This document shows, piece after piece, positions 1 through 64,000 of a stretch of DNA of 64,000 bases. How positions within the stretch are numbered: the first letter of the stretch is position 1; every line of letters starts with the position of its first letter. The notes under the pieces were generated by a model. That model was not told the origin of the DNA. It saw nothing but the letters and a program-made list of their open reading frames with translations, and searched no databases. This stretch comes from Bolinopsis microptera. Taxonomy: Eukaryota; Ctenophora; Tentaculata; Lobata; Bolinopsidae. The stretch spans positions 12,339,113-12,403,112 of the forward strand of contig NC_087081.1 of the NCBI RefSeq assembly GCF_026151205.1, in the 5' to 3' direction. Both the position numbers and the translations under genes were made by a program.

Positions 1-104
1 GTAAGTACAGTATGCCATCTGCAAAGCAACAGCTCTCAAATATAAAACATGGCTGAGCTATTAAGGCCAACGTATGGGTACTGACTTTTGGCCCACCCTG
101 TACA
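1..104. mobile_element. End of a degenerate mariner-like repeat
   Basis: The stretch ends in GGCCCACCCTGTA, the kind of terminus (TA plus CACCCTG) seen on Tc1/mariner elements. A second copy at 6191-6298 shares the order of blocks: CCATCTGCAAAG, then TCTCAAATATAAAACATGG, then GTACTGACTTT, then GGCCC. The window edge cuts the left side, so element length is unknown. No coding capacity is visible. The GTAAGT at base 1 is part of this repeat rather than a clear splice donor. Confidence 0.5.
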
Positions 105-851
105 TCTGACGTGTTGTCATGGTAACAGGAATTCTTTGTTACTTGTAGTATGGATTGACAGAGATACACAATTTTTAATCTATGTTAATGATTAACAACC
201 TGTTGACTGTTCATCGATATGGTTGGTGTGTAATACCATTATAGTACATGGGTTTTCAATTCTTCTATTGTGATATGTAATCAGTAATGTTGCCCTGTCC
301 TGCATCTTAAACCAAAGGCTAAAGCATGATTTTCTCGTAAATTTGCAGCTTTAGTTCGAAATCTTTTACTTCTATTTGCTATGATTGTTGGAAACTGTAA
401 AGCGCCCGCTGGTGGATATAATACATATCCTACTCGCCTCGCGGGCGGAATCCCGTATAGCACTCGGGCCCTCCGGGCTATATGGGGATATGTCGTCCTC
501 AGGCTATGCGGAAAAATCGTCAAAAAACGAGGTCCAAGATTTTCAAAATCGAATAAAAACTTTTCTTAAGCCTATTTTAAAATTCTGATAGACTAGAATT
601 TTCTAAATGGTCCTTTATCCTTAGAACATATCCCGAAAGTTTCAAGGTGATTGCTCAAAAAATGTAGGAGAAGATAGATTTTTAGACTCGTTTTTCAGGG
701 TTACACAATACACATGAGCGCTGACCTTGCATGTCTGAAATGTAACGCTTGATTTATATGTATAATAATTAATTGAATTGTCAAATAAAAAAGTAATGAA
801 ATTTTAAATATTAAATAAATCATTCTTTAAAGATGGTTGATGATGTTCCAG
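105..851. other. Non-coding stretch with a GC-rich imperfect hairpin
   Basis: No supportable gene. Bases about 400-500 are much more GC-rich than their surroundings and hold an imperfect inverted repeat (CCCGTATAGC at about 453 against GCTATATGGG at about 477). The overlapping short open frames here look like chance. Confidence 0.5.
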
Positions 852-1480
852 ATGGCAGATCTCCCACCAGCCCCACAGCTTACCGGTACACTCTTAAATA
901 TTTACCTGTGCTAAAATAGAAATCAGGGATCTTTTACAATCACTATTCCAATTACACTAAAATCAGTAATGTGCTGATTCTCTTGGTTGTCAGAGAAGAC
1001 AGTAATGGTTTTAATCAACTAATTTAAAATTCTACTGGTTTTGATTGGCTTATAATAATGAAGTTCTAATGATATTTAAAGAGTAAATGGAAACTCCACA
1101 TTTCAGGGTAGAGAACGGAGGGAACCACCTATCTCCGGTACTAGCACCTCACAACCTGACACCGAACAGTGTTCCCAGCAGTGAGCTCTACCCTGACTCC
1201 ACTCACTCTTCTTTTGATGGTAACTTACTTAGTCATTGACTACTCGTTACATATTTCAAAGTCTAGTCATCACAAAACCTATCATTAACTCATTGGTACA
1301 TTACTCTGTACACTGTCACTCACACGTGAGTGAGAGATCTTTACAGCGCAGATCTGAGCTGTTTATACGATAATTAATGATAGTACATGTTGTTATTTGG
1401 CAGCTCCTACAGTCTACACCATGAAACCTTTACGCACCTGCTCACTGATTAGAGCCAGTATTTGTAACATGTATTGGGAG
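852..1480 (+). CDS. Candidate alternative 5' exons of GRAMD1 (three exons)
   Basis: Three short open blocks fit together in phase: 852-885 (starts ATG, begins MADLPPAPQLT, ends phase 1 before GTACAC), 1112-1219 (acceptor GGGTAG, open throughout, ends phase 1 before GTAACT) and 1404-1480 (acceptor TTTGGCAG, ends phase 0 before GTAGAG). The joined peptide is Pro/Ser/Asn-rich with no known domain. Phase 0 at the end is what exon 9417, exon 12742 or the GRAM exon at 32643 need. The middle acceptor is poor, since the better AG six bases upstream would give an immediate stop. This is inference from phase and openness only, about 30 kb from the conserved exons. Confidence 0.3.
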
Positions 1481-3360
1481 GTAGAGATCAGGTACTGCAG
1501 AGCACCATACTGAGCTGCTGGTCCAGGGGGCGGTGTAGAGGTCCTAGCAGCTCATTAGTCTTCAAGTAGTAGTAGCCAGCTCAATGTACCATGTGTAGTG
1601 TGCTGAATGTTATAAGTGATACTTTGAACACTACATAATATATGTACTAAATAATTTGAGCAGACCATGGAGTCTAACAATGACCATTGGTAGAGGGAAC
1701 TAGTTACCAGGCCTTTTGACTGCACTGTTCCAGAATCCAGACCTTTTGACTGCACTGTTTCTGGCTTTTTCAGCTTACTTTTGTTTTCCAGATGTCTGCT
1801 TTCTAAGGGTTGGATGATGCATATTTTGTATAGTGTGTCCTCAAAGGCACCGGCTACATCGTGTTATCACAAGTTACAAATAGACGCGAGAGCTGGCTAC
1901 TAATTGCAGCGAAAGCTACGCTGACTAAACACTGAAAATAAAGCACCGATTTTGAAAGAACTGATGTATGAAAGTGGACGAAACTGTTTTGTAAACCGTA
2001 CAATTAATAATTCTTTCTTATAGAGTTATAGAAAGAATTATTAAACTAGTCTCATTTAGCATTGTTTGATCAGCTTTCCTGACAGAAAGACCTACCTAAT
2101 TGAAGAAAATCACTCGAGCTGCGCTACTCGCCAAATTTTCCGCACATTTGCCGCACATTAAGCAATTTGAGGCAAGTGCAGGATTGCACTTTTCGCAAAA
2201 TTTTGCCGCAGTTATATGTTGCCTCTGGTAATAATTAGTGCCAATCTACCTAATTAGCTAATAAGCGTCATAAGTGTCTCCTTATCAGTCAATATTGTTT
2301 ACTTGTTATGCTACATACATGGTACATCTTATAGATAAATAAGTAATACTGCCTAAGGAGTAAGGTTTATGATTCAAGGGATAATACTATAATATCCGGT
2401 AATAAAGACTAGGTAGGACAAGTGAAACTACCGTTTAGGAGGAAACGCGAGCTTTCAGTGTGCTACTACCAGATACTATCCCTTGAATCATTATCTTATC
2501 ATGAGACTGATAAACAGCAAACCTGGCCAGGATCTCATATGCCTAAGGTTTAGTATTAGTGCTTAGTTTTAAATTTCACGTCTGTTCGTTTTATGTCTTG
2601 CAAGGCTAAAGTTATGTATGAAATAGGTGAGTTTGATACTGGGGAGTAGGGAGGGGGGGGGGGGGGGGGGGGGGAAGGAGGAGGGGTGCAACTTACTGTG
2701 GTGAAAATTGTCAGACACCAAACCATTAAAATTCAATAAATAAATTGTTAAATGTGTTTTTGAGATTACAATTTACTAGAGAGGATGGAGCGTTCTGAGT
2801 GCCTGCTCTGAGTGCCCCTGTGTATTATTCTATCTGGTCAGTTTCCGGTAAGAGTCCTGGCAGTGGTTATATAATGGGATACATACGCAGTATTATTGGA
2901 GTATTATAATGTGTCGTAGTCTGGTAATAAAGTGGAATAGTTGGCCCTTTTTGTGAATACCTAGTAAACCTGGAATATCAATACATGTTCTGCCTACATT
3001 GACGTACAAACAATGTGCATAACTACAATATTAGTGTTACCACTTACTATGGTAACAGCAGCTAGATTGGTGTTCCTGTGGCGACAACACCTTAATCTTA
3101 GAATCTGCTAGTTCTGACAAGTTCAACTCTTTAAAGTCACCTCAAGATTTATACTCTTAGTGTTCAAGATGTAGACTGTAGAGCACCACTCCATGATACT
3201 CATACACTATCAAACGTTATAACACCTAACTCAATACTTCATTTCTACCAACTGGTAGTAACACTTCCAGTCACCTAGGTTCTGTGTTTACATTGGTCTA
3301 TATTCTGGTGTCAGAAGTGGTTGCCATGGTAATCGGTACATTATTTAGTACATTGATCAA
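1481..3360. other. Non-coding intronic or intergenic stretch
   Basis: No gene seen. It contains a G homopolymer of about 25 bases near 2650 and a short block at 2180-2229 (GGATTGCACTTTT, then TTATATGTTGCCTCTG) that recurs near 23170-23214, marking a dispersed repeat. Confidence 0.5.
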
Positions 3361-3745
3361 ACTTACAAAATGGTAACCATGGTAACCTGTATGTGGTCAG
3401 AATTACACTTTATAGTGGTAACCATGGTAACCTGTACGTGATCTCACATCAAAGTGGTCATCACCAAGGTAACCAGGTAACCTGCATGTACGTGATCTCA
3501 CATCATAGTGGTAATCACCAAGGTAACCAGGTAACCTGTACGTGATCTCACATCATAGTGGTAATGACCAAGGTAACCAGGTAACCTGTATGTACGTGAT
3601 CTCACATCAAAGTGGTAATCACCAAGGTAACCAGGTAACCTGTACGTGATCTCACATCATAGTGGTGATCACCAAGGTAACCATGGTAACCTGTACGTGA
3701 TCTCACATCATAGTGGTGATCACCAAGGTAACCAGGTAACCTGGA
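3361..3745. repeat. Minisatellite built on GTGATCTCACATCA and GGTAACC motifs
   Basis: About seven units of roughly 55-65 bp carry GTACGTGATCTCACATCA, then AGTGGTAATCACCAAGG, then one or two GGTAACC boxes. Units differ by small indels around TGTATGTACGT. Decayed units reappear at about 4137-4230 beyond a different sequence, so the array seems to have been split. The GGTAACCATGGTAACC variants resemble paired RFX X-box half sites. Confidence 0.85.
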
Positions 3746-4035
3746 AGAAGATGTCGGGGAAATCTACGAAAAAATGATGGAGGTAGAGGGGCAAGTGGAA
3801 TGATGGGGAATTAATGAATACCGAGATGCTGAGACGGTCATAACCAGATTTAATGAGCTAAAACAGCACGAGCATAGACAATGGGCATTAGGTCACTCCG
3901 GTTTTATCCAGTGGACAATAAGACGATTAGTGCGTGTTGCCAAGTTGAAAATAGCAGTAATATGTTGATTGTCAAAGACGTCGTTGACGGAGAGGTAATA
4001 ATCCTGAAAGACGAAAGTATTGCCCTCGCAGTTGT
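3746..4035 (+). pseudogene. Degraded coding-like insert, family unknown
   Basis: Between two blocks of the minisatellite lies sequence unlike it, with long protein-like stretches on the + strand rich in charged residues (for example ELKQHEHRQWALGHSGFIQW and VVDGEVIILKDESIALAVVQ). It does not read as one frame and appears broken in a couple of places. I do not recognise the family; a remnant of a mobile element protein is the simplest guess. Confidence 0.35.
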
Positions 4036-5115
4036 GCAATAGCCGCCTAGCTGAGTAGCTGGGCACTGTCCGTGACAGCCTCTGTTAAGACCGCAGTGTC
4101 CTGTGATAACAGATAAGGTGCAGTTCTGTTACTTTAGAGTGGTAACCTTCGTAACCTGTACGTGATCTAACTTTATAGCGTGGTAATCACCATGGTAACT
4201 AATCAATTAATGGTAACATGTATGTGATCCAATATATAAGGATCCCACTCTATAATGGCCTGATTTCGTCTTATAGTGGCGTGTTTTGACTGCAGCCCTG
4301 CGGCCTGCTGCACACATTCCACATCACAACAAACTTGCTGTGCATCGCGTGATATTTGTTATTTCAACAGACTGTGTTAACATTACTGTTTATCATATCA
4401 TCATTGGATTGTTATTGCCTTGGCTCTACGTCTTTTGGTGTTGTCTGCTATTATAAGCAGTGTAATGTAACACATGCTTCTTAACAATCTGCAATATCAC
4501 ACTTGTAAATCAGGTTTATAAGCGTCTATACAATATCACAACATTATAAATTCGTGTTTGAGCTAACGTTTAAATGGGTCAAAAGAACAGTAGAATGTGT
4601 TATCAGCATTTTAAAGTGTGTAATGAAAGATAAGCTATGATTGGATGGTGTGTAGTTCTGTCACGAAAATGCACGTGCAAGATATCGTGCGGCATAATTG
4701 GGACATACGTATTAAGTCGCGTTCTGTCCGGGGTTTGGTTTAATCTTAAAATGGACATAACTTTGGTTATATTATGAATGATGCAGTTAAAAATGAGTTG
4801 ACATTGATTATATCATTGAGGTCATTACTAATTATCGAAGGGAACATTTTATTGACTGAATATTACTAAACATAATATTTCCTACATCTCAATTTCACTT
4901 GCACAATGCACTGTTTCTTGTCTCTTAATTATTATTATTTTATTATTACACAACCAAATACTTAACTATTTTCAGGGGTCTCTGTAGCAAGCAGTACGCA
5001 CAACACGCTTCCTAACTACACTTACCATCAACCCTCTCCTTTATTGTTAGTATTACATGGGATGAAAGTAAATTGTTAAAATTATCATTTTCTATTAACT
5101 GACTCGGCCGCACGC
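4036..5115. other. Non-coding stretch
   Basis: After decayed minisatellite units (about 4137-4230) the sequence is AT-rich with no supportable gene or RNA. Confidence 0.5.
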
Positions 5116-5119
5116 GCGT

Positions 5120-5757
5120 TTGTTGATAACAGAACTGTGACAGAACTGTAACAGTACTGTAACAGTACTGTGGCAGAACTGCAACAGTACTGTGGCAGAA
5201 CTGCAACAGAACTGTTACAATTACTTTACAACACAATTACATGCATTTGTTTTATTTTGATGACCGAATATAAATTAAATTCAAATTAATACTAAACGTG
5301 TATGTATTTGGAGAGCCTCATCGCATTATATACCAATACTTTATATTCGGCAACTTGCTCTTCATCCTCCATCTTGCTTCAAGAGGACATACACCAAAAC
5401 CGTTTATGATTATTCCCGGTAAATGACCTCATATTTTGAAAAACAGACAAAAATGATAAGTTATGGCACTTCTTCAAAAATCATAAATTTGATACTCAAA
5501 TTTTTGTCTCGCCAAGTTGATTACAATCCTGTGAATATTATTTCAAAATATAACACTGTAATGCTATGTCACTCCGATGACAAAGTAAATTATTTACTTT
5601 GTCATCGGAGTGACATAGCATTACAGTGTTATATTTTGAAATTAGTAAATAATAAATATAATATGTTCACAAATATACAGAATAACCAAGTTCACTGTCC
5701 TGTCACAGCACTGTCACAGTACTGTCACAACACTGTCACAACACTGTCACAGTACTG
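5120..5757. repeat. Inverted pair of 12-bp arrays around a decayed foldback element
   Basis: At about 5133-5220 a 12-bp unit of the type ACAGAACTGTRR is repeated about seven times. At about 5695-5755 the inverse-complement unit (CTGTCACAGTACTGTCACAA) is repeated about five times. Between them, 5371-5650 carries ACATACACCAAAACCGTTT and GTTGATTACAATCCTGTGAA, which match parts of the larger foldback element at 57576-58948. It is probably an old, partly deleted relative of that family. Confidence 0.6.
5540..5642. repeat. Near-perfect 103-bp palindrome
   Basis: Two 51-base arms (starting ATTTCAAAATATAACACTG, ending CAGTGTTATATTTTGAAAT) meet at a single central base near 5591. I found no mismatch. 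Such a palindrome would extrude as a hairpin and indicates a recent inverted duplication. An open frame of 134 codons running across it (5423-5827) is a by-product of the palindrome. Confidence 0.9.
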
Positions 5758-6190
5758 TCGTCGACTAACGCTCGAACAACCACTGCCTCTTAAGAGAACC
5801 ATGTTCTGCCTCTTAACGGCTTCTTAACCGGCAAAAAGGAAATAGTGATGGTTAGGATTGATTTGCGGCGGGACAGTTTAAGTGTGCTGTATCGAGCCCA
5901 AGTGTGCTGTTTAAGTGTGTTGTATCGAGCCCAAGTGTGCTGTTTAAGTGTGCTGTATCGATCCCTTCTCGCTGGCTAATATAGGTCACGTTATCTATCA
6001 AGTGACTGTACCTCGTGACAGCGTCACTCGGTTACCACGTGCCCGACAAACTGGTGCGGGCCGCGGGGTGCCGTACCATAACGTAAAGAAGAATATGTCC
6101 TATTTTATATAATAAAGCGATTCAATGTTGATTGGGTTTTGCATCTAAAAATAGAATTTTTAAAAAATTTGGCGACTGAATCCTCGAATA

Positions 6191-6298
6191 AGTAGTTACA
6201 GTTTACCATCTGCAAAGTTACAGGTCTCAAATATAAAACATGGATATGTTGTTAGAATGTGTACTGACTTTTTGGCCCCCTCTTACATAGAATGAGCA
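6191..6298. mobile_element. Second copy of the repeat seen at 1-104
   Basis: The block order matches positions 1-104 (CCATCTGCAAAG, TCTCAAATATAAAACATGG, GTACTGACTTT, GGCCC), with more divergence at the terminus. No coding content. Confidence 0.55.
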
Positions 6299-6651
6299 TT
6301 TCTTATCAAATTATTTGAGATAATTGTATTATTTTAAAGATAAATATTATGTCGCTTGTACTGTAATCCTAAGTAGACATAATATACTACTAATCATGTA
6401 TAATACACTTCTGTGCTAAGTAACAAAAATTTACACATAATATCACAGTGTACTATACACAACAATAACACGTGATAATAATAACACGTGATACTTGTAG
6501 AGGAGATGGAGACTTTGGGAGAGAACAAAACCTTTCTGTTGAGAGCTCAGACAAACAGACAGACAAATATACAGACAAATATACAGACAAACATACAGGC
6601 AAACATCCAGGCAAACAGACAGACACACAGACAGACCCACAGACAGACCCA

Positions 6652-9600
6652 ATGACTTCGGAGTCTAAATCATTCAGTAGTTTGACAGCACTATTCAGAA
6701 GATCAAGTTTAAGGTAAATAACAGACAGAAAAAGTTACAGACAGTAATTACACAGGACGTACAGCCTGCAGAGCAGGAAGAAGTACTTCTACCTTGTGTT
6801 ACAGGGTAGAAATATAGTGAGATAGTAACTAACGTGTAAAGTGTGGAGTTGGCTTAAGAAACTAATAATCTCTACGCATGACAGGGTTATTTAACACTCT
6901 CGCTCGTTCCTTGGCAACGCATCTTATATGCATTAGATTTTACTGGCACCTGTCCAAAGCTGGCTCCAATTTACACATTTAAATTCGTGATTAGTGTACA
7001 ATCAGTCGTTCTGAGAGTATTTAGTGCTCGGCAATAAGTGTACACTGTACACTTTACACTGCACACTGTACATTGTACATTGTACACACTGTACACTGTA
7101 CATTGTACATTGTACATTGTACACTGTACAGAAGGACTATAAACTATTTACAGTTTGTTGTTTAACAAAACTTGATAAAAGTTGATATGAAATAAGCAAG
7201 GCAGTAATGGAGTATTTTTACATATTATGTATTTTTCAGAAGTAATGTAAAACAAGCGAAGAGTACACAAACCAGTAAACAAACAGACACTGACCACACT
7301 GACACTGGTAACAGACCTGACACCAGACTGACTGACACTTCACTTCACCATGGTTACCATGGTTACCACTCTTTCAACAGAACTGACTTGAACAGCTCAG
7401 TTTCCTGGTACTAACTAACATAGTATTACTTCTATTATAGCCTAGCTTGACAGTTGTCATGGTAACGGTGTATTTAGGCTACTCCATTATATCATTTAAA
7501 CAGTGAATCTTGTGTTAACTTTAGGAGTTTAGGTATCTTAACCAATAATTACACCGTTTTGTATTGAAAGGTAGTAAATGAATCGTATTAAGACACACAG
7601 GATACCAAGTCTTACGAGTTACGCATATTATAGCAAAGCCCTGGGAAATAAAATTGCTAGGCACAAAGGCAACTTAACATATCCGACAGTGTATCCAGTA
7701 TCCGACTACATGCTGTTAGTGTATCATGTTGTATCTCATGTCACCTGACACTCCCTTGAGGATTACTTGTTTCTATTTTCATATAACTTCACTTGTGCTA
7801 GAGGCATAATAATACCATACCACCAGAGGGATAGTACCATATTGTTACATCATGTTGCTGGTTATATATCTTACCTACTATTCAAGTTCATTTCTGGGAT
7901 GTTTAGAATAAACACTGATGAGTATAAGTTTTATCTTATTAATGGCGTTATTAAACTTCAATTTATTAATGTTATTATATAATATCTGTTAGTTTTATCT
8001 CTAATCTCATATATAGCTGAACATTTATTAAACGGTTTACAAGGGTGCACGTGTACTAGAACGCACGTACACTTGAACGGACGTGCACGTTCTTGTATAA
8101 AAGTTGCACTAGAGTATAATTAATTAAGGGCACAAATTTGGTACACCGCGCCCTATTTCAAACTCATATTTATTTCCCCTTCCTGTTTGAAAATATATCA
8201 CGATATGATGAGGTGATCCAAAATTCAAATCTTATCGTTTAGCATGTTACATTATACGTCATGTGTTATCAGTAATATTACTGCGCTCATATGGTTGGTA
8301 CTGCTTTTTAACTGACCTCGTATCTTTAAACTTTTAAAGTTTTTTTGTAACGTCACTTCATTTTAAATGTCAGGTTTTTGTTGTAATTTTATAAACATGT
8401 GACTTGCTTTGATCGACTTTATGGTAACTTGTTACCATGGTCACTGTATCGTACTATAATATATGATCAGTGGTTACCATGGTAACCGTGTTAGATGGTA
8501 GTATATATTATAGATACTGGTTACCATGGTAATTGTATGGTAACCACTAACTAGTAACCGTATACTGTATCTGTCTTATCAAAATTGTACCCTCTTTTTT
8601 CTTTTACTTTCAAAAAAATAAAATATGATTTGTCATAACTACTACTGCTATGCATTCGAGAGCCTGAAAATTATTAGTCTGCACTACATACTACTCTTCT
8701 CCCTTTTGTAAAATCACATACTATATTAATACAGCTTTACTACGGTAACTTAATAACTAGTGTAAAGTTATGACTTATGTGTGATTGAATGTAGCAGGTG
8801 TTATACAAAGTGACCAGGTAACCAGATTGTTGTTTCCATGGTAACCTAATAGTTAGGTCTCTAAATTGTATAGTAATGTACACGCTCTCTTTTTTTGTTT
8901 CTTCATAGTTGTGTTTTACTTGCGAGACCTTAGCTGCAGTACTTCTATACTTACAGTTTAATGTCGCCACGTTACTATGGTAACAAAGAGTTTGTTGTTC
9001 TTAAGTTTGCAAATTGAGCATTTACTATTTTTATGCATAATATTATACTGAACTCGGCCCGGTTCATTTGCAGGCCGTACATTTGAAAAACTGTTACATA
9101 TTATAGTGCTTGTTCGTTTGAAATGTCTGTAGTAACTGGTTACTGGTTACTGGTTACTGGTTACTGGTTACTGGTTACTGGTTACTGGTTACTGGTTACT
9201 GGTTACTGGTTACTGGTTACTGGTTACTGATTATGAGTTCTTAGTTTCTAGTTACTAATTATTGCCTTCCTTCTTGGTATGGAAACCAGTCGTTAATCAA
9301 GGTGGAAGTAATGAAACACCAAAATATAATAATGTAATGATGTAACTGAATCGAAAATATGATAAGGCCCACTCCTGACCAAGTTTTTGTTTTTATTCTA
9401 TTTTTATTTTTTCTAGAACATACCAAATAATCATACATCTGGAGTCACACAAGATCACAGCATACTCGTGTCATTGTATCAAAGGAACGGGCGGTAAGAA
9501 TCTTTCAAATTCTAATGGCCAAGACCATCCAATAATGCTTCTCTAGAGGTGTCATGAGCCAAGTTCATCCAATAATGCATCTCTAGAGGTGTCATGACTG

Positions 9601-11876
9601 CAAAGTACCAACAAGATAAAGAAATGTCAGCTATTATACTATTACGTTATATAATACATTAATGATAAGTAATACTATTGGTTAGTGGCGAGTGTTGTAG
9701 CGTGTGGTACCTGATTTTATACTGTACGGAACATAACCTGCGCTGTAGAACTTCCGTTTTAAATATCTATTTATAAAATCAAGAGTTATATATTAAGTTA
9801 TATATATTAAACAAATTAAGTTATATATATAACCTAAATTTACTCCAATCCCTTGACTCCAGTAAGCTTAGTAAGGAAATACAAAATATAATGTGCAAAT
9901 TACCACCATCTAGTATATCTCTAGAATAGTAAAATTCCGCATAACTTTAACTGAATATATCTTTAAATTCCAAGCTCTAAACTTGAACTATATCTTTAGC
10001 ATCTACCATTCAATGGGTTATCCGGCAATGAAACTACCGGACCACGATGTATGGGGACTTGCCACCCCATGGCAACATGAGACGCTCGGCGGCTTGGCAG
10101 GTTATGGGGTCCATTGTCCATTAGGGTGTTATATGCACGTATTGTGATGCAATCCAGCTCGATATCTACTCAAATCGCCTACTAAATACGCTATTATCTA
10201 TGAAAATAAGAGGTCCTGTATATCGAGGTACCCGGTATTATAATAGAGAGGCACGGTATTCACTATATAGAGGTTTGACTGTACATATATTATATACTAT
10301 ATATACATTATACATATATTATATAATATGTATATTATATAGATTGTAGATTAATACGATGTCTACCCTGGTCCTGCTTACCACCTACTAAGGGACAAGG
10401 GTGACCCAATCTCAATCTTCCCCTGTATAATAGCTTCTTTAATGTTTCTTTCCTTACAGTAACCACTACGCAGTGCAGTGTATGACTGCTAGCTTTACCA
10501 CTTGTGAAATGTTCACATTATTAACAAAACAAAGTGCACTTGTAACACTTATAGCACTTATAGCACTTATAGCACTTTCTCTAGACCATGTTGGACATGG
10601 ACCAACATTTCACCTCGGTTTTCCAATTTCCTGTTCAACGATATTTGTCATCGGTTAAATTGACTCTAATCTTTTCTGATTTCTTATCTGTTCTGATTTG
10701 ACAAACACCTCTGAAAGACATGGCGTGATACAACATAGTGGCGTGACTGAATCGTTTAATAAGGAGTAAGTATAGGATACAAAACTTATGCATCACTCAA
10801 CACACGTATTATTATACGGTAATGTTTAACACTGTATTAAACTACTGTTCATTATATTATATGGACATAGATTATCTCGTTGAGGTCGTCTAATGTCGTC
10901 CAGCCAGTTGTTTTCTAAAAGATAAATGTTTCTACCGAATCCATTTGCTGCAGATATATCCGTTAGAAAAAGTTATCTTTCACAGTTTTCCGGTTCTGTT
11001 GTGATATGTAAGTGATCTGTAAGTTTCTTAAGATAATGGGATTGGGTTCTCTTTCAATATTTAAAGGGGAGGGATTGGGCTAATGGGCTAGGTATGAGTC
11101 TCTAAAAAGATGGGGTTGGGTCGTCTTTATGGGCTGAATTACGCAATTGTACACAGACCATCCTGTCCTTATCAGGAATAATAGATCGTAGAGAGCAGGG
11201 CACTACTACTACAAACAGGCACTGCAGACTAGACAAGTTCAATAAATAGCTGGAATTGTTCCATTTCAGTGAATAGCTCAACATGGCTCGTTTCATTTGC
11301 TTTAGTAGTTTATTATTAGATGTGTTGTTTCTCGTTTGAGAAGGTTCCAGTAGCTCTCAAGCTCAGTAGATTGTGATAGTTGCAGCGGTTAATTTTATTA
11401 CCTTACAAATCATGAGGTCATCTCCAATTTAAATTTCTTCCGGCCGTGAACAGGTCATTAATTATTGTTGGACAGAACAAATTTTATTTATAAACATATA
11501 TTGAAAGTGTCTGTTCTTGCATTATTTACCGCTATATTCCCTTGTAGTAGCTGGAATAAAAACTTTTCGTGATCGAACTCAAACCTCAAAATTAATAAAA
11601 CATATTTATTAATCAAGATGAAATTGACACGATAATAATTTGACTGAAAGGTCATAGTCATACGCAATAATGTCAAACTGCCAAATTAATAAAATATATC
11701 TATGAAGATAAAATTGACAGATAATAATTTGCTTCAAAGATCATGCGATTACTTTGGTCACGAGTTGCTTCTTTATAAAAGTGCTGATAAGTAATTTCCA
11801 TAGGACGCGGGATGAGGTGACAGGAGATTCAGATAAAAAGAAGAGAAATAAAAAGATAAAACGTGCAATGAAACAT
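6652..11876 (+). CDS. Candidate alternative 5' exon chain of GRAMD1
   Basis: Three exons fit in phase. 6652-6713 starts ATG (MTSESKSFSSLTALFRRSSL) and ends phase 2 before GTAAAT. 7240-7407 follows the acceptor ATTTTTCAG, is open through 55 codons of Thr/Asp/His-rich sequence, and ends phase 2 before GTACTA. 11804-11876 follows TTCCATAG, encodes a Lys/Arg-rich stretch (KKKRNKKIKRAMKH) and ends phase 0 at a consensus GTAAGT donor. The phase-0 end suits exon 12742 or the GRAM exon at 32643. If the second donor is not used, the frame stops two codons later. No domain is recognised, and the link to GRAMD1 rests on phase and strand. Confidence 0.4.
7035..7131. repeat. TGTACA-type self-complementary simple repeat
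   Basis: Alternating TGTACACTGTACATTG units. A similar array lies at about 24645-24745. Both can fold back on themselves. Confidence 0.8.
8472..8487. promoter_or_regulatory. Palindromic X-box-like motif
   Basis: GGTTACCATGGTAACC is a perfect 16-bp palindrome matching the RFX X-box pattern (RYYNYY AT RRNRAC). Related copies lie near 8521, 8836, 8971, 17240-17280, 20371 and 30886. No transcription start is identifiable beside this one, so function is unproven. Confidence 0.35.
9136..9230. repeat. CTGGTTA heptamer array
   Basis: About 13 tandem copies of a 7-bp unit with almost no divergence, which suggests recent expansion. Confidence 0.95.
9417..9493 (+). CDS. Candidate internal 5' exon of GRAMD1
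   Basis: A strong pyrimidine tract and TTTTCTAG precede a 77-base open block (NIPNNHTSGVTQDHS...) that ends phase 2 before GTAAGA. It accepts phase 0 (as given by exon 1404-1480) and feeds the phase-2 acceptor at 11804. It is attractive for its splice sites, but no homology supports it. Confidence 0.35.
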
Positions 11877-12170
11877 GTAAGTACTAAGTAGCTTACAAGT
11901 TGTTAATAACTTGTTGATTACTTGCTACACACGTAATTAACAAGTGATACGTTAATTATTTGTTACGATATCTTCATTGCGATATGTTTTGTTGTTGTGT
12001 CTTTAAATATAATCACTGTTTTGTGTGTTCTGTAATTGTTTTACATTTCCTGCACATAACTTTATCTTATCAGTACGTATAACTTTATCTAACACTAAGA
12101 AAGGACCATATCAGCTCTGAAGAGTACTTTAACTAAAAATATAAAAGTTTATAAAAGATATTTTTTCCGC

Positions 12171-12310
12171 CACGTGCTTTATCACGTGACACGTGCCAGA
12201 TCCCGTGTTGAGCTGATGAAATAGACCCCGCAATTTCACAGCAGGCCTAGCATTCACTGCGCTAGTCACGTGGCACGTGCTGCAATCACGTGACTGCTAT
12301 CCAATCAGAG
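12171..12310. promoter_or_regulatory. CACGTG cluster with CCAAT box
   Basis: Six CACGTG E-boxes (12171, 12183, 12190, 12267, 12274, 12287) and one CCAATCAGA at about 12301 fall within 140 bp, upstream of the exon at 12742. CACGTG is the core bound by USF/TFE/MITF-type bHLH-Zip factors and CCAAT by NF-Y. A promoter or enhancer role is inferred from density alone. Confidence 0.5.
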
Positions 12311-12741
12311 ATATTGGCAATCTAGCAGATTGCTCTGTTAGGTCCGTCACCTTGTGGGTTCTCAGTTCCTAAACAGTTCAGGTGTAATTTATTCTTATAT
12401 AATACGTCTGTATGTATCATCTTATCATTGCCACCCCGGCCCGCCCCCAAATCTAGGTTCCTAACATATTTCCTACACTATCTGCTGAGCTTATCACACT
12501 ATTTTGTGTAACTAACTTGTGCACCAGTTTTATCATTAGCGATAAGGACAGATATTTAAAATGTATATAAAGTAGAAAAAATGTATTGTTACTTGAGCCC
12601 TAAACTCACTTTCGTTTTTGAATGAGATAAGTAATTTAGGAAAGAGCGCCAACAAATAAATTAGCATCATTAGATTTTACTAACATTCTTCTATTTCACT
12701 TTAAATTTCGCTATTTCACTGACACATCCTCCCAGTTACAG

Positions 12742-12864
12742 AAAGTTGTACGGCCCTCACCTCACCTCACGGCTCATAACACTAGTGATTTTGAGAAAGT
12801 GGAGTCTGAATCTAGTATCAGTGGAGTCAGTTTCATGTCATCTATAGTCACACATGTTAGTCAT
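12742..12864 (+). CDS. Candidate 5' exon of GRAMD1
   Basis: After the acceptor AGTTACAG the block is open for exactly 41 codons (KVVRPSPHLTAHNTSDFEKV..., Ser-rich), ends phase 0 at the consensus donor GTAAGT, and accepts phase 0. It could follow exon 11804-11876, which also ends phase 0, and lead to the GRAM exon at 32643. No domain is recognised. Confidence 0.45.
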
Positions 12865-14465
12865 GTAAGTCAACAATTTCACTCAACTTTACGATATATA
12901 TCAAAATGTAGCCTCACAACCATAGAAAACAGAACAATTAACCTTTAATTTTAAAAGCATTATTGTAAAATTCGCGTTTACATCATAAGACAATTAAACT
13001 GATCTACAAGCTGATCAAATGTGATAAAATTGATTTTTAACTCGTTCGAATTTAAACAATGCTGTGTTTATGATATACAGACACCGCCCATACTAACACT
13101 GCTATAATTGTAAAAACAGCTGATAAGATAATTGTTAGATTGCGTTTAAATGTCATGTATTTGTATAGCGTATTTTGTTGTTGACATGCTGTAACGTCAT
13201 TACTAAGTAAGAGGCTAGAGCCGTTTGAGTCTTTGTACTCGTTGCTTTAACAAAATATCCAGGTTTTTGCAATCGTTTTCGGTGAAGGAAATCGTTGGAA
13301 GCATCGTTTCTGATGACAAAATCAGTAGTTGAGTATGAGTAATCCTGCAGAACATCGGCATGCAAGGAAGTTGCACTGATTCGCGTGGGAACTATTTTTG
13401 CAATATTTTGGTTTGGTTTGCGAAACGCGCGTAAACTATTCAATAATCAAAGTTGTCGCGCGCATTGTAAGCAATACTGTCGCGCGCTCAAATGTGGTTC
13501 TTTTTTAACGCGCCTAGCGGCAAGAATCGTACGATTCTCTTTCGATTTTACGCTTCAGGAATTTCCGTCCAACCGGACTTTTCTAAGAACAGAGAACCGA
13601 TCATACTGATCGAATTAGATTAGAGAATTAATTAAACTCTGGCATTATCGAGTGCTGATAAACGTGGAAATGGCACAGCAAGTGACGAGGTCCGAGGAAT
13701 GTAACAAGGTGGCTGTTTACAGTTTACCACGTGCTGACTGAACCCTGACTGTCCGAGAATGTAACAGAATATAGTTGCAGAACTACTCCTTCTGTTTGGC
13801 CTCTGTTTAGCATTTCTTTACTTGTCTGTCATTTAAAAGAACTAAGTTCATTATTCCTTCTACATTCCCAAGATATCGGGTTGTTCGTTTATTTTCTTGT
13901 GTAATGATTCATTTCGCATTAATTTCTTCTTAATTTACTGGTCTCAGTTTAAACCCAAATCAGAAGTAGAACTTCCGTGAGTGTCCATTACCTCACCAGA
14001 GACATCTTAGAAGTGTTAGTCCTGGAACCAAATGCTCGATCACGTACTGCTGTACGTGTCGTCTAGCTAGCATCTTAAATAGTTTTGATTTTCTAACAAG
14101 TAAATGATTATAAATTCTTTTTCATATTTCTGTACGTATATTTCCTCATTCAATTCTTACTTCCTAACCACAATCCACATGCAGACAGCTAACAACTAAA
14201 AAGCTAATATACACATACAGTGTGAGGTGTATCATTGGTGGCCCTTCATATTTATGAAAGCTCCGTAGTCAAACTGCAGTAAGTGGATAACCCGGTGTTG
14301 ATTAGTCATTAGAGGTGTATATTGGCATTGTTTCATCAGTACTGGAGATGTATAAACATAGCACGTATTGTCGGATTGTTCTCCCAATGTTCACATTTTC
14401 TAAATATTCTTGTGTTTTGTACAGACAGTCCGAGAGATATTATTCAGTGTTAGTGCTTTTACTCA

Positions 14466-14860
14466 ATGCCTAAGAGGTCCTCATCTCGATCAAAGTTGAA
14501 GAGTCTCAAAAAATCTCTCTCCTTCATCTCTCTGACTTCCAACGATTCGCGCTCCAATGATTCGCACTCTAGCGGGGACTCTAATGTGAACCTCGAAAAT
14601 GTCCCTGAAAGGTAATATGATACTCAATTATTACTGAAGTTTTAGGTTCAGCCAACTTCCACATCAGTACCTTTCAAATAAGTGTCTGGTTATCATGGTC
14701 AGGTACTTACACTAATTTGTTGATTATCATCCCTTATCTTTCTCTTAGAGAAGAATGTGATCCCGGTAACTCTGAAGTTAGAGACTCCCCACCACAAGAA
14801 TCAGACTATAATTCTCTACCAACTACTCCTAACTGGGCACCTACTGGGTTTTACGAGGAG
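14466..14860 (+). CDS. Alternative first and second exons of GRAMD1
   Basis: Exon 14466-14611 starts with ATG preceded by an in-frame stop, encodes MPKRSSSRSKLKSLKKSLSF and further Ser/Asn-rich sequence, and ends phase 2 before GTAATA. Exon 14749-14860 follows TTTCTCTTAG, restores the frame (GAA AG|A), encodes Pro/Ser/Glu-rich sequence ending TPNWAPTGFYEE, and ends phase 0 before GTTTGT. The basic, Ser-rich leader followed by an acidic segment resembles the disordered N-termini of GRAMD1 proteins. The phase-2 end of the first exon also fits the acceptor at 23844. The GC-rich, CpG-bearing block at 13420-13510 may be its upstream region. Confidence 0.5.
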
Positions 14861-17800
14861 GTTTGTGCAACATGAACATTGAACAGTCATATCAACAGTA
14901 GTAATAACAGCAGTAGTCGTAGCAACAGTAGCCATAGCAACAGTGGCAATAGCAACAATTATAGTCGCAGTAATATTATTCCTCCTCTACTGATACAACG
15001 CACCAACGTAACCAGTGCGGTTTTGTGACTGTAAAGTGTGTGTGCGTGTGTGTGTGTCAGGTAAACACTAAACATGCTCAATCAGCTGTAATTACCTCGT
15101 GATACAGCTTGTTGGTATTTAATGACATCTGGAGAGAACCTTATAGCCTTGAGTAGTTGTACACTGCAACCTAATGTAGTGTAGTTATGTGTAGTTTTGT
15201 TTATCGTAGTTTAGTGTTACATAGTGTAGTTAAGTGTCGTTAAAAACTTGGTGCATGTAGTTAGGAATTCGGTATCAGTAGTTAGAATTTGGTACATGTA
15301 GTTACTACGTCATACAACAAGTTGTAGAACATGTAGGTACTACATTCTACAAGTTGTAGTATGCTCCACTCGATCGCCATGCTGACAGATGTACTCACGA
15401 CCTTGTACCTTGTACTCTCTCTCTACAATACTAAATACTGTGCACTGTACCATACCTGGAGCAGCATTGTATTGTACAGTTACTACATTACTGTGCTGCA
15501 GTATACTTGGAGCACCCAAGCACAGTGTATTCTCTAGAAGAGCTCTCTACAGTAGGATTATTTACTTGAAGTGCCCGACCTCTATTCAGAATATGTGTGT
15601 TTACCGGCCCGTTCTCTCTCTCTAAGCTAGCTAATATTATGTTAGCTAACAGTTAACAGTAATCGTTGTTCTGTTTAAGACTCGGTTTGTATAGTATCTG
15701 CTGCTGTTGTACAGTGTACAGTGTGTACACTAAATGCTGTATTTTACCTTTTATGGATAAAAACCTAGTGTTTCAAAATGTTTAATACGTTACTTTCCTT
15801 CCTTAAATTCCTTGTTTGACTAGCCGTGAGAAGTGAGAACACTACAGTGCACACTTTGCATTTGTAGTTGGCAACTTTTGAAGAAATCCCTCTTTTTGTG
15901 TTCGTAGTTCGTACATGTTGACGTGTATGGACAAATATTTTTATAAATTATTCAGATCCAATTATATGACTAGCTCACTCTACCCTTATAATAGCCCAGC
16001 AAATAGCGTTACATTCAACCATCGGTTGAGAATTGAGAGCCGTTTGAGAGCCGTTTGATAGCCGTTTGATAGCCACTGTATGGTTGAGAGCTGTTTGATA
16101 TGTTAACTTTCCATGATAGCACTAGTAGTAATATACTTGAGATATATCCGCTTGAGAGGGTTCATTTGTAATAACTGTGTCATCTTTGTATACATACTTC
16201 TTCCCTTAGGTTCTGAAGCCATACTCGTTATACCATAAATAACGATAGAAATTCTTGGAGAAATACTGAGACCACTTGAATGAGGTTGCAGTATTATCGA
16301 CTTTAGTTTGAAGAGTTTTATAGTTCCTGCCTAGTTAATGATAATCTTACTACCTGTTATAGCTGTGTGTCTCATGTCAAACACTTACACTACTGTATTT
16401 GTAGACACACTCCCCAGGTTAATTGGTAGATAATCACTTAATTGGATAATCACTCCTGTATAAACTACGCCGCTCCTCTCACTTCTCCTGTCACTCCTTC
16501 TCTCATGTTATCTAGCTACAGTTCATTTCACGTTATCAATATACTAGATTTCCTGTGGTCCTGCCCCTCCTGACTCTTGTATCCAGAACTTGAGTGCTGT
16601 TAAGATCGTTTCAAGTTATATTAGGACATTTAGTCTCAGTCCCTTATCCAGCTTTAGCTCTGTAATCTGTATGTCTACTGTCTAGTTTTTAGTAGGTTCA
16701 TAGTGCGTCTGGCTGGAGTCATTGTGCAGTGACTCGCTGATTTGGTAATTGAAATTGTATAATGTACATTTAAAATACAGCAATATAGTATAATCACTAT
16801 AATTGTATTTGTATACACTCAGCTGAAAGCAGGCACAGTTGTGCGTTTTAGTTGGTATACTCTCGTGATCATACCCAAGTAATCACGAGTAAGTTTTATT
16901 TAATATGAAACTTACTGGATCAGCTTAATGATCATAAGTTAATTAACAAAATCGTTTAGTGGATAATAAGTCAAGAATTATCTCAAGTATAAATCGCATT
17001 TATTTATCCTTTGATGTTTGCTACAACGTATAGTACTGGACACTGGTGGGTCCTCCATGTCATCATGTACCTTTCTCCCCTCCTCTTAGACTATGAAGAA
17101 ACACCTGTGCACTGTGCAGTGTGCTCTAGTGATCAATACAGTTTTAAAGCGTATGTCCGTAAAATATATGTTCGCAATGTGCCCAATAATGAATAATCTC
17201 CGCTCAACTTCCTCCGTAACGCACCAGCATATAACATAGTAACCATGGTTTCCATAATTACATAGTCTCCATGGTTACCATGATTATTAGTTGAACCAGA
17301 TTATAGTAACATAGTTATCATTCCTCCGAGTTTGCATCCCTGGAGCAGATGTGTTGTAATCAAGTAAGCGGGAGCATGCTTTGTAATACTGTGTTATTAT
17401 GCCATGTTGGAGCGAGCCTGCGTGACTATCTTCATCCCACCTCACACATGATACAACCGTGCAGACCATTTGCTATTATATCTTCAGTCTTATTTTTAAT
17501 CCCGATCCATGACTCTTGTGTCGTTAGGCACAAAAGAGTCAAGGACAAGTGTTAGCGAACGAGGTGTTTTTTAATATTATAATGCAGTGAAGCTATCGGA
17601 CTACGATGAATGGGGACTTGCAAGCCCATGGCAACATTAAAATATATCGACTCTGTAAAGTCGTTTCCTGTTTAAATAAAAACCCCGTTTCCTGTTAATA
17701 TAAATATCTGTTTCCTGCTAATATAAAACTCTGTTTCCTGTTAATGTAAAACTCCATATTAGGATGCAGTGATACTATCGGACTACGATATAAAAGCTTG

Positions 17801-19839
17801 CGCTCAGTCCGGTTGTTGTCCCTGGCTGATTTAGTTGCTACTAGCAACCCTAAATGGTGTCAAGTCTCAAGAGACTAAAATAATTATATCGTTTTTGACA
17901 CCACTTGGGAATCCTAATTTTTTGCACTAAAAATCTTATTCCTTGGCCAATTTTTATTTGTTCATGCTGATTTGAAGGCCATTAAAAAAGTTTAAGTTGT
18001 ATATATATCATTTACAGTTTTTGCAGACAGTCGTTTTAAAGTTGGTGCCGTCGCGTCAGCCGTGGTGTCAGTAAAATGGTTCGGATAAACACACATATAT
18101 TTATTTGTCGTCTCGCTTTATATATAGTAAGATGGTAATATTCGTAAAGTTATTTTGCGCGATCGAGTTACTGTTGGATATAAGACGCCATCATGGATGG
18201 GGAAATTGAGCGGCCATCCACTTAAGAAATACGGCCGCATTTCTTGTTTCCTTCGCTGTATCTTCAATCTTCTTTTTACTTTCTATATCTTCAGTATTAT
18301 TTTTTTATTTCCTATATATCCAGCTTTCTTTTTTCATTTGCTATAATATCTCAAGTCTTATTTACTCCTTTTCATTTTTTACCCATTTGTTATATCTTAA
18401 CACTCCTTTACTTATTTACATTTACTATTATATTAAGTCTCCTTTGCTACATATCCAATCTCCCTCACTAATTTGCTATATTAATTTGTTATATCTCCAG
18501 TCTACGACTCTACTTATATCTATTACAATATTACATCTCCTCATTACACAATACACATAACTCTTGCCACTTTCCTCCACTATACTGACACACTAAGATA
18601 TCTCCGGCATCCTCCCCCAGGGTTGTCATACCCCAGAGGCAGGGAGAGCATCCTCATGCTATCCTCACGTGGGCCACCCAGGCCCAGCCTATCTTAAAAT
18701 AAAAAATATCCAATCTCCTTCGCTAATTAACTATATCCCCAGTCTACTTATAATATCTGTTACATCTCCTCATTACACATTGTGCAGCTTGTCTGCTCTC
18801 TCTCACCATCTCTTACATACCTTGTTAGCTAATTAAGAGAAGGAAATCATATTCGGACACAGTTTAACACGTTTGCTGCACTGTGCGGGATAGTCATTGT
18901 CCGTGTTCTTTCTACCCTGTAAAACTGTTCTGAGTTGCGGGACCTGCTTACTTTGGTTACTTCGGTGAGATTTAAAGATCCTCTATCGGATCATTAGATT
19001 TGCCGACCACCCGGGCAGCATAAGTGCTACCTTATTAGCATTCCAATCCAGCGAGGAATTACCATTCCGGCAACTGTATCTAGCTACAAAGGGATCGTCA
19101 GGAAACGATTTAATAAAACCTGCCACAATCTGTGTTGTAGAGGCTATTTTAATAGCGGTTTCTAACGGAGGTTGAACTCGCAACCTTTGATTAGTAACCC
19201 TGGATTATTAACTGGGTGAAGACGCAGGGGTGGGGTCATCAGGATGGTATTTATAGTTTCACAAAGCTTTTTAACGGACAGTTATGTCATTGTAGTGTCT
19301 CCGAGTTCACCCACTCAATTTTACTGCCTTCTTGGGAGGTCCGCAACTAATTATCGACGATCTTAAATATCTTTCTTTATTTCTGCACATAGGCCTTCAC
19401 CTCTCAATTTCTTCAACCCCACGTTTTTGTGTTCGTATAAAGACGTGATGCCGTGCTGAGTATCTACTTAGATTCATTCGTTTATTCGGCGTACTGCTCG
19501 ATAGGCTCCCACCCACGTGAAGAGGGGTGAGGTGGATTCTCATTTATATATTGTGTAGTTAGCCAGCTATATCAGCTTAATAGTTCAGTTCGTTAATAGT
19601 TATTTTCAGATTTATATACAGTATTTTTATTCTGATCAGAGAATTGAAGGGGTGTAGGAAGCGGGGGTCAGGGGGGGGGGGGGGGGGGGGGAAGCCGTTG
19701 CCCCCATAAAATCTGGGAAAGGGGCTTAAAAGGGCCAACTTTTTTATTCATGACGAAAATCATTCCTACACCCTTGGAGAATTGTAAAATATCTATAGTG
19801 TTAACAATCTGACCTGAGTTCCTCTAGAGGGTAGGAAGG
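14861..19839. other. Long non-coding stretch
   Basis: No gene supported. It holds short simple repeats (GTGT near 15040, TAGTGT near 15180-15240) and a dispersed 50-60 bp repeat at 17583-17640 and 17763-17795 whose relative is at 10024-10080 (shared CTA-CGGAC-ACGAT core; two copies with ATGGGGACTTGC). Also present are a tandem CTGTTTCCTGYTAATATAAA (17670-17755), a T-rich tract at 18290-18480 and a G run at 19672-19691. Confidence 0.5.
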
Positions 19840-20415
19840 ATGTCGGCAGATGATGCAGATGACGAGGAGCGGTTCACGTTTGAGGAGTATATAGATATGA
19901 TCAGAGAGCGCAGTAATGAGAGTCTTATAGATGATATCGATAAGACTTCAACTCTGAGTAACTGGGCTGCAGTAACCACCAGCACGTGCAACAGCACGTG
20001 CACTAGCGCGTGTAATAGCTCATGTAATAGCGCAGGCAACAGCACGTGCAACAGTACGACTAACAGTACAGGCTCCTCCAAAGAAGGGCGCGCCAGCAGC
20101 ACGTCACCCAACTTACTGGAAGGTGAGGAGTCGCAGGATCCGGTGGAGAAGAGAATCCTCTTCAAACAGCAGATGAGTGAGGAGATACATGAGAGTGAGT
20201 TGGATTCTAAAGAGAAGCTGGAAGTGAACGACAAGATAGAGCCCCAGCTACCACCCGCTCATGTCACGCATTGTAAGAAGAGAAAGAAGGGAAATAGGAA
20301 GATAAGGAAAAAGAGTTTAGAGACTCTCACTCTCCTCGGCAACTCGGTTTGTTATATGCTGCCTGTTATTGCCATGGTAACAAGGTTAATTACTATATGT
20401 TCGATCTTCTTGTAG
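19840..20415 (+). CDS. 191-codon ORF, acidic then basic, with hydrophobic C-terminus
   Basis: ATG at 19840 is preceded in frame by TAG. The product starts strongly acidic (MSADDADDEERFTFEEY). It has a Cys/Asn/Ser/Thr repeat (STCNSTCTSACNSSCNS), then Glu/Lys-rich sequence, a basic patch (KKRKKGNRKIRKK), and a hydrophobic end (LLGNSVCYMLPVIAMVTR...) that could be a tail anchor. Alternatively the ORF is another GRAMD1 first exon. A possible donor GTAACA after codon 179 (20376) is in phase 0 and matches the acceptor at 32643, in which case the hydrophobic end is partly intron. I do not recognise homologs. Confidence 0.45.
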   Translation: MSADDADDEERFTFEEYIDMIRERSNESLIDDIDKTSTLSNWAAVTTSTCNSTCTSACNSSCNSAGNSTCNSTTNSTGSSKEGRASSTSPNLLEGEESQDPVEKRILFKQQMSEEIHESELDSKEKLEVNDKIEPQLPPAHVTHCKKRKKGNRKIRKKSLETLTLLGNSVCYMLPVIAMVTRLITICSIFL

Positions 20416-20741
20416 CATTGCATGATATAATTTAACTTCGTTGAATACTCAGAATTAGATATCTGTAAATGTAAAGGTGAGAATCGTACACTATGAATGC
20501 TGTTTTTAAAGTTTGTTTCGGATGGGATCATAACGTGAACGGAAGCTTTGCTTCTTTTTTATCTTGATTTATATTTTATGTTACCTCTCATTCTACTGGT
20601 TTTGAGCAAATTAAGACTTGTTAGCAAAAACCGCTCAGCTTACACATTAAACATATTCACATATCTAAAAATAGTTGATTACCGGTTAACAAAGACAGCG
20701 GTCAGTAACCTGTTTTCCTATTTTCATTGCTATGTTCCACA

Positions 20742-22760
20742 ATGGAACTATCCTCAGACCGCCATAGAAACGGCGTATCTTTACTCCGCCAAATTTTCAC
20801 AACCCACCGGAACCTATTTTCTGTGACCACGCCGCGCCGCGCACCTCAACAAGACCTACAAGACAACTTTACTGACTGGTACTACAAGTGGGTGATAAGA
20901 GAACAAGCATTATCAGCAGCTAGTTGTAATATACCCTGGAGATTGGTCTGTGGGTTGGAGAACTATCAGGACCTAGACGAGGAGTTGTGGGGGTATAACA
21001 GTGAGGAGGAGGAACTGTGGCAGGAGATAGGGAGAAGGTACGAGGATACAGGGTTACCTGACTTGGTTAGGAGGGGTTTTAGAGACTGTTCGGGGAGGAG
21101 TTTCAGGGAGGTACAATCTGAGGAGGTACAATCCGAGAAGACACAACCTGTGAGGGTTGAGTCAGTTTATCAGGCTGATTCAGTGACCTATACATTTCAC
21201 CAAGGTTCTACAAATAGTATTACCGTCACGACTAATAATATTCAACCTTCTGAAGAGTTTTTTTCAGGTCAAATATTGACTGGTGTCAATAATTCTGAGA
21301 ACTCAGATCAGACTTCTAGATTAGTTTCATTGCAGCGTTATAGTAGTGTGCTGAGTGAGGAGGAAATTAGCTGTTTTACAGACACTGAATCTACTGAAGA
21401 AAGTGAGTCCTACTCCTACTCCTATTTTTACTCAGACTCGGATTCAGACTTAGAATCTAACTCAGATTCAGACTCAGATTCAGACTTAGATTCAGACTCA
21501 GATTCAGACTCAGATTCAGACTACACTTCCAGCTCCTTCTCAGATCCCCATATTAACCTAAGTTTATCTACTGTCGAGGAGAAGCCTTCAGTAAAGATCT
21601 CACCTGATCATCAGACCCTTGTTGAAACAGAGAACACATCAAGCGAACACTTCAACCTTTCTGACGGCCGACAGTCATTCTCCAGTTCAAACTTCTCAGC
21701 TGACCAACTATCTCTGTATAATATAGAGTCTTTAGCAAGAAGCATCAGAAACTCTTTACCTCGCAAAAGAATACCATCCCTATCTGCCAGTTGCTCAGCT
21801 AACAAACACAAACCTGACAAATCAGAACCATCCTTTAAGATAAAACTACCTAAAATAAAGCTTTCTAAAAGCAGAAGTGAATCCAAAGACCACAACCAAT
21901 CATCTTCCGAAAGACTGATCACAATACCCACTTTATCAGTTACCGAGTTTCAAAATAATCCAGATTCAGATATATCAGGTAGCTTTGAACGGCTTGAACC
22001 CGCAAGGCGTCCTATTAAGAGACGGTGTCGGCACAACTCTTACTACGAGCAGAATCTCAGACCTCTTTTAGACACGAGACTTATCCGGACACCGTCCCCT
22101 TACTCGGATAGACCTTTCCGAACACCGTCCCCTTATTCGGACAGACATAATATTAGGACATCGACTCTTTACACAGACAGAAATATTCGGACACCTTCTC
22201 CGTACTCGACAAATAAATCAGGGAGGGAGGAGACCGTTGAGTACGTGTTCTTGTTGAATCAGGGAGTAGTAGAGAGAGGTGGGGGAGTAAGGAGAGGGAA
22301 CAGTGAGGAGGACATAACTCTCCCTAGATCTGCAGAGGAGGACATAACTCTCCCTAGATCTGCAGAGGAGGACATAACTCTCCCTAGATCTGCAGAGGAG
22401 GACATAACTCTCCCTAGATCTGCAGAGGAGGACATAACTCTCCCTAGATCTGCAGAGGACAACATAACTCTCCCTAGATCTGCAGAGGAGGACATAACTC
22501 TCCCTAGATCTGCAGAGGAGAACATAACTCTCCCTGGATCTGCAGAGGAGAACATAACTCTCCCTAGATCTGCAGAGGACAACATAACTCTCCCTAGATC
22601 TGCAGAGGAGGACAGAACTCTTCCTAGATCTGCAGAGGAGAACATAACTCTCCCTGGATCTGCAGAGGAGAACATAACTCTCCCTGGATCTGCAGAGGAG
22701 AACATAACTCTCCCTACATCTGTAGAGGAGGACATAACTCTCCCTGGATCTGTGGGGTAG
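20742..22760 (+). CDS. 672-aa low-complexity protein with decapeptide repeats, unrecognised
   Basis: The longest open frame in the window that is not a known family, opening at ATG 20742. Residues about 1-110 look globular and aromatic-rich (DNFTDWYYKWVIREQ, then acidic EEELWQEIGRRYEDT). A Ser/Tyr then Asp-Ser tract lies near residues 223-263. Near 445-490 are four TPSPYSDR-like repeats with SP/TP sites, and from about 522 to 671 fifteen decapeptides of the type EEDITLPRSA. It ends at TAG, and the first exon at 22798 starts 37 bases further on. Codon-consistent variation (D/N, R/G) within the repeats suggests a translated sequence. I do not know its function. It could be an independent gene in the GRAMD1 intron or a long 5' exon whose donor I cannot see. 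It starts here because upstream in-frame sequence lacks an ATG. Confidence 0.55.
   Translation: MELSSDRHRNGVSLLRQIFTTHRNLFSVTTPRRAPQQDLQDNFTDWYYKWVIREQALSAASCNIPWRLVCGLENYQDLDEELWGYNSEEEELWQEIGRRYEDTGLPDLVRRGFRDCSGRSFREVQSEEVQSEKTQPVRVESVYQADSVTYTFHQGSTNSITVTTNNIQPSEEFFSGQILTGVNNSENSDQTSRLVSLQRYSSVLSEEEISCFTDTESTEESESYSYSYFYSDSDSDLESNSDSDSDSDLDSDSDSDSDSDYTSSSFSDPHINLSLSTVEEKPSVKISPDHQTLVETENTSSEHFNLSDGRQSFSSSNFSADQLSLYNIESLARSIRNSLPRKRIPSLSASCSANKHKPDKSEPSFKIKLPKIKLSKSRSESKDHNQSSSERLITIPTLSVTEFQNNPDSDISGSFERLEPARRPIKRRCRHNSYYEQNLRPLLDTRLIRTPSPYSDRPFRTPSPYSDRHNIRTSTLYTDRNIRTPSPYSTNKSGREETVEYVFLLNQGVVERGGGVRRGNSEEDITLPRSAEEDITLPRSAEEDITLPRSAEEDITLPRSAEEDITLPRSAEDNITLPRSAEEDITLPRSAEENITLPGSAEENITLPRSAEDNITLPRSAEEDRTLPRSAEENITLPGSAEENITLPGSAEENITLPTSVEEDITLPGSVG
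22305..22754 (+). repeat. 30-bp coding minisatellite, 15 units
   Basis: Fifteen units of exactly 30 bp (core CATAACTCTCCCTAGATCTG) keep the frame of the 672-aa ORF. Differences are single substitutions, mostly in the first codons (GAG/GAC/AAC) and the AGA/GGA codon. Reverse-strand open frames over the same bases arise from the repeat and are not genes. Confidence 0.97.
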
Positions 22761-22797
22761 ATTTCTCGTCACTGTCTGTGTGTCCTGAGTCTGAGCT

Positions 22798-22866
22798 ATG
22801 GAGTTCAGGAGTCCGGACTCGGACCAGATGAGTCTGGTGGATGGAGTCCTCTCTGTTCTTGATAGG
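22798..22866 (+). CDS. Alternative first exon of GRAMD1
   Basis: ATG at 22798 opens 23 codons (MEFRSPDSDQMSLVDGVLSV...) that end exactly in phase 0 before the donor GTAAGA. Short, acidic and Ser-rich like the other leaders. The next phase-compatible acceptor is the GRAM exon at 32643. No homology. Confidence 0.45.
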
Positions 22867-23850
22867 GTAAGATATTGTTGTGATGTGTTCTACCTAGATG
22901 TGTTAAATACCATGCCTCAATTATGCTCATTGCCGGCTCAAATAACCCCAGTCAACCTGCCCTTCTAATTGTGATAGCTTCTATGAGGCTGAATCTACAT
23001 CTTGTAGGAAACTCTGTGTAATACATTGACCTTGTAAAGTTGTGTGTTATTTGATATGTTAAACTTAACAAGCGTGTAATGCAACGTTATATGCCATGCT
23101 GTTGAATAATCCAACCTGGCTGCAAATTTGGTGAATAGTTCAGCTTAATCGTGGTGTTTTTACCCTCCACAGTTGTGGGATCGCACTTTTTGCAAAGTTA
23201 TATGTTGCCTCTGAATTGTATTAACATCAGGGGTATAATGTTTAAGTACCGATTATTGAGGGGGAAAGGGGGTGTAACACAGTTACCAGAACATTTTGTT
23301 CGTCGCTCTCTGCTTCAGTTCCAGATCGCTAGCACTGACTTCTTGTTCCGTTGTAATGTTATATCTTATTATCACATAACTTCTAGTGAAACTCTAGAAC
23401 CATATCATGAGCTGAAGTCCTATCTGTCTTTCTCTGAACCGTGTCATTATCAATTACCAACAACTTGCAGTACGTGCATGTTCACGGTCTCCCAACTTCT
23501 CAGAAGGTCTCGTGTCATTAAGTCGTAAAAGGTCACGTGATATTTGGGGGGCTGGTTACCTAACACCAGTGTTAATAATAAGACCTGCAGCTCCCTGTTA
23601 CCTCACACTCACAGTCTTACAATGCTGGATGTTGCTGGTAGAGTGTGATGACAGTTACACGCACATCATTTGTAGGTTTCTCTTTTTGACTGCCAAGTTT
23701 GCACGTGAGATCGTAGAGGAGTTGTTACTTGTCGATTGTATTAATTTGTACTAATTTGTATTAGTTTGTATTAATTTGTACTAATTTGTATTAATTTGTA
23801 TAACTTTGGTGTTTTTTTGTAGTAATTTACATTGTTTGTGTAGAAATGAG

Positions 23851-24078
23851 ATGAGCAGTCCGTCATCTCGCTCCTCTCTCTCTGGAGCTTCCAGAAGGTA
23901 CACACCCAGTGTTAGCCATGATGTTAACAGTGATGTTAACATAAAGGTTAACAGTGGTGTTAACCTGGAGGTTAACAATGGGTTTAGTGACCACAAGGCT
24001 CTGTGGGGTTCTGTAACCAACCTGGTGTCCACTGGAGCTAACAGAGTCGCTGAAACTGCCAACAGAGTTAAAGATGAG
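23851..24078 (+). CDS. Alternative 5' exon of GRAMD1
   Basis: From ATG 23851 the block is open for 76 codons (MSSPSSRSSLSGASRRYTPS, then a VN/DVN repeat of about five units, then VTNLVSTGANRVAETANRVK) and ends phase 0 before GTAATT. The GTTAACA-type tandem underlies the VN repeat. An acceptor (TTTGTGTAG) at 23843 would accept phase 2, as provided by exon 14466-14611, so the block may be a first or internal exon. A TCACGTGA box lies at about 23523. The last 20 residues look amphipathic. Confidence 0.5.
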
Positions 24079-25186
24079 GTAATTACAATTAAATGCACCG
24101 TTTAACAGACTGACAGACAGACTGACAGACTGACAAAAACCCAAATATAGTATTAATTGTGCTACAGCTCCAAAGTCCACACTATTTTTGTTAGATTACT
24201 CTCAATGTTGAGTGATAACATCCAGAGAACATCTCTTAATTTTAATAGTTAGCTGTTTCGCATAGGCTGTTGAGACTTGAGACTATGTTATCGTTCTGAT
24301 CTCAGATACTACCGGCTATGTTGCCTCAGCTAACCTTGTTCTGATTTAGTAAATTTACTCCTCATTACAAATACCACCAGCTGTAATCCTATCCTAGACA
24401 ACATATTACCACGTACATGACCACATAATATGACTTATGGTTATGAGTCTCCTCACTTAGCAGTTAGCTATCTCTCTTTAGCTCTCTCTCTCTTTAGGAC
24501 CACTGAAACTGTTCCACAATCAGACCAAATCCTTCCACTGAGCAGTGTGTACCGCCTCCCATATTTTAGTGTACACTCGTGGTTATGCCAGTCTCGGTTG
24601 TATGTCCTAGCTATTATGTGGTACCTGAGAGCTCTACTTGCTGTACATTGCAATGTATAATGTACGCTGCAATGTATAATGTACACTGTACATTGCAATG
24701 TACAATGTACACTGAGCAGTGCAGTGTACACTGTACCCTGAGGCCTGAGCAGTGCAGTTTCTTGTCGGGGTCGGGTTCGGGTCTGATCACAAGGTTGGGT
24801 AGCAGCACGACGTGAATGCTCAGTGTAAACTGTACAAATAGTTGTGCGTGTCCACTGTCCAGGAACTATATTTTATACACGCCGTAAACACAGAGCAATA
24901 ACGTGCTTTCTTTCTGTCGTGCCAATTTCCGCTGTGTGCACGTATAGAGCTGTGTAACTTGGTCTGTGTGTGTGTGTGTGTGTGCTGTTTGTAATAGCTG
25001 CAGCTCAACTAGTGTCCAGTACTGGTCGTATTAATTTGTGTAGCTAGCTTTACCAGTACTGGTTTTGATAATTTGTACAGCTGTCTGACGTAGAACTAGC
25101 AGCTGTAACCCCGTTAAATAATATTCCGCTAGTTAGCTTTTAAGTACATAGTTTGCTCTCACTAGTACAGTCAGTGTACACCAGCC

Positions 25187-25714
25187 ATGGACGCCAGCAC
25201 TCCTAGTTGTTCCAAGATGAGTGTGTCGCGCGACAAGAAGAAACAGGAGTCGCAGAAGCCGCGACACATGAAAGTGCCTGAGAGAGGGTCGCGGAGTCTA
25301 GAGAACTCGCCCCGACCGCCCCGCGTACAGTTGAGACAATCTACCAGTGTTGGTGAAGACACGAGATCAGGATCACTACCTCTTCAGAGACCATCTAATC
25401 TGGGTTTAGGTGGATCTCCCGCTCTCTCCCCCACTTCCCCCATGCTTTCATCCACCTCTCCGATTGTATCTCCTACCTCTCCAGCTCTACCCAACGTGAC
25501 CCTCCCTCACCAGAGTATGCCCCAGCGCAGCTCCACAGGCCCTAGCATAGAGCCATTCTCTTCTTCACACAGCATAGTTAGGAGTAAAAGTGCTGAGTTT
25601 GTGAGAGGTCGAAGTGCCACCTGTCCTCCCCTTACCTCTCAGCGCTCTCATATCACCACTCAGCGTGGTACTCCTGACTCATTTGACAACTGGCTAAAGT
25701 CTGCTAAACATGCG
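25187..25714 (+). CDS. GRAMD1: Main candidate first exon of GRAMD1
   Basis: ATG 25187 opens 176 codons that end exactly in phase 0 at a consensus donor GTGAGT. The peptide begins MDASTPSCSKMSVSRDKKK, is basic and then Ser/Pro-rich (SPTSPMLSSTSPIVSPTSPA), and ends FDNWLKSAKHA. Spliced to 32643 it gives a 722-aa protein, close to vertebrate GRAMD1A/B (about 720-740 aa), which also start with a long disordered Ser/Pro leader before GRAM. Many SP/TP sites suggest phosphorylation. The join is inferred from phase, length and composition; an RNA read over 25714/32643 would settle it. Confidence 0.65.
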
Positions 25715-26154
25715 GTGAGTGGTTACAAGTCGCATGCTAACCAATTTGCCAACTATATCACATACTAACTATAATATCGCATAATACCGCATCTGCTCTT
25801 ATGTGCCAAGCTTATTAATGTGAACTCAAAAGTAACCATTATCCACCTACATCAGAACCGCTATTTTATGAATTAATATACAGGGTGAGCACTAAGCCAG
25901 AATCAACTGCGTACACGCAACTCTAGAATCTATTTTTAATCAAAATTAATATCATTCCATTTGGTCTAATTAATGAACACATTCTTTTATGTTATTGTTT
26001 ACACTTGAAGACCTGCGAACAGAATTCATCGACTGTTTTTAATTGTAAATATTAGGTATATTATATATGTATTAGTTTTACTTACATATTATATACCATA
26101 TAGTTTTATATCTTTATTATAGTTCAAAGGTGTCTTGGTGTATGTCTGTCAGAT

Positions 26155-26349
26155 CGCGCACGTGCAAATTGGGTAAAATTAAGGTTGATAATAACAAAAG
26201 TGGAACGCGCACGTCCATTGGACGTCCAGCGTCGTCCAATAACGATCGGTTTTTGTTATCACTACGTTGTGTTCAGTCTATGATAAAAACAGACCCTGAA
26301 ATAATACCATAAGCTTCATTCCTGTGATGAAGGCTTTCTAGTATATTAT
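26155..26349. repeat. Dispersed repeat, copy A
   Basis: Shares ordered blocks with 30848-31127: CACGTGCAAAT, GATCGGTT, TGTGTTYAGT, AGCTTC, CCTGTGA, then TTTCTAGTRTATTATAT. Both copies have the same orientation and lie on either side of the intronless sulfatase gene. Family unknown. Confidence 0.5.
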
Positions 26350-26356
26350 ATCAATA

Positions 26357-26389
<33 letters not shown>

Positions 26390-26670
26390 TAGATATATCA
26401 GTATTATATCTGAAGTAAGATAGCTCACTGATCCACCGTATGATCCCCAGGATAAAACTGTTGTCCTATTGATAGAACTTGAGCTCTTGAGCATTGAAAT
26501 TGCAAAGCAGCTGATCTGGCGCCCAAAATACTGCAGTAATAACGCTTCTATATCTACATATTGTAAGAACTGAGGATAAGACAAGCCGGATAATCGTAAA
26601 TAAAGACTTATATTGATGAGTTTGCCGATCTACTTTTATTGAGAGTCCCTAAGGTAGTATCGTTCCCTTA

Positions 26671-27066
26671 ACTTGACCCCTCCCCCTCCAGCTCCCCCTA
26701 CAGCTCCCCCTCCAGCTCCCCCTACAGCTCACCCTACAGCTCCCCCTACAGCTCCCCCTACAGCTCCCCCTACAGCTCCCCTACAGCTCCCCCTACAGCC
26801 CCCCCTCCAGCTCCCCCTTCAGCTCCCCCTCCAGCTCCCCCTACAGCTCCCCCTCCAGCTCCCCCTCCATCTCCCCCTCCAGCTCCCCCTCCAGCTCCCC
26901 CTCCAGCTCCCCTCTTCAACTCCCCCTCCAGCTCCCCCCTCCAGCTCCCCCTCCAGCTCCCCCTCCAGCTCCCCCTCCAGCTCCCCCTCCAGCTCCCCCC
27001 TCCAGCTCCCCCCTCCAGCTCCCCCTCCAGCTCCCCCCTCCAGCTCCCCCTCCAGCTCCCCCTTCC
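26671..27066. repeat. CAGCTCCCCCTC minisatellite
   Basis: About 33 copies of a 12-bp unit, nearly all C/T on the + strand except the CAG. Open frames on both strands (Pro/Ala/Ser-rich one way, Gly/Glu/Arg/Trp the other) are products of the repeat. The pyrimidine strand asymmetry could support triplex (H-DNA) structure. Confidence 0.95.
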
Positions 27067-28819
27067 CCCTCATTACTTGGCACCTTGTCTGATTTGAAGT
27101 TAATTTTCACCTCTTTGTGTTTCTTACTTCACAGTTTGTTGTTCAGTTTAACAAGGTGCAAACTGCAAGGTGAACAATAGTCTAGCCAGGTTAAGGATTA
27201 AGAAAGTGGGGTAGAGGGTGGCAAGGAGCCAGGAGACTGTTGAAAGCGACCCTTCTTGTTTTTCTAGTTCCCCGGTAGATAAAACACTACACAGTAAAAT
27301 TATAACCTATTCAAATCAACCGTTAATTCTCCTGAGGATATTCCGTTACCAAACATTTCGTACAATTACAACAGTCCTATTTTCTGGTTATGAGATCGTA
27401 CAGTGACGCGAGTCGTCAAGAATAAAAAAATAAACTTTCGCTTGCGAGTTGTAATCATCTCCGAGTCCTATGAGTGTAACATCACTGATATTTCTTAGCT
27501 CAAATAGAACACCAAGCAGGAAGGCGTCAGTACATATAATTCTACCTTCATTAACTCTTTATTATCTCTCGTTTGTGACTTTCTTACATACAATATTGTT
27601 TTTCCTTTGTCATTCCTTTTATTCTAATATTCTGTATTCATAATGTCTTTACCATGTTTTATTAGTGCTAATTTATTAAAAGGTAACCTTACTTCCGTAA
27701 CTTAACGTATACATGAGTTAAAATAAATAAGATAAAAGCAAGTCTGCCTGTAAGTAAGATAATGACTGGTAGATAACAGCCTGGTTTACATCAATTATCT
27801 GGAGACATACCGTATATGTAATGTAGGTATGTACCATTTAGAAGAGGTAAACCAGGTTGCCATGGCTGTTACCTGGCAACCTGGTTATTGGTCACTACTC
27901 GTCACGTGACCTGCTGTTACTTGGCAGTCTGCCAGGTTAGTCACGTGACATGTCCATCAGAGAATAACAAACTTCTTCCTCCCCTGTTAACTTGTTAATG
28001 TGGATGGTGGATACTTTGTTGTCTTGTTGTATATTATTGTGTATTTCTTCTCAAATAGCGTAGTTGCTGTAAATGTGCAATATTACAAATGTGCAATATT
28101 ATAAATTTGTTATATTACAAATGTGTAATATTATCTGACTACTCAACGCCAGTTCAACACTTGCTAGACGTATGTACTATTTCCAACTGCTGTTACTTTT
28201 TAATAGGATAATCTCGTGTAGTTTCACTTTTGTTCAGTACATCGTGTCGCATTATGTCGCATTATGTCGCTGTAAGTTATGTTCACTTTACCTTTACTTT
28301 TAAAGTGGCTAATGAGAATTTGTGTAAACACGGTATTTACGTTAAGGTTATATAATTGTATTACATTATAATATATAATATATTTTATGACATAAAATAT
28401 AATACATATTATAATGTATTTTATATTATATTTTAAACTTGACGAAATTTCCCCGGCAACGGGGACATAGAAGAAAAAACACCGAAAATCGACCTCAAAA
28501 TGACCCTCTGGTGAAATCAAACCCAGCTCGCAAATGGAGTTGAAACCTCGCCATTTTTAGCAGGGTTGTAGAAAAAGGATAGGAATAGGCTATAGCATTC
28601 TTAGAATTTTGATTTAGGCTTTAGATTTGTTATAATTAACGTCGGAAGTGAGGTAAAATAACCGTTAGAATAATGTCGTTATTTTAGCAAAGGTTTACTG
28701 CGCTGTTGCGTAGCAACGTTAAAATGCACGTGCGCGATGAAGAAAAATCAGGCACAGAAAAAGCCAGGTGTTCATCTAATTAACACGTAAGGTGTTTAAC
28801 GACATCTTTTCTATTGTGC

Positions 28820-28889
28820 ACAGAGCTTTTAAATATATCACACGTCTCAGAGTGCTTCATTTTCTGATTCATCGATCTTCCTAAGTACG
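28820..28889 (+). promoter_or_regulatory. Core promoter of the sulfatase gene
   Basis: TTTTAAATATATC at about 28827-28839 is a TATA-like box roughly 50-60 bases before the ATG, leaving a short 5' UTR. Two TCACGTGA boxes occur about 1 kb upstream at 27902 and 27943. Confidence 0.45.
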
Positions 28890-30494
28890 ATGAAGCTTTT
28901 CTTACTCACCATTGGCATTGTGCTCTTTGCTGATTACGGGGAGAGTAAAACCCCCAAACAGCCCAATATTGTCATGATATTGGCTGATGATATGGGATAC
29001 CAAGACGTTGGGTTTAGAGGATCTAACATTCTAACACCCAACATTGACAAGTTCGCAAAACAGGGAGTTATTCTTGAGAACCACTACGTGATGCCCCAGT
29101 GTTCACCAACAAGAGCATCCCTTATGTCAGGCCGCTATGCTATGAGGACTGGGTTCTGGAAGGGCAACATAATACCCAACGAGGAGTGGGGCCTGAGACT
29201 GAACGAAACCCTTCTGCCAGAGATGCTGAAGAGGAATGGATATGCAACACATGGGATAGGAAAGTGGCACGCTGGTATGTACACTTGGGATCATACTCCA
29301 GCCAAAAGAGGTTTTGATACTTTCTTTGGGCTCTACCTCGGAGCTCAAGGATACCGCAGCCACAAAAGATCAGGTCATGTAGACCTGAGAGAGGATTACC
29401 ACGACAAGGATGGTAAATTTGTTGATGACATTAAATTTGACTTGGAAGGGAAGTATAGCACCTATCTCTACACAGATAGAGCTGTGGAGAAGATTGAAAC
29501 AAGGGACAAGACAAAGCCTCTCTTCTTGTATCTATCCTACACTGCACCACATTCTCCAAATGATGCCCCTGATGACGAAGTCAAAAGGTTTGCCTCACAA
29601 ATTCCTAGCAGCCCAAAACAGAGAAGGAAATATGCAACACAGATCTCCATTATGGATGAAGGTATTGGTAAGGTGATGAAGACTCTAGAAAACGAGAACA
29701 TGCTAGATAACACTATAATTGTGTTCACAGCAGACAACGGTGCTTTCTACGGAAAAAAAGGCAGTAACTTCCCACTGAGAGGTGGAAAGCTGTCTCTGTT
29801 CGAGGGAGGAGTAAGGGCAGTCTCATTCATAAATAGTCCTCTTCTTAATACGACTGGTTATACTAACACCAACCTTCATCACGTGACAGATTGGTATGCA
29901 ACATTCCAGAAAATGGCGGGAGATCAGCCCGAGAAATACAGTAAACCACAGTTACCTTTAGATGGGGTGGATATCTGGGAATCTGTCAGCAACAACAAAC
30001 CTTGCAGAGATGAAGTGCTCATGAACCTTCGAGATCACAAAATGATCCAGGACTCTTCAGAACATGAATTCCTTGTAAAGAGGGATGAATTTGACTTAGA
30101 GGAAGATTTCGGAGAGCTTGGGGACGATGAATTTCCTGATGATGATGCATGTGATTTCTTTGTAATCAGATGGAAAGACTGGAAACTATTTAAAGGAACA
30201 TACAAGGTTCAGGACTGGACAAATAAGAACAGTCTCTCAGATGCTAAGTTTGACCGCAGCGAGGATGTACTGACAGGAGGTGGAGGGACTGGGTCTGGAA
30301 TCAAACTCTTTGATTTGTCCAAAGATCCTAGGGAAGAGCACAACGTTGCAGACAAGCACCCTGATGTTGTGAAAAGCATCTTGGAGAAGCTACCAGGATA
30401 TATGAAGAATATGACTAAGATCAATAAAAGAACAAGGTCTAAGGAGGGAATGAAAGGTAATGCATGGGTTCCGTGGGTGGAAAATAAAAAATGA
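28890..30494 (+). CDS. ARSB-like: Secreted/lysosomal arylsulfatase, ARSB/ARSI/ARSJ-like, single exon
   Basis: A complete 534-aa sulfatase hydrolysing sulfate esters, by family probably of glycosaminoglycans or sulfated polysaccharides, in lysosome or outside the cell. Residues 1-19 are a signal peptide (MKLFLLTIGIVLFADYGES). Metal and catalytic residues are present: Asp33-Asp34 (LADDMG), Cys71 in CSPTRASLMSGR (formylglycine site, with Pro73 and Arg75), Lys125-His127 (GKWH), His221 (APHSP), Asp282-Asn283 (TADNG) and Lys300 (RGGK). KWHAGMY, RGFDTFFG and LFEGGVR match the ARSB branch. An acidic insert (about residues 398-421, DLEEDFGELGDDEFPDDD) is unusual. The length fits the family (about 530). 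It has no intron, although it lies in a region of long introns and probably within a GRAMD1 intron on the same strand, so retrocopy or lineage-specific intron loss is possible. A polyadenylation signal follows. Confidence 0.95.
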   Translation: MKLFLLTIGIVLFADYGESKTPKQPNIVMILADDMGYQDVGFRGSNILTPNIDKFAKQGVILENHYVMPQCSPTRASLMSGRYAMRTGFWKGNIIPNEEWGLRLNETLLPEMLKRNGYATHGIGKWHAGMYTWDHTPAKRGFDTFFGLYLGAQGYRSHKRSGHVDLREDYHDKDGKFVDDIKFDLEGKYSTYLYTDRAVEKIETRDKTKPLFLYLSYTAPHSPNDAPDDEVKRFASQIPSSPKQRRKYATQISIMDEGIGKVMKTLENENMLDNTIIVFTADNGAFYGKKGSNFPLRGGKLSLFEGGVRAVSFINSPLLNTTGYTNTNLHHVTDWYATFQKMAGDQPEKYSKPQLPLDGVDIWESVSNNKPCRDEVLMNLRDHKMIQDSSEHEFLVKRDEFDLEEDFGELGDDEFPDDDACDFFVIRWKDWKLFKGTYKVQDWTNKNSLSDAKFDRSEDVLTGGGGTGSGIKLFDLSKDPREEHNVADKHPDVVKSILEKLPGYMKNMTKINKRTRSKEGMKGNAWVPWVENKK

Positions 30495-30597
30495 TTAAAG
30501 ACAGATTTTTCTAGCATGCTCGCAAAAACAGTTTTAGGTAGAATGATTGAATGATTTATTGAGCAGAAAGTTGTTTTACTGCCTCACTAATAACGTA

Positions 30598-30603
30598 AAT
30601 AAA
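30598..30603 (+). terminator. Polyadenylation signal of the sulfatase gene
   Basis: AATAAA lies about 104 bases after the stop codon, a normal distance for a short 3' UTR. Confidence 0.5.
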
Positions 30604-30847
30604 GTCAAGAAAACAACAAATTTCAAGGAAATAAAAAATCAGAGAGAAATGAAACTACACATAAGCAGCACCATTCATTCAATACAACAGCCAATCTCAA
30701 GCAATTTGTATAAACCCTTCATCTTCAAAGTAAATAATCATAACTTTGAACTTATGGCACAAGTATAAATACTGATCGACTTTTCTAACATACGTACTCC
30801 TAAATATTGATTATTATCGGAAAACGTTATAAAACCTTATACGACCG

Positions 30848-31127
30848 CCCACGTGCAAATCAGACGAGAAATAGGAAGTTGCGTAGTTACCATGGTAACG
30901 ATGATTGTTACACGCAACCGCACGTGCAATGATTGTTTTAACGTCATTTTGATCGGTTCTGTCGATATTACGCTGTGTTTAGTATGAGCAACATTTCAAT
31001 TGGCTGTATCTTCGGTTGTGTAGGATATTTTTTGATGCGATTTAAACTTACTAACAAAAAATACTATCAATATTAGCTTCCTCCCTGTGACCACGGGTTT
31101 TCTAGTGTATTATATTTTATGTCATAA
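30848..31127. repeat. Dispersed repeat, copy B
   Basis: Degenerate match to 26155-26349 in the same orientation. It holds a perfect X-box-like GTTACCATGGTAAC at 30886-30899 that copy A lacks. Confidence 0.5.
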
Positions 31128-31430
31128 AATATATTATATTTTATGTTAATGTAACGTAGTTAAGTAATTACACATTATTTACCTCAACTTCTTCCTGTGC
31201 CCGGTTTTACTTACTTTTACTTAACAATTTAGTTATTATTATCGTCGCTATCTATTACTTATTTTATTAGTATTCATTATCGAAGTATTACTGAACTTGT
31301 ATATTGTATTTAGTATTGTATATCGTATTATATATATTAAATAAGGGCTGACATGGGAGGAAGAAGATCAGATAGTCTTGTGGACTGTCGCCAGATAAAG
31401 GGGAACTTAGCGGCCCTCAATGTGAGTGTA

Positions 31431-31545
31431 GCCAATCACAGAACTCAATCCTAGTCATGTGACAAAAACTGACAAATCAGAGAACTGTATTGTAGTGACG
31501 TGACCATTGCTGATCAATCAGAGGGCATGACTTATATACTCTTCA
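31431..31545 (+). promoter_or_regulatory. CCAAT/E-box promoter candidate before the GRAM exons
   Basis: GCCAATCACAGA at 31431, ACAAATCAGAGA at about 31471 and ATCAATCAGAGG at about 31513 are evenly spaced. They are interleaved with CATGTGAC and GACGTGAC boxes and followed by a TATA-like CTTATATACT at 31531-31540. The array lies about 1.1 kb before the first GRAM exon. I see no good ATG-bearing first exon downstream of it, so it may drive a transcript with a non-coding leader or start at the ATG of exon 32643. Confidence 0.45.
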
Positions 31546-32642
31546 CCAGCGACAAATGACAAACTCTTGACAGTGCAGTGTAGTCGCGCCCCTTGTTCAG
31601 CCTGAGCGAATCGACATAAGCGATCTCATTTATTCGAGCGAAACAATAGGCTAACCTAGGTTATTTTTGTGCGTGCAGAATGGCAAACGTTGCTCTGATT
31701 ATTGTGCTGTTTCCCCGGAAATCTTTGATCTTGTCGTATTACAAATAAATTATTGCGAAAATGGCAAGAGAAGTCGTCGACCAAATTTGGCAATTGCGCT
31801 CCTGTTAATAAATAATAACTGTTATTGCAAAATCAAGTTCCACTACATCATCATGCTTAGTGTCCCCCCCCCCCCTCCTCCCCCACCCCTCAGCCTCCTA
31901 TACTACCAAACACACATACATACAACGTAAAACATTAAATGTAACTGTGACGTATTTGGCTGGCCCACACCTCCAATTCTTATCAAGTAGAAGTATTATA
32001 ACGTACACAGAGGAAATATGAGACATAACCTCCAAACAACCCTTTACTTTAAACCCCTAATCGCATTTGTCGACCCTGCAACCTTGTGATATTCATTATT
32101 CATACTCTCCGCCTCTTTGTTATATTTACCACTTTATCATTAAACTTATACAGCTTGATAAATACCACCTGTTTGATATAGTGAGTTAAGTTCAACTTAT
32201 CACTTAATTTCACTTCAAACCAATTTCACTTTCTTTCTGATTCCACTACTAACTGAATTATCAGCACGATAAAGTTTTAATTATTAACTAAAACCTGAAG
32301 GATAAATGCACTGAAAAGTTTAAAAGTGCCACACCTGTCCAATAACGGGTAGAAATAAAAGTATTTGAGTTTTACCGTATAAGGAATAATCTATATTAGA
32401 CGAGCAGCTCACAAATCTACTTGGATTCCTTAGTTGTGTTGTGTTGCTGCAACAAAGTCTCTCTCCGTCTAGTTCTCTTCTGTAATACAGATTATAGGTA
32501 TTTTTTGTGTGAGATGTATGTAGTAGTATTATACCCATAACAATGTGTTATTAGCAGCTACATTGCTGTGTATTTGTACTGTACTCCTCTGTTTCCTCTG
32601 TTCCTTGCATCTGTTTCCTCTTCTGTACGCTGTTTCTTTCAG

Positions 32643-34507
32643 ATGTTACCTAATACAAACCCCAAGAGTAGGGAGCACGACTTTCACAAGCTCTTCAAAT
32701 CCCTTCCCGAGGGGGAAACCCTCATACAAGGTCAGTAGTAATTATCTTATTTTAACTAATTACAAGGTCAGTAGTCATTATCTTATTTTAACTAATTACA
32801 AGGTCAGTAGTCATAATCTCATTAACTAATTACAAGGTCAGTAGTAATTATCTTATTTTAACTAATTACAAGGTCAGTAGTAATTATCTTATTTTAACTA
32901 ATTACAAGGTCAGTAATAATTATCTTATTAACTAATTACAATGTCAGTAGTAATTATCTTTTTTTAACTAATTACAAGGTCAGTAGTAATTATCTTATTT
33001 TAACTAATTACAAGGTCAGTAGTCATTATCTTATTTTAACTAATTACAAGGTCAGTAGTCATAATCTCATTAACTAATTACAAGGTCAGTAGTCATTATC
33101 TTATTTTAACTAATTACAAGGTCAGTAGTAATTATCTCATTAACTAATTACAAGGTCAGTAGTAATTATCTTATTAACTAATTACACGATCAGTAGTAAT
33201 TATCTTATTAACTAATTACAATGTTAGTAGTAATTATTTTATGAACTATTTATATTTGTTATATATCGTAGTTTACGCCAAGTTACTCGCACACGTTCTA
33301 TAGTATGTAATTAACTAATTAATTGTATCATTGTATAATTGATTGCTCCCCAGATTTCTCGTGTGCTTTGTTAAGAGATATACTAGTTCAAGGACGACTG
33401 TACGTGTCTCAGAACTGGTTCTGTTTTTATGCTAACATTCTCGGATGGGAAACTCTCGTGAGTTAATTTCATTTTCGTTAATTAGTTTTTCGTTCGTTTG
33501 TTAATAAAACAAATATTAATAAAACAAATATTTATTTTTACGGCACAATCAAACAATATCAATAACAAATAAATCATGGGAGGTTTGAAGAGGTTTCAAG
33601 TGCCGAAGGCCACTGCTTATCTTTAGGATTTGAGAGTGACCTGTGCTTGAAACCCCCTCAACCATCCACTACGTCAATATACTTGTTATACAAATTATAT
33701 AGAAAAATATAATAATCTAAAATTACTTATTGGTTTAGTTTGGTGACATAGGAGAGCCCAGTTGAGTTTTAGTTTAGGTTTAGGATTTAAATCATAGTTT
33801 AAAAGGTTAGCCATGTTTCATGGCAGAGAGAGATATCATGTGTGCAGAGCCGTACCGGATTTAGAATTTGAGATATAATATAAATTAGTTACCATGTATT
33901 AGGGTCATCTCGATTTTGGAGGGATAGCAAGTGCTTTTTAAGGTTAGATTTAATAATACCTGACGAGGCTGACAAGTCTGAATTCTTGGAAGTAAATAAA
34001 CGATAATTAAACGATAATTATCAGATAAATCGTACTATTATTTCCTGGTCTAACACGTTTCTTTGTTTTTCAGCTGACGATAGAAGTGAGCAGGATTACC
34101 TCAATTAAAAAAGAGAAAACAGCCCTAGTGATCAACAACGCTATCTCAATCTCTACAAACGAGGAGAAATACTTCTTCTCCAGTTTTATGTCACGTGACA
34201 GCGCGTATAATCACATGTGCGGTATCTGGAGACGACCAGTTTCAAGAGAGGTGAGTTTTTCCTCCCCCTCTTAATTCTTTCCTCCCTTTCTTTAAACCCC
34301 ATCCCTCATTCCCTCCTCAATCTTCAATTTTAATAATCTGTCTGTCAACCACATCCCCCGTCTCAGCTGGCAGCAGAAGTAGATGGACTCGAGCTGGAGG
34401 AGTCAGAACACGCAGAAGATAACTCAGATAGCTACATCTCAGAGGATGACGATGCATCCTCAGATATACAACAAGTCAACTCTTTTCCTCACCCTGCTCT
34501 TGGAATC
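32643..34507 (+). CDS. GRAMD1: GRAMD1/Aster core, GRAM-domain exons (4 exons)
   Basis: Exons 32643-32730, 33354-33457, 34074-34250 and 34367-34507, all with AG/GT borders and consistent phases (0-1-0-0-0). The peptide MLPNTNPKSREHDFHKLFKS, then LLRDILVQGRLYVSQNWFCF, then ISTNEEKYFFSSFMSRDSAY is the GRAM domain of GRAMD1A/B/C; the vertebrate form has DFRKLFKQLP, LQRDILLQGRLYLSENW and KHFFTSF. In the family, GRAM senses phosphatidylserine and accessible cholesterol in the plasma membrane and brings the ER-anchored protein to contact sites. The fourth exon is an acidic linker (SEHAEDNSDSYISEDDDASS). The exon at 32643 itself begins with ATG, so a short-leader start there is possible. Continues to 35594 and 45159. 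Confidence 0.93.
32728..33235 (+). repeat. Minisatellite overlapping a splice donor
   Basis: About 15 units of 32-36 bp (ACAAGGTCAGTAGTAATTAT followed by CTTATTTTAACTAATT). The first unit starts with the last bases of the first GRAM exon, so the real donor ACAAG|GTCAGT is copied about a dozen times into the intron. Read-through in frame gives Gln-Gly-Gln-stop, so use of any downstream copy would truncate the protein. Confidence 0.95.
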
Positions 34508-35237
34508 GTACGTTACACTTCTTACTTTCTTCATGTGTTTGTTTAAAGTCCCATGCGGTCATGCTTGTTCCTATCTGTGTTTTGGTACCTGTCCGATGTT
34601 TGTTCCTATGTTTCGTAGAACACAAGCTTCTAATGAATAGTGTATTTATTTTGGTAGTTCAACTGTTGGTGTGGTGGTGGATTATCTCTGATATTCTAGC
34701 TTCCCAGACGGGACAGGATCATCTCACTTTAAAAACCCATATTATACACAAATTAACTTACTTTTAAAGCCTTTCCACTCCAATAAATTATGTCACTAAT
34801 TATCTCACTTCTAAAGCCTATCTACTTATCTACTTATCGTTAAATGATCTCACTTTTAAAACCATTCCATTTCAACAAATTATCTCACTTTTAAACCACT
34901 CCCGATCACGCCACTGTCATCCTATAGCCTAGATTACTCCAGAATTGTTACCATACCACGGAAATATTAAATTCAATTACACTTTCTGTGCAACGACTAG
35001 TTTTAGTGAAGATCGGATCATTTTTTAAGTTTTTACGTACGTGAGCTTGCTAACTGAAATGTTAAACTTGTAATATAAACGGTGTTTAATTACACGTGCA
35101 TCTGTTATCAGTGTTTTTATAGTCAGATAGGAAGTTGATTTATTTCTCTCGCAATCGACTAGTGTTTTGTCTCTAATAGTTGTGCTCATTATAGTGTTAT
35201 AACCGGTAGTGTCGTTGTGTTATAAAGTGGTTGTGAA

Positions 35238-35273
35238 ATGCCGGGTCTCACCAGTCACTCCAAGAAGAACATG
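35238..35273 (+). CDS. GRAMD1: Alternative first exon of GRAMD1 (skips GRAM)
   Basis: ATG CCG GGT opens 12 codons (MPGLTSHSKKNM) that end in phase 0 at the consensus donor GTAAGT. The sequence before it lacks a usable acceptor in a compatible frame and contains GTTATAAAGTGG, so this looks like a transcription-start exon. Splicing to 35594 or 45159 would give a protein with VASt and the membrane helix but no GRAM domain. Confidence 0.5.
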
Positions 35274-35593
35274 GTAAGTGAAAGTGAAAGTGTTGTTTGG
35301 GGGTGTACTGGTAGTGGTACGCACTAAACGGTTTAGTAGGACGAAGAGATTAAACATTTCTTCTCTCACCAAGTTTAGTTTTCAAGTTTGGATTTAAGAG
35401 CCTGCACTTGGAGTCAGTGGATTAGGAGATGCATTTAACTTTTGACTGAGAAAGAAGCAGTAGCCAAGTAGCTACAGAGGAATTATAGAATTTCCATCCA
35501 ATCAGTTTTGACTTACTAATAGTGGATAATTTGGATATTAATCAGCATGTAATTACCACTGATATAAATATTATAATAGTTAATATTTTACAG

Positions 35594-35629
35594 GTTTTGA
35601 GTCGCCCCAGTCCTCCAAATACATTAGCC
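35594..35629 (+). CDS. GRAMD1: 36-bp microexon of GRAMD1
   Basis: ATATTTTACAG precedes 12 codons (VLSRPSPPNTLA) ending phase 0 at GTAAGT. It joins either exon 34367-34507 or the alternative first exon at 35238 to the VASt block. Small, Pro/Ser-rich linker. Confidence 0.6.
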
Positions 35630-36548
35630 GTAAGTTAACATCAATCTGTGCAAGCTAAAAATCAATCTGTGCAAGCTAAAAATCAGTATAAGCTATGTTA
35701 AATCTTAAAGCTGACTTTCTGTCCGGACTTCTTTGCAAATGTCTTTTATCGCTGTTCTTACTTACTCTTACTTACTCCTTTACTCTTACTGCCCGGTTAT
35801 GAAACAATCAGCATGGAAATAATCAGCCACCTCATTATGAAGTAAAATTAGGCTGCCTTTCATTCGTGCTGTAGTATGTTTTCATTAGTACAAGTAACTA
35901 GATCATGATTTCAGTGCATGCTCACATACGCTACATGATGCACTCAAAATGAGTAGAAGTATCCACCATTCACTCATTTAAAGCTAGTACACACTAAATG
36001 TACAATACACACAAGAAGTGTACAAAGAGACCAATATACCATGTACACCACGTCACCACGTGCACACACCACACCCTCCACAATGTACCATGTATAATAC
36101 AGCACGTGTCACCTGTAACCTGCAGCACATTGCACAGTGTACACTGTACAGCGCTATTTTATCAGGTGATATGCCTCAGCAATGAGGTGATATCCTCTCT
36201 ACTCAATATATCCCTGTTGCACTGTTGCACACTAGCTCCTGCTAATTTACATCTACAGCTGTTTCGTGTTCTCTCTATTGCTACTTAGAGTGTAAATTGA
36301 TTGCTGTAGTTTATTTGTGTTAGTTTGAAACTTGATAGTACTTTTAAATATACTTGAGTTTATTGCTTAAACTATTGCTTAAACTTAAATTGCAGTTTCA
36401 ACGAGTAGGGTTAGGATTATCAATTGTGTTGCAATGGTTTGTGTAGTATTATATACGTGTTTTGTAGGTTGGGTAATGGGTATAGGGTGGGGGAGGAGGG
36501 GAGGAGGGGAACAAATTCCCTCTAGAAGATGTAGAGACTGTGTATTAC

Positions 36549-36696
36549 AGTATTGTCAGTATTGTCAGTATTGTCAGTATTGTCAGTATTGTCAGTATTG
36601 TCAGTATTGTCAGTATTGTCAGTATTGTCAGTATTGTCAGTATTGTCAGTATTGTCAGTATTGTCAGTATTGTCAGTATTGTCAGTATTGTCAGTA
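36549..36696. repeat. CAGTATTGT nonamer array
   Basis: About 16 perfect 9-bp units, followed at 36761-36787 by (ACT)n. The Tyr-Cys-Gln open frame over it is a repeat product. Confidence 0.97.
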
Positions 36697-36799
36697 TACA
36701 CTGGTGGTTGAAAGTGGGTGTGCCCCTGAGGGCCCTCAGCTGACCAGTTCCCTGGAATCTACTACTACTACTACTACTACTACTACTGCATCACTATAA

Positions 36800-39020
36800 T
36801 CTATATTCTATTATCTGTTTACCTTGACAACCATTACATTAACAAGTCACCTTGCTTACCACTCAGCATAACCTTCATCTCGCTATTAAGCTATTAGTAG
36901 TCTCACTATATTTGTAACTAACATGTGTTGTTCGTGTGATCTCTCTATTTACATTGCACCTTTATTACTCTAAATTCACATGGATCCCCACGATGGTAAA
37001 AGAAAGCACTTAAATATGATAAGTGTAATTAATCACTGTCTAATCTAAAGTTATTTCTAGTTTAAAGACTAAAATAACTACATTTAGCGCCACTACAGAT
37101 GTTGCAATGACAACAGCAGCCAGGTGGTATACACTCTAACACAGAATAGCAACGTTACCACCATGGTGCTATTTGACACACCCAACTTGTAACTGATACT
37201 GTCTTTATTAGATTCCAGATTGGTCACCATATTTGCACCTGTTTTAGCGTCGTATCGTTGTGTTTTGATTCGTATCTTACTTTCAGCTTTATTTTTCTTT
37301 CTATAAAAGCGTTCAACTTGTAAAGATAAAGACGTACGATTCATTTAATTAATAATTCCATCTGAAACTCTGAGCTGTAATATCTTTATCTACACTACAG
37401 AAAATACTTGACCAGCTAGCCTCGCCCTTCTGCACTGCTCACTGATACCACAGAGTTCCAGCTCTCTGATTGGTCCCCCTATCTCCCTATATCTTAGTGG
37501 TGGATGTCTTTATATTCCGGTAGCATTTCATCTCCTCGCGCGTATCGCAGCAGATATGAGATATTCCAGTACTTTCATTTTAATGCCGCTCCTTTCATTC
37601 TAAATATAACTTTTGCTTGAAATAGATTTAATGTTTATAATCTTATAGCACCACCACGTCCACCTCTTTGCTAAGATTGATAAGTTCAGAATGAGGAGAT
37701 GTTGAGGAGACATCGTGATATTGATCATCTGACATTGGCCTTTGTCACCTGATCATCTGATATCAGTTTGTAGTTTTGATACTTTGTGCGTTATTGTTAC
37801 TCTGGTTTCATCGTACGTGTTACTTATTAAACACGACACTGTCCAGCACGATCACAACTATTAGTCTAGTTTTCACTAGATTTCGCAGTTTTAAATTATT
37901 TATACTGCGTCGTTAGTCAGAGTTACAGTCTTATTACAATCAAACCTTCTTTTACTTGAATTGTTTGGGGGTATTTTCTCGGAAAATCTGGGTTTTAGTT
38001 TCCCAGTAAAGTGCAAATGAATAAAGCTTTAAAAAAGGTTCGTTGTGTTAAATAGCGGTTTGCGTTAATGCTAACCGATCTTGCTAACTAGTCTTTACCT
38101 GCTTACTCCGTTCTTTTTATTTCTATTCAACGTTACGATTTATTGAGTAGATGTAGTTGCTCCTAATTATTAATTATTAGTACTTTAAATTATTATATAT
38201 AATATTGACCACTGTCCTCCACTCGTAAATAGTTAACATTTGCTGAATTGCAGCGAACCTGCATTAAATCTCGCTATCTACTTTATACTACTCTGAGACT
38301 ACAGACGTAATAACTGTATACTGTATACTGATATCTTCGTTCTATTCATGTAGTTCTATTCATGTAGATATAATTATACCCTTTTCAGCGAATATCTTCT
38401 GTCACATACAATACTCTTAATATCTCCTTTACCAATGATACCTGAATCTAATCCCTTCTCGCACCGTTCTTCCCTTATACGGAACAGAATATATCCTCAC
38501 AAGATAATATCTTCTCTTTTCGGCTATTATCTTTGAACCCGCAAATTCTCCCAAAACAATAGTTTCAGCCTTAATATAGATCAAAGTGACGGCACAGTTG
38601 CTTTTGAATAACTTATAGTTCTTTTCATAATGATCAGACCCTGTATATCATTGCATGTTTTTTTACAAATATGAAAGAGGATTATATATAACTAGTGTAA
38701 CCCGGCCTACGGCCGGGATTTCACTGCCGCAGTTAAAAAGGGTAGGAGTAATTACCCGCTGAGTCAAAACCCGCATTAGGTGACCCAATAGTTTCTTAAA
38801 CAATAATCTCATAATCAGTTATTTCTTGTGGATAATTAAGTCATTATTAGCCATGAGGCACCACACTCCATGATCATAAGGTCTGAACACCGAGTATTAC
38901 ACCTCATCACTCCCGTCTTGAACCGCTTTCTATTTTTATTTAAATCGTTATAGAAATTAACCCTTGTTAACTCCGCACCACACCCGCATATTATATTTGA
39001 AAACACGCATAACATTGTCG
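36800..39020. other. Intronic stretch without genes
   Basis: No exon supported. Present are a CTGATTGG box at 37467, an AT-rich block at 38150-38350 and a GC-rich hairpin CCCGGCCTACGGCCGGG at 38701-38717. Confidence 0.5.
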
Positions 39021-39027
39021 TATGAAC

Positions 39028-39177
39028 CAGGGACAAAAGGATTTCGCGATTATTTTGGCCAAAAATCGCGATACCGCGAATTTTAACAGACTATACATTA
39101 AACTATACATAAAATTTGTCGCAAATAATGGGAAAAATCGCGATTCCGTACATGCCGCGATTTCCTTTTGTCCCTGG
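39028..39177. mobile_element. 150-bp MITE with TATGAA target duplication
   Basis: Left end CCAGGGACAAAAGGATTTCG and right end CGATTTCCTTTTGTCCCTGG are inverted repeats differing by two bases. TATGAA occurs directly outside each end (39022-39027 and 39178-39183). The interior holds several TCGCGAT-like boxes and no ORF. This is a clean non-autonomous DNA transposon; the superfamily is uncertain. Confidence 0.85.
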
Positions 39178-39936
39178 TATGAACTCTCTCTCTCTCTCTC
39201 TCTCTCTCTGCAGTCCAAACAGACCCCAAACACTAACAGTCCCCCCTCCCCTAATAAGCTTAAGGTATAACATTACAGCGAATCTTCCAGGCTAATCCAA
39301 TTATGACGCTACTTAAATGCAGCTATAACATATTACACAGTAATGAGAGAGAGAGAGCAAGTCCCGTAACTCTTGCCGTTCTGCTCACGCAATTTTATGT
39401 AACATTTGTGGTACAAAACCATCAATTAAACCACTTACCATCGGCCGATTTAAAAAAAAATTTCCTATGGGCTTCATCAGAGTTTTGTCGACACTATACC
39501 GAAAAAATCAGTCCCGTAACTCTTACCGTTTTTTTTGTATAACCGACCGGAAATTACACACGGACAGACAGACAGACAGACACACACACACACACACACA
39601 CATTCTGGTGTTATTAAGGTGATAACGTATATATACGTTATACCCATAATTAAACATTCTCAACTTCCACATTATCTCATGTCACACATCGCTCCTTCAT
39701 CAAATCATTTGTTACACACCTGTAAGTGTGAGACGAGTGTGCAAACAATGAAATCACCGCAGCCCCAATTAAGAGTATTGCAATAGGCTGTAGTGTAGCG
39801 TTGATAAACAGTGACACGATAACTCTTCCTAGTTAACATTGCTCCTTTATAAAGTTTATCTTTGTTCCTTCCGTTATTATACTAGTTAGTTTGTGTGTAT
39901 GTCCGTTAGATCCTGAAAGTATCTAACCGTTACACA

Positions 39937-40131
39937 ATGAGAACCAGTACAAATCACCATGGTGACGCACTTGACTGGACACGTGGTCAGGTATCAGAAA
40001 GTGACAGTGAAGTTGAGGAGAGTATTTGGAGGAGTATAATCCCTAATAAAACTACCGAGAGTATTCTCAACAGTTTCCAACTCCCCACCTTTATAGAGCC
40101 TCCTCGCAGAAGAGCCCCTTCTAGATCTCCA
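39937..40131 (+). CDS. GRAMD1: Alternative first exon of GRAMD1 (skips GRAM)
   Basis: ATG 39937 opens 65 codons ending in phase 0 before GTGAGC. Peptide MRTSTNHHGDALDWTRGQVS, then acidic and Pro/Arg-rich (EPPRRRAPSRSP). A 17-bp block coding NHHGDA is identical in the first exon at 44303, which suggests duplication between leaders. The next in-phase acceptor is 45159, giving VASt+TM without GRAM. If unspliced it runs 12 more codons to TAA, so a tiny single-exon gene is a less likely alternative. Confidence 0.5.
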
Positions 40132-40335
40132 GTGAGCTCCTTTAACATGGACTATTGTTATGATTATTAAATATTAAGTTTTTATTTCTAAATTGATCAG
40201 TCTCCACTTCAAGGTTTGAAAATTTTACTTTATCAATTGAAAACGGGGAGAAGGGTAAATGCCAATCATATCCACTCCCGGCCATTCACTTTCTGTGATG
40301 TAAGCGGCAGATGCCAAAAACTTGTCTACACATTC

Positions 40336-40424
40336 CACGTGTCACAACAAAGTACCACGTGCTATAAAACAGTTGCTATGAACACACTCTGACTAGCACG
40401 TGACTAGCACGTGACAGTCACGTG
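40336..40424. promoter_or_regulatory. Five-fold CACGTG cluster
   Basis: CACGTG at 40336, 40356, 40397, 40408 and 40419, the last three as GCACGTGAC-type sites 11 bases (about one helical turn) apart. It lies between the first exons at 39937 and 41353. Confidence 0.5.
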
Positions 40425-40870
40425 TTATCTATTACTTCCTGGTAAATTCTGTAGTCGCTGTCTGCTCAGATTGTGCAGGCTTGCTTTTTGCTTTGTCGTG
40501 GTGTTAGCGCCAGTCTTTGTTCCTGTTAACCTCACACTTACATTTATACACTCAGTCCACTCAATTACAGTCTACTCAATTAACATTTTAAATTTCACCC
40601 TGAATATCTTATAATTATTTGTGTACTATTTTGAGATGGATTTAATTAACAGGGTGTATTTGAAGGGGTTTAAAGTTGGAAATTTTCAGTAATAAATAAT
40701 ACGGTATATATGCATACGGTATATATGGGATGTTAAGTTTGCTTTTATTATGTTTTAAAAGCAGTGTTATTAAACTTCAATTCATTAATATTATTATCTT
40801 TAATAATACCAAAAGAGCTTCTGATGTCCCCCTCATATTCAATTCTTTTAGAAAAGAGCTTCTGTTTTAT

Positions 40871-40985
40871 GTCACGTCAAACAAAATACAACTATCTAAT
40901 TGGTTAGTTTGTGTCACGTGACTAAAATACAGTTCCCTGATTGGCGAGTTTACATCACGTGCCCTCAATACAACTCGTTGATTGG
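40871..40985 (+). promoter_or_regulatory. Tandem CACGTG + ATTGG units
   Basis: Two to three degenerate units of about 45 bp repeat the order GTCACGTG, AAAATACA, ATTGG, TTT. CACGTG is at 40916 and 40957 and ATTGG at about 40899, 40945 and 40980. The motifs are better kept than the spacers. It precedes the first exon at 41353 by about 370 bases, with TTTTAAAGTATAA at 41007-41019 as a possible TATA-like site. Confidence 0.55.
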
Positions 40986-41352
40986 ATGTGTTCCAGCATT
41001 TCTCCTTTTAAAGTATAACCACGCTTCAACAATAAATAAGAAATGGTCCTATCCTCCATAGTGTTCCACGAGCGTCCTCCCGCGGATTGGTTGGTTTCTA
41101 TTGTTCTGACACTTCTTTTCTGGTGTTATAAGTTAGTATTAGGCTCTGGTGTTATTATTAGCTCTGAGTTCTGCTTGGTCCTCATTTACCTGATTCCTTG
41201 CCGTTGTCTCCCGTCCGATTCAATCACGTCAGATCTTACCCGCGTGACGGAGTAGCTGGTAGCACCACACTGTGTAGTGTGACGTGTGTACTGTGTAGTG
41301 TGTATAGACTATATAGACTATAGATCCAGCACAGTTGATTACCACACGTGAC

Positions 41353-41466
41353 ATGAAGAGACGAATACTTCTAGCTCAGGCTCACCAACATTCTAAATCT
41401 TTGGAGGATATACAGCTCACTGTTCACCAGAGATCAAGGATAAAAGTACCCTGGAAACTAAAGAAG
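41353..41466 (+). CDS. GRAMD1: Alternative first exon of GRAMD1 (skips GRAM)
   Basis: ATG 41353 opens 38 codons (MKRRILLAQAHQHSKSLEDI..., basic at both ends) ending in phase 0 before GTATTT. In phase with the VASt-block acceptor at 45159. It lies directly downstream of the tandem CACGTG/ATTGG promoter candidate. No homology. Confidence 0.5.
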
Positions 41467-41956
41467 GTATTTTAACTATCTTAGAAATTAATGTCCTTCA
41501 AAAATACTTTCAACAACTTTCTTTTAACCAGATTAAATCTACATTTACTGAGGCTTTGTGTAACATCACGCCATGTGTTTGACGTGTGTTAGACTCGTAC
41601 ATGTTGGCTGGTTAACTATTGATACATTTTAAACCTGATCTTTGTGTTGTTAACCTAATATTCAACAAACACGTACCATTGTTAGCAAAGTTCTGGTTAA
41701 CCACGTACCATCCTAAGCAAAGTGTTCTGGAAGATTAATTTCCCACTAGAAATATCAGTTTCTTAGTATCCGCCTGTCAGCTCGACTGATTTTATACTAC
41801 TTCCTTCACAGCCAGACTACAAATTAACATATGATGACATATTGTTATTCATGGGTTTACAAGTATTACATTACACACACCAGACCAGTTCCCTCAGGCT
41901 ACACTGTAATAGGGCCAGGTCTTCCTCCCCCAGGTGCATCACCTGACCAGCGCTGC

Positions 41957-42070
41957 TGTGCTCTGATTGGTTGATTTCCAGGTCACGTGACCAGCGCTCT
42001 GCTCTGATTGGTGGATTTCAGGGTCACGTGATCAGCACAGCACGGTGATTAGCCAGCTCACTTCACGTGA
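41957..42070 (+). promoter_or_regulatory. Duplicated CTGATTGG-GTCACGTGA unit
   Basis: Two adjacent units of about 41 bp (TGCTCTGATTGGTTGATTTC then CAGGTCACGTGACCAGC, and a near-identical second copy), plus a third CACGTG at 42063. They precede the first exon at 42613. Confidence 0.55.
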
Positions 42071-42612
42071 TGTGTTTATGTGGTCTCATGAGGAGTAGAG
42101 CCCCGTTCTTTCTCTTTATATTACAGTGTACTACACTACACACTATATACTTGTTATATTCAATGTGCTCGAATATTCTGTTCTTGCTCCGTGTTGTAGT
42201 TCCGTCTCATAGAGTTGTTCTCTGAGATGGAGTAGTATGTCTCAGAGTTTGTCTCAGAGTTTGTCTCTGAGTATGTCTCTGAGTTTGAGTAGTTACAGTT
42301 AGTAGTTGCAATAAAGTTTTATTTACAGTTATATCAGAGAGTACCTTCATGTGAGGACACTATGATAGTATAACTATATAATAGTTTTAACTAAAGTTGT
42401 AATATAACACCTATTTACACTCGAGTGAACTGTAGTCTTTGTTATCCTACTATCTCCCAGCTTATTTAACGGTCCCCTCACAGTCAGTGTTGTAGGCCCC
42501 AGTTCTTAATTAGTGTTTACGCCGTGTTGAAAATATCGCTCTCTTTATTGTTATATCTTGAAAGCTCCAGAAAGTTCTAGAATCTACCAGAAAAAGAGAC
42601 AACTTCTACAAG

Positions 42613-42690
42613 ATGTCTCGGTACAGACTGTCGGAAAGCAACTTGTCTACAGAATCCGCTCCTTTCCAAGACAGCTTCCATTTTATACAG
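42613..42690 (+). CDS. GRAMD1: Alternative first exon of GRAMD1 (skips GRAM)
   Basis: ATG 42613 opens 26 codons (MSRYRLSESNLSTESAPFQD...) ending in phase 0 before GTACTT. In phase with the acceptor at 45159. Downstream of the duplicated CTGATTGG/CACGTG unit. Confidence 0.5.
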
Positions 42691-43184
42691 GTACTTAACA
42701 GGTACTTTACAGGTAGTTTACAGGTACTTTACTCGGTATTCTACATAATATCACTCCAATATTATGATCTATACAGTTAACACTTCACCGGTTACCTCCC
42801 GAGTTTAAACCACATGTCTACAATACAACAGCATCTAAAGTAAATATTAATATAACAGTGTTACCACTCAGTACAGACTGTCCCTTCTACACCACAGAGA
42901 ACACACTGTATAATAATAGTAGTGTGCCAGTGGAGTAAATGTAATTCGTAAATTCGGAGGAGAACAAATATCTTTGAGTTACAAGGGTCTATTAGAGACC
43001 AGTATCTTCCAAATTATAACGATGTCTCTTCGTTTCGAGTTCTGATTACGCTGCCTCTCCAGGTCAAACTGTTACTCTCATATTCTCATTTCTCTTCTAG
43101 TAGTAGTTTGGATCTAGTTCAGTTTATATTTCTCATGTTCTTCTGTTGTGAGGTTATGAGGACTGGTTGTGGGGAGGGATTGTA

Positions 43185-43270
43185 TTACCACGTGTCAGGG
43201 TTCTTATCTGATTGAACACGATTCCCTCGTCACGTGCAAGAACACGAGCTAATCTCTCGTCACGTGCTAA
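43185..43270. promoter_or_regulatory. Three CACGTG boxes upstream of exon 44303
   Basis: CACGTG at about 43190, 43231 and 43260, the last two in CTCGTCACGTGC context, with a CTGATTGA box at about 43207. A further TCACGTGACACGT lies at about 44085, nearer the exon. Confidence 0.4.
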
Positions 43271-44302
43271 TCTCTGTTTTAATTCCAGCCTACTCTTATA
43301 TCATCTTACTGTAATACTGCTACTTCTTATCACCTACAGATGGTTTTAGATCACCTTGCATATTTATGCAGGGATACCTTTGATATTCATATTCAAATTT
43401 TTGTTTTCTTGAATACAATATTTTATATTACCAAGAATGTTAAATTTGGGACATCACACCTCCTAGGTTCTTAATAAAATATGTGTTTACAATTTACATC
43501 ACGTACAACACGTCGCGTACAACACGTCACTTACAACACTATGATTTAACTATTGTTGCGTAGTAACTCTGATACAATTTACTCGTCACCAATGATGTAA
43601 TTCCTTCTCCAGAGTTCTTGCTGTTTCTCATTTCTACTTTTTACTTTTCACTGTTTTATGTAACTCATCAGTCGTGCCGGGTGGTATTTCTGATCTTGTT
43701 TATTTCTTTATGACTGTTAATCTTTTATATACATTATATTTTGTTGTTGTTCTATATTTAAAAAAATTCAAGTTCATAGTTAAAAACGTATCTGTGTTGT
43801 TAAGAATAACTTCATATTTCTCATACTAATTTGGGTGGTGGGTGGTGGGTGCTGGGAGTGTAAGGGGAATGGTGTAAGGAGTATAGAACGTGATATTACT
43901 ATTAGAATGATATACCAGGTGGCGTGTTGCCAACTTATTGGTATTCTAATCTGCAGAGGAATTCAATATATCGGCCTGGTGCTAATCTACCTTCTGCAGC
44001 GGAATCAGATACCTTAAATTCCAGCATGTCTTCAAAATGGCATGATATTGATTTTCTTCTTATTTCCTTCATTCGTTTCACCTTCACGTGACACGTAGGC
44101 TCCATTTAAATGTTTTTTACTTCTTTTCTGTTTCGGCTGAATTTCTTCAAATAGGTGCCTAAATTGATAGTTGATATCTGAACTGCATCAGATTTTAATA
44201 AAGTGTAGATTTATCTAGCGTATAGTTTGTTTAGTATGTTTTTAGATTTAATAAAACCTAAAATTGCAACAGTCGGTGTTATAGTTTGTATTCATCAGAT
44301 TT

Positions 44303-44944
44303 ATGGTGTCGTTAAACAAAACGGAGAAATCTCGGACATCTTCTGATGCCTCTCGTCGCTCAAATGGTGTCTCCATAGAAGATGCCGTCACCAAAAATCG
44401 TGATGACGTCACTAAGAGACGACATGACGTCATCAAAAGGCGCCCTGTGAGCGAGGTTATAAAACAGACTGTCCCCTCGCGGCGATCTTCAGCTGAAATC
44501 ACTTCTTCCTCCAGTTTCTCCGGTAACAGCTCTAATCACCATGGTGACGCTTTCAGTTACCATAGTGACACCTCTACTTTCCCAAGATCAACATCTTTAG
44601 GCGTGAGACCCAAAACAGCTGGTGAGAAGTTAGTGAACAGCGACCTGAGACAGAGAACTGGCTCCCTCAAGATAGAGAAAGTGTTGAACAGAGAGCTGAG
44701 GGGTGGTTCTGTCAAGTTACCTCATGATCTGAGGAAGAAGAAGAAGAAACCAGTAATTAGTGGACCGCTGTATATCGAGCCAATAAACGGAAGGGAGTTT
44801 AAGAAGTCGCCTCCCTTCTCTAAGAGAGATCTTGGTAATCTTCCTATGAGACAAGAGTCATTCTCTGCCTTCCTAGAACAGGAAGTGTTCCTTAGTAGTG
44901 TCATGCTAGCTCAACATCAACAAAATAGAGAGCACCTCCGTGGG
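44303..44944 (+). CDS. GRAMD1: Long alternative first exon of GRAMD1 (skips GRAM)
   Basis: ATG 44303, with an in-frame TAG upstream, opens 214 codons ending in phase 0 at GTAAGG, directly before the VASt exon at 45159. The peptide is Ser/Arg-rich (SRTSSDASRRSNGVSIEDAV) with a DDVTKRRHDVIKRR repeat, a Lys run (RKKKKK) and a more ordered end (RQESFSAFLEQEVFLSSVML). It shares NHHGDA, coded by an identical 17-mer, with the leader at 39937. The upstream AG would need a phase that none of the core donors supply, so it is better read as a first exon than an internal one. Confidence 0.6.
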
Positions 44945-45158
44945 GTAAGGGAGTTTCTTGGACCTGTCTGTGTGTCTGTATGTATGTGTGTATGTGTGTC
45001 TGTATGTGTGTGTGTGTGTGTGTCTGTCATCCCAACAGGTGAAATTGAAATTCTGTTTAGAGAATATTCAATGTCTTACAGGAGTAGAACGTTTAACTGA
45101 TATGAATTTCAATGAATTCAGAATACCAGGATAATTCTGACCTTTATCTCATCTGCAG

Positions 45159-48100
45159 GTGCCCTCTGATCATGGACCACGCGCTACGGAAGCTATATCG
45201 TTTAATGAAGAGGATGACACGTGCGCTTGTGTGTCTCACTATGACAACGAACATCTTAACCAGGTAACCTCCCCTCCAAGTACCTAACATTATACCCCGC
45301 CCCATCTATAACTCCATATCATTTCCTCCCCCATGTATTTCATACTATGCCCTCCTTCGAGTTTTTGATTAAATATCCCCTCTTCCAAGTATTTTATACT
45401 AAGAAAATTGTTAGATATCCTTCCTAACCATCCTTCCTAAACTCAGGAGTTTGATCTCAGTATAGAGAAGCTGTATAAATCTCTATTCAATGACGAATCT
45501 GTAGTACAGTCCAAGATGAGAACCCTATTAAAAGCCGAGGACTACGAAGCTACCTCCTGGCACGACTCTGAAGAGGGGGCTAGCGAGCGGACACTAACTT
45601 ACCGTGTACCACTCAACGCTAACTTGGGTCCTAAATGGGCTGAGGTCATTGAAAAACAGGTGACTTGTGGGTGAAAATTAATGAACCAGTTTATTTTGTG
45701 ATTTAACATTTTAAATGCAGGAGCGAACCATGTTAAATGTGACATTTAAAAAGCTAGTTGTGATTGTGATGTTAACCAGCTCCCTCTATCCCAGGTGCTG
45801 ACTACAACCAGTGTAGCTGCTAAATGTTATGTTATAAACTGCGAAGTAACCAATCCCAACGTCCCGTACGGAGACAAGTTCAACATAGTGAAACGCTACT
45901 GTCTGACGCGCGGTAGAGACAACACTTGTAAACTCAGACTCACCAGTGATGTGCAGTACAAGAAGGGAGTCTGGGGCATGGTCAAATGTAAGTCAAACAC
46001 AAGGATATTGTTTATAAGGTACATGAAATTAGATCTAATTATATTATATTTCACAAGGTACGTTAAACCAGATAGCAAGGATATATTTAACAAGGATAGT
46101 AATAAAGTTAGGTGAATAACAAATAAAGCTGCCAACTGTATGACCAGTAGATAAGGTGACCAGGACACGCCCCAACTTGTCTCTTATCTGAAAGTATCAC
46201 TTCTAAACAACTCACAATCACACCATCTCTCAAATATAATATTCTTCTAAGTTAAACACTCCGTTCAGGTTAACTTCACATCACCTCACTCACCAGATCG
46301 TATCAATCTGACCATCAGTTCGCACTTCTCACTGGGCAGCTTGTGTTGGGTTTGTCACTCTCGTTGTGGGTGTGTTCGTGTTTATTTGTCTGCTTGCATT
46401 TCCTCCTAAACTTGCCAACTTGGTTTCGTTTTCCAACTGATTAGTCCTCTCTCGACTCATCTGGTTTTAAGTTACCTTATCTTAACAGATTGCTGGTGAT
46501 TTTATCAACCCTTGATATAGTGCCTGTGCTTATTATACATGATAATCTGTTTCTAAAGAAACTAGATCAATGTTATACTGGTTTTACAGTCTTTATTGCC
46601 GTCTTCCCCTCTTGTCTCTTGTTGCTAAAACAATGCAGTGAAAACGTAGTAGTTAGTTTTCTGTGAAAAAAGTTTGTTTGCCACAACACACTCTACAGTA
46701 ACTCACAGTGAAATGACCACAAGACCTACGAAAACTGAGCTTAACACAACAGTTCCTAAAACTGAGCTTACTAGAGCTGAGAAAGCTGAATTTCGGCGTG
46801 ATAAAATGGCACGTGACAAGCAGTTTAAACGAGCCAAGAAAGGTCACGTGACAGTTAGAAGGAGACCTCACTCTGACAATTACTTCAAGGGCCACATATA
46901 CGAGAGTAAGCATCAACAACAAAAAGCAACATGCTAGTACCCCCCCCCCCTCCCCCTAGTGCCTAGTATCCGGTTTCAGGCTGTTAATCATAGCAGGCGG
47001 TGTTATTATAATACAGATTGCTGGTTATTTGCTAGTAATAACAGTAGGTTAACAAATAACAGGATTATAGCAGGCTAATAACAATATATTTTTATAAGTC
47101 ACAATAATTCTCACCGTCAAATCATCATGTTTCGTACAATACATAATATATTTACATTGAAGTCTGTATAGTGTATATAACCACATTAACACGCCCTTAT
47201 TTCAGCTATAATAGAGAAGAACAGTAAAGAAGGAATAAAGGAGTACTGTGAAGATCTGTGTATGTGTCTTCAGGAAGAGAGCGCAGGACCGGGTATCAAG
47301 ATAAGGAAGTCAGCAGTTTCCGGAGGAGCTCACACCTCCGCCGCATCTACCAGACTCCCACGTGCACGGTCTCACGCCGCGCTCCCTGACAACCAGTCTC
47401 GCGCCACAACCGCTGTCTCTTTCGTTACTGACAACTACATTGCCTTCGTGCTTCTCATGTTAGTTCATTACAAATCCCAGTCTTAAGTGCTCTGTATTCA
47501 TAAATATTGTTATTGAACGATTATTTTTGAACTCATTGATGGTTGGTTATCTAGAACTGTGGTTTCTTTCTCCTAACTTTATTTCTCCTCAGGATGGCAG
47601 TGTTAATGGTGTTGAACCTGGTACTAGTCTACAGACTATCTTCTATCACCAGCAGCTGTAACAACCAGTTTGATATACTCAGCAGGTTTGTTTATATCAA
47701 TTAATTATGAACAGATTTAAGACTTATTATGAACCTTTTTAAAACTAACCATGAACTTATTATGAACTAATTAATAAATAATAACTAATTAGATACTAAA
47801 TATGAATTAATTACAGTTTACCGCAAAGCGAGGAGGGCAAGTCAGAGTGGATCAGGATACTATCTCAACAACAAGATCTCCACAAAAAAGAAATACAACG
47901 CTGGCAAGACGTCCTCAGGTAATTAAGTGAGATAAACAGATAATTATAGCTTTATAGTAAATAGTTAATTTAAGCTAATTCAATCATAAGGTTATAATAT
48001 GGTGAAGTGGTTAATTCTCGATATTTAACATGTTTAATAACCATCTACACTCTTCAGGTGGATTTCCAAGCTAGTATCTGAAGTGCACGGTTCTCTCGAA

Positions 48101-48193
48101 AAGTTACAAAAGTCCTCCATTTACATGGGCAGTTCTGGTTACCATGACACCACTGGCAGTAACTGGGATACTTCAGACAAAACAGATTTGTAA
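45159..48193 (+). CDS. GRAMD1: GRAMD1/Aster core: VASt domain, membrane helix, coiled coil (7 exons)
   Basis: Exons 45159-45263, 45447-45659, 45795-45987, 47206-47458, 47593-47685, 47817-47918 and 48058-48193, ending at TAA. Phases run 0-0-0-1-2-2-2. CACVSHYDNEHLNQ, then FDLSIEKLYKSLFNDESVVQ, CYVINCEVTNPNVPYGDKFN and KKGVWGMVK match the VASt (ASTER) sterol-binding domain (vertebrate VPYxDxF, RKQPWGLVK, FIEKN). A hydrophobic helix (YIAFVLLMMAVLMVLNLVLV) crosses an exon border and anchors the protein in the ER. The last exons (QDLHKKEIQRWQDVL, then WISKLVSEVHGSLEKLQKS) form the C-terminal coiled coil of the family (vertebrate ELQRWREIL). The VASt domain moves accessible cholesterol from plasma membrane to ER. 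With the GRAM exons and the 25187 leader the protein is 722 aa. Confidence 0.93.
46713..46905 (+). CDS. GRAMD1: Alternative first exon of GRAMD1 giving a TM-tail-only form
   Basis: ATG 46713 opens 64 codons plus one base, ending phase 1 before GTAAGC, exactly the phase the acceptor at 47206 needs. It is the only leader found in phase 1 and lies where only that acceptor follows. The peptide is basic (MTTRPTKTELNTTVPKTELT, then RRDKMARDKQFKRAKKGHVT). The isoform would keep the last strand of VASt, the membrane helix and the coiled coil, with neither GRAM nor sterol pocket. Two CACGTGAC boxes lie inside the exon. Confidence 0.6.
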
Positions 48194-49561
48194 AAACGGA
48201 GATTTTAGTCCTGCTGCACACGAGACACTTCTAATTGTTGAGAACTAGATCAGTAATCACCATGGTAACCAGTAATCGCTGTTACCGTGGTTATGGCTGT
48301 GGTTCTGTAATCCGACAAGAAGTGTGTTGCCTCCCCCACCCTAACCACCAGTATGCTAGTGTGTCATTTATGTGCCATCATTGACACTCCAACTTTCATT
48401 CGATTTCAATTTTAATTCTTAAAAAGGTTCGTTGATGATATTCACTAGCCAACCTAGTACTTTTACGGGACAATTTGTGTTAATAATTGTGTGATCATTA
48501 CATTGGTTTATTAATTTATCAAGATTTTTGCTTGTTGAGGAAGCTGACTTTCATAACTGTGTTGATTTTTGTACATTTGTTAAATTATTTATTGAACAAA
48601 ACTGAGCTTTTATTCGTCACAAGACGCTGAAATTCGCTGATGAATGATAAAATATATTTGAGGGAGATTGTTCGAGAATGACTTTGTAACAATTAGATAT
48701 TTGAGAGGGCTCAAATTTAGGGACACTGTACGAGATTGACTTTGTAATACAATTGTATATTTTACCCCCGACTATGTAAATACCCCATAGATAAATAAGA
48801 GATTTGAGTCAACATTGCCCAATGCCCATAATGCTGAAGCTTGACAAAACTAAGTTTTAGGGAAGTATGGATTATAATCACGGATTTAACAAAAAAGAGA
48901 AACTATCATGTACGATATGGAAGGGTTGTGTGATTTTATAACTTTGATTTGAAACCTGTACAGTGAACGATTTGTTTGACTCATCTCTAAATTCGAATAC
49001 CAGTCCAGGAAAAATGTATAACTTAGTGTGAACGACTCCGCTAAAAATCCGTCCCGTGATAATACTCTATCTAAAGATCTGAGATTGAACTAGTAAAACT
49101 AAAAGCCACTGCCATTCAATGGGAATATCACGCGATAGGAATAGTTTTTCGGCCACCATTGTATTCGCCATTGAAGCCTGTTGTGGGGGTCATTCGAAAA
49201 GAAGTATTTTCGTGCGGATCCAACTGTCAACCGTTCGTGGCAGACGATTACTCAATTAGCTGGAAGTGGACAAACATGAGGAGATTTTTTGAGCAAGAAA
49301 ATTTTCCCGGATAAACTGGAATTATGCCAATTTTCTGGAATCAGCTGAGATAAACTTAGATAGAAATGTAACGTCGCACTATAACACATACGTTAAATCA
49401 TATACGGGCGTACGTATTACGTAACGTACGCGCGTATGTGGTCTAACGTGCGCGCGAAGTTGTATATCCTCTCACCATTGCCGTGGCGTTGCGCGTTACG
49501 TTTAAGTAGCGTCAAATTTACTCCACATTTTCTTAAATGAGCTGTCTTGCGCATCTATTAC
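48194..49561. other. 3' UTR region of GRAMD1 and intergenic sequence
   Basis: No ORF supported. No strong AATAAA is evident close to the stop. A CpG-rich alternating stretch near 49405-49455 (TACGTATTACGTAACGTACG) is unlike its surroundings. Confidence 0.45.
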
Positions 49562-50441
49562 TACCTTACTCGGGATTATTATAACCGGGATAAAGTGGTG
49601 GGTTTTGGAAGATTCCGCCATATTTTTCCCGGTCAAACATTTTACCAGTCATAAAAAAACCCGCCGACTCAGATTATGGGGTTCCAAGGGGGTGGTGATC
49701 ATCATATTTTACCTGAAGTCTCATATGTGCTAGAGAAGACTTTTGAAGCAGTGGATGGAGGGCTGTAACTTTATTGGCGGTTGCTACCATAATTTCGTTA
49801 TAAAAATCACAATTTGGTTATAGAAATCAGATTTCAGGGTGGACCGTGATTCTCACTTTTCTTGCCCATGAAGTGAGTAAACTGTGCCACTATTTCATGG
49901 TCCACGGTGGATTGATTACTGGAGCAGTTGAAGATGCAAAGCCAAGACGTTCCCCAATACCAAGCGGTGGGCAGGAAATTAAGCTCCGGCTGACCTTCAG
50001 AGCAGTAGCCCCATTAGCGGACAAAATGAAAGTCTTGTTAAGACAACAATACAACTTCGAATTTGACGGTCAGCAGCAGGGGGATATCAATAATGATAAT
50101 GGAGGGGACATTAGCGATAATGAGAATGAGAATACGCTTTAATGAAGATTTGACTTATTATTGCTATAGATTTATTTTCCTTTAAATACTAGAAGTGTCT
50201 TTTTTTCTATTTCTGAGTAATATTAGTAACTGTAAATTGAAATAACTTCTTTAACAAGCAACAAAAACAGAAATTTCGGTTGAAAATTTGTTGACCTCTG
50301 AAAAAAAACTTGAAAGGTCGGCCACCGGTAAATACATGACCGGGATAATTTGGCGGGTTTTGGGAAATTCCGCCATATTTTTCCCGGTTATTAATTTTCC
50401 CAGTCATAAATTAACCCGCTATAATATTCCCGAGTAAGGTA
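49562..50441. mobile_element. 880-bp TIR element between GRAMD1 and SDHC
   Basis: The ends are inverted repeats: TACCTTACTCGGGATTATTA on the left and its near-complement closing CCCGAGTAAGGTA on the right. Subterminal CCGGGATAA, CCGCCATATTTTTCCCGGT and CCAGTCATAA blocks recur at both ends in complex direct and inverted order. It looks like a non-autonomous or decayed DNA transposon; the family is not recognised. It carries the 98-codon ORF below. Confidence 0.75.
49846..50142 (+). CDS. 98-codon ORF inside the TIR element, unknown
   Basis: An open frame coding ILTFLAHEVSKLCHYFMVHG, then GGQEIKLRLTFRAVAPLADK, with an acidic Asp/Asn-rich end (DNGGDISDNENENTL). Composition is protein-like. GATTTCAG just before it could be a splice acceptor. 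It may be the 3' end of a longer transposon protein deleted in this copy. Not recognised. Confidence 0.35.
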   Translation: MILTFLAHEVSKLCHYFMVHGGLITGAVEDAKPRRSPIPSGGQEIKLRLTFRAVAPLADKMKVLLRQQYNFEFDGQQQGDINNDNGGDISDNENENTL

Positions 50442-50841
50442 ATAGAGTTAATCCGGAGAAGTCATTTCTGAGAGCATATCAATATTTTGGAAATTATCAC
50501 TTTTTGTGAGATTGGTCTGGTCAAAATTACTCGTGATTTTATATTGAAAGTAGTAATTACACTTGTCTTCGACCGATTCTATAAATAGTTAATTAAATAT
50601 TCAGGCATTCCAACGCTTACAAAACGTTAAATGAAAAAAAAAAGGATAAATCGATTTAGATCTTTACATTTCTGACAATTGCACGCTGCAAAAAGCGGTC
50701 ATTTATATGATGTCACATTGAGTCGAACTCTAAAATAAATTCGACATAAAACTAGCGCATTAACTTTGTACAGAATACCCCTCTATAAGTTGAGCGAGTT
50801 TGTTTATTTAATAACAATGAAGTTTCCACGTTTTAAGTAGT

Positions 50842-53800
50842 CTATAGAATGACAGCGAGGACGAGAGATAACACAACAGAGATAGCCACCATTGACCACC
50901 CACTTTTGTACACTTCTGCTATCCCAAAGCCTTTGCCCAAATCCCACGCCTGATTGAAAATATATTTTGTTAGTTCAAATTTATAAAACGGAAAAAATGA
51001 AATTCACCAGTCTCCTACAATTAAGTTAAGAAAATGTAACTTTGGGTCTTACCAGATGTCTGAAACCGTTGACACTGTGGTACATAAGGGGGAGGAGTAG
51101 GAGAGCTTTGAGCGGCACCATAACCCCTGCTCCGGGAGCATACTGTTCAAGTAAGTGGACATAATGAGAAAATCCACCAGGCAACACAGTCAGTACCGTA
51201 GCTCCGTATATCACTGAAATTAACATTATACAGGGTGGCCCATGATAGTCTACCCATCCTTATTTCTGAAAATTGTTACAGGTCGCTGAGATCTTGCTAA
51301 TTATTTTATTTCAGAATGGAAAAGCGCCATAACTTACGTTCTGATTAATATTTTTGCTTCAAATTTTTAGAGAATGTCAATCATAATTAGACACAACTTC
51401 GTGCTAAGTTTTGTGTGAGTCTGAGCTTGTCTGACAAAATTAGCTCCTGAGTGCGCTAGCGTTAATTTCTCACCCAGAACTGTTTACATTGGTTAATAGA
51501 AACCACCAAAAAAAATCCTGGGTAAAAAAATTAAAAAACCACCGATTTATTTATGTTTTACCAATTCTATTCACCACGATGCATCGCACATTCCATTCTC
51601 TACACTGCTGTACAGTGTACATCCTATATTTTAACTGATAAGGACTATCACAGATGATCCTTCCTGCTTGTTTATATCGTTCTGCTCACTTGCCTTAACA
51701 AATTTAAAATTATAGCTGGATGATTAGCCTACAATTTTATCGATACTGAAATCAATTGAATTGCGTTTCTCGGCAGGCACCACGAGAAGGTTCATCCATT
51801 GCCCGCCGTGTTGGCGATTAAAATCACCGTTTGTGTTGGCGATTAAAATCACCGTTTGTGTTGGCGATTAAAATCACCGTTTGTGTTGGCGATTAAAATC
51901 ACCGTTTAGAGAAGGTGCTCAATGTGACCACCGCCTCGGCTCTTCAGGACGTCCATCCTCTTGGCTACTGATAAACAGGAGTTCTGGCAGTGAGTGATGG
52001 GAATGTTCCGCAAGTTGTCACGAATGACAACTTCTAAAGCAGCAAGGTTGGGGATGGGTAGACTCTCGTAGATCTTATCCTTCAACCATCCCCACAGGAA
52101 GAAGTCGCAAGGAGTGAGGTCAGGAGAGCGGGCTGGCCAGTGTTGAGCAAGTTTCTCTCCGATCGTCATGCTCCCAAACTGGTCACCAAGGTAATCAATA
52201 ATGCGGTTGGGGATGTGCACTCTCGCCCCGTCCTGCATAAAGCTCATGAGAGACGGATCCAGGTCGTGGTGTGCACAGAAGTTGAAGAGTTCTGGTATGA
52301 AGAAGCTCTGCAACATCTGTAGATAGCGATCTCCGTTCACAGTTACAGTGGCACTAGCTGCATCCTTGAAGAAGTATGGTCCGATGATTCCGTGAGAAGA
52401 GATCGCACACCAGACGTTCAGCTTTGGAGAGTTCTGAGTAGGTCTCTGCTGCACGCTGTCAGGTCTCTGGCTGCCCCAGTGTATTGCGTTGTGGCTGTTG
52501 ACGGAACCGTGGAGGCAGAACTTGGCTTCGTCGGTCCACCAGATGTTTCCGATAAAGTCCTCGTTTGTGGAATCTTTCAGAAGCAACCAGTCAGCAAAGC
52601 GTACTCTAACTGGTGGATCCTGAAGCTGCAGAGTGTGGTGAACTGTCCAGCGATAAGGGTACAGTTTCAGTTCAGTCCTCAGAATGCGTTGCAAAGTCGT
52701 CCTAGGTATGCCAAGATTGGCCGAACGTCTTCTGGTCGATTGCCTGGGGTGGTCTGCCACAGATCCTACTACAGCCACAGTGTTCTCAAAGGTCACTCCC
52801 GTAGATGGTGGACCAGATGCATCCTTTTGTCGGTTGGTGACAACTCCATGTTCTGTAAATTTCTTCTTAAGGTTGTAGACTGCTTTCCTAGTAGGGGGAG
52901 TGATTCCAGGGAATTTCGCTATGAACAGTTGGATAAGAGCTGCGAAGGGGGTATCCTTGGATTCAGAAACAATAAATATCCGTTGCTGGAGAGTTAGTAG
53001 AGGCATGATGAGATAATCGTTAATGGTTAATAAATTGTTGCGACTTTTAAGGGGGAAATCTATCCCTGCTATCGTAAAATTCCCATGAGAATTCATAAGA
53101 TTATGGATTATCGACCGGAAATCTACGTTATCGTTTGTTTTCTTTTCAAGTTTATTTACTCATCTCATGGGAATCGGCTGACCTGCTGTAAACCTATTTC
53201 AAACCACCGTTTGTAAAATCGATAAAATTGTAGGCTAATCATCCAGCTATAATTTTAAATTTGTTAAGGCAAGTGAGCAGAACGATATAAACAAGCAGGA
53301 AGGATCATCTGTGATAGTCCTTATCTGCAGTTAAAATATAGGATGTACACTGTACAGCAGTGTAGAGAATGGAATGTGCGATGCATCGTGGTGAATAGAA
53401 TTGGTAAAACATAAATAAATCGGTGGTTTTTTAATTTTTTTACCCAGGATTTTTTTGGTGGTTTCTATTAACCAATGTAAACACTTCTGGGTGAGAAATT
53501 CAAGCTAGCTCGCTCAGGGGCTTAATTGGTCAAATAAGCTCAGTGAAGCTCTCAATCACACAAAACTTGCCACAAAGGTTCATCTACTTGTTATTAACAT
53601 TCTGTGAAATTTAGAAGAAAAAATATTTATCAGAACATAAGTTATGCCACTTTTTGTTTTTAAAATAATTAGCAAGATCTCAGCGACCTGTAACAATTTT
53701 AAGAGATAAGGATGGGTAGACTATCATGAGCCACCCTGTATATGTAACTTTAACAATATAGCATGCAGAGCATTGCATAATATAAATCATGTACACATTG

Positions 53801-54576
53801 AGTTTATATTTAAGTTATAAAGTTATAAGTTGTTATGATTAGTTAATTGGTAAAACTCACCGACACCCCATCCTACGCCGCTAGCACGGTGAGAGATTGA
53901 AAGTACTGAAGTGAGCTGCGGCCTGTACAAATGTAAATTTAACTAAACTTTAACTAAAAACACACTACACAGTAGTCACTTTAACTAAACGTTAACTTAA
54001 TTAACATTGTTTACTTAAACTTAAAAACTATAAATAAAATAATTAAATGTAAAAAGAATATTTTCAATCAGCTTGAACCTAACAAAACATTTGGTTCAAA
54101 GAAATTAAATGTATGCAATTCATTAACTATTAATTAACTAATTAGAAGTTTGCAAACTTGTAAATAGTGAGATGAGGTGACATGGGTCTTGCTAGAACTT
54201 TCTGTTTTGCAAAGAACTCTTCTGTTCCTTTAACCTTGTACGCTGATGTAGTAGTCAGGAATCTGTAACAATCATTGTTATTTGACCGTTAATTGTGCAA
54301 TTAAACTATCATGAATTACATACCCTTGCTCTTGATTTCACTACAAGGAATAAAACTTCATGACAATTTGTATAATGTTAATGAAAATTTGACTCTTCGG
54401 AAAAATTTCCAGTGCAGTTTATTTGATTAATTAGCAATAGCATGTTAAAATCTTTTAGCTGAAACAAACAAACCAGTATTTATCTAATTATTTGATTGTC
54501 TACTTATTTAATAATGTTATTACCTGGCACCAGAGAATGGAGCACATCTCGTCGTACACAGTCGAGCTAGATTCAT
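50842..54576 (-). CDS. SDHC: Succinate dehydrogenase cytochrome b560 subunit, 5 exons
   Basis: Minus-strand exons 54576-54524, 54262-54158, 53922-53861, 51213-51053 and 50949-50842; all borders are GT-AG, phases agree, and the product is 162 aa (human 169). It anchors mitochondrial complex II in the inner membrane and helps bind heme b and ubiquinone. The start MNLARLCTTRCAPFSGAR is a mitochondrial presequence. ARPMSPHLTIYK matches the conserved RPLSPHITIY. SISHRASG holds the Ser and Arg of the quinone site. LMYHSVNGFRHLAWDLGKG holds the heme His (vertebrate MYHTWNGIRHLMWDLGKG). Three membrane helices are visible, the last ending VVLSLVLAVIL. Introns are 103, 2647, 235 and 261 bp. The 2647-bp one contains a whole transposon and would be about 137 bp without it. 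Confidence 0.95.
51810..51908. repeat. 25-bp tandem repeat at the 3' end of the transposase gene
   Basis: Four near-perfect copies of GTTGGCGATTAAAATCACCG plus TTTGT. The last copy runs into the transposase stop codon, so the array forms its 3' UTR and lies between the ORF and the inner end of the left TIR. Confidence 0.95.
51906..53006 (-). CDS. Tc1/mariner-like DDD transposase
   Basis: The open frame extends to an ATG at 53096 (396 aa), but the Met at codon 31 (MPLLTLQQRIFIVSES) is the usual start of this family, giving about 366 aa. An N-terminal helix-turn-helix (DUF4817-like: FPGITPPTRKAVYNLKKKF) and a second HTH (RRSANLGIPRTTLQRILRTE) bind the ends. The catalytic triad is Asp189 (WWTDEAKF), Asp289 (MQDGARVH) and Asp326 (WPARSPDLTPCDFFLWG), numbered from the upstream Met. 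There are 36 residues between the last two, so a DD36D arrangement by my count. No stop interrupts it. It cuts and pastes at TA. The opposite-strand open frames over it are shadows. Confidence 0.93.
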   Translation of the reverse strand: MPLLTLQQRIFIVSESKDTPFAALIQLFIAKFPGITPPTRKAVYNLKKKFTEHGVVTNRQKDASGPPSTGVTFENTVAVVGSVADHPRQSTRRRSANLGIPRTTLQRILRTELKLYPYRWTVHHTLQLQDPPVRVRFADWLLLKDSTNEDFIGNIWWTDEAKFCLHGSVNSHNAIHWGSQRPDSVQQRPTQNSPKLNVWCAISSHGIIGPYFFKDAASATVTVNGDRYLQMLQSFFIPELFNFCAHHDLDPSLMSFMQDGARVHIPNRIIDYLGDQFGSMTIGEKLAQHWPARSPDLTPCDFFLWGWLKDKIYESLPIPNLAALEVVIRDNLRNIPITHCQNSCLSVAKRMDVLKSRGGGHIEHLL

Positions 54577-54779
54577 ATTAGCTGGAAACATATCAGTATT
54601 ATTAACTTATCAGCTATTATTAACTTATGATCAGGTATTATTAAGATGTCGCACAGGGAACTGGGCTCCAGTGACCCCAGCCCTAATCTTCAGTAGGGTA
54701 CGTGGTCACTGGGGCTGTACAGCTGTACACAGTCTAATTACTTCCTACATCCAGTGTGGATTTAAAACTTGCTATTCCA

Positions 54780-54985
54780 AATCCAGTGTAAACATATAGT
54801 ATATAAACTGGAATTCCCAGTCTAATATATAGATTTACATACAGGAATTTCCAGCCTAGAGTAAACTTATAAACTGGAATACACAGTCCGGTACAAATTT
54901 ATAAACTGGTATTTTTAGGCCAGTGTAAATTTATAAACTGGTATTTTTAGGCCAGTGTGAATTTATAAACTGGAATTACCAGTGC
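54780..54985. repeat. Minisatellite of ATTTATAAACTGGTATTTTT units
   Basis: Six or so units of about 30-45 bp with the core TATAAACTGG and AGGCCAGTGTAAA, less regular at the left. It lies just upstream (minus-strand sense) of the SDHC start, where its promoter should be. Confidence 0.85.
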
Positions 54986-56819
54986 TCCAAATTTAGTTAC
55001 AACTTTGGATAGATAATCAAGGTATGGGTCAGGAATGTAAGTAACCTTATATCACAGGAATCATATTTTTAATAGCATTTACATACTGGTATAAATCCAT
55101 CTCTTAACGGTAGTTGCTAAGAAATATTCATGAACAATATTATTTCTAAATAGTTAGCGGAAGTCAAATTAGAGACGATGTTAGGGTATAGTAAAAAGTT
55201 TTAAAACTATGACTAACAACGTTACATTTGCAGAGGGTCCATATTTCAACATTTATTTTTATAGGTTACACTAAATACCTTAATATAAGCTACTTGTAAT
55301 TTAATTTCCATATTGAGTATAAGAGGGTTCGTATTTCTACATAAATAATATGGAATACTTAATAACTAAATAGTCAAATATAAGATATATCTTATTTAAC
55401 TCTTTCTTAATATAGTAATCCCAAATTATATCTCATGCTTTGCAATGCCACGAAATATAATTTCAAATATTCTCTTTAAGTTTTAATATTAATCTGACAT
55501 TTGTATACGCGGCTCTGTGCATGAATTAATCTGAAAATATATCAGATAACAGAAAATTGTTTATGTTTATAAATTTAAATTCATCTTTAGTTAAAACGCA
55601 ACAATCATTAAATCTCAGTATTAATACTATATTATATACGCCACAAACGAAACAAATTTTAGAGCAAATTGTAACGACTTAACTTAAGCAACTGCAACAC
55701 ACTCTGTGTTACAAAGGCGACAATATAAAACAGCACTATTTCAAAACATAGTTGAACTAATTTAAAATCAATACAAACTTGTAACTACCAACTTGAATAA
55801 ATTATAAATATAAGAAAATAAATTCGGTCACTGAATTAGTAGCAGAGTCTGTGAGATGTGCTATAGCACATAACCAACTGTACATAAAACATCTGTAAAA
55901 ACACCCCGTATCATGCAGCAAACTTCAGACGAGAATAAAAAGTGCTTTAACCACTCGGGCCCTAATAGTGGTCACATATTCATCTATCCACCAGGCCATC
56001 TAGCCCCTCAATGGCCATCTCTCGTTAGACGAGCTAGCAGGCTTGATACTAGGTCTGTTAATGTATCTGGTGGGGTCTATGTTGTGGTTTGTGTGCCGTT
56101 GTATGTCTATATTGGGAGGATCATCAGATATCACGTGTCTCTCTGCAAACAGATCGTGCACCTGATAAGAAACAAAATTATAACACAATATTTGATAAGA
56201 AACAAAATTACATTAGTCGGTAATATTAGGGGGGGGGGGGGGGGTCTAATTTGGTCCTTTTCGAAAGAACCATATTTATTACTCCATATTTTTACCCCCA
56301 TAATCTAACCCCCCGAGTCAAATTTTGGTGTTCCTTTTGGTATATCAGTCATAATATGCTTAACGTTTCTTTCATTCACGTCCAGAAGTATGATTACGTT
56401 ATTGTTTGCTGAATTGAAGCCAGTTCTGGTTCAAAAAGTCCGATTTGTCTATTATTCCCCCTTTTTTTTTCATTTGAGGGGTTAACTAGGAACAATTTCA
56501 ATTTAAATTTCAATTTAAGTTTCAATTTAAATTTCAGAGATCAGCATCTTCAGATGAATAATAATAATAATACAAGTTCAGCAGCAGCTGTTTCGTTGCA
56601 TTAAATTTGGTGTGAAAGCGGCAATGTGGTCATTATTGCGAAAAAAAATTGATCAATATTTTCGATTTCGATTTTTTCACAAAAGGAAAGTTAAAATTGT
56701 GGAGGTCAAATTTGGTTCTTTTCGGGCCAAAGAACCATATTTATAACAGTCCATATTTTTAACACCCATAATAACAATGCAATAAGACTGCGTAATGAGT
56801 GTGTGATTCGTGAATGTTT
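54986..56819. other. AT-rich stretch without recognisable gene
   Basis: Possible site of 3' exons of the C1orf50-like gene, but I found no acceptor-exon-stop combination resembling its C-terminus. A G run lies at about 56229-56243. The 131-codon + strand open frame at 55913 has no homology I recognise. Confidence 0.4.
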
Positions 56820-57165
56820 ATAATTAGTTACACTTCAATAAGACTGTGTTTTAGTTAACTTTACAATAAGACTGTGTTTTAGTTAACTTAACAATAATAC
56901 CGTGTTTTAGTTAACTTAATAATAATACTGTGTTTTAGTTAACTTAACAAATAAAGTGTGTTTTAGTTAACTTAACAATAAGAATGTGTTTTAGTTAAGT
57001 TAACAAATAGAGTGTGTTTTAGTTAACTTAACAATAAGACTGTGTTTTAGTTAAGTTAACAAATAGAGTGTGTTTTAGTTAACTTAACAATAAGACTGTG
57101 TTTTAGTTAAGTTAACAAATAGAGTGTGTTTTAGTTAACTTAACAATAAGAATGTGTTTTAGTTA
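56820..57165. repeat. TGTGTTTTAGTTAACTTAAC minisatellite
   Basis: About 13 units of 27-28 bp alternating AATAAGACTGTG and AATAGAGTGTG types, a higher-order two-unit pattern at 56960-57150. It ends about 20 bases from the minus-strand donor of the C1orf50-like exon at 57187. Confidence 0.93.
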
Positions 57166-57186
57166 ACTTTTTTTTAATATTCTCAC

Positions 57187-57487
57187 CCTGCTAATCTCCT
57201 CCTGTCGCTTAGTAACTTTTTCCAGTGGGGTGAAAGTCATGTCATACTCTAACTTGTACGAACCAACAAAGTCATGGGGCGGATTACCTGCAGGATAATA
57301 AACAAATAAGGGAAAGGCTATAACCATAAACTACGCTACATTGAATACTATATAACTAAAATTGTAGTAGTGAAATTAAACTGAATTTTTGTAAAAAGAT
57401 TTTAAAACCCACCTCCCCATTCCTCTGGAGACAACATTCCTAAGTACGGCTGACCGTCTTCTCTTTGGTACAAATGATACACTTTCC
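57187..57487 (-). CDS. C1orf50: C1orf50-like (DUF2452) protein, two exons, partial
   Basis: Minus-strand exons 57487-57413 and 57287-57187 (125-bp intron, GT-AG, phase 1 join) code 58 residues: KVYHLYQREDGQPYLGMLSP, EEWG, then PPHDFVGSYKLEYDMTFTPL, EKVTKRQEEISR. This matches the C-terminal part of C1orf50 (human IYYLYKRESGQQYF, SPKEWG, PHDFLGAYKLQHD). That small conserved protein has no firmly established function. Upstream exons are not found between 57576 and the window edge, and the 3' end is unresolved; without another exon the frame closes eight codons past the donor. It lies head-to-tail with SDHC on the same strand. Confidence 0.85.
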
Positions 57488-57575
57488 CTGTAACCAAATT
57501 AGGGTGAGTACTCACTACTCAGTTACTTAGTTATTGATAAATAACACTGTTTGATTGCAATCTAACACACTTTAA

Positions 57576-58948
57576 GGGGAGATACACCAAAACCGTTTTT
57601 GCTCCGAACATCGATTTTATTTCATATTATGGTTAAATAGACAAAAAGAATAAGATTGCACACCTTCAAAATTTTCTAAAAATATTCCCTTATCGAGAAA
57701 AAAATATTTATCTTTTTCGAAAATTTTTAAAATTTGGAGAAGTCTGTCACTGTAATACCGATAGTTCGGCCATTTTAAAAGTTTTTTGGCTGATTTTTTT
57801 ACTGAACATTACTTACAATCCGTACAAGAAGCCATTGAAAGGATTATATAATTGAACGATAAATGACGAAGTTACAGACCAAACAAGGTCGAAAAAATAA
57901 AAATTGAAATTTTTCCCACTTCTAAAGTTGTACATTTCACCAATCACCCGGGTCAGTAGATATCGCTTCAAAAATTCTTGTGAGTGTAGCTGATGATCAT
58001 GTCAAACTTTTTGGAGTAGGATTTCTCTCAGATTTGAGTTTTAAGCTATGCAATGTGGCCTCAAACGACTTAGTAAAATTCATCGTAAAAAGGCAGATTT
58101 AAGGCTTAAAATGCCTATAACTCAAAAAGTATCAGTTTTTTTGAAATGGTTTTTACAGGATTGTAATCAGCTTGGTAAGACGAATTTTTTAGTACGACAT
58201 TTATAATATTTAAAGACACAAAATTTGTAAAAAATTGTGTACAATTTGTACAAAATTTATACAACACCCTTGTGTTCGAGCTAGAAAATTATTTAAGACA
58301 ATTTGTCTTCTAAAAGCACCTATTTGGTACTAAAAGATTCGTCTTCTCAAGCTGATTACGATTCTGTAAAAATCATTTCAAAAAAACTGGTACTTTTTGA
58401 GTTATAGGCATTTTAAGTCTTAAATCTGCCTTTTTTACGATGAATTTTACTAAGTCGTTTGAGGCCACATTGCATAGCTTAAAACTCAAATCTGAGAAAA
58501 ATCCTACTCCAAAAAGTTTGATATGATCATCAGCTACACTCACAAGAATTTTTGAAGCGATATCTACTGACCCGGGTGATTGGTGAAATGTACAACTTTA
58601 GAAGTGGGAAAAATTTAAATTTTTATTTTTTCGACCTTGTTTGGTCTGTAACTTCGTCATTTATCGTTCAATTATATAATCCTTTCAATGGCTTCTTGTA
58701 CGGATTGTAAGTAATGTTCAGTAAAAAAATCAGCCAAAAAACTTTTAAAATGGCCGAACTATTGGTATTACAGTGACAGACTTCTCCAAATTTTAAAAAT
58801 TTTCGAAAAAGATAAATATTTTTTTTCTCGATAAGGGAATATTTTTAGAAAATTTTGAAGGAGTGCAATCTTATTCTTTTTGTCTATTTAACCATAATAT
58901 AAAATAAAATCGATGTTCGGAGCAAAAACGTTTTTGGTGTATCTCCCC
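57576..58948. mobile_element. 1373-bp foldback element with TTAA flanks
   Basis: The left end GGGGAGATACACCAAAACCG and the right end GGTGTATCTCCCC begin inverted arms of about 600 bp that stay almost identical inward and leave a loop of about 100 bp near 58210-58320. TTAA flanks both sides (57572-57575, 58949-58952), as for a piggyBac-type target duplication; a TA duplication cannot be excluded. It has no ORF and is thus non-autonomous. Arm identity implies recent formation or gene conversion. It interrupts the intron upstream of the C1orf50-like exons. An old relative lies at 5371-5650. Confidence 0.88.
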
Positions 58949-58952
58949 TTAA

Positions 58953-61147
58953 ATTACAACTAAGAAGATCAGTGATTTAATTGTTATTTTTAGTTTAACA
59001 TGGTGGTGAAAATAGCCTTCAGTGAGGATGATGGTCAGGAATCGTTCCAATATTATATCTAGCTTTCATAATGTTTGAACAATCCTTTATTTGAAGAAGT
59101 TACAAGAAAGTAATTATAATGAAATAAATAAATAAATAAAGTCAATTTTTACAGCAGAGCAATATATATCTAAATATCAGATCCTCTGTAATCATAATGT
59201 ATAAAAAAAGGAGCTTTTCTCTGTGCTGAAGTGAAAAGCAATTGAACAGGTTTTTTTAAGAAAGTTAAACAAGCACTTGATTAAATCATCATTTTAAAAT
59301 CCAGAGAACCGTTAGCTATGCTACTCAGAACCTTTGAATGCTATTACTCAACTAAACCAAGGCACCACCTTTATCTGTTGTTGAGTGATCCGGTAAGTTG
59401 CTTAACAGTCATTTTAATAAAAAACGCTGATAAGATGACTCAAGTAGAAGAATTCCAGATATCCTGTCTAGCTTTCGTAGCCCACACCTATTTTAAGCAG
59501 GCTTTCGAAAACTTACAAGACCAAGCATTATTATGGATGAAGGTCACCTCTTGAAGTTCTACCAAATAGCCAGGACTGCTTGTGCATAGCTGAACTAGGG
59601 TTACCTATTCTTGGCACCAGGCATCGTCTGATGTAGGCCACCAGTTCAAAACTCTTTGATAAATATACAAGCTTTAGTAATTTCATGGACAGGAATCACC
59701 TTTTTTTTGAACTGCGTACTTTTTCACATTTTGCTTATTTCATACGTAACGTTAGGATAACTATTTGAATAAATCACCAAAGATTAAAGATATTTAAATA
59801 TTCAAAAGCTTTATAAATGATCAGTGTAAGGAATTCACATCTTTATTGTATATTTTATATGTTATAAACTTTATAATCATACTTCATGTTAGCAGGATTA
59901 GTTACCGTTTAATCACCAGCAGCACATGATCATCTGCATTTCAAAGATGTAAAAATTTTGTAATCCATTGAGTACATAAACTGATTAGATTTTAAACTTA
60001 TGAGAAATTACAACGAGCACTACGCGCTATTAACCTTTGAAGAATACTATTGCACATCAAACCAGTGGCAATTACCTGAGGGAAACTATTGTAATCCATG
60101 AACGCTAATAATTAGTTGTAAACTTGAAGATCACCACCCCAACCCATTAACAACATTGAGTAAATATTGTATATCAACCGTGCATAATTTTCTTAAAGCG
60201 CTTTTCCCCTACCGAAAATATTCGCACTGTTGGTCCCATCCCCTTAGGACCCCAAATAACAATTAGTTTTTAAGGAATGATCCTGTAAAATTTAAATGTT
60301 TTCTACCCAAAACGGCAGTTTACTATCACTCACATCGTTAGTTTTCAATTGCCACATCCACGAGATTTTGCTTCCAACGACAAACTTAGGGACTCGCTTT
60401 CACCCCCCCCCCCCCCCCTCCGCACAGGGCCCTTTGTTACGCCACTGTATCAAACTGTTAGGGATTGTTATATGAACCAATAGTATGTAAGTGGCTTGTA
60501 GAAGATAAGGGGAGTCTGAAATGACTAAAATCTGAACAATCCCTGAACAAATACTGAAAAGCTATAAAGCCATTGTCATGATCTAGTCAGTCCATGGTTA
60601 AAGATGGCCTACATATCAAGGAAAGACCATGCCACAGCACAGCTCTACACTCTGCACGAGGATGAGAAAAAGTAAAATACAATTTAAGTAAAATACAATT
60701 TTTATTTTCCACAGATTATTAAATCTAAAATAGCTAATAATTTAATAAATTATTAACAGGCCCCTTAACGTGGGCACAGAAGAATCAATACATATAGAAT
60801 TATAAATATCCGATTGAAAAAGAACCAGTACATGAACCGAGTGCTACATTTGAAAAAAAAAATCAAAATCAAAATATAATGACACAAACATCATCACAAA
60901 TCATCAAAAATATATCTACTAAAGTTTTAAAATTATCTAAAATCTATTGGCCTAAACAACCAAGTTAAAAATGAATCTAATCTACATACTTTCCACTACT
61001 ATATAAGTTGATAAAGCGATATGAGGATTACACATAAGATATTCATTGTGCTTCTCTTTATTAGTAACATAATTTAATATCTCAATCTTTCCTAATACTT
61101 CGTCCGAAACATACCAAAAATGACTATCATTAACAGATCCGTTTAAA
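58953..61147. other. Mostly non-coding, with transposon ends
   Basis: No gene supported. At 60406-60450 a C run is followed by TTTGTTACGCCACTG; the same terminus (ATTACGCCACTGT) occurs at about 61594-61607, so two related repeat ends lie here in the same orientation. The 78-codon ORF at 59318 is unrecognised. Confidence 0.4.
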
Positions 61148-61404
61148 ATAGTCTCCTTTTTTTGCAGAAGGGTCATTCGTCCCCCTTGTATTTTACCACT
61201 ACAGGAGAAATGGCACCTGAGGCCAAGCGTTTCATAAGAAGACTTGCTGTGTTGATAGCCACCAAGACCAAGGAAGACTACAGCCAGGTGATGAGTAACA
61301 TCAGGACTCGCCTGAGCATGGATGTAATGAGGAGTGTGCTAGTAGCAGTTAAAGGTGTACATGGAAAGGCAAATAAGGCAAATCATCGTTTGAATGTGGG
61401 ATAA
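61148..61404 (+). pseudogene. Fragment of a mobile-element protein C-terminus
   Basis: The frame codes GHSSPLYFTTTGEMAPEAKR and continues RLAVLIATKTKEDYSQVMSN to a stop. It resembles the short conserved tail (FTPLVFS-GGM-EA--F-KRLA pattern) that ends many retroelement-type ORFs in invertebrate genomes. I cannot name the family. The rest of the element is absent, so this is a truncated fossil. Confidence 0.45.
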
Positions 61405-62752
61405 TTTGGAAAAACCCAACTAAGGTACTAACAAAACTGCACGTTTTGCTCTAGAAACACACTTTTTTAGAGATTTTACCGGGGTATCCTCTTACATCAT
61501 TTAATTTGTCCAAGTTAGGGAGGGGCTTCAAAAGGGAGGTGGCACCAACAGGCTAGGGGGTGCTTTTTCAGCGGGGGCGCCAACAGGCAACATTACGCCA
61601 CTGTCAAATTGGATTGAAAAAACAATTTTCGCTATTTAACAAAAGATCTGATAACAACAATGGTGCACTCCACATCAGTGAGGATTAAAACTTAGTTTAT
61701 AATCAAAATACACATCAAAGCAAACTAGTTAGACAGAGGCAAAAGGTATTTTGAAATGCAACAATACCGCTGGAAAAAAGTTATTTTTGATAAGATATGA
61801 CAATATTTTAGCGCTCGATTTTCAAACAAATTTATAAGCACACACAAATTTTAACTATTAAGTAAAACAAAATATTTATTTTGGATTTTTGACCAGTAAA
61901 ATTCTAAAATAATGACTCGATTTTAATACTTTTAATACTTTTTCTATTAATTTAATTATTGTAGCCAGAACGACAAAGGGTAGTTTCCACCATAGCATAG
62001 TGAAACTCAACCGTGGGGGTTACCTGGGGACCTCAGGCTATCATGTTCATTTTCACATAGCCATGTGCCTACGCGTACTGCGTGACGCGCCTGTTTCACA
62101 AGTAGGATAGGCACATACAGATCAGCACACATAAGATGGTACGTGTGCGCGCGCGCAGTGCTGACAATTGCGTCGTATTTAACCCCGGGTGCACGTACAT
62201 CGTGTGCGATTATTTATACTTATCGAAGGCTATAAATGCCTCTTGTTTATTTTAATTTGGTATTGTTCACTTTTAGACGATAAAATACAGGAATTGCGGT
62301 ATAATAATACGAATAATTAAGATTGTAAGATCAAAATACATCACGAAACAGTATTAACTACCTCGCTACTTATCAACTTATACTATGTACTATGCGACAA
62401 AGATACACAATGCAATATTTATATACTTATAGAATAAACGAAACACAGTATTCAGTATTTACTAGTACTACCCCGCTACTAGTAGTAGTACTACAACTTA
62501 ATGCGACAAAGGTCAAAGATATTGTATAAAATATAACTAAATAAACAATACGGTGCCCATGCCTGAGCTTTATAAAACTGGAATCACTTCTCAGATTAAT
62601 TATTTTGCTTCTCAAAAACAATTACAAACTAACAATTTTCGACGTTAAACAGCTACATTAAACATTAACATTACACTTCACAATCCGAAAGAAAGGGGCT
62701 CGTCGCTGCAGGCCTGACTTTGACTTGCTCCTGAAAAAGTACATGTCATTTA
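61405..62752. other. Non-coding, repeat-derived
   Basis: A repeat end (ATTACGCCACTGT) lies at about 61594. A CpG-rich stretch at 62060-62210 (GCGCGCGCAG) stands out from AT-rich surroundings. No gene seen. Confidence 0.4.
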
Positions 62753-63270
62753 GGTACCGCGACAATTGTGAATTGACCCCCCGACAATTGACCCCCTATG
62801 TAATTACACTGGGGTCAATTGTCGCGAAATCTAGGATTTAGTACGACAATTGGCCCCCCGAAAATTGACCCACCAACAATTGACCCCCTACCTATGTAAT
62901 TAAACTAGGGTCAATTGTCGCGAAATCTAGGACTTAGTACGACAATTGACCCCCATGTAATTACACTGGGTCAATTGATCGGGTTAGGGTCAGGGTCAGG
63001 GTCAGAGTCAGTGGTCAGGGTTAGGCCTAGGGTTAGGGTTAGGGTTAGGGTTAGGGTCCTGGGTCAGGGTCAGGGTCAGGGTCAGGGTCAGGGTCAGGGT
63101 CAGGGTCAGGGTCAGGGTCAAGGTCAGGGTCCTGGATCAGGGTCAGGGTCAGGGTCAGGGTCAGGGTCAGGGTCAGGGTCAGGGTCAGGGTCAGGGTCAG
63201 GGTTAATTGTATTATTATTAAATTATATTGTCGGGGGGTTAATTGTCGGGGGGTAAATTGTCGCCCACCC
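62753..63270. mobile_element. 518-bp hAT-like MITE with telomere-like internal array
   Basis: GTCATTTA occurs directly on both sides (62745-62752 and 63271-63278), an 8-bp duplication as made by hAT transposases. The ends are inverted: GGTACCGCGACAATT against the complement GGGTGGGCGACAATT, each followed by CCCCCCGACAATT repeats. Inside are three GGGTCAATTGTCGCGAAATC-type units, then four to five TTAGGG and about 25 GGGTCA hexamers (about 63027-63202). No transposase. The open frames over the hexamers are repeat products. Confidence 0.8.
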
Positions 63271-63599
63271 GTCATTTAATGTAATTACATAATACAATAT
63301 AATACATAATACAATGTAAATGTTGCTGTTACAAAATGTATAGCTAACATAAGCGAGCGTTCATGTATGACGTCAGCAGCCGAGGGAAAAGGGTATTTGG
63401 AAATGCTGACGGTTGCTGACAGGAGGGGGAGGTATGAGCCTTGTTAACGTCAACAAAAATACGTGAATTCAAATCAATTTTATTAGCAATAAAACGTCAC
63501 TAATTTCCTTAAAATTAGTACTCGAACTGAACTCTGGTGACCAACTGCTTAAATCAGTCACACACTAATTTTCCCTGCCTCATGCCTACTACTGGAAAC

Positions 63600-64000
63600 T
63601 GTATCTCCAGACAAGTGTCAGACGATACTATGCATTGGTTGCTCTTCAAAAAGGTTAGCAAAAAGATAAAGAGTGCGACCCTGATAAACTTTTGGGAGAG
63701 ATTCATCGACGACATATTTGGAGTGTGGATGGGGACAGCGGGACAATTTACAATGTTTGTCGAATTGTTGAACAAACTGGCTAAATCAAACTGGCAGAAC
63801 CATATAGAATCAATGTTAACTTTTTAGACCTTACCTTGAGCTTGGACTCAGAAAATCAGATCTGGTACAAGCTATTTAGAAAGGAAACAGATGCTAGGAA
63901 CTACTTGAGATCAGATACATATGTAGTTTCCAACCCCAACATGTGTAGAGGACCTGGGCGAACTAAAGGAGGATCTTGCCAGATGCGGACACAACAACAA
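63600..64000 (+). mobile_element. Reverse transcriptase fragment, Penelope-like
   Basis: The region codes NFWERFIDDIFGVW, the catalytic RT motif (RFIDDIF), followed by a second conserved block, FLDLTLSLDSENQIWYKLFR with KETDARNYL, in the order seen in Penelope-like elements. It runs off the window edge and is not continuous in one frame, so this copy is broken (at least one break). Family assignment rests on these two motifs only; endonuclease and ends are not visible. Confidence 0.55.

Follow-up and report, generated by a model that had tools for sequence, protein, structure and literature searches.

A GRAMD1/Aster gene with possibly a few alternative starts in the ctenophore Bolinopsis microptera

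How many starts does one sterol-transfer gene have? In a 64-kb stretch of the Bolinopsis microptera genome (the window, i.e. all of the DNA that was analysed), a first-pass annotation had proposed a GRAMD1 core served by about a dozen interchangeable, phase-matched leader exons. Here we report a computational analysis of this locus. The window holds one ctenophore GRAMD1/Aster gene, whose family consists of intermembrane cholesterol carriers; the gene is ordinary, and its alternative starts may number from two to a handful, not a dozen. Its features are listed in Table 1; all splice-site scores are from generic matrices that were not trained on the genome of this species.

Table 1. Features of the GRAMD1/Aster locus, in window coordinates.
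Feature	Position	Strand	Remarks
49-aa Ser/Lys/Arg-rich ORF	14466..14612	+	acceptor 14425 (5.2) upstream; sole positive donor in phase 2
ATG ORF, longer than chance	19840..20122	+	strong donor 20122 (7.5), phase 1; no direct fit to acceptor 32643
672-codon ORF	20742..22760	+	has its own ATG and TAG; about 15 in-frame copies of a 30-bp repeat at its end
Possible first exon, 76 aa	23851..24078	+	phase-0 donor 3.0; periodic 0/300; contains a 12-bp repeat
Proposed alternative first exon, 176 aa, net charge +13	25187..25714	+	ATG-opened extension of 25643-25714; nearby acceptor 25171
Proposed 24-aa internal 0-0 exon (RSHITTQRGTPDSFDNWLKSAKHA), directly preceding GRAM	25643..25714	+	acceptor 6.7, donor 6.5
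Complete single-exon arylsulfatase gene	28890..30494	+	own acceptor 28824; AATAAA at 30598 and 30630; separates the 25187 block from the core
Core exon a (GRAM, first part)	32643..32730	+	ATG exactly at acceptor; donor AAG/GTCAGT
Tandem array repeating the exon a 5' splice site	32725..33252	+	12 exact AAGGTCAGTA
Core exon b (GRAM)	33354..33457	+	
Core exon c (GRAM), conserved	34074..34250	+	0-0; acceptor 6.2, donor 8.0
Probable exon d (acidic post-GRAM segment)	34367..34474	+	weak donor -3.8; alternative 34507 (-1.2)
Possible first exon or 0-0 linker cassette	39937..40131	+	phase-0 acceptor 39910, score 0.3; periodic 0/300
Proposed alternative first exon, 214 aa, net charge +18	44303..44944	+	ATG-opened extension of 44882-44944; nearby acceptor 44299
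Proposed 21-aa internal cassette exon, 0-0	44882..44944	+	forms the 3' terminus of the 44303 block; acceptor 6.0, donor 5.4
Core exon e (pre-VASt linker)	45159..45263	+	0-0; acceptor 6.0, donor 3.8
Core exon f (VASt, first part)	45447..45659	+	
Core exon g (VASt, second part)	45795..45987	+	phase-1 donor
Possible first exon of a 258-aa C-terminal fragment	46713..46905	+	
Core exon h (post-VASt segment, beginning of membrane helix)	47206..47458	+	
Core exon i (rest of membrane helix)	47593..47685	+	borders from frame and splice consensus
Core exon j (C-terminal)	47817..47918	+	borders from frame and splice consensus; weak acceptor -3.9
Core exon k (C-terminal, then stop)	48058..48192	+	

The GRAMD1-like identity of the core was borne out. 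The joined core comprises 11 exons on the plus strand (32643-48192) and is open throughout its 523 aa, with a GRAM domain (Pfam PF02893, 93.8 bits, 7.6e-27, residues 12-116), a VASt/ASTER domain (Pfam PF16016, 125.2 bits, 3.6e-36, residues 192-339) and, after VASt, a single membrane helix (hydropathy peak 2.99, 19 residues from residue 408). The top PDB matches were GRAMD1C/Aster-C (5e-27) and GRAMD1A (9e-27), and the joint between exon g and 47206 reads MVKSIIEKN, where solved GRAMD1 structures have LVKSLIEKN. Membership of this family predicts a role in sterol transfer at ER-plasma membrane contacts. The frame is open in the order GRAM, VASt, helix; because exon d has weak donors only, the joint between GRAM and VASt is unproven. 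Three-base periodicity was not significant in four of the seven core exons tested, and neither AATAAA nor ATTAAA was found in 48190-49200, about 1 kb past the core. The 13 proposed ATGs and the AG acceptors at 32643, 35594, 45159 and 47206 were located as claimed; the site at 35594, which had been annotated as a core acceptor, scores 2.1, but the core reads through without it.

As a whole, the proposed leader set does not exceed chance. ATG-opened blocks of at least 12 aa with a phase-0 donor (score at least 1) were counted at positions 1-45158, which yielded 23 on the plus strand and 13 on the minus strand, compared with 16.8 per strand in 19 other loci and 19.9 ± 4.2 in the Markov control (8 sequences). 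Seven of the 12 claimed ATGs in this interval are among the blocks listed; 852, 6652, 14466, 19840 and 41353 are without such a donor of their own. An excess was found only from 60 aa (8 on the plus strand vs 0.9 ± 1.3 in the Markov control; 1 on the minus strand, 3.4 in the other loci), and two of these eight blocks lie inside an arylsulfatase gene and one inside a 672-codon ORF.

Some properties of the blocks do favour at least ten interchangeable leaders with one promoter each. Hydrophobic content differs from that of window-average random ORFs in 7 of the 13 blocks (P ≤ 0.0014), and two further blocks, 6652 and 22798, are Ser/Arg/Asp-rich (P for this richness 0.0017 and 0.0027; 0.025 for 42613). 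The blocks at 19840, 23851 and 39937 are periodic (0/300; among 194 control ORFs, 5.7% fell below 0.05). The phase match asserted for all leaders was found in five of the seven distinct blocks, with a P of about 0.045 (hand binomial, one third each) that becomes weaker if phase 0 is commoner; 19840, whose strongest donor is in phase 1, and 14466 (phase 2) do not fit. Against the scheme, hydrophobic content does not set the other six blocks apart from random ORFs (852, 6652, 22798, 35238, 41353 and 42613; P 0.07-0.53), and four of the seven distinct blocks are not separable from a null of their own composition (14466, 19840, 39937 and 46713, with 56, 62, 112 and 157 of 1000). Ser/Arg/Asp richness, also claimed for every leader, is false for 852, 35238, 41353 and 46713. 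In addition, the arylsulfatase ORF, which is intact (Sulfatase match 1.1e-55) and lies inside the putative host intron 25714-32643, had been overlooked together with the 672-codon ORF. Both stand between the upstream blocks and the core, and the dozen-leader scheme therefore requires nested genes. If such 5' introns exist, the arylsulfatase gene is nested in them, and perhaps the 672-codon ORF as well. In full, the scheme is highly improbable, and the short blocks at 852, 6652, 22798, 35238, 41353 and 42613 are most likely chance.

By length, two of the 13 blocks are solid, 25187-25714 and 44303-44944. Their stop-to-stop frames have 200 and 271 codons, respectively, compared with a mean of 129 and a maximum of 181 codons for the longest plus-strand ORF in the Markov control (30 windows). 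Each resembles an ordinary internal exon carrying an ATG-opened extension. Their donors, 25714 and 44944, are strong and in the phase required by the next core acceptor. Three of the predicted junctions are in frame, giving products of 720 aa for 25714/32643 (cassette 44882-44944 included), 578 aa for 44944/45159 and 258 aa for 46905/47206. The extensions alone (25187-25642 and 44303-44881) have a disordered-coding composition (0/300 each vs a window-composition null) and stay low against their own composition (5/300 and 6/300). Against a null with matching base composition, their first 50 codons are not unusual (386/1000 and 81/1000), which leaves the exact starts at 25187 and 44303 unsupported; background ATGs with an acceptor of at least 1.5 within 50 bases upstream are common (204/1069). 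Codon bias in the window is too weak for confirming blocks, synonymous choice in the first 100 codons of 44303 is at background level, and the three-base periodicity of this block is not significant (P 0.17). In a search of the species' own genome, both blocks matched only themselves (E up to 1). At the sequence level, the blocks at 25187 and 44303 support a single sterol-transfer core to which alternative N-termini may be joined; a dozen interchangeable leaders are not supported.

Both blocks hold strong small 0-0 exons. At a threshold of 5 for both sites, which was picked after the scores were seen, the 64 kb contain three symmetric open exons of 30-400 bases on the plus strand (the GRAM exon 34074-34250, 25643-25714 and 44882-44944) and none on the minus strand. 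The Markov control had a mean of 0.17 and a maximum of 1 (40 sequences), and 20 other loci had none in a total of 400 kb of strand. The counts were 4 and 1 on the plus and minus strands at threshold 4 (Markov 0.72), and 17 and 2 at threshold 3, with many of the 17 inside a repeat.

We give a probability of roughly 0.5 to the whole of the following model: a single gene with two small 0-0 exons, each with an ATG-opened extension usable as a first exon. The main mRNA would consist of the core exons 32643-48192, probably with 25643-25714 inserted ahead of GRAM and 44882-44944 within the linker from GRAM to VASt. Transcripts starting in the extension 5' of either small exon would take the whole block as first exon, whether they arise from a local start site or through spliced-leader trans-splicing to the nearby acceptor (25171 or 44299). 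A start at 25187 would yield the full protein with a basic N-terminus that looks disordered by its composition, and a start at 44303 would add such an N-terminus to VASt and the membrane helix, without GRAM (578 aa). The acceptor at 32643, with its ATG directly after it, may also allow a leaderless start. We infer every 5' end and every use of an extension in this model; membrane targeting by the basic N-termini would be a candidate function.

The genome does contain ctenophore-type spliced-leader arrays, with 83 matches to the leader/donor junction (up to 3 mismatches) and 0 for the reversed control. In these arrays, the leader exon is followed by a GTAAG donor and, by eye, a hairpin-like stretch. 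Because a spliced-leader system can set multiple 5' ends per transcript, more than one 5' end would not require more than one promoter. The arrays are also in line with an ordinary single-start gene whose mRNA begins at 32643 via a spliced leader, the 25187 ORF being part of an upstream gene and the 44303 ORF belonging to another exon or gene located around 44 kb. The acceptor at 32643 is strong (4.8), the ORF 25166-25768 closes with its own stop (TAA 25766-25768), and the complete arylsulfatase gene, poly(A) signals included, separates 25714 from 32643. We nevertheless regard a single start as rather unlikely, since both blocks hold strong symmetric exons whose donors are already in the phase that the core needs. 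It is unlikely, too, that ordinary internal exons become first exons through spliced-leader trans-splicing to several acceptors within the gene, with full, short GRAM-first and GRAM-less VASt proteins as the products; if true, one transcription unit could separate sterol transfer from the sensing of the plasma membrane with no need for extra promoters.

The exons of the preferred model resemble hybrid first/internal exons, for which Fiszbein 2022 is reportedly the defining paper. Such exons are internal in some transcripts and first in others, across the gene body; they are defined by human-tissue junction reads (PMC10256964), whereas here they are proposed from a strong acceptor within an ATG-opened ORF. 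In mouse Gramd1b, an upstream promoter and four extra exons give rise to Aster-B2, whose 229-aa disordered N-terminus replaces the 49 aa of Aster-B1 (PMC10866650). Contrary to the annotation, the design is therefore not unusual for the family: the mouse gene likewise has a single GRAM-ASTER-helix core and alternative disordered N-termini that differ greatly in composition, with the longer one being basic and made from the upstream promoter by skipping of the other first exon (PMC10866650). Aster-B2 differs in keeping GRAM, which the 44303 start would drop. In C. elegans sma-9, another gene in another phylum, alternative trans-splicing inside the gene leads to a shorter transcript with a presumed C-terminal protein product (PMC2904332). 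The two mouse isoforms and the sma-9 case are backed by RNA, whereas the Bolinopsis gene is known from sequence alone. The ctenophore Hormiphora californensis has same-strand nested intronic genes and spliced-leader mRNAs, with a leader exon similar to that of Bolinopsis (both end in TTTGAG) (PMC8527503); for Bolinopsis GRAMD1, nesting and trans-splicing are only proposed.

If the extensions are used, alternative disordered Aster N-termini would occur in ctenophores and mammals, being either old or arisen twice; the GRAM-less form would provide a natural experiment on the contribution of the GRAM domain, and the gene a concrete case of spliced-leader entry, not promoter number, multiplying protein starts. 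If they are not, the locus is a warning that ATG-to-donor blocks of at least a dozen codons arise by chance about every two kilobases.

The small exons could also belong to a series of consecutive ordinary exons, in which 23851-24078 is joined to 25643-25714 and 32643, and 39910-40131 and 44882-44944 are linker cassettes; this would leave one first exon and make the ATGs at 25187, 39937 and 44303 incidental. The phase-0 acceptors at 25643 (6.7), 44882 (6.0) and 39910 (0.3), the open reading of the joint 24078/25643/25714/32643 and the periodicity of 23851 and 39937 are consistent with such a series. It is doubtful, however, as it gives no account of why 25187-25642 and 44303-44881 are long open extensions of disordered-coding composition. 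The block at 23851 is low against its own-composition null (14/1000). Both 19840 and 23851 contain 12-bp repeats.

The core of the GRAMD1/Aster-type gene consisted of 11 exons which, joined at consensus borders, formed a single open frame of 523 aa carrying GRAM and VASt domains and a strong membrane helix; the closest solved structures were those of GRAMD1C/Aster-C and GRAMD1A. A VASt search of the whole genome (264.65 Mb in 232 contigs, with eight large contigs of 16 to 26 Mb among those listed) matched two exons in the window, itself a 64-kb part of contig C10, and none elsewhere. The phase-1 joint of exon 45795-45987 to acceptor 47206 reads MVKSIIEKN, as in the solved relatives. The last three core exons were placed by frame, by splice consensus and by a presumed resemblance to the C-termini of human GRAMD1 proteins. 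Splice-site scores, given in brackets, were obtained with generic matrices, which may not suit this genome. Exon d had poor donors throughout (-3.8, or -1.2 at 34507), so the case for joining GRAM to VASt comes from family architecture and phase, not from good splice sites; a protein with GRAM alone, terminating at the stop that follows 34543, would be a possible alternative product. The tandem array, about 15 copies of a 36-bp unit, starts within the final bases of exon a and repeats that exon's 5' splice site, with 12 exact copies of AAGGTCAGTA; only the first copy is productive in frame, since the later ones would run into an in-frame stop at once. Neither AATAAA nor ATTAAA occurred 3' of the core in 48190-49200.

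Coordinates of the features discussed, in the window and, for the spliced-leader arrays, elsewhere in the genome
Feature	Position	Strand	Remarks
672-codon ORF	20742-22760	+	own ATG and TAG
Extension 25187	25187-25642	+	ATG-opened
Small exon 25643	25643-25714 (proposed)	+	phase 0-0
Arylsulfatase gene	28890-30494	+	complete, single-exon; Sulfatase 1.1e-55; between 25714 and 32643
Core, exons a-k	32643-48192	+	GRAMD1/Aster-type
First GRAM exon (a)	32643-32730	+
Tandem array	32725-33252
Conserved GRAM exon	34074-34250	+	symmetric
Exon d	34367-34474	+
17-base stretch	39952-39968 and 44534-44550		two identical copies
Extension 44303	44303-44881	+	ATG-opened
Small exon 44882	44882-44944 (proposed)	+	phase 0-0
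Long ORF	51906-53159	-
Spliced-leader arrays	L036-L040, L046-L048 (C13, C5, C3)		repeat unit ~590 bp on C3, ~860 bp on C5

The first-pass annotation had proposed that about a dozen interchangeable leader exons, here named by the position of their ATG, fit the core acceptors in phase more often than expected by chance. ATG-opened blocks ending at a phase-0 donor were counted in 1-45158 of the window, with Markov sequences and other loci as controls. Blocks of at least 12 aa numbered 23 on the plus and 13 on the minus strand, compared with 16.8 per strand in 19 other loci and 19.9±4.2 in eight Markov sequences, and 7 of the 12 proposed ATGs in this stretch fell among the 23. The short leaders are thus expected background; the excess over chance was confined to blocks of at least 60 aa (8, vs 0.9±1.3 in Markov sequences, 1 on the minus strand and 3.4 in other loci). 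Two of these eight lie in the arylsulfatase ORF and one in the 672-codon ORF; the others are 23851, 25187, 39937, 44303 and 35998, the last absent from the proposed list. The frames of 44303 (271 codons), 25187 (200) and 19840 (195) exceeded the longest Markov ORF (181 codons in 30 windows). Phase fitted in five of the seven coding-like blocks. The proposal was partly right, in that a GRAMD1 gene is accompanied by open ATG blocks that fit in phase; its figure of a dozen and its estimate of chance were wrong.

Blocks 14466, 19840, 23851, 25187, 39937, 44303 and 46713 had a much lower hydrophobic content than random ORFs with the composition of the window; the remaining six did not stand apart from such ORFs, among them 6652 and 22798, which are nevertheless Ser/Arg/Asp-rich (P 0.0017 and 0.0027). 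Under a stricter null using each block's own base composition, hydrophobic content was still low in the two extensions, 25187 (5/300) and 44303 (6/300), and in 23851 (14/1000), and no longer low in 14466 (56/1000), 19840 (62/1000), 39937 (112/1000) and 46713 (157/1000). For the first 50 codons alone, neither 25187 (386/1000) nor 44303 (81/1000) was low under this null. Three-base periodicity was present in 19840, 23851 and 39937 (0/300 each) and in 25187 (P 0.03), with 12-bp repeats inside 19840 and 23851 contributing to the signal; it was not significant in 44303 (0.17), 46713 (0.08) and 14466 (0.15), and 5.7% of 194 control ORFs fell below 0.05. A failed periodicity test excludes nothing, because four of the seven core exons tested fail as well. 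Codon bias was discarded as a coding test, being too weak (about 0.12-0.15 bit per codon of synonymous choice in the core and in the arylsulfatase gene).

Two open frames lie between the upstream leaders and the core. The arylsulfatase gene, one of 64 Sulfatase matches across the genome, has an acceptor at 28824 (4.8) and AATAAA at 30598 and 30630. In the 672-codon ORF, Ser-Asp repeats occur alongside a 30-bp repeat (AEEDITLPRS) that is present about 15 times in frame. This ORF matched no Pfam family above the cut-off, and nothing else in the genome resembled it closely (its first 516 codons hit a single short stretch elsewhere, E 0.0017); no AATAAA or ATTAAA occurred 3' of it in 22700-23900. 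The proposed leader 22798 begins 38 bases past its stop. To reach the core, transcripts starting at 14466 or 19840 would have to splice over both frames, whereas a start at 25187 would need to skip the arylsulfatase gene. Given the 2357 genes nested in 1654 hosts, many parallel to the host, that a Hormiphora study describes (PMC8527503), such splicing would not be impossible in this phylum. The intervening frames make a shared set of leaders costlier than had been apparent and, together with the background frequency of the short blocks, leave the full dozen highly improbable despite the open blocks.

Strong phase-0 acceptors lie near the 3' ends of both solid blocks, at 25643 (6.7) and 44882 (6.0). 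A search of the whole window for symmetric exons (open, 30-400 bases, acceptor and donor both at least 5, a cut-off picked after the scores had been seen) returned three on the plus strand, namely the two small exons and the conserved GRAM exon, and none on the minus strand; as controls, 40 Markov sequences averaged 0.17 and never exceeded 1, and 20 other loci, with 400 kb of strand between them, contained none. At a cut-off of 4, there were four on the plus and one on the minus strand, against 0.72 in Markov sequences and 1.28 per 64 kb in the other loci; at 3, there were 17 and 2, the 17 taking in core exons e and f plus many sites of one repeat. By this search, both small exons look like ordinary internal exons. 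Small exon 25643 encodes ...SFDNWLKSAKHA immediately ahead of MLPNTNPKSREHDFHKLF; since human GRAMD1A presumably reads ...SWYSMLSPTYKQRNEDFRKLF at the matching position, a tryptophan just ahead of GRAM may be common to both.

Judged from the sequence, the most likely arrangement is a single gene that gives rise to between one and three N-termini. We give a probability of about one half to a hybrid-exon arrangement, in which the two extensions would provide ATG-opened first-exon forms of the small internal exons, the 44303 form yielding a product without GRAM. Plain consecutive exons would agree with the internal-exon character of the small exons and leave the low hydrophobic content of both extensions to be accommodated; we consider them unlikely. 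The predicted tails are basic (+13 for 25187, +18 for 44303), as is that of Aster-B2, which is reported to show stronger plasma-membrane recruitment (PMC10866650); this alternative N-terminus in mouse also contradicts the suggestion that such a design is unusual for the family. Hybrid first/internal exons are described as common in human genes in one study (PMC10256964), and GRAMD1B appears, without usable detail, in a table on promoter switching in another (PMC5470264). Among open-licence PubMed Central papers, none pairing GRAMD1 with a ctenophore was found.

Spliced-leader gene arrays are present in the genome. With one mismatch allowed, the terminal 14 bases of the Hormiphora leader matched the genome at chance level (362 vs 366 in the reversed control), as did its 10-base form in the window (9 vs 10.3 expected). 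The informative hits were five exact matches clustered on contig C13, with a common leader exon and tail and, in most, a GTAAG-type donor, and the leader/donor junction with up to three mismatches had 83 genome matches vs 0 in the reversed control, many in tandem on C3, C5 and C13. The leader exon ends in ...TTTCAACACTACTATATAACAAATAATTTGAG, followed by GTAAG, and resembles the Hormiphora leader, which is reported on 56% of Hormiphora Iso-Seq reads (PMC8527503); these leader genes give good support to a ctenophore origin of the genome. 5S rRNA genes also lie in loci L046 (C5) and L038 (C13). SmY matches at the leader loci were below the gathering score and set aside; in the window, no Rfam family was found.

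Under spliced-leader trans-splicing, acceptors as well as promoters determine the 5' ends of transcripts. The ATG of the first GRAM exon lies directly at its acceptor; acceptors also lie 16 bases 5' of 25187 (2.0) and 4 bases 5' of 44303 (1.9). Sites of this kind are fairly common: an acceptor of at least 1.5 within 50 bases precedes four of the seven coding-like blocks and 204 of 1069 background ATGs. The leader arrays, the acceptors beside ATGs and the precedent of C. elegans sma-9, in which alternative trans-splicing is reported to yield short transcripts, make spliced-leader entry at internal acceptors of GRAMD1 worth considering, though they do not prove it. A single start at 32643 is favoured by the ATG at that acceptor and, set beside the strong phase-fitting donors and small exons of blocks 25187 and 44303, seems possible though doubtful.

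The peptide NHHGDA, common to blocks 39937 and 44303 (score reached by 39 of 20000 shuffles), is underlain by the identical 17-base stretch around the palindrome TCACCATGGTGA. As a 15-base part of this stretch has 11 genome copies vs 0 in the reversed control, we regard it as a DNA motif, perhaps a binding motif, and it was dropped as an argument for exon homology of the two blocks. The similarity of 25187 and 46713 (0.005, 200 shuffles) is at chance level, since 105 peptide pairs were compared. A locus on the 10.3-kb contig C228 matched block 39937 (E 0.001) and duplicates parts of 37802-41467 in the window, with roughly 69-72% identity and numerous indels; it looks like a noisy uncorrected assembly copy and was rejected as a paralog, carrying no conservation signal. 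The long minus-strand ORF, judged by eye, may encode a mariner-type transposase. By eye, transposons and simple repeats make up much of the genome sequence sampled (up to about 0.2 Mb).
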